This document shows, one piece after another, positions 1-64,000 of a stretch of DNA of 64,000 nt. A program made the translations under genes and the position numbers. The stretch is from Aplectana chamaeleonis. Its lineage: Eukaryota; Nematoda; Chromadorea; Rhabditida; Cosmocercidae. Every line of letters starts with the position of its first letter. Position 1 is the stretch's first letter. The stretch covers positions 2,817,001-2,881,000 of the forward strand of contig JAPDOI010000038.1 of assembly GCA_029168955.1 (NCBI GenBank), written 5' to 3'. The notes under the pieces were generated by a model. That model searched no databases, was not told where the DNA came from, and saw only the letters and a list, made by a program, of their open reading frames with translations.

Positions 1-640
1 AACGTCCGAAGAAAAGGCCTTGAAAAAAAATCAATGTGATTCGACATTCGTGCAAGTCATTTTCATGCTGGGACTGATGTTATTGCCGGTTTTTCGTCCA
101 TAACTTTTTTTAGCCCTCAAGAAAGGGTAAAAAAGCAATGGACGAAAAACCGGCAGTGACACCATTCCCAGCAAGACAATGGATGGTAAAGGTTGTTTTT
201 GGAATCCTCATAAAATTCTGCATCGAATAGAGTTTTCGTTTCCGAAGTGTATGCTCCCACTCTTCCAGCGGATTCAATCTGTAAATTGTTGTTGAAACTC
301 GAAATACGGTTATTTTTGGCGTTACGAACCTGTAAATCTTTAAAGTGCATTTTTTTGCCTCAAGCTACCGAGTTTTCGTTAATAACTTTTTTACGCTACG
401 AGATGTAACTTTGGTCAAGGTTGTTTTCAGAATATCCGTTGAATTCTGCGTCGACTAGTGCTTTCGGTATCGAATAATAGTTTCCCGTTCCTTCGGCCTT
501 ATTAATTTTGCGAAATAGCAGTTTTTCGCTCATAACGTTTCAACCGTTAGGGATAGTGCTGTACTGAAAGTTGTTTTTGAAATCTTCGTAAAGTTATGTG
601 GCAAACGGTATAACGGGCTCCTATCGTTACTGCTCCATAA
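1..640. repeat. Diverged tandem repeat (about 150-bp unit) with palindrome
   Basis: A phrase close to TTTTTCGTCCATAACTTTTT recurs near 90, 373 and 521. The second and third copies are followed by related text (an AACTTTGGTCAAGG-like string, then a GAATTCTGCGTCGA-like string). Between 66 and 173 two arms starting TGCTGGGACTGATG and ending CATTCCCAGCA form an imperfect inverted repeat. A reversed piece of the unit is at 938-990. The short open frames here are not genes. I see no gene in this stretch. Confidence 0.6.
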
Positions 641-1085
641 GCCAGCCTGTTGGCAAAGCCAACCTCCATTATAATCTCCATAGGGTGCTCTCGTCTCTAT
701 GGTGTGAATGAGAGACGCAGAGTTGTACTGCATTTAACAGTGGGGCCCGGCTCCACCGACTTGGCTGGGCTATGGAGCAAGTAAAATTAAGAACCCGATA
801 TATCGTTCGACACAGAATTTCACGTATCTCAAAAACCATCTTAACCATGACATCTCTAACAGTTGAAGAGTTATAAGCGAAAACAGGTATTCCAAAAAAA
901 GAATTAGGTTGAAGGATAGGGGAATTTTTATTAAAACATGGAAACACTACTCGAGGCAGAATTCTACGGAGATTCTGGAAACAACTGTTACAACGAAAAG
1001 CCAACAGCTTCAGGCAAAAATACACTTTATAAACTTGAATCGTATAGAAGAGTGGTACTACACCACAAACGACCACCGTTGTCTT

Positions 1086-1113
1086 CACGGTGGAATCGGA
1101 TCCGCTGCGGTAT
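1086..1113 (+). promoter_or_regulatory. Upstream block shared with paralogue 4
   Basis: The 28-bp block beginning CACGGTGGAATCGGAT differs from 40066-40093 by only three transitions. It ends 105 bp before the ATG of gene 1; the partner ends 92 bp before the ATG of gene 4. Sequence on either side is more diverged, so this could be a conserved promoter element or simply the best-preserved part of a duplicated 5' flank. Confidence 0.4.
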
Positions 1114-1217
1114 ATCTGAGTCTTTGACCTTCATCCATCCATTCATTATGCCTTCAAAAACGGTATTAGAATTCTCATTTAGCTATCTCAACTAACAAAG
1201 TCAAGATAAGGCCCATT

Positions 1218-4200
1218 ATGGATCGTGTACTTTTTGTCTTCATGGTTACTGTTGCATCCGTGTGCCGACCAGCTCCAACTGAAAATCCAATGAAATCAGG
1301 TATAGCTAGAATTGTTCAGAGACCTTTTCCATATGTCTGCTATGAAGCCTTCTCGGCGAACAGTGAATAGAATGACATGAAGCTGATCTCCGATTATCGG
1401 TGAGGATAAGCAGGTCGCACAATCCCCCCTCTTATGTATCGGAATCGCCCACGCAGATATTAGCGTAGAAACGTGGCATAAACAGTTTGGCCACTCCCAG
1501 TGAAGAGAACTGTGCGAACGGTCCTTTCAGGTGTCGTTCATAATACCGCGGCTGATCGGCACAATGCCTGTCTACATGCCATACGGCACTATCCATACTA
1601 GAGACTCGACTCACACTTTGCCACTCAGCGGGAACTTTAAAAGCAATGTCTACGATAATCAAGAGATCCTAGTCCAAATCCACCAGTAATGTTGAAGAAA
1701 CGGATAGGAGCAAGTTCAGAGGAGCCCTATACGGCCCTAAACTTGAGTGAGCGGTACACTCAAATTAGGGCCGTATAGGGCTCGTTTGTGCTCGTTCTTA
1801 GCCTTTTTTTTCGACGTTTCTAGTTATATAGGGCTTGAACCTCTTGACTTCCGGTGAAAACTCGGAGACTGATTTTATCGTGGACGCTGCCTTTGAATGT
1901 TACTTCGCGAAAGGGGTACAAGCCGCTATAAGCTTTCAGCTTGCTGCAGTTACCTTGATGGGCTCTGCGTCCTTTGGCGTCTTCGTCTTAGCAGAGCAAT
2001 TTTATATTGCATTCTTTCTTTACAAACAATTAAACTTCGTCCAGGAGGATTTCTGGGTTCATAAGCATAATCATGAATAATGTTTTGGAAAAATAGCGGA
2101 TCACAATAGTTATGATCTTCACTTTGCGGTATTTTAGGTTGTTCTTGTGGTATGTGAACGATTTCTTTGCTTGGAAATAGTCACACAACCGCCAATTGGC
2201 TTTATCGATCCTAGCCTTGCCGGGACACGTGTTGCCTAGGATTCCATTCCAAGAAACATTCACAGCTTTATACATTCGGCTCCAATCTTCTTCGGTGGCT
2301 AGGTCAGCGTTACTAGTGAGACAAGAGAGCAAAAAGGTAAAGAAACTGCACTCTTCTTTTTAACTTCTACCACATCTGTGATTTGTGTCAGCCCTAGGCC
2401 TGACTGTCTCGGGTCGGTTCATCTTAATGTACAACGAACGACGAAACAGGAAGCAGAAACATTGGTGATCACAAAAAGTGCCGAGCACAACCAAACCTCT
2501 TCAGCCATTAGCACCGAAATCCTCTAGGTGTACCCTGACCGCAGGAAGACGATCTGATACGCTCTCTACAGCAGCGATATATTCTCTAAGTTTCTTGGTT
2601 GTGACAACCCTGACTACACTTCGGTTAGTTGGTCCATGGTAAATGAGCATGTATCCATCTCTAAAACCTTTCCAGCGTAGCTCCTAGACACAGCCAATGC
2701 TCACACGGCAACACTGTTTGTAAGTTATCGGCTTCTGGTGCTGAGGCTCCTGACACTGAGAGATTTTAGGCGCATTCGCTGTGTTCGCGTTTTTAGCCGG
2801 CCGGCTTTGTTGACTAGCGTTATACTTTCCATGCAGTGAGGGCCACAATATCGCCGCTTTTTTCGACGCCCCAGCCTTCGTGGAGGTAATATACGACACC
2901 GTGGTTCGGTGCGACAAGAATATTTCTCAATTGGCTCGTGGTAGTTAGTGTTCATAGCCAGCCTTCGGAATCGTATTGGTCAGTAATGTAATTATTGTAT
3001 ATTCGGAACAACATAAGTTTATGTGCGACAGAAAGATCAATGCTAAGAGAGTGGCTAAAACAAACAGTTTATAGTTCCATGTGGTCCCAAGATTCGATTT
3101 TAGTATGTGGACTTCCTCGGTGGCGGTTTGGGAGTGAGGCACACCACATTTAAATTTTGGGGCAGTACATTGCGTTTCAAATGTGTAGACGCACCCTCTA
3201 ATATGTCGTTATCCGATCTGAATGTGATCGGTTGCAAAAGATATCATCACCATTGAACTCGTCGTGCCCGGAAACCCTACTGTTTTTAACATTTCAGTGC
3301 CATAAGTGTAAAGAATTGAGTACTTTTTTAAACTGCAAAATACAAAGATCACCCATTAGACATCGCTGTGAACCACTTCTCGCGTCCTAAGACTCCGTCT
3401 GTACGTGACGAGAGCGTGCGATTACGCAAAATCGATGGTCATCGTGGGCACACGATTCGCTAGCCGCTCACAGGCCCTACTTCTCGCTCGCCCTCGGCTC
3501 GCTCTCTCTCGCTTACGCCAGCACCACAAAGCAAGCAGCACGTTTCAAGCTTACTGCTTCCTCACTAAAGCAGGTGGCCTTAAACCTCTAGCAAAACTAC
3601 CATCTGCCGTTGCGCCGACTCGAGCGTTGATCACCCGATCAAACTTTTTGAATCGAATCAACACGAGGTAGGGGTGTTTGCCTGTGTTCATTTGCATGCA
3701 CGGGCTGCTCCAGAGTTGAGGAGCGTCGAGAGGCGAACAACAGCGAGAACGCCCACCCAAGTTTTCAATTGTGGAGGGAATCAGACAAATTCGACGAAAA
3801 ATGCTGCTACTGTATTTAAACCTAGGCAAGAGTAGGCTTTTGGCTCTGGAAATGGCCATAATATTCAGGTTTGAAAATGCGGAAATGCGAAATTTTGCAG
3901 AAAAGGTCGGTCAGTTGCAGACAGTTTTCTTACCTGTTTTCTACATCGGTTAGACTGTTCAAGTAAACGTGACATCATGTCGAATAACCTCGTATTGCTT
4001 GATATTTCCTTTCGCCAACGCGATTGTTTGTAGAAGTGCTATATGCCTTGTTGGTGGTAAGACATGTGTAATATCAAAAGAAAGAGCTTTTGAGGCTCAT
4101 TCGAAAAATGTCTGTACGGACTCGTACGGAGCACTATGAGCCGAGTTATGACGAGCAGTCTCGATTTCGCTACCTTCGCGGCTTTATTGAGTAACATAGT

Positions 4201-7200
4201 GCGTGTATTGTGCTTGTATATGACTCGTCCTTGATCTGTACGGTTGATATGAAGTCAAATATTTTTATACAAATTTGATACCCAGCTTCAGTTTTCGTAC
4301 ACTCGATTGATTCTGTTAACTCTATCTGCCTTGTCTACAGGATAAGACGGGAGTGATCTCAAAATTGAGAGCTCTCGATACTGTTTCTAAATATGCCCCT
4401 AGCAACAGAAACGGACCACTTTGAACAAAATTATGACAAAGCGGCGCTTTTCGGCGGTAAAAAGCGCCGAAAACGCGGTTTTTTCGAAGTCGCGGGCGGT
4501 ATTGTACTGCGTTTCGAAAGTGTAGAAGCACTTCCAACAGTGCAAAAAACTTCAAATATCATGGTTATATTCCGTGTTGTTGAGATTCAATGAATGGTTG
4601 TAACTGTTTGTAACTTATATTACAAATGCGCCGTGGCACTTGTCTCTTGGAGAGTAAGCAAGCACAAATACATGCCCTGAATATCGCAGAAGTGAGCAAC
4701 CGGAAAATTGTCAAGATAATCGGGCGTTCATCGAGTGTTGTCGAAAGGTATCTGCGCAATACTGATTCCTATGGGGAAAGGGCGAAGTCCGGAAGACCAA
4801 AGAAGCTGTCTGCCTACGATTTTCGCCGTGTAGGTCGGCTTGTTTCCAACTCGACTCTAACGACCACTGAAGTTCGAGCCGATTTGTCAACTTCTGTCTC
4901 AAAAATGACCGTTTGGAGGGCCACTCGACAAATTAGAAACATCGTATATCATCGTCTCCGACTCGCCCCATGCCTCGCTGGCTCTCACAAGGCTGCGCGG
5001 CTACAGTTCGCTAAGAGGAGCATGACAACGGACTTGTCCAAGGTGAGTACAAGTTTTTTCAGGTCACCCTCGAGGAATCGTGTTTAGGTGATATTTTCCG
5101 ACGAAAAGAAGTTAAACTTGGATGGTCCCAGTTAATATGCCTATTACTGGAGGGACCTTCGGAAGGAACCCATGTTCTTCAGCAAGCGGAATTTCGGAGG
5201 TGGTAATGTCATGGTTTGCGGAGCTTTCTGCAGTGGCAGCGCTTGGAGAACGTGACTCGATCGACAAAGGCGTGGTCTGAGGAGCGTAAGGTAAAGCGAA
5301 TGGACTGGCCTGCATGTTCTCCCGATCTTAATCCCATGGAGAATGTCTGAGGTACGCTGGACATCTATGGTGGGGGGTCCGAACGTACGCAAACGCTGAA
5401 GTCATCAAGGCAGCAATCATCCGTTCCTAGGGCTGCTTGGACGTTGAGATTTTGCGGAGGTTGGTGGATTCAATGCCAAATCGCGTTTATGAAGTGATTC
5501 CTATGTATGGAGGACAGATGTGCTACTAAAATTTCATTGCCTGTTGTTTTTGTTAATGAATCTGCTGCAAATAGTAAGTGCGTCTATACTTTCGAAACGC
5601 GCTGTATAAGGCTATTTTAGCCTGTTTTCAAGCTGTTTTTTGGCATTACTCTTGTGATGGACCTCGAATCTTTCGATTTTCAGTGAAAACTCGAAACCTG
5701 TTTTCATCTGGAACCTCACTTTTGACACCACCAACGTTTTCAAAATTTGTTTTTCACTTCTGCTGAGTAGCGAATTACTACTGAAATCTGCGCCGGTGCG
5801 GGAGCGTTTCTTTCGAAGCCAGCCTTCTGAAGAGGAGGAGGGTTTCTGCAAATGGATGAAACTAGGTTGGAAGCAATATGTCTGATTGTCTATACACTCG
5901 TCCAGATCGAATTCACCCGCCAAATTCTCTGAAGTTTCAATAGTAAGCTCTACCACCAGTCTACATCTCGTTACCCTCATTTTCTTGCTGTAGGTGCACA
6001 TTCGTCGGGCAATATAAGTTTTGGTTTACTAGATGTTCATTTCAGGTTAGGGCGGTCTCAGCGTACAATGCTCTCTGAAAAAAAATCAGAGGAATATTTG
6101 ACTTCACAGGTTTCAAACGCTGTGCAAAATACAAGGCTCTTAAAGGCAGGGTTCACAATGAAAATCGTCTTTTTGTTTCTCTGCCTGTCTCGAAACGGTC
6201 ACATGCTGATTCCAATGATGACTCTGGAATCGTACAAGACCTTCTGGGAACGAAGTTTTGGTCTCTCAAATATTGAGCTAGGGGCGCCTGGTGGACGAGT
6301 TGTTCGAGGCTTGTAACCTAACGATGTATGCGAGCTGACCCGAGTAGGTAGAAAAGCTGAAAATAAAGGGAAGAACGGGACTATTGATCGGCAACAATCG
6401 CTCATCTTCCGATCTCGAGTGTTCATTTGTTTACGCCGGAGGGTGGGTATTGCGCCTATGGAGTTTTCCCTGCGCTCAAAGTGGCAACTTCGGGCTCTTT
6501 TGGTGCTCTTCCTGGCTCGGTTTCAATCGTTCTCTCGACGTTAGATTTACAGTGCGCCCCTACACCCATTCCTAATGGGATTCAAAACACACTTCTCATC
6601 GTGAACACTGCCTTTAACAGGGCAGTGGCTTGAGTTGTGTGGGCTAGGTTTGACCGGGAAGTTTTCGTGTATCTCGTGGTGTTTTGTGTATTTGCGTTTG
6701 TATCTCGCGTTTCATTATTGCTGTTTTGAGGCAATTGACCTGATCATCGTAATGAATTAAATCAAATATGATATAAGTCTCCAGGTGCAACTCTCCATAT
6801 ACCTCGGCATTGTGAATCCGTAGTAATTGTGCACTTAATTGTGAACTGGACCACGAGGTCCATTTCAACTACACAATTACTACAAATATGCTATAGACAA
6901 AACATCGGTATAGCGCCTGCTCGAAATGCTGCAGAATTAATAGGCAGATTCGAAACTGTGATTCAGTAAATTTAATTGTATGGACAAATAGAATGAATCA
7001 GTGAGAGCAGTCCCTTGTTGGGGAATAGGGCAACTATGGTACACAGGTATTAATTATTCAGACTATGCATTGGGTTTACCATGGACTGAAGAAGAAATGA
7101 GACGTCATGATGAGGTTGGCACTGACCATCGACATTGTAGTGTAGCGACCTAAAATTCAGTAGTTGTAGCAGAAATGTTATAGTTCATGAAAATAGCATG

Positions 7201-8545
7201 GAATAGCACTATGACGAAAGAAGAGCGCCTCGAAATGACCAATACTCTTCTGCACAACGAAACGGCCGAAGAAAAGGTGAGTAAGCAGGTGTCTACTGGA
7301 AAATCCCATTAAAGGCAGCATACACGCTGAAAAATTATATCAATTTTACGGAATGAATCGAAGGTCTGAAGCTGCTAATATTTAGAGATAACGAAAAAAC
7401 CGGGAAAAATCGACTGAAATGAAGATATAACGGTTCGTTTTATATTGGCCCAGAACTGGACGAGTTGCACCGCATTGGCTGAAATAGCGGAGCTAGCGAC
7501 AAATTTGATGGGATAACGACGCTAATGTACTGGTACTGCCCTTTCTGGAACGCTTACGACGTTAGAAGTGTAAAAAATGAGCCAAAATGACCGTATTCGA
7601 TCATCGAACATTTGTGTTGAGGGGCGGAGCCCGTATCGGTGGGCGGAGAAAGGATGGTTTAGTGGCCTAATACGGCGCAGGTACGGTCATTTTAACTCGT
7701 TTTCAACTCTTCTCCAACTTTGTGAGGGCTCTTCTATGACCCGTACGACCCCACTTATGTAGTTATCTCAACAACTTTTGCGAGCGTGTATGCAGCCTTT
7801 GAACAGTGAGGGTTAGGAACCTTCGGGCTCTTAAAAGTTTCTGTAACATCCGCCTCTGTTGCCACACTCGACTACTCACACACGGGGGGGGATGTGCCGG
7901 AAAGCACACCGTTACATGCTAGAGGGAGCGACAGCTGGACTCCTCCAGGACTGCGCGCACGTCTCTGAACGGCCATTCTGGAGCCGTAAGCATTAGTGAA
8001 CTTGACGGGGCAGAGCAAGGGCAGGACGCTGCCCTTGTCTGCACTGTCAAATCGCTCAAAAAATGCTCAGGCGGAGTCAATGAAAGCAGCGGCGACGATG
8101 ATCAGCTTTATTGACTGGCTGGGCGAAATTTTTCAGGAGTATCCATTGAGTGTGAGTGTAACTTTGATTTCTCCTGTGCAGAACGAGCATATGGAAAACA
8201 ACTATTTGAAGGTTCAAGTTGCTTCAAGTTTGATTATCGACCTGATCTTTGCCAGCAGTACTTTGAAGATGTCATCGGAAGAGTTAGAGGAGAAGGTGAG
8301 GCTTTTCAAAAGACAATGCCTTTTTATTATTGTCCCTTTTACGTGTTTAGATTATGGATACAGCTAGTACTCTTACCCCCGAAGAAATAGACGACATGGA
8401 GCAGCTTAGTGCGGCCGTTGAAGTAAGTTTCACATCAGTAGTGACTTCAAAAGAAGTTTTTCAGGAATCAATTGTTCTACTTTAATAGGAAATGGCGCAT
8501 TATCTAGGAATAACGTATCTCAAGAATCCAGGACAGTCATACTAA
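1218..8545 (+). CDS. Paralogue 1: small secreted helical protein, 7 exons
   Basis: Exons by homology to the other four copies: 1218-1299, 7062-7114, 7184-7276, 8071-8151, 8212-8295, 8351-8422, 8489-8545 (522 nt, 173 residues, no internal stop). All have GT donors and AG acceptors; intron 1 is phase 1 and the rest phase 0. Exon 1 encodes a signal peptide (MDRVLFVFMVTVASVC) followed by RPAPTENPMK. Exon 2 gives an acidic WTEEEMRRHDE. Exon 3 starts FMKIAWNSTMTKEERLEM and carries two N-glycosylation sequons (NST, NET). Exon 4 has the family hallmark FIDWL, and exon 6 LTPEEIDDM. No cysteine remains after the signal peptide. Intron 1 is 5.8 kb and holds a Tc3-like element and a MITE; intron 3 holds another MITE. 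The last codon is a TAA where genes 3 and 5 have GAA, so the tail is shortened. An alternative exon 2 acceptor at 7046 adds five residues in frame. Function unknown; possibly SXP/RAL-2-like. The link between exon 1 and the body is inferred from gene 2. Confidence 0.72.
1300..4504 (+). other. First part of gene 1 intron 1, no further gene seen
   Basis: Apart from the 62-bp hairpin at 1722-1783, I found nothing I can name. The short open frames (for example 2030-2332 minus and 3405-3671 plus) show no motif and no homologous copy elsewhere in the window. Confidence 0.45.
1722..1783. repeat. Near-perfect hairpin with 28-bp arms
   Basis: The arms GAGCCCTATACGGCCCTAAA and TTAGGGCCGTATAGGGCTC are complementary and continue through CTTGAGTG/CACTCAAA around a short loop. 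It is not a protein feature. It may be a tiny foldback element inside intron 1 of gene 1. Confidence 0.65.
4507..5604 (+). mobile_element. Degenerate Tc3-like DNA transposon
   Basis: The ends CTGCGTTTCGAAAGTGTAGA (left) and the complement of CTTTCGAAACGCGCTG (right) form terminal inverted repeats, each flanked by TA, giving a 1.1-kb element. The open frame at 4626-5087 reads as the helix-turn-helix N-terminus of a Tc1/Tc3 transposase (RKIVKIIGRSSSVVERYL, SGRPKKLSAYD). Frameshifted pieces further on match the catalytic core of that family: IFRRKEVKLGW near 5095-5125, then WPACSPDLNPMENV near 5302-5350. Several frameshifts and a stop after MENV show it is dead. It lies in intron 1 of gene 1. 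A short intron may begin near 5041 (GTGAGT). Confidence 0.8.
6140..6617 (+). mobile_element. MITE family A, copy 1
   Basis: About 478 bp bounded by TTAAAGGCAGGGTTCACAAT and the inverted end ATCGTGAACACTGCCTTTAA. The body matches copies at 9117, 9798, 26306 and 48238 (for example the block around CTGGAATCGTACAAGACC). There is no coding capacity, and the open frames inside are not genes. It sits in intron 1 of gene 1. Confidence 0.82.
7309..7802. mobile_element. MITE family C, copy 1
   Basis: The ends TTAAAGGCAGCATACACGCT and GCGTGTATGCAGCCTTTGAA are inverted repeats. The interior has further self-complementary text (AAAATGACCGTATTCG against TACGGTCATTTT). The second copy is at 50402-50862. 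It lies in intron 3 of gene 1, and its right end has decayed from TTAA to TTGA. Confidence 0.75.
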
Positions 8546-9116
8546 TGCTCGCCGGAAAGACGAGAAAGAATTTCGCTTCCATAATCAGCTTCTTATCATT
8601 ATCGATCATTTATATGATTCAAATCATAGTGCATTTTTTACGATTGATGTATTCAATGTATGATGATAAATGTAACGAGGTCTTGAACTTGGTGTTCTTT
8701 GCCGTAGTGCACATCAACATCGCAGCACACGCTTAGATATGAATTATAGTTGTGCCATTCGAATAGATTCGAATCGATATATTTGAATAATTGCCATTCG
8801 TATACGTATTCATTATCGGAATTTATGAAATCCCACTGTTCGAATACTATTCAAGAATCGGACCTCAAAAAGGGGGTATTCGAGTCCATTTAATAATCGA
8901 AGCTTACTAATCGAATTTTCATTCGAATAGTTATAATTCTGATTGGCTTCGAATAAATCTGCCCCGTCACCGCTATTAATGGGGTGCGGTAGATGACAAT
9001 GGTCGCAGTGGGAGCTCAGCCGATACAGAAGTCGCATGGTAGCCGATGTGGAGGAGAACGAGAACGATTCAATGCCATCGTCCGATAATAATGACGACGA
9101 GGACGCCGAGGAACGC
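8546..9116. other. Spacer after gene 1, AT-rich repeat text
   Basis: From about 8755 to 8960 the sequence is rich in variants of TTCGAATA in both orientations; similar text appears at 30050-30290. The codons just after the gene 1 stop still resemble the C-terminal tail of gene 3. No gene seen. Confidence 0.4.
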
Positions 9117-9601
9117 TTAAAGGCAGTGTTCACGATGAGAAAAGTGTTTAAAACTGCACTAGGAATGGGTAGTGGAGGGACACTCTGTAACACTAACGTC
9201 GAAAGATCTCATGAAAACGAGTAAGGAAGAACCCAAAAGAGCCCAAAGTTGCCACTTTGAGCGCAAGGCAAACCCCAAAAGCGCATTGCCCGCCCACCGA
9301 CGTGAACGTATGAAAGCTTGAGATCGTGAGATGAGCGATGCTTTGCGATTATTGGCCCTGTTCTTCCCTTCATTCTCGACCTCTCTCTTTACTCAGGTCA
9401 GCTCGCATACAGCGGTGGCAAAAGACGGAAGTTACAAGCTTCGGACAACTCGTCCACCATGCTTCCCTAGCTCAATTTTTGAATCACCATAACTCCGTTC
9501 CAGAGAGGTCTTGTACGACGCCAGAGACATCATTGGAATCAGCATGGGACCGTTTCCAAGACAGGCAAAAACACAAAAATCATCGTGAACACTGCTTTTA
9601 A
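9117..9601 (-). mobile_element. MITE family A, copy 2
   Basis: Bounded by TTAAAGGCAGTGTTCACGAT and ATCGTGAACACTGCTTTTAA, about 485 bp, in reverse orientation to copy 1. The interior shares ACTCAGGTCAGCTCGCATAC and CGGACAACTCGTCCACCAT with the other reverse copies. Confidence 0.82.
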
Positions 9602-9797
9602 GATCTCCATATAACTGTTATCTTTTTTCATGATCAACCGCTCCGCTGCTTGCTCCACTTGGAGTCAACTGAGCAAGCTAGACTACAACAGTTCGGTAGA
9701 AAAGAACTGAAAGCGACACCTATTTAGCAGTAGAGGTTTTTTTTGATTTAGATCTGTCAATTCGTTCGTTGCTCCCAAGCCATTAAAATTCGACGTG
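9602..9797. other. Short spacer between two MITEs
   Basis: It contains ACCGCTCCGCTGCTTGCTCC-like text that resembles the dispersed repeat at 19050-19190 and 53880-54100. No gene seen. Confidence 0.3.
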
Positions 9798-10288
9798 TTA
9801 AAGGCACTGTTCGCGATAAACTTCGTCCTCGAATTTTCCATGACAAACGCTTCTCGTGGCTCTCAGAAGCAGAATAGCGTCGAAAAAACGGGACGAAAAG
9901 CTACCCAGGAGATGCAAAATTGCTTAGAAAAGTGGGAAAACCCCGCCATTGTGGGCAAGTCCCGCCTCTTCCCGCTCTCGACGTGAACAAAGGAACACTC
10001 GAAATCGTGAGTTGAGCGATGGTTTCCGATCGAAAGCCCCGTTCTTCCCTTCACTCTCAACTTCTCTCTTTACTCAGGTCAGCTCGCTCACATTGGCTGC
10101 AAAAGACGGAAGTTACAAGCCTCGGACAACTCGTCCACCATTTTCCCTAGCTCAATCTTTGAGGTACCATAACTCCATTCCCAGAAGGTCTTGTACGATT
10201 CCAGAAGCATCATTGGAATCAGAATGAGACCGGTTTCAAGGTAGGCAAGAAGCAGAGAAGCGATTTTCATCGCGAACACTGCCTTTAT
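9798..10288 (-). mobile_element. MITE family A, copy 3
   Basis: Ends TTAAAGGCACTGTTCGCGAT and ATCGCGAACACTGCCTTTAT, about 491 bp, same orientation as copy 2 and only 196 bp from it. It abuts the mariner that follows. Non-coding. Confidence 0.8.
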
Positions 10289-11360
10289 GTATTTTTAACA
10301 ATGGAAAAAACTGGGTATCGTGCAGCGATAAATTTCTTTGTTTTGGAAGGTTTGTCAGCAACAGAATATTATACAAAAGTGGTGAGGGTGTTAGAAGATT
10401 CTGCTCCTTCATTTCCAACTGTACATCGATGGGTTTTAGAGTTTAAACGTGGTCGTAGAGTCGTTGAAGATGAACCACGTATTGGACGACTAAAAACTGC
10501 AAAAGCAAATCATTGAGCAAGTGCATGATATTGTTAGTGACGATTCAAGTTTGAAGATCCTAGACTAAGCGTGGAATTGCTAAAAGCATAGGCGTCTCAG
10601 ACGAACGAGTACTCCATATCTTACATAAAGAATTACGTATGAACAAACTGTTTGAAAAGTTAGCGCCGCATACGTTAAAATGCACATGTTCACATAAGTG
10701 CTCTGACGATGGCTAAATCGAATGAATTAACGATTTTTGGATGTTTTTTTGCCGTAATTGCAGTTCAACGTCGCAGTGCACGTTATGGTATGTTTACACA
10801 AGGTGCTGAGTTGGTCGCAAAACGCTTGGCTCCGGGCGAGATTGAACCAGCATATTCCCTTTCCGGGCGAGCGCCTTATCGCACTGCACCACCGAAGCCC
10901 CAGCGCCGCTCTCACTCAACTGCTCGGTAAATCTTCGCCGAAGCAATCATCCTTTCACCCGCATAACGGGATGAAACAGGAATACCGTCAGAGACTATCT
11001 AACAGGTGGTGCAGTGCGATAAGGCGCTCCCCCGAAAAGGGAATATGCTGGTTCAATCTCGCCCGGAGCCAAGCGTTTTGCGATCAACTCGGCACCTTGA
11101 ATGAATTAATTTACGAATTGCTTGAACATCCACAGTATTCACCAGATTTGGCTCCTAGCGACTACTACCTCTTCAGAATCTCGAAACAATCCCTTCTTGG
11201 AAAGCGTTTTTCATCAAACGAAGAAGCTATTTCAGTCGTGGAACAGTATTTTGCAAAGCTTCCAGAAAATCATTACAGAGATAGTATAAAATTATTTCAG
11301 GATCATTGGAATAAGTGTATCGAAGTTAAGGGACAAAAAACTAATTCCATTTAAAAGTTC
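10289..11360 (+). pseudogene. Broken mariner transposase, split by a foldback insert
   Basis: The 10301-10516 frame starts MEKTGYRAAINFFVLEGLSA and continues through SFPTVHRWVLEFKRGRR, the N-terminal helix-turn-helix region of mariner transposases. The middle is frameshifted (text related to SDERVLHILHKELRM near 10600-10645). The C-terminus is intact from about 11100 to 11354: ELLEHPQYSPDLAPSDYYLF with the terminal catalytic Asp, then KRFSSNEEAISVVEQYFAKL. A 295-bp inverted-repeat element at 10802-11096 interrupts it and the catalytic centre between is missing. No function is expected. Confidence 0.85.
10802..11096. mobile_element. Foldback MITE nested in the mariner
   Basis: Two arms of about 91 bp, beginning GGTGCTGAGTTGGTCGCAAA and ending CGATCAACTCGGCACC, are nearly perfectly complementary, with about 110 bp between them. 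Because it interrupts the transposase coding region it is younger than the mariner. I saw no clear target duplication. Confidence 0.8.
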
Positions 11361-11669
11361 ACATTCTTTCATTTTTGCTTTCAATACTTTCCAATCAACC
11401 TGTATATCCTTATACTTAAAGCAGTTATGTCCCGATGTGTGTGTGTGTGTGTGTGTGTATGTGTGTGCATGTGTCCCGCATATCTTAGGAATGGCCGATC
11501 AAAACTTGTATGAAATGGTACCAACATTTAGGTGGGTGCGACATTTATCGATTACCAAAAATCAGCCTGAGTCACCTCTTACGTGCCCTGGGCAACCGAG
11601 TTTGTCCGTGGAGCGCACTTTTGGCCGTGGGTCATGATAACTTCTGCGAGTCGTCTAGCGATGCAAAAA
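11361..11669. other. Spacer with TG microsatellite
   Basis: A TG-rich tract runs from 11435 to 11471. No gene is apparent in the rest. Confidence 0.5.
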
Positions 11670-12735
11670 TGCAGGGCGTCATAAAAGGAGTGCAGGACCC
11701 CAGTGAGGGTGTGCAAGAAGTCATAGAAAGTGTGCAGGACCCTAATCGGAGTGTGCAGGACGTCATAGAAAGTGCGCAGGCCCTAAGTAGGAATGTGCAG
11801 GACCCCAGCGGAAGTGTGCAGGACGTCATAGAGTGTGGAGGACCCCAGTGGTAGTGTGCAGGGCGTCATGGAAAGTGTGCAGGACCCCAGCGGAAGTGTG
11901 CAGGACGTCGTAGAAAGTGTGCAGGACTCCAGTGGGAGTATGCACGACGTCATAGAAAGTGTGCAGGACCCCGGTGGAAGTGTGCAGGACATCATAGAAA
12001 ATGTGCAGGTCCCCAGCGGGAGTGTACAGGACGTCATTGAAAGTGTACAGGACCCCAAAAGGAGTGTGCAGGACGTCATAGAAATTGAGCAGGACCCCAG
12101 GGGGAGGGTGCAGAACATCGTAGAAAATGTGCAGGACCCCAGAGGAAGTGTGCAGGACGTCATAGAAAGTGTGCAGGCCCCCGGTGGAAGTGCGCAGGAC
12201 ATCATAGAAAATGTGCAGGTCCCCAGCGGGAGTGTGCAGGACGTCACAAAGTGTACAGGACCCCAAAGGGAGTGTGCAGGACGTCATACAAATTGTGCAG
12301 GACCCCAGCGGGAGTGTGCAGGACATCGTAGAAAATGTGCAGGACCCCAGAGGAAGTGTGCAGGACGTCATAGAAAGTGTGCAGGACCCCGGTGGAAGTG
12401 CGCAGGACATCATAGAAAATGTGCAGGTCCCCAGCGGGAGTGTGCAGGACGTCATAGAAATTGTGCAGGACCCCAGCTGGAGTGTGCAGGACATAACAGA
12501 AAATGTGCAGGTCCTGAGTAGGAGTGCGCAGGACGTCATTGAATGTGTGCAGGACCCCAACGCGAGTGTGCAGCACGTCACAGATAGTGTGCAGGACCCA
12601 AATGGTAGGGTGCAGGACGTCATAGAGGGTGCGCAGGTCCCCAGTGGGAGTGTGCAGGACCCCAGTGGGAGTGTGCAGGTCATCAAAAGCTAGCAGGACC
12701 GCAGTGGGAGTGTGCAGGACGTTACCAAGAGTGAA
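11670..12735. repeat. Minisatellite, 21-bp unit arranged as 42-bp dimers
   Basis: About 25 dimers alternate GTGTGCAGGACCCCAGTGGGA and GTGTGCAGGACGTCATAGAAA. Because 21 is a multiple of three, several frames stay open on both strands. The + frame reads as SVQDPSGSVQDVIE repeats and the - frame as long LPLGSCTLSMTSC repeats. The same amino-acid phrase jumps frame near 11833 and again near 12244, so no single frame spans the array. There is no signal peptide or splice context. I treat it as non-coding. Diverged relatives are at 34500-34810, 44180-44470 and 48860-49025. Confidence 0.88.
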
Positions 12736-13200
12736 GAATTTGAAAAAAGGTTTTTTAAATTTTTTAATGCTAAATCTTAACCTTTTGTGGAGAAGAAAAC
12801 AGATTAGAAAACATGAATTTTGAGAAGCGTGCGACGCGTTTCGAGATTGACGCAGAACTCCTGAGACATTTTCTTGCCAGTTTTAGGAAACAAGCAGCAG
12901 GTCCACTTCCGCACCTTCTCTGTTCGCCACTCATTGCAACCGCTCAGTCATTTCGATTCCTAACTTCCAAAAACCAGTTTTTATATGTTGCAAGTCTGAG
13001 CTTATCAAAATCTGCACCACAAAAACATAAACAACCACCTACTAATTTCATTCATTGAGAACAAGGGCATGACGTTGGTGAACTAGGGAAACATCATATA
13101 AAACGAGAATGCGTTTGTCCTTATCATGATAGAGACGGTAAGGCGAGATTAATAGCTTGTGAACTCTACAAATTGGAAGAAAGGGCAGGGTAGCGACGTA
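12736..13200. other. Unassigned spacer
   Basis: The short open frames at 12813-13058 (+) and 13048-13248 (-) have no recognisable motif. I see nothing I can support here. Confidence 0.4.
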
Positions 13201-14035
13201 CTCTGCCAATTCGAGACTTGATGCTTCGGCGAAAGCGGCCTTTATCACGCTCTGTTATCATTAGGCATCAAATTCACCTTTAGCGCCGCCATCAAAGCTT
13301 ATCCGCGCAAAGGGTGAATTTGCTGAGCGGTTGGATATCACTCAGCGCAAAGCGTGAAAATACCGCCTGCGCTAACATGTTAATGCATATCAGTTGTTGA
13401 GCGGCTGGATACCACTCAGCGCAAAGGGTGAAATTACCGCCGTTGCTGGCATCTCAGAAATTTCTAAACAAATGAAAACATCCCAGCGAAAACATGATAA
13501 AACGAATAATCACGTCTCAATGTGTTTACTATGAGCACCGCCGGTATAAAAACAGCCTCATCCCACCAGAGTACTCATTCGGCATTCTGCTGCCGGCCCT
13601 GAAAGGTGGCTTCAGGTCACTCTCCGGGAGGCCAGCATAATTTTATTGCTGGAGGATACAGTGGGTATCCTCACGACGGGGGACGAGTTACGCCGGGGTC
13701 CGCAGAGGTGGCTCCTCACCGCAGACCTCGGTGAAGATTACGCTCATGTTGCGGACAAGGGGGCTTCCTTGCTGTGGACCTTCAAATTCGTGAAATTTTC
13801 GGGGTAAATTCACCCATTTTTCGGGAGGTTAATTCACCTCATTTTCGGGGTAAATTGGACCCTCTCTCGCTGCCAGCTCGCACCATTTTCACGGGAAATT
13901 CACCTCATTCTCACCTATCCTAGCGGCAAATTCACCCATACAGTGAATTTAGCGCGGCAAATTAAGACTTCTTGCCGACTTGTACATGAGCATCAAGTCT
14001 TTTTTGCTGAGGCATCAAGTCTCGAATTGGCAGAG
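13201..14035. mobile_element. 835-bp TIR element with TA flanks
   Basis: The left end CTCTGCCAATTCGAGACTTG and right end CAAGTCTCGAATTGGCAGAG are perfect inverted repeats over about 25 bp, each next to TA, as in the Tc1/mariner superfamily. The interior has direct repeats (GAGCGGTTGGATATCACTCAGCG and GAGCGGCTGGATACCACTCAGCG, differing at two positions, at about 13324 and 13397) and many AATTCACC motifs. No transposase is encoded, so it is non-autonomous. Confidence 0.8.
13545..13672 (+). promoter_or_regulatory. TATA box, initiator-like site and three hairpins
   Basis: TATAAAAA at 13545 is followed about 30 bp later by CTCATTC. Three small hairpins come next: CCTGAA/TTCAGG (13598-13616), CCAGCA/TGCTGG with a T-rich loop (13632-13652), and GAGGATAC/GTATCCTC (13652-13672). 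This looks like an LTR-type core promoter or a structured transcript captured in the TIR element. It is not a match to any snRNA or spliced-leader RNA I know. Confidence 0.3.
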
Positions 14036-15164
14036 TAAGGGAAGGAAGTGCAGAAGGGGATGTGAATTTTATGCCGGTAGCAACCGACGATTTACTGCTG
14101 GCTTCTTATGTTTTGCTTTTTGATCCCACATTGTGATACCCCCACGGCCTGCTGTAAATGTACGGCACCCTGCTCTGCTCAGGAGAGTCCATACCTACGT
14201 ACAGCAACTTTCGGTTAGACGGAAGTCAGTCACCACCGTTCTAACTAACTAATCCGTCTCAGGTAGTTGGCTCACGCAAAAGTTTCTGTGAGCGAAAACT
14301 TCGCTAGGTCTCGCTAGTATCCTACTAAAGGCTTACCATGTTTCGCTGAGATTAGGACCATGAGCGCAGAAACACAGCGCACGGGAAATTTAATGTTTTC
14401 ATTCAACATACGTCAAGTACTATGATTTGGTGATGAGGTGGCGATCTGAATTCCGTTCTTTGCTTGTGCTCGTAGAACAGTTGTTATCGTGCCTACACTG
14501 TTGCCCCAGTCGTTTTGCGCCTTTACCTTGACAAATGTGCCGAATCCACGTCATTCTTGTACTTGGGCAATGTGGGCTGTGAGCTCTCACTTTAATGAAT
14601 GTAGGGATAGTGTCCCTTGTGTTTGTGTGATGAATGCCGTCCTTGTACGCAATATGAGCAGTCAACACAGTCTCCACTTACGTTTACGAGCCTTCGCGAG
14701 ATGGCAGTCTGATACCTTCTTTCTCAGCCTTTACCTTTTTTCCTCCTGGAAGGCATCCAGCTCATACGGCAAGAAGCGGCGTTGTGCACGCAGCAAGTTC
14801 TTATCCAGCTGAAGCATGGGTGGAGCCTCAGTCGTGACCCAATTGAAAAAAACCCTATGACTCCATTCGTCGTGAGAGAAAACTCGGAGGAACTGTCTCA
14901 GCTTTTCCGAAACATGTGAAGCTAATACTTCTTGACCTTGCACCTCTAACTCTTTCCTCCGCCCGGTATTCTGTATTTATTTATGCAGCTGAACGGTTAG
15001 CAAAAGGACAGTGCACCACGACCTCTGAATACTTGAATGCTGGGATGGATATTTGTATACCTCTCACATGTGAACTTGGTTGAACCATAGATAAAAAAAG
15101 ACAGTGGTTCACTGATTGACTGAACCATTCTGACTCGAAGGAAAGAATCGGTATCCGATACAAT
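14036..15164 (+). other. 5' flank of gene 2
   Basis: Text near 14701-14735 (TGATACCTTCTTTCTCA) is shared with 39993-40014 upstream of gene 4, which suggests that the duplicated unit included several hundred bases of flank. No gene is seen, and the short open frames have no motif. Confidence 0.4.
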
Positions 15165-16985
15165 ATGAAGCGTGTTCTTCTTGTCTCTATGGTTATTGGA
15201 GCAGTCATCTGTATGCCAGCTTCAACTGGAAAAAATTCAGGTATGATTATTTTTGCGATTCTTCACATGTGATTCATATCGTCTGCTTCCATGAAAGAGT
15301 GAGTCTCACACATCTATGAGGTGCCTACCGGAACGGAGAAGCCTCATTATTCGATCGCTTATCATCACCTCTATTAGCATGCTTGCTGCCTTACACTCTC
15401 ACGCTTGCAAGTGGAACAATTGAATGGGTGCCGCCCACTCCAAGCGAAGAGACCATGCAGTTCTGTTCCTATGTGAGCGAAGAGGGAGATATAACATGGA
15501 TCCGTTCTACGATGGGCTTGTGATGAGGATCACTTGTGCGCACCTTTTTTCTCTTTTTGCACATACTGAAGGAAAATTGGCGCACGTGGCTCTTCTGGGT
15601 CCAAAGTTTAGGCTCCTATTAAAAGGAGTAGATTTATCCACCGCTGCCGTATCCTACACTCGAAGCCATCCTACGCGGTAAGAACCGCTATGCTTTCTTT
15701 CTGCTCAGCGGCTTAATTGGACCAGACTGGGAGAACCGACAATGTTTGGTTCAGAAATGCTCCAATCGGAAGATATGGAGCTTCTTTAGGTGATCAGATT
15801 TACCAAATTTTAACAGTCACTCCCCACTCTAGATAGACAGAACGTATGACACGCTGAAAACAGAGCGTACCGTTGTCTGCTGACGCTTAGTGGAATAGAA
15901 ATGACAGTTGGCAATTGCAAATCGTTGAGTGGAAACGAAACACATGCGGATTGGAATGCAAACTGAAATAGAAAAGAATTACAGAAAAAAAATCAATTCT
16001 TTTGCTGAGGAATCCGCAACCGTATAAGTCCGAAATTCTCGTACAGAAAAAAGCAAGTAAAACGTTTGGTTAAGCCGAGATCTACAGTTCAGAAATAACT
16101 GCTTTAGATGACACAGTGGTTGGTAGAGAAAATAAGCAGTGGGTCGAGGTTTGTTTGTAAAATTTGCTGTGCTGTAGCCTACCAAAAATGCAATAATTGC
16201 AGCAAAAATTTATTTAAGCTGATGAAGATAGCCCGAAATGACACTATGACGAGAGAGGAGCGTATCAGAATGATTAAAGTCCTTGCTGGAAAACTAAAAG
16301 CGGAAGATAAGGTGAGAAATATAGTCTCCTTTTAGACTGTAGTCCAGTGAATGGAGGGGACTGCGGACGTAGACTGGCGCGCGCGATCGAAACACCGTTG
16401 GTCGCAAACGCCGCAGGGACAGCCGCTTCGATCGCCCCACTTCGGGAAATTCATTTCTTTGAGTGTATATTTTCGCACATGAACACAAATACACACTTTA
16501 TTATTGCAGAAGAAGTTGTTGGAAGGAGCGCAGAGGGTGATCATTTACATTGAGTGGTTAAACGAATACTCAAGAAGATATTCACTGAATGTGAGGTTTT
16601 TTTGGATCCAATTACACAGAAGGTGCAAATGGAGGGCCCACAGTTAAAGGTTCAAGCTACATTTCGAAAAGTTTTTAACATACTGTGTGGACTTGACTCT
16701 CTGGAAAAGTCATTGGTGGAAAGACGGGAGCAGGTGAGGCTTTCCCAATAGGCTTATGTCTTTTTATCATAGTCCAAAATGTATGCATACGTTCTAAGGT
16801 TCGGAACGTAATAAGCGCGCTTACACACAGTGATGTGGTCGAGATCATACAACTTGGCGTCGCTTCTGAGGTAAGCTTTCTCGCGAGTAGTCATTCCAAA
16901 GAGAACTTATAGCTGATCGACTATCTTCGTTTTACAGAAAAAGGCGTCACAGCTGGGAATGCGCCACCTCATGCGTCCACACTGA
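15165..16985 (+). CDS. Paralogue 2: small secreted helical protein, compact copy
   Basis: Exons 15165-15240, 16093-16148, 16219-16311, 16510-16590, 16650-16733, 16799-16870, 16938-16985 (510 nt, 169 residues, open throughout). Exon 1 is a clean signal peptide, MKRVLLVSMVIGAVICMPAS. Exon 3 reads LMKIARNDTMTREERIRM with one N-glycosylation sequon. Exon 4 holds YIEWLNEYSRRYSLN, exon 5 VQATFRKVFNILCGLDSL and exon 6 LTHSDVVEIIQLG. The largest intron is only 852 bp and no transposon is present, so this is the cleanest model for the family. The exon 2 acceptor could instead be at 16107 (15 nt shorter, same frame). A TGA ends the protein early, yet the next codons (ATTGAAGACTCACCGGAGAG) still match the tail of gene 3. 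Function unknown; SXP/RAL-2-like is a hypothesis. Confidence 0.8.
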
Positions 16986-17080
16986 GAACCTATTGAAGAC
17001 TCACCGGAGAGGCGAATGAAGATTGTCCCGCACTCACATATGATCTTCAAACTTTGAATGGAATTGATACGATTTATATT

Positions 17081-17640
17081 GGGTTGATGCATAATCATGA
17101 AACGTTTTTAAAAAATATTTCTGTTTAACAAAAACAATATACATATAATCAAAACATGTTTACAGGACTGGTCGAAGTTTTGCGCATCCCCAAAGGATTG
17201 ATATACGCCGAGAACTTTATCCTTTATCCTTTATGTTTGAAGGATCATTTGAGAGCATAATCACCATCCACTCCAAAAACTGCTTCCGATTTGCTTGGCA
17301 GTCGGTCAATTCCACTTGCGAACTAGTCACGATTCTTGGAGGCAATCCACGCTTTGACATCAGCCACCAAGTCACATAAGTGGTCGTATACTTTGTTTGC
17401 TTGCCAGTTTTTCAGAGAGCGGTTGACATGACAGTCAGTTGGTGCTTCTGTCGGTGAGTACGGCGGATGTAAGAACAGATCCCATCCCTCATGGCGATGG
17501 ATTCGATTACACGGCGCTCAACATGTGGACGGGCGTTATCAGTCTTTTCTCCTCGTTTGCAGCGTTGAGGCGATCAAGCTGAGCCAGATAGACGTCGCAT
17601 TCAGATCGGATAACGACATATTAGGGGGTGCGTGTTAACT
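17081..17640 (-). pseudogene. Mariner transposase fragment
   Basis: Read on the minus strand it gives DNARPHVERRVIES, which contains the second catalytic Asp, then frameshifted text ending in KNWQANKVYDHLCDLVADV and WIASKNRDWF, typical of the C-terminal half of mariner transposases. The end GGGTTGATGCATAA at 17081 resembles the termini of the element at 55068. The N-terminal half is absent. Confidence 0.7.
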
Positions 17641-19486
17641 TTTGAAACGCACTGCACTTCATCGTCAACCGAAATCGCTAGCAGCTGTGACTGCGTTCTA
17701 TGAATCAACCGAAACAGAGGCGCTTGCCGCTCTTATCGCCTATCTCATTTCAAAACAGTTTAGCTCAACGAAGAATCGTTGTGGAATAAAACATTCGTAT
17801 GCATAGAAACGAAGGGAAAGACAGTGTCGATTATTACGAGATCGTGATGGTAAACGAGTTCACCTAAAACGTGACTTCTCTACATTATCGATAAACGAAT
17901 GGTCCTTGACAACGTTCGGGTCAGCGTAATAATGGTTGTCAGGCGAAATGCTGACAGACACAATGGATCCCTATAGAAAACCACTGCTAAAATCGTGTGA
18001 TGAAATCGTGGCAGTGCCACTGAGGGATTTCTCGCATATGCATCCTCTAGTGATGATGACTTCGACTTCTACCCTTCTAAGTGAAGCAGTCGCATTGCCT
18101 AATGACACACGTTTACATTGCTCGTCAGAACTTCGTGCTCACCTTATTATTCAGATTTCTGGATCGCTCGCAGGTTTTCCGCTTTTGAAACTTGCATCAA
18201 TTTTCTCAGCACATAGGAAAACCCTGTGCCCTCGTATTCAACAACAGTGGACTGGAAGTTTATCTTTTTTATTATTCTACGAGAACGCATCGAGTGGATG
18301 CTTTATGCTTACCCTACGACTTTTGCAACTTTCGCGTGTTTGTTAAGGCTCAACCATTCCAAAATGGGTATTGGACGTATTGCCTATCCAATAGAGCATA
18401 TTTACAGCTTACTCAAGTTCACGAGGTGAGTTGGAATGGGAAGCGGAATAAGCACATATGAGCGCTTCTGTGCTGGACTGGTCAAGCAACAAATCGGCGG
18501 AACTATTAGATGTATTGAAGGCTCTGTTAGATGATATCGTTCTTATAATAAAAAATATATGTGAATTCGCCCACCCAAACTTTTGAGTCTAGCCATGGTT
18601 TCGCTTTCCTCAAACTTCCGCCTGACACCAATCAGATAAGATCGCATCTCTAAATTTCAGCTTCAGCTTCTCCAGAGTTCGGATTCTCCAGAGTTTTCTC
18701 GAAGCGCTGCAACTCCGGGAGATTCAGTTCTGAGCGCAAAGAAGAAAAGAGGGGGAGAAGCCCAGCGCTGAATCTCTCGGTGTTACACCACTAAGAACTG
18801 TGGTCAATTAGCCGTGCAAAAACACATTAAGGCAAATATAGATACATAAAAGGATGCCGACAATGACAAGTTTTACTATGATAGATCAGAAAAAGACTAG
18901 TGCCACTAGAGGACCCTTCATGACGAGCTATTATCATTTTGCCGCAGTCTTCGTTGGTGAAACGACTTAGCGTCGTGCAGGTTTTCTGAGCCGTGGGACT
19001 GGTAAGGCAATGTCGTTTTGTTTGGTATAAACTTCATGATAGCCTTTCTTTCTCATTTTGAGGAGGTCGAAGTAAGGCCTATCGAGTTTATCATGTCAGA
19101 ATCTCCTTACCATTGATATCCTTCGTCATGCCGACCGCTCCGCTGATTGCTTCGCCCGAACTCAACAATGGAGAAAGACTTTAGTCATCGAAGCATTGAA
19201 TGAAAATGTTTGCTGTCATGTATTTGCTCTCAAAAGCTCCATAAATTGGTTTCGTTACTAGCATCAGGTTCTAGTGCAGCGCACTCTTTCGCTGCACTAG
19301 GACTTGGATACTAAGCAAAGAGTGATTTTTGAACCTTGCCCGCGTTTTCTATCTGTACAGGGACTCATGTTCAACCAGAAACAAAACAATACTGTAGTAG
19401 GAATCGACATATTGGGTCACAAACAATCGGGAAACTCCCTTAACCTCGAAATTTCGGGTTGGCTTAAATTTTTAACGCGCGCTGTA
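17641..19486. other. Unassigned region with one coding-like frame
   Basis: The + frame at 18192-18461 contains RVDALCLPYDFCNFRVFVKA, which has coding-like composition but matches no family I can name. Overlapping frames are also open. At 19050-19190 there is a repeat related to 53880-54100. At 19272-19301 the hairpin CTAGTGCAGCG/CGCTGCACTAG occurs. The ACGCGCGCTGTA before 19487 looks like the end of another Tc element. Confidence 0.3.
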
Positions 19487-21181
19487 CAGTCTGTCGCATA
19501 ACTATAGGGACACCTGATTTTTTGCTATAATTTTTGCAGCTTTGTAGTTGGAACATTATAGTGTGGACCATTAGATTTCTTCCTAAAAATATATTCATAA
19601 ACCAATTTTCAGCGCGTTTCGCAGTCTCTGGAAGGTTTTACGCTTGGTTTTGCTCGAAACGGTCATTTTTGACCGTCGCATAATTACTGGGACTCCCTTC
19701 AAGCTTTATAGGGTTTCTTCAGCAGGGAGTGTTTTTCGTTCCTCATCCATTGCTGGCTCCCACATTTGCGAAGGCTACGACGCTCTCCAATTCAAGAAAT
19801 CCCCCATTTCTGCCCACCGCGACCCTGAATTGTCGAACCTTGCGATTTCCGAACTGGTCGCTCTGTACATGTTATATGCTAACCCGTCAAGTCTCCGCAC
19901 ACATACGGAATCACTAAAAAACCGGGAAAGTCGAAGAAGAGCAGTGAACGAGAAAGAAGGTTTGTTACGCACAAAGCTATGTACAAGCTCCCTGAGAACT
20001 TTCTGTTGGCTGTCACATGATCCATCTCATCATCGTTAACTCGGGAGGCCTGCTCCCAGAGAGGATGAAGTTTCCTGTTCCTAGAATGACCCACTCTCAA
20101 AAAGTGAAACGACTCGCTCTCGCCAAGGACAACATGGGTAGCGATTGGAACAGGGTGTGAATTTTTTCGTTCAGGGAAAAATATGTTTCATGCTTCATTT
20201 CGGCTAGATTATGGGTACAAGTCGTGTTTTCCGATGAGAAAAATTGAAATTCGGCTGGCCTCGATGGATATCTGTTGACTCTAGGTGGGTTTTAGAAACT
20301 GGAAAGTATAGTAAAAATTGGAGAAAACTGTATAGAAAAGCCATATCGAGTCGGCTGTAAACTCGACTGACTCCAGCGCGTGCGGCCGCAAAGCGCGTCG
20401 AGACGCACTTGCGGACCGGAATTTCGCCCAGATAAGCACAGTACTTTTCTGAGATGAGTGCCAGAGGTGGAAGCCTCATGGTTTGGGAGGCGTTTTGTGA
20501 CTCTGATACGGTGTCTTTCACAGTTATTTAATCCATAACCGATTCAGTTAACTAGCAGAACCTCCTTCGAACGCACGTGCTTTCAAGGTTAAGGGTTTGC
20601 ACTCGAGCGCGTCACACTTTTCAACAGCGAAACGCAGCTGTCCATGCGAGACGCTCGACAATGGCTTGGTTCCAAACCAGGAACATCGATTTGGTGAGCG
20701 GGTCGGCAATCCTAATCCCAGTAAAAACATCTGCGGCATCATTTTGTGTCAGGAGTATGCAAATGGGAAACAGTATTTCATCAAGAAAGACCTAAAAAAA
20801 TACGGTCTTCAACTCCTGGCACAACATTCCTCAGTCAACGGTCAGCGAACGCATTGCTTCTAGGCCGAATCGCATTTGTTCCGTTATTTCAGGATCGGGT
20901 AAATCCATTGACTAACAATATGTTCTAATATTGCTTTTTTCAGTTTGAAATAAATATTCTTGTGAGCACGCCAGCGTCCCTATAATAATGCGACGGTCAA
21001 AAATGACCGTTTTCAGCCAAATCAAGCGTGAAACCTTACAGAGACAACCACACTCCCTGAAAATCGGTCTGCGAGTATACTTTACCAGGAAATCTAGTGG
21101 TCTACACCATACCCGGCTGGCTCCAAGGCGGCGAAAAGTAGAGCAAAAGTTCAAGTGTCCCTATAGTTATGCGTCGGGCTG
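19487..21181 (+). mobile_element. Degenerate Tc1-like transposon with long TIRs
   Basis: The outer ends CAGTCTGTCGCATAACTATA and the complement of CTATAGTTATGCGTCGGGCTG are inverted and flanked by TA. A second related motif (GACGGTCAAAAATGACCG region) lies near the inner edge of each arm (about 19660 and 20990), so each TIR is roughly 220 bp. Inside, frameshifted + strand text matches Tc1 transposases: VKRLALAKDNMGSDWNRV near 20104-20157, VVFSDEKN near 20222, NAAVHARRSTMAWFQTRNID near 20634-20690, and QEYANGKQYF near 20752. The coding region is full of stops. Confidence 0.83.
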
Positions 21182-23462
21182 TAGTTGTTGCCGACCGCTG
21201 ACAAGAGGCTGCCCGAATAATGAAACTTTGGTTTATGCGAATAGACGTTTGATCCACACTTAACCACTGATCACGCTTGGTAGCGGGGAACATTGGTTAT
21301 TCACTGATTATCGAACGATTCGTCTCTATCTGCATTGTTGAGTGCAGCTTATTCTTGCATGGAAGAATTTGGTTTGCAATATGCTCTCATGGAAATGTGA
21401 GGATTTGTAAGTGCAAGCGTGGGTTCACGGGCAAAAATCAGTTACACCTCTCCAAGAGCACATATATATAATCCCCAGGAAGCGTCGTCATTGTTTCATT
21501 CAGTTGTAAGCTGACAACGTTTATCTTACTCACCTCACTTCCATAAGTTTGAGTGTAATAGGCAGCTGCTGAATCAAAGGTTCTGTCAAAACCGTGGGGG
21601 GGGGGCAGGCCCATACAGTGAAAATGCGATGTTGCTAGATCACTCTGGGTGAATCTTTTGTGGTCGCCAGTTTGAAGAGGGGTGTTATGCGTGAGTTGCA
21701 AGTAATGTGCCGTGATCTTTGACTGTCCCGGCTGTTCATGCAGTGCAGATTGAGCCCAATCTAGTATTGTGCCGGGTGTATGACCCCAATCGACAGTAAC
21801 CGCTGACCCTCAACGAGGGAGTAGTATTTGTCACACTAATATTTTGGGTTCCTTATTGTGCGCTGGCGCAAGCTCTGTGCACTTATTTGCAAAAAAAGCT
21901 AAATTCTTGTTGCTTCTGCGCGTGCTGGTCAGGAGCGTATTTGAAGGCAGTGAGAGAGCGTAGGGCAGGCGGAGGCTGCATCATGGCGCACGCCGCACGC
22001 GCCATGTGTGATGAGAATTACAGTTTATAAGGCCGGGATCACACTTCCCGCGCCCACCGACAGCGACAGTGGGCTTCAGACATATCGTTTTCCTTTTGTG
22101 AAGATCGATTTACAAAGAATATGTAATAACATGTGCTCACCAAGTTTGCTCCAGCGTCTAATAAGGAACTCAAGGTATCAATGTGATTCTTGCCGCACGT
22201 TGTGGGGTGTAGCAACGTCCACAGTTTCATCAACAAGAGCTTTCCGACTACACGTTGGTTGTCGCTGCAGTAGACTGTGAAGCCTAGGAATTGCGAAACT
22301 GATTTTGCAAGGCCTCCTTATCCCCAAGCAGTACTCTCAAAGGGGCTGTTTGTTGGGACCATTAAATGATTTGTGTACTAACCTTCTGAATGTCTCAACT
22401 ATCCTTTGATCTGTTCTTTCCTCTAATTATATATTTATTCATCAAAATCTAAATCGCAACGGTTAGTAAAAATAGAGCCTTTCTGCAAAGACTTCCGATT
22501 TTTTTCCTGGCAATGCCCTCCATCAATATAATCCAGCATACAACGTCTCTCGCTTTCTGGCAGTGACGTCTTGCTGTTTCTTCAAACCAGCGTATCCGTT
22601 CCCTCCAACGAGAGTTCCTGGAGGATCAGCAGACATGGTAGGCTTATAGACCCATGCTTGCCAACTGCGGATTGGGTCGAGTCTTCTCTGTTCCGTTCTT
22701 CTTGAGTGGCGGTGTGATAGTAAGGATGGAAAAGCCGGTGGAAGTCGACCGCTCACGCTCGCATGACTGAGAAAACTGTTTCCTTCATTGTTAGGCCCGA
22801 ATTAACTCTCTCTTGCCCAATGTGTCCTTACATTTTTGACTGACCCCATTGTTTGCCGATTGCAAATTCGTTCATCACGCCGTATAACTGGTCCAATCCT
22901 GGGAAATGTTTCACTGAATTAGGCCAAATAGCGGAACTCCCGCCATTCTACCGATACTCCACCGCCATTCAATCGATTTCACATCGCGAGGCAGCCGCTC
23001 AGTACCTATCCCACTATCCACTAGATTTTCAAAACTCCTAGGTGTTTCCAGTTGCGCAGAAGGGACTCCGGGGACATTCCACAACAGGGAGCATCCCTTG
23101 GGGGTCTTAAAAAAAGTGATCTATACTCCCGTGGTCTACGATGGGGGCACCTCACTGCTGGTGGGATGGGTCCGCAGTAGGGAGGGCATCACCCATCCAC
23201 CCTCAGACAAAAATGCGTTAAGGACCCCTTTGAAGTTCGAGTGCACAGGGTGGAATGCTGATTTGGTTGGGTTTCTCCCGCCTCTCCAGGAGTTGGAATA
23301 CACGATGGCCACCACCCTTCACATTTGAGTCAGACCAACTTCTTGCATTCGTTTTTACCTTTTCTTGTTAGACGTGACACCCAAAAAGCCCGTTAGTGGT
23401 TAGCCGTAACTATGCACATCTCTGGTTGGGAGTGACTCAGAATAGCGGCAAATCTCTGATTT
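21182..23462. other. Repeat-rich spacer before gene 3
   Basis: At 21285-21440 one frame reads ICIVECS...ICKCKRGFTG, an EGF-like ending; related blocks are at 60044 and 62094. At 22027 a TAAGGCCGGGATCACACTT end matches the small foldback element at 47807. There is a short run of G at about 21594-21605. I see no complete gene. Confidence 0.35.
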
Positions 23463-23474
23463 CTGATTTTTCAG
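23463..23474 (+). promoter_or_regulatory. Possible trans-splice acceptor for gene 3
   Basis: CTGATTTTTCAG lies 7 nt before the ATG at 23482 with no upstream exon visible, as expected for a nematode spliced-leader acceptor. Gene 5 has GATTTAG ending at 52435, 6 nt before its ATG. Confidence 0.4.
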
Positions 23475-23481
23475 CAGAAAC

Positions 23482-26400
23482 ATGGAACGTGTTCTTCTTA
23501 CCTTTGTCACTGTCGCTGCAGTGATGTGTATGCTAACTTCAACAGAACAGCCCACAGAAACAAGTTTGTCTAAGTTTGTCCACAATTTGTTTTTACATCT
23601 ATAGTCTAGTTTACCAAAGCGTAAACATCTACAGTCGAAGCAGCAGCGATCGGATGGGAATCAATATGCTATAAATTCAATGCCACACGCGTGAGTAACA
23701 ACTAACGACTGACAACATGAAAAATATTTTCGTAAGCAATCCCAGAGTTCGTTTGAAAACCAATAGCTATTTACATGGCGCTCCAACCCAAGGATTACAC
23801 CAAGAATTATACATAGTTTCCTATGGGTTTCTCGAGGTGGATGGTACAAAATAACCATATCCTTCGGTATCGACACTGCTTCGCAGTTCTGGAACCCCCA
23901 CATTATGACCCCGAAGGAACGTTGCGCAAGGTTAGGAGCACCATTTATGGCCGAGATCATATGAGATCGGTCGAATTGCAATCTGTTGTCGGCTGCAGTG
24001 GCCGCTGGGAAGTCGCTGGGAAGTCAGATTAATAACAAATGTTAAATGTGCAAACCCCGAGCGTCACTTGGCGCGGGGTCGTCTGCTATGAGCGGAACCT
24101 TTCACCTCCAAGTTTACATTGGAAACCTTGGCTGCGTTCCGCTTTGCCCTTCATATAGATGAACAACACTCTACCAGGATTGATTATGTAATTTGGGACC
24201 AACATTTGATCAACCCGCAGATTAATTGAACAGTGCCCGGCCTCATTTTTACCCAAGAATGGTGGAGTTTATAGTGCAGTCCATGGTGAGGCGTGGTACT
24301 CGGATGGCCCGGTGTGGAGTGCGGCCCCTCCGAGAGAGTGGCTTATCAGTGCCTCCCCTCCTTCCCGTACGAAAATTGATTTTTTCTCTTCCCTCTTCTA
24401 ATTTCTTCTTTGGATTTTTCATTTTTACAAAACAAATGGGAAAAATTTTATCACTATTCCCATTATTGGCTGGCTCGTTCTCGGTTCAATCAAGAGCCAG
24501 GGGTATCAAATTCGTGCTGTAAATAGTACTAGTGAGAAGTTTCAAAACAAACCCCCTATGAACATAATCTACGAGGAAAACTTTTTCTCGTAGGTCCTGT
24601 TCATAGAGGTACGGAAGAGATTTTGAGCTACGTTGACGCTGTCAGCGACACATTGATCTGCTTTTTCTGGGTTAGTATGGGGTGGCAAGTTGTTCTCCAC
24701 AAAAAGTTGTATCAGGAAATGTCGCGATTCTTTATAGCGGTCAACTCCTTCACGCTCAAAAATCAACGTAAGCAAGGTAGGGCCTATTTTGCTATGAAAA
24801 CGCAGCTTTCGCCTCTTTTTTGAGCATGCCTTGCTTTATAGAGCGCCAGACCTTCCAAAAACCGTAAGGCTATTGAGAGTGAAATCTACCGTCAACACTA
24901 TCTTTAATCGACAACACTCCTCTCAACCACTATGCTTTCAAGGCAATCTGCCCGCGAAAATGCGAGTGCTCGCAGTTGCTCGCATTTTGGTTTATTCATG
25001 TTATCCATTTCACTGTCCTTTTTCGAAATGGCTAACCTATTGGGTCACCGACATCGGCTCAGACAAAATCGAAATAGCTGGGGGCGGCATGCACGTACGC
25101 GAGTGTTGCGAAGGGGTTAGGGCAGGGTTTGGGGCATCGGCGCGCTTGATGATCGCCTCTGGCATTCGCTCTATTGTGGACAAATGCAACTGGTTTTTTC
25201 TTTCGTTCATGACAAATCTACTCATCAGTTTCGCTTTTGCCCTGTAACATTTGTTTTCCCAGGCACCAAAAAGAGAAAGGATTGCAAAAACACACAATTC
25301 GTCGTTTCCCACAGTATCCACATTTCACCTGATTCGAAAATTGTTTCGGGAAGAATTTTATTAAAACAGTAGCCTGGAAGAATTAAACGTCGCTATCAAG
25401 GTGAGCAGGAATAATAGAGATCTTTTAGACGCAGCCGAAAATTGTGTAAATTCCTGGGCTGCGTTCCATGAAGATTTCCACGGGAGGAAAAATTAATCTG
25501 ATCAGAGCCGACCATGATAGTTTGAGCCGGTCCCAAGCCCGGATGAGAAAGAAGGAGGGTTGGCCCCCATGCTACCGACGGGATGGAAAACCTAAGGTGG
25601 TAACCATGGAGAGTCCCATAGGATATCGCGATACTGCTACCGCACCCGTGTACAGCCGATCCGCCAGCACTGGAGACCCAGTGTGCTGGTGACAAGTATG
25701 CTACTGGCCAGAATGGTGGAAGACTAGTGACGCCAAAGGAGGTGCGGCTTGCCGTTTGGAATGTACGATCAGGACATTACGTTGGACAAAAAGAAGCTAA
25801 AAAGAAGTTAAGTTAAAAGAAGACAAGAAACTGTCGAGGTCGAAGATATCGGCAGCAGCACTGTCTGAATTGAGGATCAGTGGTTATGGAACTATGATTG
25901 TACAGGTTTCACAGACTCAAGAAAAAATGGTATTGTACTACTCAGGTGGAGAAGGACATCGCGAAGGAGTTGGATTCGTGCTGAACTGGCAAGCGTCTGG
26001 AACCGTCATCTCATTCGAGTCGATTTCGAGCAGGATTGCCATTCTCACGTTGAAAGGAACTATTAAGACGCATGTCGTTGCTATCTACGCTCCGAAGGAG
26101 CCGAACTCTGATTCCGATAAGGACGCGTTCTACCCTCAACTGCAAGACTTACTGAAAGCAATTCCAAAGACTGGCCTAATCCTTAAAGCAGGTGACTTCA
26201 ATGCACGTGTCGGAAATGATAGAATTGGCTGGGAAGGAGTATTGGCCAGATACGGCGATGGCGAGATGAATGAAAGTGATCTGCTTCTGCTCTCTTTTGC
26301 AGCGTTTAAAGGCACAGTTCACGCTCAGGGGCAAAATCTATGATTTTCACATAATTGTGAGGTACACCTACCCCACATGACACTTGCCAAGTGCGAGCTC

Positions 26401-29400
26401 TCAGTTCCTCCGAATAAGCGAGATATAGGAGGAAGCCACCCTGGGGCGCCCACCGTGGGAAGCCACTTTGGCTCGCCCCTCTTACTATCTTCCGAGCTCA
26501 ACAGTCGCAAAATGAGCGATGGTTTCAGATCATTAGCCGGTTCTTCCCTTCATTTTCAGCTTTTCTCTTTACTCAGGTCAGCTCGCATACACCGGCTGCC
26601 AATGACGGAAGTTACAAGCCTCGGAAAACTCGTCCATCATGCTTCCACAGATCAATTTTTGAGGGGGCATAACTCCGTTTCTAGGGGGTCTTGTACGATT
26701 CCAGGGACATCATTGGAACCAGCGTGGGACCACTTTTAAGATAGCGAGAGAAACAGAAAAACGATTCCAAGGTTGGACTGTGCCTTTAATGAATTCATTG
26801 TTGGGAACAGTCACGTCCAGCACCGCAGGAAGCACCAAGTGACTTGGAGAAATCTCTCTGGACGAGACGTAGCCACGTTGGACTATGTGCTGATGAGTTC
26901 ACGTTTAAGATCATCGCTCAACGACGTGCGTGTTATGAGAGGTCCAGATTGTGGTAAAGACGGTAGAGTTCTTCGTGCAGTTGTGCAGCTCTGCCTAAAA
27001 CGGACTACGCGAATGGAGCCTCCCAAACATAAACTCGACCGGACACATCTCCTGGTACCCGAGACAAAGGAGTTGTTCCAAGTGGCACCGCCAAATCGCT
27101 TCGCATTATTGTCAGACAATGCATCGGTGGTCGAGCAGGAGCGGCAAATAGCAGACGCCATCTTGGGATGTGCAAAGCCACTCTGCCCTGTTACTTGCAG
27201 GCAGATCCAGCCGTGGGTAGCAGACGAATCCTTGCTAATCATCGAAGAAAGAAGGCGAGAAAAACTGACTGATTCTGGTCGATACCAACAACTCAGCAGA
27301 GAACTTCGTTGCAGGCTGAAAGCGGAAAGGGAGTCGTACTGGAATAAAGTGGCTGATGATTTGGAGGAGTCCGCTAGCAGGCATGATTATCGCACGCTCT
27401 ATCGGACAGTCAAGCGGCTTGGAAAGAAGACGAAATGCGTATAGTATTAGGAATGCAGATGGATCATTTTTGCGTCCTGTGGACGAGCGTCTTCGTTTCC
27501 TTGGAAATCCTAATTCTCGTAATTTTTATGAGCTTCGTGATTTTTTAGAACCACTCTCGAAAACACATGCTGGGTTAATCTTAAGCCTCAATCACCAAAT
27601 ATGTGTTATCTTACAAGATTTATCATTCGTGGTAATTTTTTTCAAAGTTTTTCAAGGATTTTTTTCCAAGCAATTTTTTTTTGAAAAACAGGAAAATTTT
27701 CCAAACGAAATTTCAAGCGAACGAAAATTTCGAAAATTATGAATGAATTAATCAAAAGGCGTTCTTGGGAAGGTAACGCTAGGTGCGAGAAAGACCTTCC
27801 GAAACTCGTCGAGTAATGCATAGATTCAAAGGGTGCCCTGCATTCAACTGAAATGGATAGTAAAAACCCATAGGAATAATGATAAAGTAGATAGTCTATG
27901 CCCGTTCTTGAAAAATAATTCAAGGCAAGGTAAGAAATAAAACACTTCGAGTGGCTCCACCGATGCACCAAAGCAAGTGCGTCGCGGACCCTCGAAAAAA
28001 AGAGCCAACGATGGCACTTATCTGGCAACGAATGATGAGTTTTCGAATCTTAAAGAAAAAGGAGAACGAAGCTGGCTTCAAAAACAAGTTCGTATTTCTT
28101 TGCCACAGAGCTTGCCCGATACGCCCCGACTAATGCAGAATAAACATTACTAAAGCATCGAATTACTGAAAAATCAATCGCTTTGAGATTTTTTCAATTC
28201 CCGGCGCTAAAAAATTGCGGATAACCCTTTCGAAACGCGAACAAGCAAATAATTTCTCACAAACTCGTCATTGCCTGTGGTAAACAATGAGTTATGTGAA
28301 GGAAACTAACCTAATTGCAGCGAAGCGGAAGATTTCCGGAAGGAAATGAGCAAAAAAGGAAGTTTCGGCGCTCACCGAAAAGTGAACGGCTGACCGGGAG
28401 GGATTGATCAGTGCTACCCTAGAAGACGTCCAAGGTGGTTCAGCAATGATCTCCGCTTTGTTTTTGATGCACCATCGCCGGTTTCCCTGACGGTAGACGT
28501 TACAATATTACTCCTTCTATCAACTTTTAGTTTTAAAGATTGACTGCCGTTCTAGAGTCAAACTGGCTGACTCTGTTATCATGTTTTCTTTACCCACTGC
28601 ATTAATTGAACCTGCCTCTGCCCCTCAGCATAGATGGTCAAAACTGTTTCGATCGCGTCCTGCTAACCGCATCCAAAAAACTTCTCTGGAGAAGTTTTTC
28701 GTTAGCCGCCTTTTTTCGTTTCCTCTCACATTTCAGCACTATTTCCGTGCTCTCTGCGAGAGGATGTTAAGTGCGAAGTTACCGCGAGGATGTCACATGT
28801 CGGAATTTCTGAGAGGAAACAGCCCTGAAAACGTTTCGAAATCGCTATTTTTCGTATCAAAGGTTACAATTGTCGCTTTTTCGAGGTGTTTTCATAGAAG
28901 GTGTACCTAATGCCTACCACTGAGGGATGTTAGGGTGAAACTAGAGCGATTTCTCTCTTAACTATCAAGAGTCTTCCTTAGAATCTGGTGTGGTTAAACT
29001 CGCGTTTAATGCGAATTTAACGCCTGTTAACTCGCGTTTAAGTTTTCGGATGACAGTGCAGTGTTTGCGGATACCGATGAGGATGCAACCTGCCTGATAA
29101 ATAAAGTGGCGCATGTTGCAAGCTCTTACGGCCTAAGAATAAATCAGGAGAAGACAAAAGTGATGGCATCGGATGGCTTGCCTGCAACTGTACACTTCGA
29201 AGAAGCGGAACTTCAGCAGGTCAAGGGGTTCAAGTACCTTCGATCAGTCGTGCAAGAACGGAAACTTTCGGCCACTGCAGAGGTATGCAGCAGGACCGGG
29301 CAGGCATCCAGTGCGTTTGCATCGCTTGGTTGGTGTCTGCAGAAAAAACAATGTCTTACTGGAGAGTAAAATGCGATTGTTCCAAGCGGTAATAATTCCG

Positions 29401-32400
29401 ATACTACTGTACGGTTCAGAAACATGGACACTATTGAAGCCAGAACTTGTCAAGCTGGAAGTCTTTCAGTTGCGGTGCCTGCGACAGATTCTTGGGATCA
29501 CGATTCGTGACCATGACCGTATTTGCAACGATAATATTAGAAGGAGCTGTATGGATCAACCGTTGGTTGAATAGCAACTGAAGACAAGAAGATTACGGTG
29601 GTTTGGACATGTATGTAGGATGGATGCTAGCCGGCTCCCGTACATATGCTGTGGCGGATCGTGGAAGATCCAGAGAACGGCCCCGAAGAAGACGTGGCTC
29701 AAGCATATAGAAGAAGATCTAAAAACCCAACGGTGCTGTGTTCTTAACGCTAAACTTATTGCTGCTAACCGTCCTGAATGGAAGCGTATCGTTCAGGCCG
29801 TAAAAGCTCCTGTGGCACCTACAGCAGTGTATTGGTTGAGGGCATCCCGCTCCACCAGACGCCAGCTAACGGGATGAGTGAGTGAGTGATAGTTTGAGAG
29901 ATCCTCTGAAATGAGCATATATTTTAGACTATCATTCGTTATACTTTATCGGGCCCATTTTTCTCTCATGGAAAGCACCTCTGCTCTTTGTGGTTGCTAG
30001 CATCAATTATGCAAACACAAGGAGAGAAAATACTAGACATGGAACCGAGCCTAGTATTTGAACGAATAATATTCAATATCAATTTTTATTCATAGATTGG
30101 ATTCAGATTAATATTGCTCAGGAAATTGCTCACCAAAATCAGAAAAATTCGAAAAAATCGTACTGTTCAGTATTAGTGTTCGAGAACTTCTCGACTGCTG
30201 GATATACGAATTCCATGCTTTTGAGTTGGCCGAATATTTAAAAATCGATTATTAAGATTCTACTATCGAATTGAATATATCAGCAAAAGCTAGAAATAAT
30301 AGTATTTTCAATTGTGTTCATAACGAGCTTACTTTTCGTATTGACCTTAACAGAGAGAATTTATTCGTCCATGCATTTTTCTGGATGTGCATATTTCCCA
30401 GACGATTTTCAAAAGGTAGTAAAGTATGAATTACTTACTTACTTGATACTTGATTGCCCGTTGTCAGCCGCCGATCGTCTCAGCGGCGGGCACAATCCCT
30501 GGATGTCTCGAGGCACAAGATCGTTTTGATTGCTTTGTGGAGCTGCCATATTGCATCTTGTTCGATTTTGCGCGATCTGTGTTTTATGACGTGACCGGCC
30601 CATAGATGTTTTGCTCCTGCCATGTAAGTGACAGCATGCCGAGTTCCTGACTGTTGGCGGAGGTCGGTGCTGCATGGTGCTGGTCTCTTTGCTCTCGAAG
30701 GTTCCTCCCCATCAGCATTCGTTTGAGGGCTCGTTGAGCTCGCGTCATCAGGATGGCAGAAGACTTGTTGGAGGCCCAGGTTTCAGCTCCGTAGCACATA
30801 TCGGGAAGGACGGTGGGGTCGAAGACGTGCGCACGGACTTTTTGTCGGAGACAAGGCGGGCTGCATCCCTTATTTTGGTCATGGCCGCCCATGCAACGCT
30901 CCTTCTTCGGTTGACTTCGGCCTTCAAATAGTTGTCCATGGTCACAAGACGCCCAAGGTAGACGTATTTTTCCGTATCAGGAAGGGGAATACCGCCCACT
31001 GTAATCGGTGCTGTGTCTGCCCATCTGTACCTCATGACTTCTGTCTTACTGATGCATCGTTAACCCGATTCTGCTACCAGCTGCGTACAGTTCATTCACC
31101 ACCTGCTGGATTTCGGTTCCGCTGTCGCTGACTAGAACGATGACATCGGCGAAGAGGAGATTTGAGAGTTTCCTGCCGTCTATGGAAGTGTCGGAGTATC
31201 GATTATAAATATGAAAATGAGAGTATGTGCTTTTGGCTTTTCCTCAAGCCTTCTTGAGAAAACAGGGGATGCAGGGTCACGACAAACGAGAATAGCAAAA
31301 GTTCACAATCAATGAGAAGAGGAAAAGACGAAGCCCAGAACCAAAAAAATAAAAAAACCTGCCTTTCAGCACATCTGGAACAGCTGCTTCTTCGAGAGGT
31401 TTCTCGGCCAGTTTCACTAAAATTTGCACTGTTTTTTTGAACAAAATACTTATAACAAGAGAAATCGTAAACGCAAAACACGAATGCTAGGCAAAAAACT
31501 CACGTGAGAAACAGTCATCTGGATTTGTCTTCCTTGATCAATCCACGACTTTAGATACTGGACTACTTTAGACACTTGGCATGATGAATTTTGCGCCAGT
31601 CGTTGAGGAGTTGACGTGTACTTGGACAGTTCTTGGCGCAATCACGGTTTCAATGATGATGGATGAAGAACACGGGTTGGCGGGCTACGGTGAACCCGCC
31701 ATCACCGATTAGCGCACTTCTCAATAGGCTCAGTGCCTCAATGTTGGCCTGTGGAGAGCGCCGATTACTTCACGAACATTAATGAAGGTTTCCAGAGTAC
31801 AACATGATAATTTACACGTACTAACTTTGAACTTCAACTCTGAGATCTTCACAGTGCCTTATTTCGGCCCTTATATTAGTACACAGATTTCAGTCACGAC
31901 TAATAACCGGATAACATTGGTGTTAAAAGTTTGGGTAACATCGTAGTTTGGCAGGTTTACTACCACACAAGGAAACGCGACGGACAAGTGCTTGCGGTTA
32001 CCCAAAGAGCTACGGAAAGGCGCCCATGTAGAGTGCCCTCCGAGACAAAGTGAGCAACGAAGAACTGCGACAGCGCACACGGGTGAAAGATGTCGTTGGC
32101 GAAATTTACGCTGCTGAAAGAAGATGGGCAACTCGTTTTCCAGGCAACCGTTAAACATTTCGGTTTCGGAGCTTGATCCCGCGAGACCGGAAAAGACCGC
32201 TGAGCAGACCGCGCACAGGGTGGGATTAGCTCATGGTACAGTTCTTCGGTCAGGAATGGAAACGAGTGGTCTAGGGCAGATTTTATGGTTTTCGATAGAC
32301 TTGCGCTCATCTGGCCACAGAGGTTGACGGCAAGTCAGATAAGTTATGGTGTAGTGAACCGTAGCAGCTAACCGAGGACTTAGAGCACTCCGTTTTGGGG

Positions 32401-35400
32401 AAACGCAAACTGCATATATATAACTGGTGAAGTTAACTGGTGAAAATATTGCAACATAAGTATAGAAATAATAATTCAGATGCCACTGTGACTGAAGAAG
32501 AAAGGAAACACTGGATCGAGGTTGGTTTGTGAAATTTCTGATGTACAATTTAACAAGAAAACATATAATGTAGCAAAAATCTAGTTTTAGGTATTGAGAA
32601 TAGTTCGGAACGACGCCATGACAAAGGAAGCGCGTATCGAGATGATAAAAGCCTCTGCTGGAAATGCAACAGAGGAAGAAAAGGTGAGCAAGAAGATAGG
32701 TGTTGGAGGAAAAACTCAATCAGCAGAAAATTTTTGCCTCCAAAGCATTACAAGGAAACTACTTCTAGTCAACCTAGCCATTTTGGATGAAATGCACTTG
32801 TATAGAATCTTTTTGGACAAAGAATTTGAGTATTCCCTTACCAGCTGCCTAAAATCACTCTGAAAAATTGAATGCGTTTCTCAAAGCCTTGTGAAAGGGC
32901 AAGGATACCCATCAGCAAATTTTCAGGATGTTTTGGAAGAATTAATCGGATTTTGCTAGAAACTAATTCAAAAATCGACAAATTAATATCGACTTCGTAT
33001 TCAACACCCCGAATAATACCCGCTTATAATTTTAGTCAAATCTGAGACCCTGACCAAACTACCGTATACCCAACGCAATCTATCGTAGTCCGTCGAAAAC
33101 CGACAAATGGCCCTCAGATTCGTGTTGAGCAATGCACAATCCAAATAACCCTCAGAGGAAGATTTTGAGCCACATATACCGTAGCATAGCGGAAATCGTA
33201 GAAAGTTGCGTTAGGCTTATAAATTTACCTCGTTGGGAAACTTTGAACGAAACGAGTCTGAAGCCGACAAATAAACTTCAGATTCGTGATCAGCAACCTA
33301 AAGAACCTCATAGAGAAGTTTCAAACCAAATCTGAAGCAATTTTTTTCAAACGCAACCAGAATTCCCCAGTTGGAATATGTAATTAAGTGCTCAACCAAC
33401 AATCTGTACAACCAAGAAGCTTCTGTTCTATGCGTAGAAGTTTGAAAAATAACCGTTCCACCAAACTTCGTCCATGGGGGTTATTTCGGGAGCATAACAC
33501 GAATATCAGGCCCGTGCAGCAGGTGTGGAAATCAGGGGAGGACGTCTATAACTTTTTTTCAGAATAGCTTCAGGCAGCTGATAAGGACATATTTGGACTC
33601 TGCGTCTAAAAACCCTACTTTCTGTATTTGCCTTACTATGTGTGTGTCAGTCAGTCAGTCAGTCAGTCAGTCAGTCAGTCAGTCAGTCAGTCAGTCAGTC
33701 AGTCAGTCAGTCAGTCAGTCAGTCAGTCAGTCAGTCAGTCAGTCAGTCAGTCAGTCAGTCAGTCAGTCAGTCAGTCAGTCAGTCAGTCAGTCAGTCAGTC
33801 AGTCAGTCAGTCAGTCAGTCAGTCAGTCAGTCAGTCAGTCAGTCAGTCAGTCAGTCAGTCAGTCAGTCAGTCAGTCAGTCAGTCAGTCAGTCAGTCAGTC
33901 AGTCAGTCAGTCAGACGGTCAGTCGCTCAGTCGGTCAGTCACTCAGTCAGTCAGTCGGTCGGTCAGTCAGTCAGTCAGTCAGTCAGCCAGTCAGTTGTCA
34001 GTCAGGTCAGTCAGTCAGTCAATTAGTTAGTTAGCTAGTTATTCGGTCAGTCGGTCAGTTATTGTTCGGTCAGTTATTAGTCGGTCAGTCAGTCAGTCAG
34101 TCAGTTAGTCGGTCGGTCGGTCGGTCAGTCAGTTAGTCAGTCGGTAGTTATCAGTCAGTCAGTCAGTCAGTCGGTCAGTCCAGTCAGTCGGTCGTCGGTC
34201 AGTCAGTCGGTCGGTTAGTCAGTTGGTCGGTCAGTCAGTCAGTCAGTCAGTCAGTCAGTCAGTCAGTCAGTCAGTCAGTCAGTTCAGTCAGTCAGTCAGT
34301 CAGTGTGTGAGAATGAACAAAAGAAATGAAATGAACAGAAGAATCGGTCGTTTTTTTCAAAATGAAACAATTCGGTTTGTTGCTATTATGATGTGATTGA
34401 TGGCTTATGCTGATAACGCGATGTCATCAGTTTCCAATAGGTAAGCTTGCTGAAAGGAGTTCATGAGCGGTTGGCTGTGTGGTAAAGGGCCCGCTGTGAG
34501 TTCGCCGGGGAAAGTGTGCAGGACTCCGTTGAGAGTGCGCCAAGAGCCGAAAAGAGAGTGCGGCACCCCAACGGGGAGTGCGTCGAGCGCCTGGGAAAGA
34601 GTGCGGGACCCAACGGAGAGTGCGCCGAGCCCTGGGGAACCTGTGCTGGACCCACCCTGGAGCTGGCCAAACTAACAGCATATACATCTTTGGAGTATTC
34701 ACACTACAAGTGTACAAGAGATCCACTTTTCCTGATTTACGTAGTCGAAAGTGTGTGGGGCCCAAATAGGAATGCGCCAAGCGTCGGGGAGGGTGTGCGG
34801 GACCCAACTGATTTTGCAATGATTTGATTATTCTATGCGTCACAATACACACCTAGAAGTACGCAGCGAAGCGGTGTGGATGTGCACCTAGTGGTTCTAG
34901 AAAAAAACATTTTTCTGGATTGGCCAGGCTGAGTAATGAAAGTTTTCTTGTTAGTTTTTCGCGGCGTCTGGCCATGACATGATCACAGAAGAGCTTACCC
35001 ATTAAAAAACTATTCAACTCAAGATGAAATTGGTGGAAGGAGCAGAGGTGGCGATCGACTTCGTGGACTGGTTGACCGAGCACTTACATCTATACTCACC
35101 GAACGTGGGGCGATTTTTGATCACCATCATGCGGAACGTGCAGTAAAGAGTACCCATCTTTAAGGTTCAAGCTGCATTCAAAGACGTTTTCAATATGATG
35201 TGTGGTATTGACTTCCTAGAAATGTCGTCGTTGGAGAGAGAAGCAAACGTGAGGTTTTTTTTGGCTACCAGTGTCTTCTTGCTGTAGTCCTATGCACGTA
35301 TCTACTTAGGTTATGAACGTCTTACGCACGCTCACATACGATGAAATCGCTGAGATCATACAACTTGGCACTGCCGTTCAAGTTAGTTTCATAATAATAA

Positions 35401-35521
35401 TCTTTCCGAGAGGACATATCGCCAACTGACTACTTCCTCTGACTAGGAAATGGCGTCGCAACTGGGATTACTCCACCTCTTGCGTCCAGGACAGCTTGTC
35501 GAAGACTCGCCTGAAAGATGA
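23482..35521 (+). CDS. Paralogue 3: small secreted helical protein, 12-kb gene
   Basis: Exons 23482-23563, 32480-32520, 32591-32683, 35024-35104, 35165-35248, 35310-35381, 35447-35521 (528 nt, 175 residues, open). Exon 1 encodes the signal peptide MERVLLTFVTVAAVMCML followed by TSTEQPTET. Exon 2 reads ATVTEEERKHWIE; exon 3 VLRIVRNDAMTKEARIEM, the only copy with NDA instead of a sequon at that site; exon 4 FVDWLTEHLHLYSPN; exon 5 VFNMMCGIDFLEM; exon 6 LTYDEIAEIIQLG; exon 7 ends VEDSPER. The first intron is 8.9 kb and contains a broken RTE element and a second retrotransposon piece; intron 3 contains the TCAG microsatellite. Exon 1 and the body are joined only by order and by analogy with gene 2, so a separate orphan signal exon is possible. 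Confidence 0.66.
24552..24609. repeat. Hairpin in gene 3 intron 1
   Basis: CCTATGAACA..TCTACGAG pairs with CTCGTAGGTCCTGTTCATAGAGG around an A/T-rich loop. Non-coding. Confidence 0.5.
25078..25150. mobile_element. Half copy of the 35749 foldback element
   Basis: GGCATGCACGTACGCG...AGGGTTTGGGGC matches one arm of the element at 35749-36032. The other arm is not present. Confidence 0.55.
25450..29890 (+). mobile_element. Broken RTE-type non-LTR retrotransposon
   Basis: The 5' part carries leader text and the start of an AP endonuclease (VRLAVWNVRSGHYVGQ at about 25742), then after a frameshift the main endonuclease frame from 25870, including GDFNARVG, ending at the MITE inserted at 26306. 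The frame resumes at 26790 with TWRNLSGRDVATLDYVL and runs to 27444. About 1.6 kb of unrelated sequence (27450-29045) replaces the reverse-transcriptase core. The 3' part (29046-29880) begins FSDDSAVFADTDEDA, a damaged form of the catalytic YADD region, then has LLYGSETWTL and the C-terminal domain, ending in a GTGA-repeat tail. It lies in intron 1 of gene 3 and cannot move by itself. Confidence 0.85.
26306..26789 (-). mobile_element. MITE family A copy nested in the RTE
   Basis: Bounded by TTAAAGGCACAGTTCACGCT and GGACTGTGCCTTTAA, 484 bp. It splits the RTE endonuclease between SFAAF and NEF. Collapsing the two TTAA ends to one leaves the retrotransposon frame continuous, so the insertion site was a single TTAA (or its central TA). 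The interior matches copies 2 and 3. Confidence 0.88.
30415..31190 (-). mobile_element. 3' end of a second non-LTR retrotransposon
   Basis: On the minus strand the text begins LLFADDVIVLVSDSG (near 31165-31120), the reverse-transcriptase FADD motif, then GGIPLPDTEKYVYLGRLV and, after a frameshift, CYGAETWASNKSS and RALKRMLMG. A short ACTT-type repeat tail lies at 30423-30450. The FADD motif is intact, but the element is truncated upstream and frameshifted. It is a different lineage from the RTE just before it. Confidence 0.78.
31191..32479 (+). other. End of gene 3 intron 1, nothing recognised
   Basis: The short open frames on both strands have no motif. I see no gene or named repeat. Confidence 0.4.
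33010..33320. repeat. Dispersed repeat, copy 1
   Basis: The phrase AGTCAAATCTGAGACCCTGA...CGTATACCCAACG and later CAGATTCGTG...AGC recur at 62980-63300 as a diverged second copy. It lies in intron 3 of gene 3. Non-coding. Confidence 0.6.
33647..34304. repeat. TCAG tetranucleotide microsatellite
   Basis: A pure run of about 67 TCAG units (33647-33914) is followed by an imperfect tail with TCGG variants to 34304. A 4-bp unit without stop codons leaves all three + frames open as SVSQ repeats; these are not genes. It is in intron 3 of gene 3. Confidence 0.97.
34500..34810. repeat. Diverged relative of the 21-bp minisatellite
   Basis: Units such as AGTGTGCAGGACTCCGTTGAG and AGTGCGGGACCCAACGGAG follow the period of the 11.7-kb array but are heavily diverged. 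Non-coding; the open frames here are periodicity artefacts. Confidence 0.6.
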
Positions 35522-35748
35522 AGAGACATATTTCTCTCCGCACTTTTTAAATTTCGATTCTTGAAATATCGATTATCTCCAAAATTCAAATGAGCAATTT
35601 TCATTAAAGAATGAATAATTAGTTGATGGTTAATCAGAGAAGAATTGTGCTCTTGGTCCATCGGCGGGTGCTGCCTGGCTGAGTTCTATGCTAACTTTGG
35701 GATGTGACTGCCTGGCCTGCAAGTGGTTCCGATGGGCTACGGGTAGAT

Positions 35749-36032
35749 CTGGGGAGACATGCACGTACGCGGTGGGTTTGGTTGGGGCTGGACAGGGTTT
35801 GGGGCGTCGGTACGTCTAATGATAGCAGCGCGAGAGCTGAAAAGGGTTAGGGAAGCACTAAAAAAACGTCCCCTCGGTAACCCTACCTAGGAGGTAGGCG
35901 CAGCTAAAACTCTGCTGAGACACCAATTATTGGTTATTTCCAGCACTCGCACAGCAAAAATCAAATGCGCCGTCGCCCCAAACCCTGCCCAACCTTAACC
36001 TAACCCGCCGCGAACGTGCATGCCACCCCTGG
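35749..36032. mobile_element. Foldback MITE, about 284 bp
   Basis: The left arm CTGGGGAGACATGCACGTAC and right arm GAACGTGCATGCCACCCCTGG are complementary over about 65 bp, including AGGGTTTGGGGCG against CGCCCCAAACCCT. A half copy is at 25078. Confidence 0.7.
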
Positions 36033-36202
36033 GAGCTTCTAAGAAACTCCTGTGAAAAATTGGATTCAAATCCTTCCGGAAACTCGGAAAGCTACAATAG
36101 GCACTTCCATTCAGAGTCGAAGATTTTTGAATAATGTGGGTGAAAAGAAAGGGCTGGGCTACATTTGAGGTATACAGGGGCCGGGTGTATCAGCGCGCCG
36201 GT

Positions 36203-36350
36203 TCGGGGCAAGGGCAGGGCAGTCGGCGCACATCCTAGCTCAACATCCTAGCTGGGGCGGCTGGAGAAGCGAAGGACACTGAAGAGGCACGATTCAATTT
36301 GTAATCCACGTAGATCTTCGAAGGCGCCGACTGCCCTGCCCTGCCCCAAA
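36203..36350. repeat. Foldback repeat
   Basis: GGGGCAAGGGCAGGGCAGTCGG pairs with CCGACTGCCCTGCCCTGCCCC. Non-coding. Confidence 0.65.
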
Positions 36351-37099
36351 ACGGTTCAATGATGCATCCGACCCCAGGGTGCGTATGAAACGGCCCTAAA
36401 ACTCTATAATCTTGTGGTGCTGACCGATGTTGGCTCCCAAAATTTAGAATGATCTGCCCGTTTTGTAGAGCCTTTCTCAAAGGATTTACAAAAACTCGGA
36501 GCGTGAAATCGATTTTGAAATGAATGGTGGACAGAAACATGGAGGATACTCAATTTTTAACAAAGCAGGTCACTGCAGACGTCGACGCTCGTCCACCCCG
36601 TTTTCCATGTGAACTTTGAGATCTACCCCAATTTTGTCATTTTGAAGCAGAGATTGTCAGATTTAGAGCCTATTTCAGAGGGTGTTCAAAGAATACATCA
36701 AAACATTGTGAACCAAAACCTGCCCCGGTCGATTTCCAGGCGGCCACACTTTCGTTAGCTTTGACAATTCCAGAAGAAATCAGTGCAGCAAGCTTTGTAA
36801 GGTTCATCATCGTTTTCTTTAAAAATCTAAACCAATTATAATGTATTAATTTTTGAGAAAAGTTTCTGAAATGTGTACAGGTCGGAGGCTCAAGGATTTG
36901 AAACACAAGTGTTAAAAATTTAGTTTACCTTGGAAATGCCAGAGAATTGAAAATTGTGGCACTGATACAGCTGTTCCGGACACTGACTAATGCCGGTTTT
37001 GGATTAGTGTATTCAATTATCGTGTTCTCCAGAAATGACCCAAAGACTTCCGCCACATCAGGTTTTGAAAAGGGCAACCTCAGCTTCAGTATGACTCTA

Positions 37100-37660
37100 T
37101 CGAAGTGGATCCCTTCTTTTGCATTCGCGTGTTAATGAGGCGAGAATAGTGTTGGTATAGTGATCAGTATTCGGTAATCGGCATTTTTTACGTGGGCTGA
37201 GGCGGAACGTCCGCGTTCCCTTCTCCCACTCCATGTGCTCAGTAAACGTTTCTGTACGCACAAACTTCCCATCAACCTCCTTCTTGTCGGCGTTTTGATT
37301 TGAGGTCTGAATTTGCGGATTTTCGAAAGCCGGCAAAATCGGAGGCCGACCTTAGGGCAGCAGCGACTCATTCGGCTCCTCTGGCTTCACCGTCGTGCGC
37401 CTCACTTCGATGGTACGATCGAACGTCTCCTTCGTGTACACGTAGATCTTCTTCGGGCCATCCCTCGCGTTTCCCTCGGTTATTTCCTCCTGCATTTTTG
37501 GCCGGTCGCCGCTTGGTCAGTTGAGAAAGCAGTGGCAGTGGCATGTGAGAAGGTAAAGGCGAACACCGGTGTCGACATCGCAGTGGTTAGACGCAGGGTA
37601 ACGGGAAAAGTAAAACTGAGTGAGTTATGGAAAAATTGATGAGTTAGCGTCATTTTTGTA
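37100..37660 (-). pseudogene. Unidentified coding-like stretch with one stop
   Basis: One minus-strand frame runs from about 37660 to about 37130 with a single stop (TTA on the + strand at 37352-37354). Before the stop it reads GPKKIYVYTKETFDRTIEV and RRTTVKPEEPNESLLP; after it, in the same frame, PAFENPQIQTSNQNADKKEV and RTETFTEHMEWEKGTRTF. The hydrophilic, low-repeat composition looks like real protein rather than chance. I do not recognise the family. It may be a pseudogene exon, a real gene ending at that stop, or a piece carried by a repeat. No splice model could be fixed. Confidence 0.35.
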
Positions 37661-37723
37661 GAGAACTAACGGTGTATTGTGTTGTACTCTCCGTTCGCGA
37701 AGAGAAAACGCAAAAAAAGCATC

Positions 37724-39094
37724 TTAACACTTACCGGACCGCGTGTCCACCCTGCGCACCCACGGCTGTTTAGCCCATCGGACCGCATGTCCACACTGCG
37801 CATCCACGCCATAAAACATTCAATATTTTTTGAATTTTTGAAGCGTGGGTTTCCTCTTCAATATGAATAGGTGCTTCATATTGTAACCTATTTACGGTCA
37901 CAGTGGTCAAGCATTTTGAGCGTTCTTAGCTATTTTACCAGCATCTTCGGAAATGACATTTTTCGAATTTTCAAGCTTCTGTGGTCGGAAAGAAATTGTC
38001 CCAAACTTTGCCGTAGAGGGTTTTAAACTATGGGGGGGTTATAAACTGTCACCAACCTTTTGTCCACTAGTTTATTCTCAAAATAGCAGCGCCAGTTATT
38101 TGAAATTACTGGAGTAGGTCGACGTTTCAAATTGTTCTGCCTTTACCCCGAGAATTTTTCGAGTTGCTGCACAATATTCTAGTGTTTACGTCACAATTTC
38201 CGGAGAGAATTTCCGTGAGACTGCTGTATGTTAGCCAACGGTCAACCTTGTTTCAGATTTCGTTGAATTCAGAGTGGAGGGTAACCTGGAGAGAGTCTGA
38301 AAGCCTGCCGATAGTTAAATGCCCAAGATTTTGCTGAAACTCCGCTATGGGGGTATAGTTGGAGGGGCTGAACAATGAAAGGGCGTTTATCTCACAGAAT
38401 TCAATTAAACTGTTGCCGTCTGTCGTTCGGCATCCGTTGGTAAGCGTCACAGGTTTTGGTGCGACTTCACCTACGTGATCATTGAGGGGAGGGGGATGGG
38501 GTACTGATCAGATCTGATTCCTATTTCCAGATTTCTGTTGGCATTTTATCCGTTTAAAACAGAATGGACAGGTGCGGGTCAAAGTCACAGAGTTCGCCAG
38601 AAGTTCTTCATGTAGTTTATTAGGGCATTACACACCTGACAAATGTGACTTTTTCAAAATTCCAATACTTTAGATTGGCATCGCACGGTACACTCCTTGC
38701 GATTTGCTTTAACCTACGGAAAATTCTATAACTCGAGAGACAAACGTTCAATTCGGGGCCAGTGCGCCCAAAATTTGCGAAAAGTCGTGTTTTAAAGCAC
38801 CTTGTGCGTGCAAAGCTGAAATACCTTTCAAATTTTAAGCGCTCCAAGTCGGTAAGAAAGTGAATGAAAATCGCTCAATCATGTTCTTTCTCCAATTCTC
38901 TGTGAAGCGATATTCTCTAAGGAGCAGTGGGAACGCAACAATAATTGTGTATCATGTAAGAAAGCCTGCTCTGACCGAAGTGGTTCCCAGCGGACCGCGT
39001 GTCCACACATGTAACCCACTGAAGCGATTAGCCGTGTAGCGCACCGGGGAGCTGTGTATATTCACCGTGAAGCAGGCGGTCTCTTAAGTGTTAA
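37724..39094. mobile_element. TIR element, about 1.4 kb
   Basis: The ends TTAACACTTACCGGACCGCG and GGTCTCTTAAGTGTTAA are imperfect inverted repeats shared with the 275-bp element at 51706-51980. ACCGCGTGTCCAC recurs inside. No transposase frame was found. Confidence 0.45.
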
Positions 39095-40065
39095 AGTGCT
39101 CAAACGCCGCACCACTGGATTCCGGAGAGTCCGCTTTTTTTCCGGAGACCCTGCCCCGCAGGCTATTCTTTCGAAACACTCCGCACCACGCAAACAGCCG
39201 GTCTGCAAAAGAAATGCAAAAGAAAAAAAATAGAATCACGCGGAAAGACTTCATTCCTCCACACCAGTGAGGCCTCACACTCTCAAAAATAGGGAGCCAC
39301 AAAAGAGTTCCTGCTTTGGCGAAAAAAAAGTACTTTTTCGGCTCTTTTTTGCAGTTCCTTCTGGCGCTACTGTCACAGCAGGCTCTTGACCTATCATAAT
39401 CTGTAGAAAACTAAGCACCTATGCAATTTGGCTGCTCTGACATCAAACATTGTGTGTCTCGTGTTGCTCATTGCCGTATGCTCATTGCCGTATAGACTAA
39501 GTCGAAAATTTAGGGTACGTTTCAACACTCCCCAACTAGCCTAATCATTCCGCGAACATCTGTCGTCTGTTACTTGGTGCTTGGCAAGCCTTATTCGTTG
39601 CCCATTGCTTGACTAACTCGGTTTTCCGGCTATTTCGCGGCTATAAGGCAGACACTCAACGAGTATTCATTGGTTATTTCTGCGCCAGATACTCTCCGAT
39701 TAATGACACAACCATAATTGCCAATTTCATTCCTCTGTTGTACTTGTTTTGTTGTTGTTGTCGTGCCATCGCTATTGGTTAAGTCGTGAAGCGCTTGTAC
39801 TCTTACGGATCTGGCGCCCTGCCAGCCATTTTCAATTGAATCAAGTCACTTGGACGAGGTTAGTCATGCCTCCAAGCTTCTCATGAAATCGGTGATATTG
39901 TATCTCGTGTTTGTACGATGTCTACAGTTACTATAGCCGAACGGTGCAGACGATCAGTCCTCCAATTCTGCTCTCATAAATCAGACGAAATGGCGTACTG
40001 ATATCTTCTTTCTCAATCTCTTTTCTCCCGACACGTGTATAACGCACACGACAAGCCGTTGCCCA
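39095..40065 (+). other. 5' flank of gene 4
   Basis: It contains the TGATATCTTCTTTCTCA segment shared with the gene 2 flank. No gene seen. Confidence 0.4.
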
Positions 40066-40093
40066 CACGGTGGAATTGGATTCGTTGCGGTAT
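40066..40093 (+). promoter_or_regulatory. Upstream block shared with paralogue 1
   Basis: CACGGTGGAATTGGATTCGT and the following GCGGTAT match 1086-1113 with three transitions, ending 92 bp before the gene 4 ATG. Confidence 0.4.
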
Positions 40094-40184
40094 CGCAGGG
40101 TCCTTAACCGTCACCCAACTATTAGATTTACATTAAAACAGTAGACCGTCTTCATTCAGCTTTTTACTTGAGAAAATAAAGTAA

Positions 40185-42560
40185 ATGGAGTCCATTATTG
40201 ATTGTGCTCTTCTTGTCCTCATGATGATTGGTGCAACCGCGTGCCAACCAGCTCCAATGGAAAATCCTATGGAGTCAGGTACGTCTAGAATTCTTCAATT
40301 ACATATGTTCTCTTTATCAGCCTCAGTGCAGTGGATGGAGCAGGCATGACCATTGCAACTGGTCGTGCGGCGTTGGCGGTATCACCGAACAACGGGCTAT
40401 GATCGCGCTCGTCAGTCTACCGCCGCAGCCCTGTCCATTCACCAAACTAAATTGAACACGGGGAGCTTACTTCTCATTGTCTACTATACAAACTTCATGG
40501 GTCTTAGTGGATGGATCAACGTGGAAGCGAGCTCCGATCAACACGACATGAAGACCAGCAGTTTGCATTTTCCTACCTCATATTGATAAGGAGTCGCGCA
40601 CGCATCTGTTAGTGCTTCCGTCAGATGAATACTTCAGAGCATTTAATGCTCTTGTGGAAATCGGCACAGCTCGATATGCAGTTCTGTGCAAACAGCTCCG
40701 GACGGCATGAAGCGCGTAAAAACGAAGATGTACTGTACTCGACGTAGACCACGAGAGTCAGAAAACAGAAAACCCCCTGTCCTTAGCCTTGCCTTCTAAC
40801 AATAGGTGGCACCAAATCCCTGCACACCTTTTCACAAACTAGCGTTGATGTTGATTCGCAGTTCACCTTGCAATGAACCTTTGTTGGCCCGTTTTTCACG
40901 AAAGGGGTTGACTCTGCACAATGTTCAGATCAAACAACCGATGCGAGTTTATTTTTGTATAGCAGTATTATGCATCACACGTGAACCGTCATCTTAGGGT
41001 CACTGAAGAATGTGAAACACAATGAGCAGATTATGTGATTTAGTATATGACGGTGAAATTGCTATTCTGCGCCGGTAAGCAGTAATTCCAACATGGGTTG
41101 CTGTGAGAGAATGTAGTCTATCAATATGGAGCATGGCAAAATTATGTATTGATCTACGTAGTTGACGTAAGCTGGGGGCGACGCGAAATTATTCTGACGT
41201 GTCGTTTCGAGGTAGCGGATGCTCACGCTCTGTGACAATCGATGCTGTAGGAATGATACGCAGGCTAGGAAAATAGGGCAGCACACGTTGCGACAGCAGT
41301 GAAGGGAGCTGAAGCTGGTAGTCTTCGACTGTGGTGCAGGATCCTGGTTCAATCAGCTACCCTGCCGGAGGCGCCATCGTAAATCTCAGCTGTTCGCTTT
41401 TCCCGGAGAATCGAACCACACCTCATTCTCATATTTTTTTTGCATTATGCGTGCCCATTTATGCGAGACCTCAGGTGGCACAGAATCAGAGAAATTGGCG
41501 CCATGCTGGGTTGGGTGGAAGGGTTGGGCCTTCCCTTGTTTGATGACATGGGAGCTATATATTTTCTTAACAGGTATTTGTTCAGATGGTACATTTGGCT
41601 ACACTGTCTGAGGAAGTCATGGACATTTATGATGAGGCTGGTCTAGTATTTTCTCCGTAGCCAATCCGAGAAGAGAACGGTTTATAGTTACTGTTTTAGT
41701 TTATGAAAATAGCCCGCAACAACACGATGACGAAGGAAACGCGTATTGATCTGATCAAACCTGTTGCTGGGAACATAACAGAGGAGGAAGAGGTGAGAAA
41801 GCACAGGTTTAACCCAACATTTTGAAATGACCAAGAGGGTAAATAGATCCGACGATCATGTCTGGACCATGTTTACGGCAGTCTGGGTTTGACATTACCC
41901 GCCGCTCTGCTAATTTTCCATTCAGCTCAGAATATAAGTATGAGTATATTTGGGTATTCAGATAGAAACTCTACGAAAGTTGGGCTTAATTTCAATAGCG
42001 TATCTTTTTTGTGGCACCTAGCCTTGTTCACTTTGACACATACGGCGGAATTCGTTGGAAAACCGTGCTACTCTAGAAGCGGTTGGCGGAAATAGCTGAA
42101 GATGTTATCAACTACCTCGAATGGTTGGTCGAACATTTACAACAATTTCCCCCGAATGTGAGTGTAATTTTTTTGATTCCTTTCACTAAAAACGTGCGCA
42201 CGAAAAACTAGTTATTCAAGGTTCAAACTGCATTCAAATTACTACTGGAGATGATGTTTTCGAGCAGCACTATGATCATGTCGCCGGAGAGAAGAAAAGA
42301 GAAAGTGAGGCTTCCTAACGAAATTATATTTCTTCCTTTTGAACACCCTATTCACCTACTAAGGTGGATAACGTCACACGCACGCTTACCCTCGAGGAAA
42401 TGCCTGAATTGGCACAACTTTCTACCATTTCTAAGGTTTGTTTTGACCAAGTTCCCGAATTTATAGGGAACTTTATCCTGATTTGACTACCTTTGTTTTT
42501 CAGGAATTAGCAGAACTCCTGGCAGTACCTGACGTCATGAGCCTGATCACGCCACTCTAA
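40185..42560 (+). pseudogene. Paralogue 4: family copy with frameshifted exon 2
   Basis: Exons 40185-40278, 41586-41636, 41700-41792, 42077-42157, 42221-42304, 42364-42435, 42504-42560. Exon 1 encodes a signal peptide (IDCALLVLMMIGATAC, then QPAPMENPMES). The ATG aligned with the gene 1 start is ATT here, and an ATG four codons upstream is used instead. Exons 3 to 7 are open and conserved: FMKIARNNTMTKETRIDL, YLEWLVEHLQQFPPN, VQTAFKLLLEMMF, LTLEEMPELAQL. Exon 2 is two bases short relative to gene 1, so from exon 1 it meets a TGA, and its donor is GC (GAG|GCTGGT) rather than GT. In the shifted frame it still reads LSEEVMDIYDE. This is either a recent pseudogene or a sequence error of two bases. 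I found no alternative acceptor that restores phase. Confidence 0.68.
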
Positions 42561-43550
42561 GACTCCCCGAAGGACAGGTGAAGAACTATACATCCATCAT
42601 TTAGCCTTCACCCAGCCTTCAAACTTGCCGACATTATTATTCAACTCTAAATTTCTGATTAGTGAACTTCAAGATGACTGAATAAACTTCAAGATGACAT
42701 AACGAAGATGAAAGGACTCAAGATGAAAGAACTTCAAGATGATATAACGTGCGTTAAGCCTATTTTCCCCTTTGTGTGCTTCGCCGTACTGTAGCCCAAC
42801 GACACAACACATGTTACGATAAGTAAACTTGAAGTGTTGAGCTGATTGCATGCTCGCGAGAAATGATTAGCTCTCGTGAGGGCTCTTGGAGTAGCTGAGT
42901 AAGGCAGGATAGCCGACTGCGTCAAACGACAAAATTTCGCCTAAGGTAGTGAAACTACGACCTGCAATTGCTGATCCCCAAAAACCGACAGGCTTCCGAA
43001 ATGCCCGATTTGCCTTATATGTAGCTATTGAGCGTTGTAGAGAGTCTAAACCCGACCTCAGGTGCATCCGTAGAGGATAAAGAAGGGAGTGGAACACTAT
43101 CGATGTGACCAACCGGTGGTCCGATGTCATGGTGATGCCAATTCCGTGAGAGACAGTCCAGCGCACAAGCAACTACTACGTACATATTGAACCAACTGAA
43201 TCCATTCAAGCTGCATATTGTTACGGTGATAGAATCAAAAAAACACAATCTAGAATTGACACCCAGGGTCTCCAACTTGGAGCTCACTGCAATTAATACA
43301 TGTTCCGACTGTATTATATAGAGTTTGAGGGTGATCAATCCTAACCCGCACTAACAAGGAAATCTATACCTTTTCAAACCAAAACTGCTTACAAGGTTTA
43401 TTAAGTACATATGTTATAACATCACACAAAGGAGCTCCATTTCCATAGCTCCACGAGCACGCTTGACGAACCGGCGGTGGGCCCTCCGGCCAAGACAACA
43501 GCCGCTGGTCTGCCCCGCGTGGCTCGGGTGAGTATCCATCCTTCCAACGC
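42561..43550. other. Spacer after gene 4
   Basis: At 42660-42740 the phrase AACTTCAAGATGA is repeated about three times. Codons after the gene 4 stop (GACTCCCCGAAGG) still resemble the family tail. No other gene seen. Confidence 0.4.
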
Positions 43551-44179
43551 ATCGGGACCAGGGATGTGCGGCAAACGATTTTGAAAAATCGGGAAACGGA
43601 AATCGACAAAATTTGTCCCGAAACGGCCGCCGAACGGCAATCGGCAATCGACAAACGGCAAAATAAAAAAAACCTTGTCCAAAAAGCTATACGAATTTTC
43701 GAGAGGTAACGGTTAGAAATCACTATTTACTCATGCACATTTCGTATTGTTGGCGTGCGTCACAGTACGTTTACTTTTTGACCGGAATTTGGGTAGACTA
43801 TGGCGTGGAAAATTGCAACTGAAACGCACATTAAAGGAAAAACTTGGAAGCATTTTAGAAAAACTGCTCCATCTTTGACAGCCCTCTCCCCCTCCAGCCT
43901 ATGAAATTCTCCACAACTGCGCTCAAGAACTCTAAGCCAAACTATACACCACCACTTCTTCCCAACTCATCAGCCCCGAGTTCATGCATCCAGTTCATTG
44001 TCAGGCAACGAATTGTTTCGAAACGGATGTTCCCCACGCTGTGTACACCCTCTACGACCCTTTTACTCGAAACTCCAATAATTAACTCAATAGAAAGCTT
44101 TCCAGCGCAATTGTAAGCATGATAGGAGACGGAGAAGTTCACAAGCCCAGAAACTGCCACTGAAGTATGGCGTCCTTTA

Positions 44180-44470
44180 CACGTAGCTTTTACACTTCCA
44201 GTAAAGCCTTGTCTACACTCCAGGACAGTAACGGACTCTGAGCAAAGTCTTGCACTTATTCTTCGGCGCTTTGCGCACTCCTAGCGAGCTACTGGCGCTT
44301 GGCACGTTCCCAGTTGGGTCCTACACACTTTCCTTGGAGCTTGGCGCTCTGTCACAATAAATTAGCTTCCAGTCACTTTTCCCGACGCTTGGAGTATCCC
44401 ATTTGGATCCCACATACTTTCCCGTCGCTCTGCGCGCTCCTAGTGAAGTACCGCGTTTTCTGTTGTCAAC
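44180..44470. repeat. Diverged 21-bp-type minisatellite, reverse orientation
   Basis: Units such as TTGGCACGTTCCCAGTTGGGTCC and CACACTTTCC echo the complement of the 11.7-kb array. It lies inside the hAT element, outside the nested Tc. Confidence 0.5.
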
Positions 44471-44728
44471 AACGATCACCGGTCAACGGTCACCCCTAGC
44501 CGTTTATTATGATGTAAGATGATCTCAATAGAATTGTATTGTTATCAGAAATCTAAAACGAGTCGAGCCAACCAGTGTTTCACCTAAACCTTTAATGCCC
44601 TCTCCTAAAATTGTTCAGGATGTTAGCTCTTGTCCCGAAGAGCACTAGATTATTTGCCCAACCCTCAACAAGGAGGGGGTGTGAGATTCAGTAGTCTTCC
44701 AGACAAGTGGACTCACACAATCATAATA

Positions 44729-46306
44729 CAGTGCGTTTCATAATTATAGGACACCCTCAAAATTCACTCTAACACTTCTACCGTTATCGATGGGGCTTTT
44801 CGACTAAAACTATAGTAATCAGCTTGAGAAATAACCATTATAGTCATCTTTCCAGATTCCACGAGCTCTTCACCTTTTTTAGAACACTACTTGTCATTTT
44901 TTGGACTGTTTCATAATTATAGGACACCTTGAATAATCCGCAGGTTTCTTGTTCATACCAACGGAATAGCAATACATTAATAGCAAGCATAGCCATCGCC
45001 ATGCTCTATTATCTTATCATGATGCTATTGGGTCTTTCTTGGGAGTTTTGAAGGACTGTTAAGTTGGTTTGGTCGTACTTCTATAGCTTAACACGCCTGT
45101 TCACTTCCCCACAGTTCTAAACCTGGCAGTGGCCAGCGTAAATTCGACATTTCCAGTGTGTACCTTTAAGGTATTCCTGAAGTTTGGGTCAGGATTACAT
45201 GCTGGCTCTTGCAATACCGCCACGTCTTGTCTGCCCAAGAACGTCTTTCAGGACTGATTTGCTCACACCCTTGCCTTGTCTCGCTTGCCTACGGAGATTG
45301 GCCGTAGCCTTCCACTCGAAAATGGTAAAATACACTGCGCCAGCACTTTATGCGCACTTTTAATACGAACTATTCGAGTAGAATGGAGGCTTGCTCACGC
45401 TCTCAAGTCTCACAGAGCGCTTCGATGAACACCAGCCAAACTAACGAAGTTCCATTCAGAGCACTATCCTTGTCGCTTGGCGGTATCATGCCGGTAGCAT
45501 GTTTGTCTACTTCATTCACCCAAGTTGAACTTATTCTGGCTCGAACATCATCTAGAAAGGAATCAGCTGCCTTTCCTCCCCAAGAACATCCGCCATGCAA
45601 CACCGGTCAGGCAGCTCAACTTCCCCGAGCCGGTTGTCCTGTTTAGTGAAAGCCAAATTGAAACTGAGTCATCCCGTGAATCTCTCTAAACAAAGATATC
45701 TTTCCTTATAGCTGCTTATCAGACGTTGTGCTGCACAAAGTTAGCGTCTAATGGTTGTGCAAGGATGCTCAACCTCCCGGATTCTGGGTGAGTCTTGTCC
45801 TGGCCCGCGTACGCTTCATTGAGAATTCGCTTCAAATCATGACCCATGGGTTTCGTCAGACATCCTGGTTGCTACCTGTGTCTATTTTACCCTAGCACGT
45901 CGAGCCATTAGTAAATGGAGGCCATGCGAAGGCGGAAACGTGATGTGTTAGAAGGACTGCGAACAAACCAACACGACAGTCCTCTAAAACTTCCAGGAAG
46001 TGTCTTCAGTCACCTGAATGAAGTGTAAAACAGAGGCAGAGAACATATTTCCTATAGAAACTGTCGTTAGTGCGCTCATGTAGTAACAAGAAAAGTGCGG
46101 ATTACCTAAGGTGTCCTATAATTATGAAACAATCCAAAAGCGAAAAGCTGTGTGCTAAAAGATGAGATGATCGTGTGATCTGGAAAAATGACTATAATAT
46201 GTGGATTTCAAGCTGACTACTATAGTTTTCACAGAAAAGCCCCATCGATAACGGGAGAAGTGTTATAGGGAAATTCGAGGGTGTCCTATAATTATGAAAC
46301 GCAGTG
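44729..46306. mobile_element. Tc-like element nested in the hAT
   Basis: The outer ends CAGTGCGTTTCATAATTATA and the complement of TAATTATGAAACGCAGTG are flanked by TA (44727-44728, 46307-46308). The arms are about 205 bp and each repeats GTTTCATAATTATAGGACACC at its inner edge (near 44908 and 46110). This double-site TIR resembles Tc3 and the element at 19487. I found no readable transposase in the 1.1 kb between the arms. Confidence 0.83.
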
Positions 46307-46595
46307 TACAACGATACTATTTATTGCTTCTACGTGACCAATCGCACGGTATCTTATGTACACCAACGGGCTTGAGGTTTTTAGTTTGTATAGCCTGTGT
46401 CTCTTCGTTCGAGCAAATCGCAGCAGGGATAACCGGATTTAGCATGCGAGTCCTAATCACGGCGTTTGTTATCTGTTGTGCATTTTTTGCCGAATTTTGT
46501 CGAAAAAATGGGAACACAAACGGCAAACGACAATCGACAAAAATCATCCGAAAACGGCCGGCAAACGGCAATTGCCGCACATCCCTGATCGGGAC

Positions 46596-47060
46596 GACTG
46601 TTACGCGGCAATTACATGCGATTGCGAAATACTGCACTCTCGCTTTCACATCAGAACATTCAAAGCCATTATTCTCGATAAAATCGGTTGTTGTGCTATG
46701 CTGATGAAAAGGTAGATCTGGCCATCACAAAAGAGAAAACAAGTTTGGTGTCCTCCCGCCCTCAATTATAGAGATTTGTGTTAACGCCCATTTTATCACG
46801 TTTTATTTTGTCTGGAATCGTTTCTGAGCACATTTAGGGAGCACGGACTACTTTAAGAGCAAAATAAAAGACGGATTAGCAGGCATTCATGAAAATCTCG
46901 TTAATTGGGGGGGGGGGGCGCCGGCCGACGCCGGTAGTTGGCTTGTTTTTGTGTTTTTTCCTGCGAATTTTCACTTTTCTCACTTTTTAGTTTTTGTATT
47001 GACGAATCTACATTTTCTTGAAGAGAGCTCAAAAATTGCTTTTATCGCGAACCCTGCCTT
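46596..47060. other. Spacer with 12-G run
   Basis: A run of 12 G lies at 46907-46918. At 47042-47060 the text CGCGAACCCTGCCTTT looks like the right end of another TTAA-type MITE abutting the next one. No gene seen. Confidence 0.45.
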
Positions 47061-47622
47061 TCAAAGCAGCGTTCACGATGGAAACAGTACCTGAGAAAAC
47101 CGCAAAAACCTGTTTCGTTCGAAAAAAGCGGAAAAATTGCGAGGGTTGTGCTGCGAGAAACGCGTTAAAAATGGAGTTATCAAAGCACATAGATGCCAAT
47201 TCGTGCACAGGTGCAAACTCCGCCTATAGAAAGTGGACTTTCGTGCTGTGCGTGGCCCAAAACCTGCGACGTGCGCAGCAACATATAAAGGTGTTCTAGA
47301 GCATATAGAAACAATTTTGTCAGGAAATAAAAACAAAGTGCTAGTGTCAACTAAATTTGAACAATGGAGCTCAAGAAAGGCCAAGTCGACGACCAGAAGT
47401 GAATCATTGAATATCAGTTCCGAGCCAGTTGATGACCCTTGATACTACAAATCAGGCTTGGAGTTGTGGACCTACAAAGAAAGGTCGATTAAGGATTGCT
47501 TATTTCTTTTCAAATGGGACTTTTCTCCGTTTATTTTCGTATAGGTCGTGCTACCAGTGAGCCACAAGAAGTTTGCCATGGAGAACTCGACAACCATATT
47601 TCTTCGTGAACACTGCCTTTAA
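47061..47622. mobile_element. MITE family B, diverged copy
   Basis: Starts TCAAAGCAGCGTTCACGATG and ends TTCGTGAACACTGCCTTTAA, about 562 bp. The interior shares CCAATTCGTGCACAGGTGCA with the family B copies at 51049 and 57574. Confidence 0.65.
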
Positions 47623-47806
47623 TATGGATCAGTTCGCACTCTATAAGGATTGTGAAGACTACTATAAAGTAGAGAAAAGAAGGAGTATATGGACGTTAGC
47701 AAATCATAGAGGAGGATAAAATATTATTACTGAAATAGCAAACACTGATAAACGAGGGGTTGGAAAGATGAGCTGTTCATCAATGGTACTCGATCATCGC
47801 TGCTTC

Positions 47807-47937
47807 GTAGGCCGGAATCACACTTTCCGCGATCAGCAACAGCGACAGTGCATATCAGGCATATCGATTTCAGGTCGATATTAATGGTGAGCATTAGGTG
47901 GCATCGCTCATCGCTCGAAGTATGATCCCGGCCTTAC
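47807..47937. mobile_element. Small foldback MITE (family D)
   Basis: GTAGGCCGGAATCACACTTT at the left pairs with AGTATGATCCCGGCCTTA at the right over 131 bp. A related left end is at 22027. Confidence 0.6.
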
Positions 47938-48237
47938 ACCTCATGGGTTCCGCAGAGGTGTATCGATTGCCTCAGGTGGCTTTTTTGTTACACGGCTTTA
48001 TGTCAACTGATTTTCATGAAGCCTTTTTCGTTGAGTGTTGATCGGCAAGCATGTTTCCTGCCTATTTCCATTTCTGTTCCACAGGCGGATCGTTAACAAG
48101 CGTTTCTCTTTTCTTAAGCGGCGAACGACACCCATATGGACACCCGCCTGCACTCTCTATTGTTTTAAATTGGTCGTAGTTGCACAATAGCTGTTTTCGT
48201 GCCCTTGTTTTTGACTGGATTGTCATGCGCCCGCACC

Positions 48238-48730
48238 TTAAAGGCAGGGTTCACGATGAAAATCGTTTTTCTGTTTTTCCACCTGCTCTTGAAAAGCTCC
48301 CCAAGCTGATTTTAATGATGTCTCTGAAGTCGTTCGAGACCTTTTGTGAACGGAGTTATGGTCCCTCAAAGATTGAGCTAAGGAAAATGGTGGACGAGTT
48401 GTCCGAGGCTTGTAACTTACGTCTTTTGCAGCCGATCTATGCGAGCTGACCTGAGTGAAGAGAGAAGCTGAGAATGAAGGGAAGAACGGGGCTAATGATT
48501 GGAAATCATCGCTCATCTGACGATTTCGAGCATTCATTTGTTCACGTGGGTGGGCGTGTGATGCGCTTTCGGGGTTTGCCTTGCGCTCGAAGTGGCAACT
48601 TCCGGCTCTTTTGGAGCTTTTCCTGGCTTGTTTTCATGCTTCTTTCGACGTCAGCGATACAGTATGCCCCTCCACTACCCATTCCTAGTGGAATCTGAAA
48701 CACATTTTTTATCGTGAACACTGCCTTTAA
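48238..48730 (+). mobile_element. MITE family A, copy 5
   Basis: Ends TTAAAGGCAGGGTTCACGAT and ATCGTGAACACTGCCTTTAA, 493 bp, same orientation as copy 1. The interior shares GGTGGACGAGTTGTCCGAGG with the family. Confidence 0.85.
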
Positions 48731-48859
48731 CTGTCCTGCCGCTCTGCAGAAGATTTTCAATTGAACCGTGTGTACTTGTACAAAGTTGGCCAAGCCCCAG
48801 CGTAGCCTAGCGGTGCAGTCGCCATTGGTTACCTAATCTGTTCAAGAGCAGTTTTTCTT

Positions 48860-49025
48860 TGATGTTCTGCTGATTTCGACTGATGCCCTGCACACCTTTC
48901 AAGACGTCCTGCTTACTCCCACTAACTCTCTGTACTTTTTCTTCGGTGGGCTACACACTCCCACTGATGCTCTGCACACTTTTATGACATTCTTCACACT
49001 TTAGCCAACGCGCTGCTTGCCTTGC
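48860..49025. repeat. Diverged 21-bp-type minisatellite
   Basis: ACACTCCCACTGATGCTCTGC and similar units are complements of the 11.7-kb repeat. Non-coding. Confidence 0.5.
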
Positions 49026-50401
49026 AAGATGTTCAGCCTGATCACAACTCAGATAGTCAAATTCTAGTTACTCGTCATTCCATTACCAAATTCTACGTTC
49101 TCTCCTCATGGTTCGAAGCAGGGTCAAGCAACCTTCGGACAGAATGCAGTCGTTGTTGCGACCCCCTCCATTCGCAGCAGAGCTTTACGACCCCCTCCCA
49201 AGCAGCACCCCGCTGAATTTAATGGGAGCCGCTCACTTGACGTGAAATAACGGCTTTCCGCAGCTGCGCACAGAAATTTCACTCCGATAAGGCTCCGTCC
49301 ATGGCAGACGACCAGCGGCAAAGCGTTAAGGCGTCAAAGCATCATGCGCCAGCGCTCAAACGCTGGCGGATGACGCTCGACGGCTGGCGCATTCAACGTG
49401 TCCGAGGACGGCACGTGGTTAACGGTGGTATCGATAATATTAGTGACAGCCGTTACGGTCACAATGACTGCACCGTCAGCGACTCGCTGAGGAGTCGCTG
49501 GGGAGGCAGATCAGTACGATGCAAACCCCCAGCGTCTTTTTACGGTCAATTGACGCTAGGACGGGGCAGTAGGTTTTAAAGGGCAGTAGGTTTCGAAATA
49601 TGGCAATCATCACATGTTTCTGCCGGGGAGCTGAACTATCAGGAATATGTACTATTATTTGCTACTAATGCGAGAGTTCGCGAGACTTGTGATGAACTAA
49701 AAACAGTGAAAACTTGTGTACAACATTTTCTACTATGGGAATGTCTATTGAGACTGCGTTATTCAGTCATCCTGGCATTTTCCCGCTTTGTTTTTCTCGC
49801 TCACCTTCTATAAGATTCGTATGTTATGGGTTGATGTGAATGTTGACCACCATTTCATCTTTAAATTTTATTGACGGTAAGCTGGGTAAGGGTATCTCTC
49901 TAGTCTGCGCCCTCATCAGCAATGTGCGGGCTGCCGGACCTTTTCCTACCCTACCCTCAATGACGAATCCGGCCCCTGACTGCCGCTAACGGAAATCTGA
50001 AGTTTATTAGTTATCAGGTTTAGATTGAGAAACCATGTTGTATTCCAGCTAAATTTCCGGAAGTTGAAGGACAACCAGGCAGGCTGGTTGACTATACGTA
50101 CGTATTAAAACTATAAAGGCACCCTGTTTTCTTCTGGAAACTAGAGTTTTCGAAGACGGATGCAACCAAGCTCTCTTGTCTAATCCTTTCCCCATTCCAG
50201 CTCTATTATCGTCAGGAATTTTCTCGCAGATTTTTTTTCAATGTCTATTTAGAAGTTACCTTGCTGCACGCTGTTTCGGAACTGTATGAAGGCGTCACTC
50301 ATCAGACTCGGCTTCTGATTAGGGTACTTCATGAATTTTTGAGGACTTTTTGAAAAGACTGACGGGAGCGAATTCTCCGAAACGTTAGCCAAGTAGTCAT
50401 C
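49026..50401. other. Unassigned spacer
   Basis: It has GC-rich self-complementary text at 49340-49370 (CCAGCGCTCAAACGCTGG) and the phrase CGAAACGTTAGCC near 50379, shared with 58240. No gene seen. Confidence 0.35.
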
Positions 50402-50862
50402 TCAAAGGCAGCATGCACGCTCGTAAACGTGGTTGAGATAGCAACGTGAATAGAACCGTACGGCTTGCAACATAATGCCTACAGACATTTTGAAGCGTCA
50501 AAACCGACCCACAATGCCGCTACAGGATTTGCAAGTTTGGCCCCGCCCGTATTTTCACGCCCCCTGTATTTGCCCTTTTCTTGCAACGCAAGGCTGCTGG
50601 GTCATCTTTACCGTCGATACTTTTGGTGGATTGCCTAACAAGTGAACCACACACGTCACTGACGGCGAAGATGACCCAGCGACCCTGCGCTGGAGGAAAA
50701 ATACAATTGTAGGGGCGTGAAAATACGAGTGGGGCCAAATTTGCTACTCCTATAACGACATTGTGGGACGTTTTTGGCGCTTCAAAATGCGTAGGCATTA
50801 TGTTGTAAGCCATACGGTTCGATTCACATTGCTATCCCAACGAGCGTGTATACTGCCTTTAA
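50402..50862. mobile_element. MITE family C, copy 2, long palindrome
   Basis: The arms starting TCAAAGGCAGCATGCACGCT and ending GAGCGTGTATACTGCCTTTAA are complementary for much of their length (about 180-200 bp), including GGCATTATGTTG against CAACATAATGCC. Non-coding. Confidence 0.8.
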
Positions 50863-51048
50863 TACCTCGTGCTTGCTGAAAACGAACGTTTATTATATAG
50901 AAAGACACTTAATAGAGCAAAAGAATAGTTGCTGCAAATTGAACCACTGCAGCTAATCAACACTCAAAGAAATCTCAACATTTGAAATCAGTTCGCAGAC
51001 TCGATTTGTCTAACCTAAGAGCCACGCAAGTTTCGAAGCAGCCCGTGC

Positions 51049-51604
51049 TTAAAGGCAGTGGTCACAATGAAAAGCGTTATCAAAAAAACTACAAAAATCA
51101 GCTTAGGTCAAAAACAGCTGAAAAACTATGAAGGTAGCGCGGTGAAAAACGGGCTAGAATTAGAGTTTCTAGGGCCCAAAGAAACCAGTTCGTGCACACG
51201 TGCACAGCGATGACGAAAAAGATCGCAGTCTCATGCCGAGCAGTCAAAAATCATCGACATTCAGAGGAAGAAATACATGCAAATTTTACGAATAAAAGCA
51301 GTTGAACAATGAAAGCACCACTTCTGTCAATGTTTTTGACTAGATGTGTACATAAACTTGGAGGTTCATTGATTGAAATTCAATTTCAAGCCAGCTGATG
51401 TTTTTGATACTAGAGATCATCGCTGCCGATTATGTGGAGTGGGATCGTCCACCATCAAAAGACAAGAGACTTCAGGCTTCAAATTCGGCCCAAAACAGCA
51501 CTTTTTTTACGATTTTTTCTTGTAGGTCCTACTACTCGAGACCGAGAAAAGGGTTTCGAGAGAAAAAGACGACAAGCATATTTGATCGCGACCACTGCCT
51601 TTAA
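51049..51604. mobile_element. MITE family B, copy 1
   Basis: Bounded by TTAAAGGCAGTGGTCACAAT and GATCGCGACCACTGCCTTTAA, 556 bp. The interior matches 57574-58119 and 61371-61792 (TTTTTGACTAGATGTGTACA, ACCATCAAAAGACAAG). Confidence 0.87.
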
Positions 51605-51705
51605 TGTTCTCCCAGGCTTACCGCGTACATTGTGACAGACGGTGAGCGGTTTTTTTGCACGAGTCCTCTATACCTCCATGGAATGCACGGAATCCGGCTC
51701 AACGG

Positions 51706-51980
51706 TAACACTTAAGAGACCGTGCGTTCCACGGCCGCTTCCCGTAACGGACCTTAGCGCTCCACAGCCTCAGTGACTTTTTAAACTGAATTCTAGCTGC
51801 AAATGACTAGGTCAAATAGAGGTATATGGCATTCACTATCTGCACACCAGTCATGCAAGTTGTTTTAAGTATGGATATTTCAGCAATAATTGGAACGAAG
51901 CCGTTTTTCTTGAAGTAAAGCAAAAAAATCGGGTTCGTGGCGTGGGTACGCAGGGTGGACACGGGGTCTCTCAAGTGTAA
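51706..51980. mobile_element. Small TIR element related to 37724
   Basis: TAACACTTAAGAGACCGTGC and the complement of ACGGGGTCTCTCAAGTGTAA form imperfect inverted ends over 275 bp. Confidence 0.55.
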
Positions 51981-52264
51981 ACTATTGAGAAAGAGTGGTC
52001 ATGAAGTATATACCTCGTTCGACTTTTAATAAACCTCGTCATGACATGATTTCGCAGCAGTACTTTCTCGAGCAATCGACCGAGATGTTACAGCTTTGTT
52101 TGGCTAATGTTCCTGCGCTTTCGCCTTTCTTCAAATGCGAAGCACACATGAGGATCTATTTAGCCGACCAAGCACTATTGCACACTATATGGTCCTTCCC
52201 CGCCATCTGGGTTCAACTCAGAGTGTCTGACTGGCCTCGGTTCGTTTACTAAAGGTTAGTGCTG

Positions 52265-52440
52265 ATAGAATGCTTCACAAAGTTGTTTTCCGCCCAGTTT
52301 TCTTGAAGAGGTTCTCCTGTTGCCCTGGAATAGTGCTTGGTCGGCCAGACAATTTAAACGCAGAAACATGAGCCGAGCAAAGCTGTAACATCTAGGCCCC
52401 TCAGCAAGCGACTACTGAGAGTAATCACGATTTAGTCCAT
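52265..52440. repeat. Dispersed repeat overlapping the gene 5 5' flank
   Basis: GTGCTTGGTCGGC and CTGTAACATCT...GACTACTGAG align with 58125-58310, the latter having about 43 extra bases that include CGAAACGTTAGCC. The gene 5 start and its possible trans-splice acceptor (GATTTAG, ending at 52435) lie at its downstream edge. Confidence 0.55.
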
Positions 52441-52441
52441 C

Positions 52442-55400
52442 ATGAAGCGTGTTATTTTCACGTCTATGACCATTAGTGCAGTCATGTGCATGGTAACTAC
52501 GACAGAAGAGCCAACGGAAACAGGTGTGTCTAAATTTTTGGCGCTTTTCTAGATGGGGGCACTCAGTATTCAATCACAGAATTGGAGAAAAGCGCTGACA
52601 TCAGATACCTAATAACACTATCAATCAGCCTCTGATCAGAAACTTTGCAGAAATACTTGAATCTTATGTGCTCCCCTCATCTAGGGTGAGTGTGAAAATA
52701 CTTTCAGTGTCCAAAGTGTGTCCGAATGAGAATGGCGGCCCATGTGGTCGGCGTGTTTGGCAGGCGGCTATCGCGTTCGCCACTCTCGCACGAGCATGCG
52801 AAACGCCTTAACAGCCATCGAACGGGGTCGGCACCGGCTGGCAGCAAATACTGCGCCGATCAATCAGCTCTGCAGAAGGGGGAGGGGGATGGTCGCCGTT
52901 CGAGTCCAACACTCGTCCAAGAGCGGCACCTGCGACGGCAGCCTGCCAATCAGGCCGGCCGCGTGGGCCGCCATTCTCATTTGAACACACTTTAAAACTA
53001 TTGTGTTACAGATAACTTTGAACTTTATTACAGATACTCATCAACTCAATAATCATCAGTAGCGCATGCAGCTTAGTGGTTCTCCAATGCTGGCTAATTT
53101 TTTTGCCAGCTAAATTATTAGCTGAAAGGCGCTTAGTTCCTCATTACCCAAACGGTAACACAGGTCGGACCGAGGGTGCGTGACGCGCCAGTGAGCCGTC
53201 CGTATTGATTATCCATCCGACGGCCATTGTACTAGGATCAGCTTGGCAATGAAACATCGCTCCAGTGCTCCGCCGATTCGAACGACAAGTTTAAATCGTA
53301 TCCGCGACCAGATCAAGGTCGTCGTTCCAATCGGTGTTACTATCTGAGTGGCAAAAACAACGCCCTTCTCTTTCTGTGAGGTGCACGGGTCATCATAAGC
53401 CCAATTACCATTCATCTTCAAATACAGGTGAGCAACGCGGTAGCTTCTTTCTCCCATGTTGGGGGAGAGAATGGCGCTTGCCATTCTGTCACCATTTACA
53501 TTGATTAACACATTTATGTAAACATTTACGTAGTCGTGTCACCTAATAAAAATGGTACTCTAGCCATGTAGAGCTTTTCCAAAGTGGAACGGGCGAGTCT
53601 TCCTGTCCAGCCGCTGCCACTCGCCACATTGATCTCGACAAGTGACAGAAAAATTCCCGGTTCGACACACGTGCTCATTCGAATATGGAGCGCTACATCA
53701 CTCCTTCCACGTTTAGTTGCATGTTTCTTCTTTAGGATCAACACTTTCAGTTCCCGTTTTTGCTTTCCGGAAAACTCCTAGCTCTCGGTCAACTTACGCA
53801 GCGTATCGCTTCGGTTCATTTTAGGTTATTCCGTCCATGAATTGTCATACGTGAAGCATATTTATAGTCTATCGCTCCTCATTTTGAGCTTCGAGCCAGT
53901 CGAAGTAGGGTCTATCCGGTTTATTACGACAAAATCTCCCCATCGCCATAATTTGCCATGCCCGACCGCCCCACTTCTTGCTCCACCCGGACTCTGAGCA
54001 ACACATTCTTCTCTTTTTCATCTGCTCTTTCCATCTGTCAGGGGACTTTGAAGATACTTTCAGTTTCCGCGGCAGAATGTTTCTCATCATTCTTAGCTGG
54101 GCGTTTCCTAGCATTCCTTTGATGTGGTCAACGTTTCACGGTGGTGCAGCAGAGATGGATTTCAGCTCCTCTAAGACCATGCCCATAGCCATGATTGATT
54201 GTCCTTTAATGTATGTGACATATGTCTGTCCCAAACCTTAATCCAGCCTGGCATTAGGTGGTATTTCTTACAAAAATATTCATTATCGTCTTCCCCGCAC
54301 ATGGCGGATGTGGGCTTAACTTACACGGCATCTCGAAAGGATTTCATTGCACCTCACATAGCGAAGTGGCTAGCATATAGCTTTTGTTTGGTAAGTGTGG
54401 TAGAACGGTAGAGCTGGCCGTGCACATGTTGTATTCGGTTGTAAGAATGCTGAAGCTGAGCTTTGACTGATGGAACATGATAGCTATAACGGAAGATTTT
54501 TGATAATTTAGACGACGATTCGGATTCTCCGCTGACCGATGAGGAAATGGAACTATGGGTTGAGGTTAGCTTCTGGAATACTTCTATTACCTTACTAGGG
54601 CTTGTTTTGCTCAAGCTCCAATATAAAACACCACGTTTGAAAAGCTTCAGGTATATTTCTGTGTATCGATAGCCCGCGTTGAGATTTTCCTAAAAAAGTA
54701 AAAAGTAGAAGAAAAAAGTAAAAAGTAGAGGTAAGTTAACAGTTAACAACTCAAGCCCTAGAAAGGGAGGAGTTTGCTTGGCATACGTGACGCGCGTGGC
54801 GGAAAACCGCTGCGTTCACGTCGTCGTTGGGGCGTGTTATCCGAGCGCCAACTAGATTTTTCTGAGGGCCCACGGTTAACGCGCTCCAACAAGTCGCGTG
54901 CGCCACGTGTGCCAGCCGAATTGCTTTTTTGCCCCACCTTTGAGTTCGACCAACATCCCAAAGTTTCCGGGGGAATGAAATCACTGTGTTCAATGTTTTG
55001 AATTACTAACATAGTGAAAGTTTGCCTTTTGCGGAACCCCTAGTGTAAATAGAATATTTGAACATATTTGGTTGATGCAAAGGTTTCCGGGCTTTTCACG
55101 ACTTTGAATAAAAACATTTATTCCAAAAACAAACAAGGCTCGCCCAACAAAATAATTTCCATCACATTCAAGGATCTTTCGCCACCGATCGGGCAGATCA
55201 TGAATTCCCGACGCGTGGAACTCTGGCTGTTTCCAGTCGAAGTAGTCTTTTAATGCCATTTTGACTTCGTCATCGTTAGTGAACTGTTTTCCATTCAGGA
55301 AGTGCTGCATCGAGCGTGAAAGATGGTTGTCGGAAGGGGCAAGTTCTGGGCTATACGCAGGGTGAAGAAAAACTTCCCAGCCCGGATCTAGGTCACTGGG

Positions 55401-56728
55401 ATGAACGCTGTTCGCCTTCTTCACGACATAGCTCGGCCACACGTATCTTGGATAACCTGACAGAAACTGCTGGACCTGGGCCGGGAAGTTCTTCCTCTCT
55501 CTCCACATACAGCACAGATCTTGACCCTTCCGACTACCATCTGTTCCGCTCGATGCAGCGCTTCGTCGATGGAAAATAGTTCACTAACGATGACGGAGTC
55601 AAAATGACCTTAGAAGCATACTTCGACTCGAAACAACCAGAGTTCTACGCGTCGGGAATTCATGATCTGCCACCCATCGGTGGCTAAGGATACTTGAATG
55701 TGATGCAAATTATTTTGCTGGGTGAGCCTTGTTTGTTCTTGAAATAAATGTTTTTTATTCAGTCGTGAAAAGTCCGAAACTTCTGCATCAACCTAATAGA
55801 TGTCGGGTCTGGTAATCGGACAATTTTGGATAATTAACGTTTTGAATCACTTAGCAATAAATTGGGCTGCGAAAATTGTATCGTCTGAATAGTACAAATG
55901 TTTCCAGTCAAGAAACAGTATTATAGTTGATCATGAAACTGGAGGTGGAGAGATAAACTGTTTTTCTTCTTATCAGAAAGTTTTGTGATGGGGTTTACAG
56001 CGGTTACATATCTTCAGGTTCTGAAAATAGTCCGAAACAGTACGATGACGATAAATGAGCGTATTGAGATGATCAAAAGTTTGGCAGGAGACCGAACAGA
56101 GCTAGAAGAGGTGAGGGAATTCAGAAAATCTCATTTTACAATAGAGTCTCTCGAATTTTGACCTTGTTGAGGCCTCTGAATTTGCTGAGATTTGGAGGCA
56201 CAACATTTCGTTAAAATCTTTCAGAATATTTGTGTCTATTAAGAGAGGCATAGAGGAAGAAGCTGAAAAGGTGATCAACTACAATGAATGGTTGCTCGAA
56301 CATTTGCAGTCATATACGCCTAATGTGGGGAAAAATTCATCCCGCTCATGAAAAACATGCACTCGACAGTCATACTTCATTAAGGTTCAAGCCGCATTTA
56401 GGCGGATTCTAGACATGTTGATTGACATCGAGGCACTCAATATGTCATCGGAACAAAGGGTGGAGAAGGTGAGGCTTCCTAAGTCGGCCAACTGCTTCTG
56501 CATGTATTCCAACACATTAAGATTGTCGAAATTGTATCTATGCTTACCCACGACGAAATGGACCAGATCTTGGAACTTGGCGACGTTAGTTTAAACATAA
56601 TTGTCCTCTAAGAAGGTATCTATTGTTGCCGGACTGTTTTCGTTGAGCAGGAGGTGCCGCTACACATTGCGCCACTACTCGAACTGGTGCTTTATAGACA
56701 GCCACCCGAAGACTGGCCGGAGAGATGA
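52442..56728 (+). CDS. Paralogue 5: small secreted helical protein
   Basis: Exons 52442-52523, 54512-54564, 56018-56110, 56244-56324, 56385-56468, 56522-56584, 56651-56728 (534 nt, 177 residues, open). The signal peptide MKRVIFTSMTISAVMCMV is followed by TTTEEPTET, close to gene 3. Exon 2 is very acidic (DDDSDSPLTDEEMELWVE). Exon 3 reads VLKIVRNSTMTINERIEM with a sequon, exon 4 YNEWLLEHLQSYTPN, exon 5 VQAAFRRILDMLIDI, exon 6 LTHDEMDQILELGD. Exon 6 is 63 nt rather than 72, losing three codons before the donor, still in phase. Exon 7 ends PPEDWPER, matching gene 3. Intron 1 contains a small MITE and a retroelement-like repeat, and intron 2 a palindromic mariner. Function unknown. Confidence 0.75.
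52713..52993. mobile_element. MITE in gene 5 intron 1
   Basis: AAAGTGTGTCCGAATGAGAA and the complement of TTCTCATTTGAACACACTTT are inverted ends that continue through GGCGGCCCA. 281 bp, GC-rich interior, no coding capacity. Confidence 0.75.
53880..54100 (-). repeat. Dispersed repeat with coding-like minus frame
   Basis: The minus frame includes NKPDRPYFDWLEAQ and RWKEQMKK. A frameshifted relative with DRPYFDLLKMRK is at 19050-19190. It may be the C-terminal end of an unidentified transposable element. Confidence 0.45.
55068..55796. mobile_element. Palindromic mariner: two 3' halves head to head
   Basis: The minus strand (55508-55134) reads WEVFLHPAYSPELAPSD then GKQFTNDDEVKMALKDYF and GIHDLPDRWRKILECDGNYF, the mariner C-terminus. 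The plus strand (about 55510-55740) encodes a diverged copy of the same region (DPSDYHLFRSMQRF, FTNDDG). Both outer ends are mariner-type termini (GGTTGATGCA and TGCATCAACC). No 5' half is present. It lies in intron 2 of gene 5. Confidence 0.8.
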
Positions 56729-57009
56729 AAGGGGGATTTTCATTCTTAATTTGTTCATTATGTTGACATTTCATACCATAGCTGCTCAACATAAATGGTT
56801 TAAAGACAAGAAATGATTAGTTATGCATGTACTTCTGTAACAGTCTGCTTGTGCATGGTTGCCACTTGACAGGATACTACAAACACCTGACGAAATCAAA
56901 GAATGATACTTATATCCAAAAGAGTCTCAAACAACAGTCGGCCAGTAGCAGTTCTCAATGAGTGCATTTGAAACGTCTTCCAAGACTTTCTACTGATATA
57001 AAAGACGGT

Positions 57010-57320
57010 TCCACACTGATTCCAGTGATGTCCCTGGAATCGTTCAAGACACCCTGGCAACGGAGTTCTGGTCACTCAAAAATTACCTCAAATTGAGTTT
57101 CGAAAGCATGTCTGACGAACTGTTTGAGTCTTGTAATTTCCGCCTTTTGCGACCGATTTCTGCGTGCGGACTTGAATCAAAAGAAATACTGAGAACAAAG
57201 CGAAAAACGAGGCTATTCATCAAAATCATCGCCCATCTCGCCACTATTGAGCTCGAAAGGTCGTCAAGGTGGGCGTGCCACAGTGGCTTCTTGCTTTGGG
57301 CGTCCCAGAGTTGCTTCTCC
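57010..57320 (+). mobile_element. MITE family A fragment
   Basis: GTCCCTGGAATCGTTCAAGA and CTTGTAATTTCCGCCTTTTG match the interior of copies 1 and 5. The terminal TTAAAGGCAG ends are missing. Confidence 0.6.
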
Positions 57321-57573
57321 CTATATCTATTTGGAGGAATTGAGATTTCGCACTTAACAGGTGTTAAAGGTCTACTTCACAAATATGTGTAAGTCATGGA
57401 TTCCTTCCCTGAGGTCCAGAGGTTGTAAAATAGATGGTTTGAGAAGAAAACGTGTGAGCTCAAAAGGCGTTGCAAAGTTTGGAATGATAGAAAGCTGAGT
57501 TAAATCTGAGTTAATCTTAGTTAAACTGAGGGTGTCTGGCAGGCCTTGTTCTGTTTTCCCAAGGTTAGCACTC

Positions 57574-58119
57574 TTAAAGGCAGTGGTCACGATGAAAAAC
57601 GTTATCGAAAAAACTACAAAAATCAGCTTAGATATAAAACAGCTCAAAAACCATGAAGGTAGCGCGGTGAAAAACGAGCTAGAAATAGAGGTATTAAGAC
57701 CTTAAATTTCCAGTTCGTGCACACGTGCACAGAAAGATCACAGTTTCATGCCAAGCAGCCAAAAATCATCGACACTCAGAGGAAGAAATAAATGCAAATT
57801 AACCTAATAAAACAGTTGAGCAATGGAAGCAAGCACTTCAACCAATGTTTTTGACTAGATGTGTACATAAATCCAAAAGTTCATTGATTGAAATTCAATT
57901 TGAAGCCAGCTGATGTTCTTGATATTAGAGATAATCGATGCCGATGATGTGGGGTGGACTCGTCCAACATCAACAGACAGGAAAGTTCAGGGTTCGAATT
58001 TGGCCCAGAACAGGGTTTTTCTCGCGATGTTTTCTTATAGGTTCTACTACTCTATACCCAGAAAGGGGTTTAGAATGGAAAAGAAGACGAGCATATTTGA
58101 GCGCGACCACTACCTTTAA
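57574..58119. mobile_element. MITE family B, copy 2
   Basis: Bounded by TTAAAGGCAGTGGTCACGAT and GCGACCACTACCTTTAA, 546 bp. Near identical along long stretches to 51049-51604. Confidence 0.87.
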
Positions 58120-58124
58120 ATCGC

Positions 58125-58310
58125 TATCGACGTTGTTTTTTCGCCTCTCATTCTTGAGAAATTACTCCTTTTGCTGTGAAATGGTGCTTGGTCGGCTGAA
58201 TCCTTATGTCTCTTTCACATTCCAGGCTCCGACGAAGGCGATAACGCCGAAACGTTAGCCGAATAAATCTGTAACATCTCGGACCATTGCTCAATCAACT
58301 ACTACTAAGA
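58125..58310. repeat. Dispersed repeat matching the gene 5 5' flank
   Basis: It aligns with 52265-52440. It contains GATAACGCCGAAACGTTAGC. No signal-peptide exon follows it, so it is a repeat rather than the start of a sixth gene. Confidence 0.5.
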
Positions 58311-60043
58311 TAGAAAGCTAAAAGAAAGCTTGGTTTACTATCGATCAAGTTAACAAGCCTTTGCGAGTCGATCTTGTTATATTTCTGGTTTATGGCCAGT
58401 TGCAGCGCAGAAATCGATAGATATCAACCACCATTGGCTCAGACCCGTAGAACTAAAATACCCCAGAGATTCTTCATTCTGCTGAGATCAGGACTATAGA
58501 TTAGCCACTCTGGAAATGATAATTGTTGCCGAGCAAAAAAAGCCGACTTCATAACTGCTCTCGTGAACTTTCTGATTGTCCTGCTATAAACAGAAACTCA
58601 AAAACGTGGGAAATATAAGTCGGTGTTGCTCTGATATCTTCTGGTACTCACTGGAGATCATCCTATTACTGGCGAACGCAAGCTGTAGACGACCTAGATA
58701 GGCAAATGACCTGACAGAAAATTGGAGATCTACGACCGCGGTTCCGACAGCTAAAGTGGACAGCAACTTCGACTAGATATTTGTGTAGGCGATTGTTTCC
58801 GACGAGAAGATTTTGAATTTTTATAGAACTGATAGTGAGAAGGGTTTTTAGGATGGGTCCCGTTCAATTTAGCCTTTAGAACTGCAAAGGTAGATCTCCC
58901 TTTTTCTTGCAGTTTCTAGCAGGATGAACAGAAAGTTCACGTGAGCAAGCCCGAGGTCGGCGTTATCCTCCCGGCCATCTCTGTTCGCTGGCAGTGGCAA
59001 CATCAATTGAGTGATTAGAGAAGTGGAATGCACAGTGAGCTCGAAAACGGCTCATATCTCACGAATGGTCCAGAATCACACCGTCAAACCTTGTATAGGG
59101 CAATTTTAATGTGATTCGATATGTTCCGATCATAAGAATTCACTCCAGCTGCTCCGATTAGGAATTTACAGGTAGTTTTGATTGGTTTTTTCTTTTTTAT
59201 CGGAATATCAGGAGGCCCGCAGGGAAAACCGAAAGTAATGTTACTCCATCTATCTCCCATTACCCTCAGGAGAACTTTTTTCGGGACGTCTCCTATCCCG
59301 GAGAGTTCTTTCGTGTAACTGTCAATTAACGCTGGGGGTTTGCATAGCTAAGGTTTGTAATTGTATCATTCCCTAGCGACCACTCTCGCATGTCGCTGAT
59401 ATTGAAGGCATCGTACGTGTGCACCACCTTGCATGCGCCAGCGACTGAGCGTTATGCACCTGTGTTTGGCCCCCGTCAGACTTGGTGGAAAAACTGATTT
59501 GTGGAAAAACTGACTGAGTCCGGCGCGGAATAACCGACCTCGGCTGCGTTGGCCCTGCCCGTGTGCGAGTGTGGAACACCCGTATCGACTGGGTGGATTG
59601 CGGACGCGAGCAGACGGTCGCTGGCGGGGCCCATCGTGTGGATTCCGCACCCTTTTGTCGATTTTGTGATGCTTATCGACCGGGTGGGACTCAGTTGATC
59701 AACCAGCTCTGAAGGGGGCCCTTGGGCGCTGGCGCTCAATGCTTCAGCGACTTGACTCTTGCCGCTGGCCGTTAGCCTTGTGCGCTACCAGATGCACAAT
59801 TTCACAACACACCCTATTTCAAGCACATTTCACCCTTTTCATCACTTATCCGTTTTCCTGTACTAAAATTTTCATCGAAGTGAACTTTGAACCCGCAATT
59901 GTATGGTATAACCGATCTTGCGATACGCACTGCAGGCAAAATGGTGTTGCGAACACGGACATATTCAAGGTTAATGCTGCTGTAGCGGACTTTCGTTCCG
60001 GTATGGACAGTGCAAAAATGCGTATGTAGAGCATGGGTTTCGC
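58311..60043. other. Unassigned region
   Basis: The open frames at 59366-59739 (minus) and 59739-60029 (plus) overlap each other and show no motif I recognise. TAACGCTGGGGGTTTGCAT at 59329 echoes 49521. No gene supported. Confidence 0.35.
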
Positions 60044-60260
60044 CTGGAATTGTGATGAGGACACTGATTGTGAACCAAACTCTTTCAAGCTCTATACCGT
60101 AGTGCGGCTTACTCTCTTAAGAGCAAAGACAGCATGTACTATGTTTTGATGTTAATGAAGGCATTTGCAAGGGTAATATAGGGAATGACGAGCAAAAAAC
60201 GTTTTGCTAACACTAGATACTATTCACTACCAAAAACAATGAGATTGTTATTGAACAATC
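60044..60260 (+). pseudogene. Cysteine-containing block, copy 1
   Basis: One frame reads NCDEDTDCEPNSFKLYT before running into stops. About 200 bp aligns with 62094-62300. It may be a remnant exon of a small cysteine-rich protein; I cannot assign the family. Confidence 0.3.
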
Positions 60261-60470
60261 ACGAAATATAGTTCCTCTTCCTCATCTAGTTTGCAGAGAT
60301 TTTTTTAATAAAGCTGCCACCATCTATCGGCCGCCGCTGAAGTGAACTGTAAAGGCTACTAATGGTGAGCCATGCCTTGAGGACCTCTTACACTTAGCCG
60401 TAACGCTGCCAACATTGCCTGGACAACAGTAACTATCAGGCGTTACGCTAAAGCCTACCGAAAGAAAAAC

Positions 60471-60712
60471 TTCACTGGGCTGGGATTCATGAACGCATTG
60501 GGTCCCGGCAGGGTTCGGTTCGGTTTGGTTAGCTGCCCCAGCTGGGACCAAACCGGACCGAACCACCACCTCGGAGGTGTGGTTTCATGGGACCCTGGCG
60601 AAGCCCAGTCCTGACCAAATCTAGCGATGATGAATTGCTGGTTTGCGAACGTTTCCAACCAAACCCTGCTGGGACCCCCCGTTTAGCGTTAATGAATCCC
60701 AGCCCAGGTGAA
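60471..60712. mobile_element. Foldback MITE, about 242 bp
   Basis: TTCACTGGGCTGGGATTCAT pairs with ATGAATCCCAGCCCAGGTGAA, and GGTCCCGGCAGGGTT with AACCCTGCTGGGACC further in. An inner palindrome, TTCGGTTCGGTTTGGT/ACCAAACCGGACCGAA, lies at its centre. Confidence 0.78.
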
Positions 60713-61370
60713 TGCACGCGAGGAGCCGCGCGGAGTTACCGCGCTCTACGTGGCGATGCGTAGTCGGGAAAGAGATGCCGATTCGGGCCAAGTGTTAGTT
60801 GAGTGTAAGACACTACACAAAATTTTGAATGTAGGTATGGAGCTTCGGGAAAGATGGCTCATCTTCGTCACGGCTTCATACTTTTCTAAGTTTTTACTTC
60901 AATTTTGTTATATCTTCACCACCGGTGGTGCTGTTTTCTTACCTCCTAGTCCGAGAAGATCCTCAACGGATCACCGCTAAAGAGGGAAGGTATAGCTTAG
61001 GTTGCTAGGACGAGTCCGGGCGGAGTAAGCAGTCGGTGATGGCAAAATATAAAAGTGAGAATAAGATTTTGACATGATGCACCCGATAAGCCTTCCTTCG
61101 ACGGGGTCAGAATGAGCGACCTAGGCTATCTGCAAATGATGACACACCTCTCTTCACTTCTTTTATACTCCAACATTTATCAATTGGTTATCATCAGTTT
61201 TGTTTACGAGAGTCTTCCTTCCAGAAGCTCCGTACCTGCATTCCAAAATTTCAGGCTGAAGTAACAAAAGGAAGTAGAGGGTAAAAGGGGCAAGCTGTAA
61301 GAAATGTGTTAAAGCAGAAGAAAGCTTTGACAATATGCCATTTTAGAGCTTTCGAGATGCTTGACGCAAC
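60713..61370. other. Unassigned spacer
   Basis: No motif or named repeat seen; the 60708-60980 frame has no recognisable domain. Confidence 0.35.
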
Positions 61371-61792
61371 TTAAAGGCAGTGGTCATGATGAAAAACGTT
61401 ATCGAAAAAAAAACGAAATCAGCTGAAAAACTATGAAGGTAGCGCGTTGTTTCAGAGGAAGAAATACGTGCAAATTTACCAAATAAAAACAGTTGAGCAA
61501 TAAAAGAAAGCACTTCAGTCGTTTTTGACTAGATGTGTACATAAATCCGAAGGCTCATTGATTGAAATTCAAATTTAAGCCAGCTGGTGTTTTTGATTTG
61601 AGAGGTCACTGATGCCGATGATGTGGAGTGGGCTCGTCCACCATCAAAGTCAAGAAAGTTCAGGCTTCAAATTCGGCCTAAAACAGAGGTTCTTTCGCAA
61701 TTTTTTCTCATAGGTCCTTCTACTCGAGACCCAGAAAAGGGTTTAGAGTGAAAAAGATGACAAGCGCATTTGATGGCGACCACTGCCTTTAA
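61371..61792. mobile_element. MITE family B, copy 3 (internally deleted)
   Basis: Bounded by TTAAAGGCAGTGGTCATGAT and GGCGACCACTGCCTTTAA. At 422 bp it lacks about 130 bp present in the other family B copies after GGTAGCGCG. Confidence 0.85.
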
Positions 61793-62093
61793 CTTATATG
61801 CCCTAATCACAAGAAAAGTTGCGAGGATTATCGGCAAGGTTTTATATTGCTGTAGTATAGCTAGAAGTTACTCATCCAACAGTTTTCCGCGATTGTTCAT
61901 TGTTGACAGTTGTGAAAACCTTCAGTTTCTGGGGAAAAGCAAGCTATGACACCTTGAAGACAGCGTTAAAAAAAGGTTTCCTGATTTCCGTGTAAAGAGC
62001 CTTGTCTCTCTAGGATGAATACCGAAGAAGGAACTACAAAAATTCGCCAGGAGCTGGAGAATATACAGTTGTAGGTCCAGAGCACAGTGTCTC

Positions 62094-62300
62094 ATGGAAT
62101 TTGGATAAGGTCAGTGAATATCAATCAAATTCTTTGCTGTTCCATATTCGAGTGCGGCTCACTGTTCCATGGGTGCGTACGAAGTGTACAATGTTTTGTT
62201 GACAATGTGGGGCTTAGCAAGGGTAATAATTCTAATGCCGATCGAAAACCGTTTCGTTTCTGCACAAACATATATAGTGCGCAAAACTCAGAGATTGTAA
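62094..62300 (+). pseudogene. Cysteine-containing block, copy 2
   Basis: It aligns with 60044-60260 (TGGAATT...GAGTGCGGCT...GCAAGGGTAAT). One frame reads FECGSLFHGCVRSVQCF. No start or splice model is evident. It is likely a decayed exon or part of a repeat. Confidence 0.3.
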
Positions 62301-62979
62301 TGTGTAGCAATCACTTGGCATTGTTTTATTCCCTCGTCTCATTGTCGTAGTCGTTTTCACTAGGGGCTCCTTATAGTAATGCTCTCGTTTCTTTGGACAC
62401 CCCATACTCCGATGGAGCACTGCGAAGTTTGCCAGACAAAAGTCCCTATTAGATGTTTCCGTTATTTATTCTCGGCTCAAAAGAAGATGTTTAACGCATG
62501 AATACCGCAGAATTTTGTGCTCAACTTGGCAATGTACATTGAGCCGATAGAGGGCAAAATGCTTGCTAGATCCCGTCAACTGAGAAGGGAGGCCTGTTAC
62601 CTTCCGGTGGCGATTTGGAAAATCATGTTGTCGTTACAGTAGGTCTGTGAGAGCATATAAATGACCCGTGCTTGAAATTGGCCGAATGGCCGCGGTGATT
62701 CCAAAAACGGCATCTTTATGACTTCAAAAAAGGTAAAGGTAACTAACTCATCAGGGAATTTTCGGGGCGTTCAAGAAAAATTTTTCGATTCGGCTCAAAA
62801 CTTTCAACGGGGGTTTTTGTGGGCGCTGAACCCGATTCTGTGGTATATTCCTCGCTAAACTTAGGGTTACTGTAGGTAAAGGTGGGCATGATGCCTTTTA
62901 ACTGGCGGTACGTACCTTAAAATTTTGAAAATCGGAAAATGGAGCTCAAATTCGTGCTAAGCGTCAAAATAACACCCAC

Positions 62980-63300
62980 AATGAAAATTTGAGTCAAATC
63001 TGAGACTTTGACCAAGCTGCCGTATACCCACCGTAACCTGCCGCAATATAACGAAAATCGATGAACGGCTTGCAGATTCGTGTTAGACAGCCCGAATAGC
63101 CACTGTGTACAAGTTTTGAGGCTATTTGACAGTAGGATTCTAGAAACCGTCCAAAGTCGCGTCAGGGCAGCGAATTTTCCCTATTTTGAAGCTTCGGACC
63201 AAATCGAATGGAACCTTCCAAATATTGAGAAATGGGCCTCAGATTCATAATCAGCACCTAGAACAACCTCCAGAAACTAGTTTTAACCTCAATCTGAGAC
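62980..63300. repeat. Dispersed repeat, copy 2
   Basis: AGTCAAATCTGAGACTTTGA and the following CGTATACCCACCG match 33010-33320. Non-coding. Confidence 0.6.
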
Positions 63301-64000
63301 AATTATTTGAACGCTCTGAAAATTGTCATTCGTGTACCCCTTTTCTTTTGGCAAAGCTATGGAAATGCCCACTCTTAGGAATCTCCTGTAAATCTCTGAG
63401 GCATTCAGCCGCTTCTGAGTATGGGATATAATGTAGCACTGCCCTCCCCCTAGAACATATTAGAATGGCTTCTCGAAACTCCATGTAATGTGTGCAACCC
63501 TCCCTTGTGAGTGATCTCTGAAGCCCAGTTCATAGTTTCCCGACTGACGTCGGACGAGGTAATTAAGTGTGATAAGGTAAGATAGATAAAGTGGAAAGGA
63601 TATGGTTATATATTCGACAGTTGATGTGGACTTCTACAATGTCGATCGGTAAACTGTGAAAGGGGCTCAAGGCACAATCCCTGCTCGAAAACTGCGTTTA
63701 AAACACATGCGGAAAGTTATGGGCAAGAGGAGCTCGGTGCGGGTAGCGTGCGGAAGGGGGAAATTTTAGCTATGTTGAATTTCTGGTGCAAAATATGGCG
63801 ATGTACGCAATTTCGCGTATCCCTATTTCGAAAACAAGAATGGTTTGTTCCTTTGCGTGCGGAGCGGGGGAAAAGACATGGGAAATAGTGGGAAAGAAGG
63901 AGATTCTTTTTTGATTGGAATTCCACACGGGACCAACTAGCTTGAATGGACTGATGATTCGAAAAGAAAAGACGGCTCAAATCCTCCATTCTTATGCATC
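63301..64000. other. End of window, nothing recognised
   Basis: The minus frame at 63717-63989 and the + frame at 63186-63431 have no motif. No gene or repeat supported. Confidence 0.4.

What the first reader, a model, noticed from the sequence alone, without database searches (positions are those of the whole stretch)
1218..56728. Array of five tandem paralogues of an unnamed secreted helical protein family
Five genes on one strand repeat the same seven-exon plan. Exons 3, 4 and 5 are exactly 93, 81 and 84 nt in all five, intron 1 is always phase 1 and the others phase 0. Each starts with a signal peptide, then an acidic linker, then N-x-T-M-T-x-E, a helix containing (I/V/L/N)(D/E)WL, VQxxF, and LTxxE. 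Four of the five frames are fully open over about 170-177 residues. Such arrays often encode stage- or host-interface proteins in parasitic nematodes. None of these genes is visible as a single open frame, so simple ORF annotation misses them all.
Basis: partly seen in the sequence, partly recalled or inferred. Interest (0 to 1): 0.9.

Follow-up and report, generated by a model that had tools for sequence, protein, structure and literature searches.

The report
Unnamed secreted helical worm gene family
This stretch of a roundworm genome holds part of a larger cluster of related multi-exon genes for small, probably secreted helical proteins that match no named family, and whose function still has to be found by experiment.

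Summary
Five same-strand genes share one seven-exon plan (93/81/84 nt for exons 3-5; phases 1,0,0,0,0,0). Four are open over 169-177 codons; the fourth in order (c4) is broken. Four more copies lie within 40 kb upstream, one inverted: nine copies in about 96.5 kb. A second subfamily with the same exon plan sits at four other places that I opened in the 1.04 Gb genome. Codon substitution (dN/dS about 0.3) indicates real, selected genes. The host is a clade V, probably strongylid, nematode. A protein database that holds strongylid proteins returned no relative, so the family is unannotated, fast evolving or lineage-restricted. Its design may be like the SXP/RAL-2 (Ani s 5) antigens: two helix pairs round a long amphipathic helix encoded by exon 4. 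That link is suggestive only. One of 11 scanned copies reaches E=0.001 to PF02520, below cut-off; local profile comparison gives P=0.012 but global P=0.28; the similarity is confined to exons 2-3; the SXP motifs are absent. A host-interface role is untested. I judge this a real, unnamed nematode family of an ordinary kind.

The parts
1218..8545 (+). Copy c1, 173 aa. Exons 1218-1299, 7062-7114, 7184-7276, 8071-8151, 8212-8295, 8351-8422, 8489-8545 (with stop). Introns 5762, 69, 794, 60, 55, 66 nt.
15165..16985 (+). Copy c2, 169 aa. Exons 15165-15240, 16093-16148, 16219-16311, 16510-16590, 16650-16733, 16799-16870, 16938-16985.
23482..35521 (+). Copy c3, 175 aa. Exons 23482-23563, 32480-32520, 32591-32683, 35024-35104, 35165-35248, 35310-35381, 35447-35521. 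Intron 1 is 8916 nt.
40185..42560 (+). Copy c4, broken. Exon 1 40185-40278 (start codon of the other copies lost), exon 2 41586-41636 (out of frame, GC 5' splice site), exons 3-7 open: 41700-41792, 42077-42157, 42221-42304, 42364-42435, 42504-42560.
52442..56728 (+). Copy c5, 177 aa. Exons 52442-52523, 54512-54564, 56018-56110, 56244-56324, 56385-56468, 56522-56584 (63 nt), 56651-56728.
1066..1217 (+). Leader of c1, similar to that of c4 (71% over 257 aligned columns for 1066-1318 against 40045-40297). Among 36 pairs of 220-nt leaders it is the only one with a match at E 1e-3.
23468..23474 (+). TTTTCAG 7 nt before the c3 ATG; candidate trans-splice acceptor. Similar sites stand 6 nt before the ATG in c5 (52431-52435) and, outside the window, in u1, u2, u3 and u4.

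Best explanation
These are paralogues of a real, selected gene family of a clade V nematode: nine in this array (c4 broken; c1, c2, c3, c5 fully open; u1-u4 read exon by exon, full frames not assembled), with a second subfamily elsewhere in the genome. Each makes a pre-protein with a signal peptide (exon 1), a short variable linker (exon 2) and a helical domain of about 110 residues (exons 3-6).

Shown: gene structure, homology of copies, purifying selection, amphipathic exon 4. Inferred: the domain is a secreted bundle of about six helices built like the SXP/RAL-2 antigen Ani s 5, with a first helix pair (exons 2-3) and a second (exons 5-6), each helix started by an [L/M][S/T]xxE-type capping box, round one long central helix (exon 4, 27 residues; H3 of Ani s 5 is also 27 residues long). 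Inferred further: it is exported, binds a small ligand or divalent cation, and diversifies by tandem birth and death.

My probabilities: real gene family 0.97; secreted 0.9; all-helical 0.85; built like SXP/RAL-2 0.45; true homologue of SXP/RAL-2 0.33; acts at the host interface 0.4. The two SXP/RAL-2 figures and the overall confidence were lowered (from 0.5, 0.4 and 0.45) when the report was checked.
For: Gene models and canonical introns. Nine copies at C38:2777195-2873728. dN/dS 0.28-0.33 in five pairs, two of them with dS above 1. Exon 4 amphipathic at 100 degrees, p=0.0005. Subfamily B with exons of 31/27/28/24 residues in 4 of 5 opened loci; profile match between the two subfamilies 99.9%, P 2.5e-35.

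SXP/RAL-2 link: u1 (L015) matches PF02520 over residues 1-97 against profile 6-97 of 109, E=0.0011, 19.5 bits; u2 E=0.017. Local hhalign of the family against 31 SXP/RAL-2 domains (27 of the 32 proteins and four from this genome) P=0.012, with 1 of 300 column shuffles reaching the score, in nine- and in twelve-sequence versions of my family; a first run against seven sequences of this genome P=0.018, 2 of 200. The aligned stretch is mainly exons 2-3 against the first SXP/RAL-2 exon; both are followed by a phase-0 intron, about 20 and 18 residues after the N-x-x-(M/L)-T motif (14, 50, counted by eye). Ani s 5 helix lengths are from passages of PMC3945735.
Against: No copy passes the PF02520 cut-off of 29.3 bits; 9 of 11 scanned sequences, including 3 of 3 of subfamily B, show no PF02520 match. 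Unrelated models reach similar E-values with these sequences (Herpes_ori_bp 0.001, DUF6904 0.0024, INTS15 0.0045). A first hhalign run in global mode gave P=0.28, probability 0.15%; the local runs give 2.6-3.6%. Scored singly against the SXP/RAL-2 profile, c5 (14 of 1800 shuffles as good), u1 and u2 (95) stand out a little and the other six do not; my family profile scores SXP/RAL-2 proteins (mean 1.98 bits) no better than their reversed forms (2.2), though above shuffles (0.2). With the four exon blocks put in all 24 orders, 12 orders score 23.7-25.8 and the real order only 20.5, tied for lowest: nothing beyond exons 2-3 supports collinearity. The capping box is a generic helix start and can converge. 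No structure could be predicted. No transcript evidence.
Confidence: 0.4

Rival explanations
1. An orphan, lineage-restricted secreted helical family unrelated by descent to any described family; the likeness to SXP/RAL-2 is convergence of short helices with capping boxes.
For: No Pfam, NCBIfam, PDB-sequence or protein-database match over threshold, although the same protein database returns 32 SXP/RAL-2 proteins, 29 of the 30 named ones from strongylids, for a control query from the same genome. SXP motifs absent. Global, reversal and exon-order controls against kinship.
Against: The only nematode-specific family among the low E-value Pfam matches is PF02520 (that it is nematode-only is from PMC3945735, passages); a phase-0 intron at about the same place; local profile score beats 299 of 300 shuffles.
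Confidence: 0.47
2. A diverged fatty-acid/retinol-binding (FAR) or nematode polyprotein allergen (NPA) type lipid carrier, also small, helical and secreted.
For: Same size class, helical, secreted, nematode (general knowledge, recalled).
Against: Neither family appears among the Pfam matches listed up to E=10 for 11 of 11 sequences scanned; the search filters drop most matches above about 0.1.
Confidence: 0.06
3. A tandem family that is mostly dead or transposon-borne, kept by copying and not by function.
For: c4 is broken; the window holds a transposase remnant and tandem repeats; the copy at C485 (L033) looks partial or rearranged.
Against: Open frames and canonical introns in c1, c2, c3, c5; dN/dS near 0.3, c4 pairs included; full exon plan kept across two subfamilies.
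Confidence: 0.04

Closest known systems
SXP/RAL-2 family (Pfam PF02520, DUF148, ANIS5_cation-bd; Ani s 5, Asc l 5, As16)
   Same: Nematode-only, small, secreted, all-helical (for my family inferred), N-x-x-(L/M)-T loop-helix, phase-0 intron after the first helix pair, clustered genes: in this genome 12 exon-level PF02520 matches, 8 of them on one contig between 1.457 and 1.622 Mb.
   Different: PF02520 cut-off not reached; SXP motifs 1 and 2 absent; no Gly/Pro-rich stretches like those of the SXP/RAL-2 genes read here; more and shorter exons; similarity confined to exons 2-3.
Tandem arrays of secreted proteins in parasitic nematodes in general (for example SCP/TAPS; recalled)
   Same: Signal peptide, tandem paralogues, high divergence, birth and death.
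   Different: No cysteine framework (0-1 Cys in the mature part of c1, c2, c3, c5) and no domain recognised by Pfam.

Membership tests
SXP/RAL-2 (PF02520) | PF02520 profile over its gathering score (29.3 bits) | tested here: not met
   Best 19.5 bits (u1), 15.7 (u2); no match in the other 9 of 11 scanned; c4 not scanned
SXP/RAL-2 (PF02520) | SXP motif 1, [IV]PPFLxGAPxxVV (Figure 1 legend of PMC7767342) | tested here: not met
   No PPFL or PPYL in exons 2-6 of 12 of 12 family sequences (c4 without exon 2), nor by eye in exons 1 and 7 of c1, c2, c3, c5; PPYL is present in SXP/RAL-2 genes of the same genome
SXP/RAL-2 (PF02520) | SXP motif 2, [FL]SP[EA]A[RK]xADAx-[ML][ST]AIA (same legend) | tested here: not met
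   By eye: commonest form in my family is xSPNVQAAFKxIxDM; only SP and hydrophobic positions agree
SXP/RAL-2 (PF02520) | Profile-profile similarity above chance | tested here: inconclusive
   Local P=0.012-0.018, 1 of 300, 1 of 300 and 2 of 200 shuffles, probability 2.6-3.6%; global P=0.28; exon-order and reversal controls against
SXP/RAL-2 (PF02520) | Six-helix, calmodulin-like fold | not testable with these tools
   Structure prediction accepts only proteins read letter for letter from DNA; spliced products do not qualify, so none was sent
SXP/RAL-2 (PF02520) | Mg2+ binding (shown for Ani s 5) | not testable with these tools
   Needs purified protein
SXP/RAL-2 (PF02520) | Found in a nematode, with a signal peptide | tested here: met
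   Host genome carries SXP/RAL-2 genes closest to strongylids; hydrophobic exon 1 in c1-c5 and u1-u3, u4 likely; no signal-peptide program was run
FAR / NPA lipid carriers | Match to their Pfam models | tested here: not met
   Not among matches listed up to E=10

The most novel reading that the evidence does not exclude
A previously undescribed, multi-array family of secreted helical proteins, absent from annotated strongylid protein sets because it is hidden from gene finders (seven tiny exons, introns up to 8.9 kb, many AAG acceptors), that has radiated in one nematode lineage as a set of secreted binders at the host interface, of independent origin from SXP/RAL-2 or as its fastest-evolving branch.
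Probability: 0.3. Interest if true: 0.55.

Novelty: new variant of a known kind. Interest (0 to 1): 0.42.

Why it matters
If confirmed, it adds an unnamed secreted protein family to a clade that includes important livestock and human parasites, one that the protein sets searched here seem to miss. Such families can supply diagnostic antigens and vaccine candidates. Their genes would also test whether the SXP/RAL-2 helical design, whose function is itself unknown, is the root of further, unrecognised nematode families.

Tried and rejected
Homologue searches with c3 and with an eight-sequence alignment found nothing at E<=10 (59 and 2601 candidates by shared words). PDB sequence searches with four- and eight-sequence profiles gave only weak matches, best E 0.18-0.2. 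NCBIfam gave weak matches only, best 0.012. Rfam found nothing in the window at gathering thresholds. Local profile tests of the SXP/RAL-2 idea looked fair but the global run and further controls weakened it, so I lowered the claim. For the 31-sequence SXP/RAL-2 set I dropped 5 of the 32 proteins, two by hand and three by a length or motif filter. Paper searches: 39 (2 listed), (20 of 190 listed; 15 of 18; 10 of 11; 2; 8 of 10; none). The listings showed no description of this family; I did not open most of those papers. From PMC7767342, PMC3945735 and PMC8504978 I saw passages only.

Not answered: a genome search with a subfamily B protein, so the number of B copies is a lower bound from the c3 search.
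Full report
What is there. I rebuilt the five genes from the sequence. Motif scans of all six frames, frame-by-frame reading, pairwise DNA comparison and exon searches gave the models. c1, c2, c3 and c5 encode 173, 169, 175 and 177 residues. Each has seven exons; 24 of 24 introns are GT..AG; intron 1 is phase 1 and introns 2-6 are phase 0. Exons 3, 4 and 5 are 93, 81 and 84 nt in 5 of 5 copies. c4 is not open: exon 2 is out of frame, its 5' splice site is GC, and the start codon shared by the others is lost, though an in-frame ATG lies just upstream. Its exons 3-5 still show constraint in the two pairs tested, which suggests recent decay (inference).

The array is larger than the window. The window is C38:2817001-2881000 of a 1,036,593,504-base genome in 2087 contigs. 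In 100 kb on each side, four more copies lie upstream, within 40 kb: u1, u2 and u3 on the same strand and u4 inverted. I read these exon by exon and did not assemble their full frames. The other 60 kb upstream and 100 kb downstream gave four weak matches (E 0.09-0.9) and none at E 0.5 with nine queries. The nine copies span C38:2777195-2873728.

Other places. A search of the whole genome with c3 (35 matches at E<=10, all listed, a lower bound by the tool's own note) gave 17 matches in this array and 18 elsewhere: six on C1337, four on C661, three on C33, two on C1817 and one each on C485, C1578 and C8. Those 18 are weak one by one (E 0.07-7). I opened five loci. Four (C1817, C1337, C33, C661) hold a second subfamily with exons of 31, 27, 28 and 24 residues and phase-0 joins. 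C485 looks partial or rearranged. C1337 and C661 are 98-99% identical over the stretch compared, so they may be two haplotypes. I did not open C1578, C8 or the other matches on C1337, C661 and C33. The two subfamilies match at 99.9% probability, P 2.5e-35. A tree groups u1 with u2, u3 with u4, c2 with c3, and the three B sequences together.

Real genes. Over exons 3-5 of nine copies, codon positions 1, 2 and 3 differ at 0.37, 0.32 and 0.47 (69). dN/dS in six of 36 pairs is 0.29 (u1/u2), 0.28 (u3/u4), 0.30 (c4/c5), 0.33 (c2/c3), 0.29 (c1/c4) and 0.12 (c3/c5, dS saturated); dS is also above 1 in c4/c5 and c1/c4 (69). Exons 3-5 have AG before and GT after in 27 of 27 (69). A splice-acceptor-like site stands 6-7 nt before the ATG in u1, u2, u3, u4, c3 and c5, is weak in c1 and not seen in c2, as in trans-spliced nematode genes (general knowledge).

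Which organism. PF02520 (SXP/RAL-2), described as nematode-only (PMC3945735, passages), has 12 exon-level matches in the genome and none in 14 control genomes. A spliced SXP/RAL-2 protein from it finds 32 proteins at E<=0.01; the 30 named ones are from Ancylostoma, Nippostrongylus, Heligmosomoides, Necator, Ostertagia, Haemonchus, Oesophagostomum, Cylicocyclus, Cooperia, Teladorsagia and Strongylus, and one Caenorhabditis. So the host is a clade V nematode, probably a strongylid. The same search is a control: the database holds strongylid proteins, yet c3 and the eight-copy alignment find none at E<=10. That search needs shared five-residue words, so it would miss distant relatives.

How it most likely works. 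Exon 1 reads as a signal peptide. The family-mean hydrophobicity of exon 4 is strongly amphipathic at 100 degrees per residue (p=0.0005 of 2000 shuffles); exons 3 and 5 less clearly (0.11 and 0.057). Helix-start boxes of the [L/M][S/T]xxE kind appear at four places (9 of 11, 10 of 12, 10 of 12 and 12 of 12 with relaxed patterns that I chose after looking). That suggests a secreted bundle of about six helices: a pair, one long helix, a pair and a tail. Ani s 5 has this order, with helices of 13, 15, 27, 15, 11 and 8 residues and a long central H3, and binds Mg2+ (PMC3945735, passages). I infer a secreted binder of a cation or small ligand; no step of that function is shown.

Is it SXP/RAL-2? 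For: u1 matches PF02520 along nearly the whole profile at E=0.0011 and u2 at 0.017; local profile comparison P=0.012-0.018, beating 299 of 300, 299 of 300 and 198 of 200 shuffles; a phase-0 intron at about the same place. In one search, 6 of 36 rotations, which mostly keep the matching stretch whole, tied the score. Against: below cut-off; 9 of 11 sequences without a match; equal E-values from unrelated models; SXP motifs missing; global comparison P=0.28; weak single-copy scores and reversed controls. With exon blocks in all 24 orders, 12 orders score clearly higher than the real one, which ties for lowest, so the signal lies in exons 2-3 alone. I therefore do not file it as SXP/RAL-2. 'Works like' stands at about 0.45, 'is one' at about 0.33; both were lowered when I recounted.

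Novelty. No family name, no database homologue, and no description in the listings of the paper searches named. Lineage-restricted secreted families are common in nematodes (general knowledge), so the surprise is moderate. Nine of 24 acceptors are AAG and introns reach 8.9 kb, which may explain why gene finders could miss them (inference; no genome-wide control).

Noticed in passing
window 11670-12720: A 42-base minisatellite (main block 20.7 copies, 81% matches); the long open frames on both strands there are probably an artefact of the repeat.
   Followed up: partly
window 33646-34304: About 164 copies of the 4-base unit GTCA, giving a spurious Ser-Val-Ser-Gln frame, inside intron 3 of c3.
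   Followed up: partly
window 4626-5087: Tc3-type transposase remnant (PF21517, E 9.3e-9) inside intron 1 of c1.
   Followed up: yes
window 10758-11354, 54990-55508 (-), 25870-26343, 26773-27444: Frames that look like mariner-type and non-LTR element remnants from memory; no Pfam match at E 0.01.
   Followed up: partly
G000 C30:1456839-1621812: A cluster of true SXP/RAL-2 genes on both strands, six places over the PF02520 cut-off; four were read and have at least two exons before Gly/Pro-rich tails.
   Followed up: partly
introns of c1, c2, c3, c5: 9 of 24 3' splice sites are AAG; exon 5 has AAG in 7 of the 9 array copies. Possibly unusual for nematodes; no genome-wide control was made.
   Followed up: partly
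L030 and L032 (C1337, C661): 98-99% identical stretches on two contigs, each contig with several spaced family matches: two haplotypes or a recent segmental copy.
   Followed up: partly
L018 (C38:2807001-2817000): Copy u4 is inverted relative to the eight others and is closest to its neighbour u3.
   Followed up: partly
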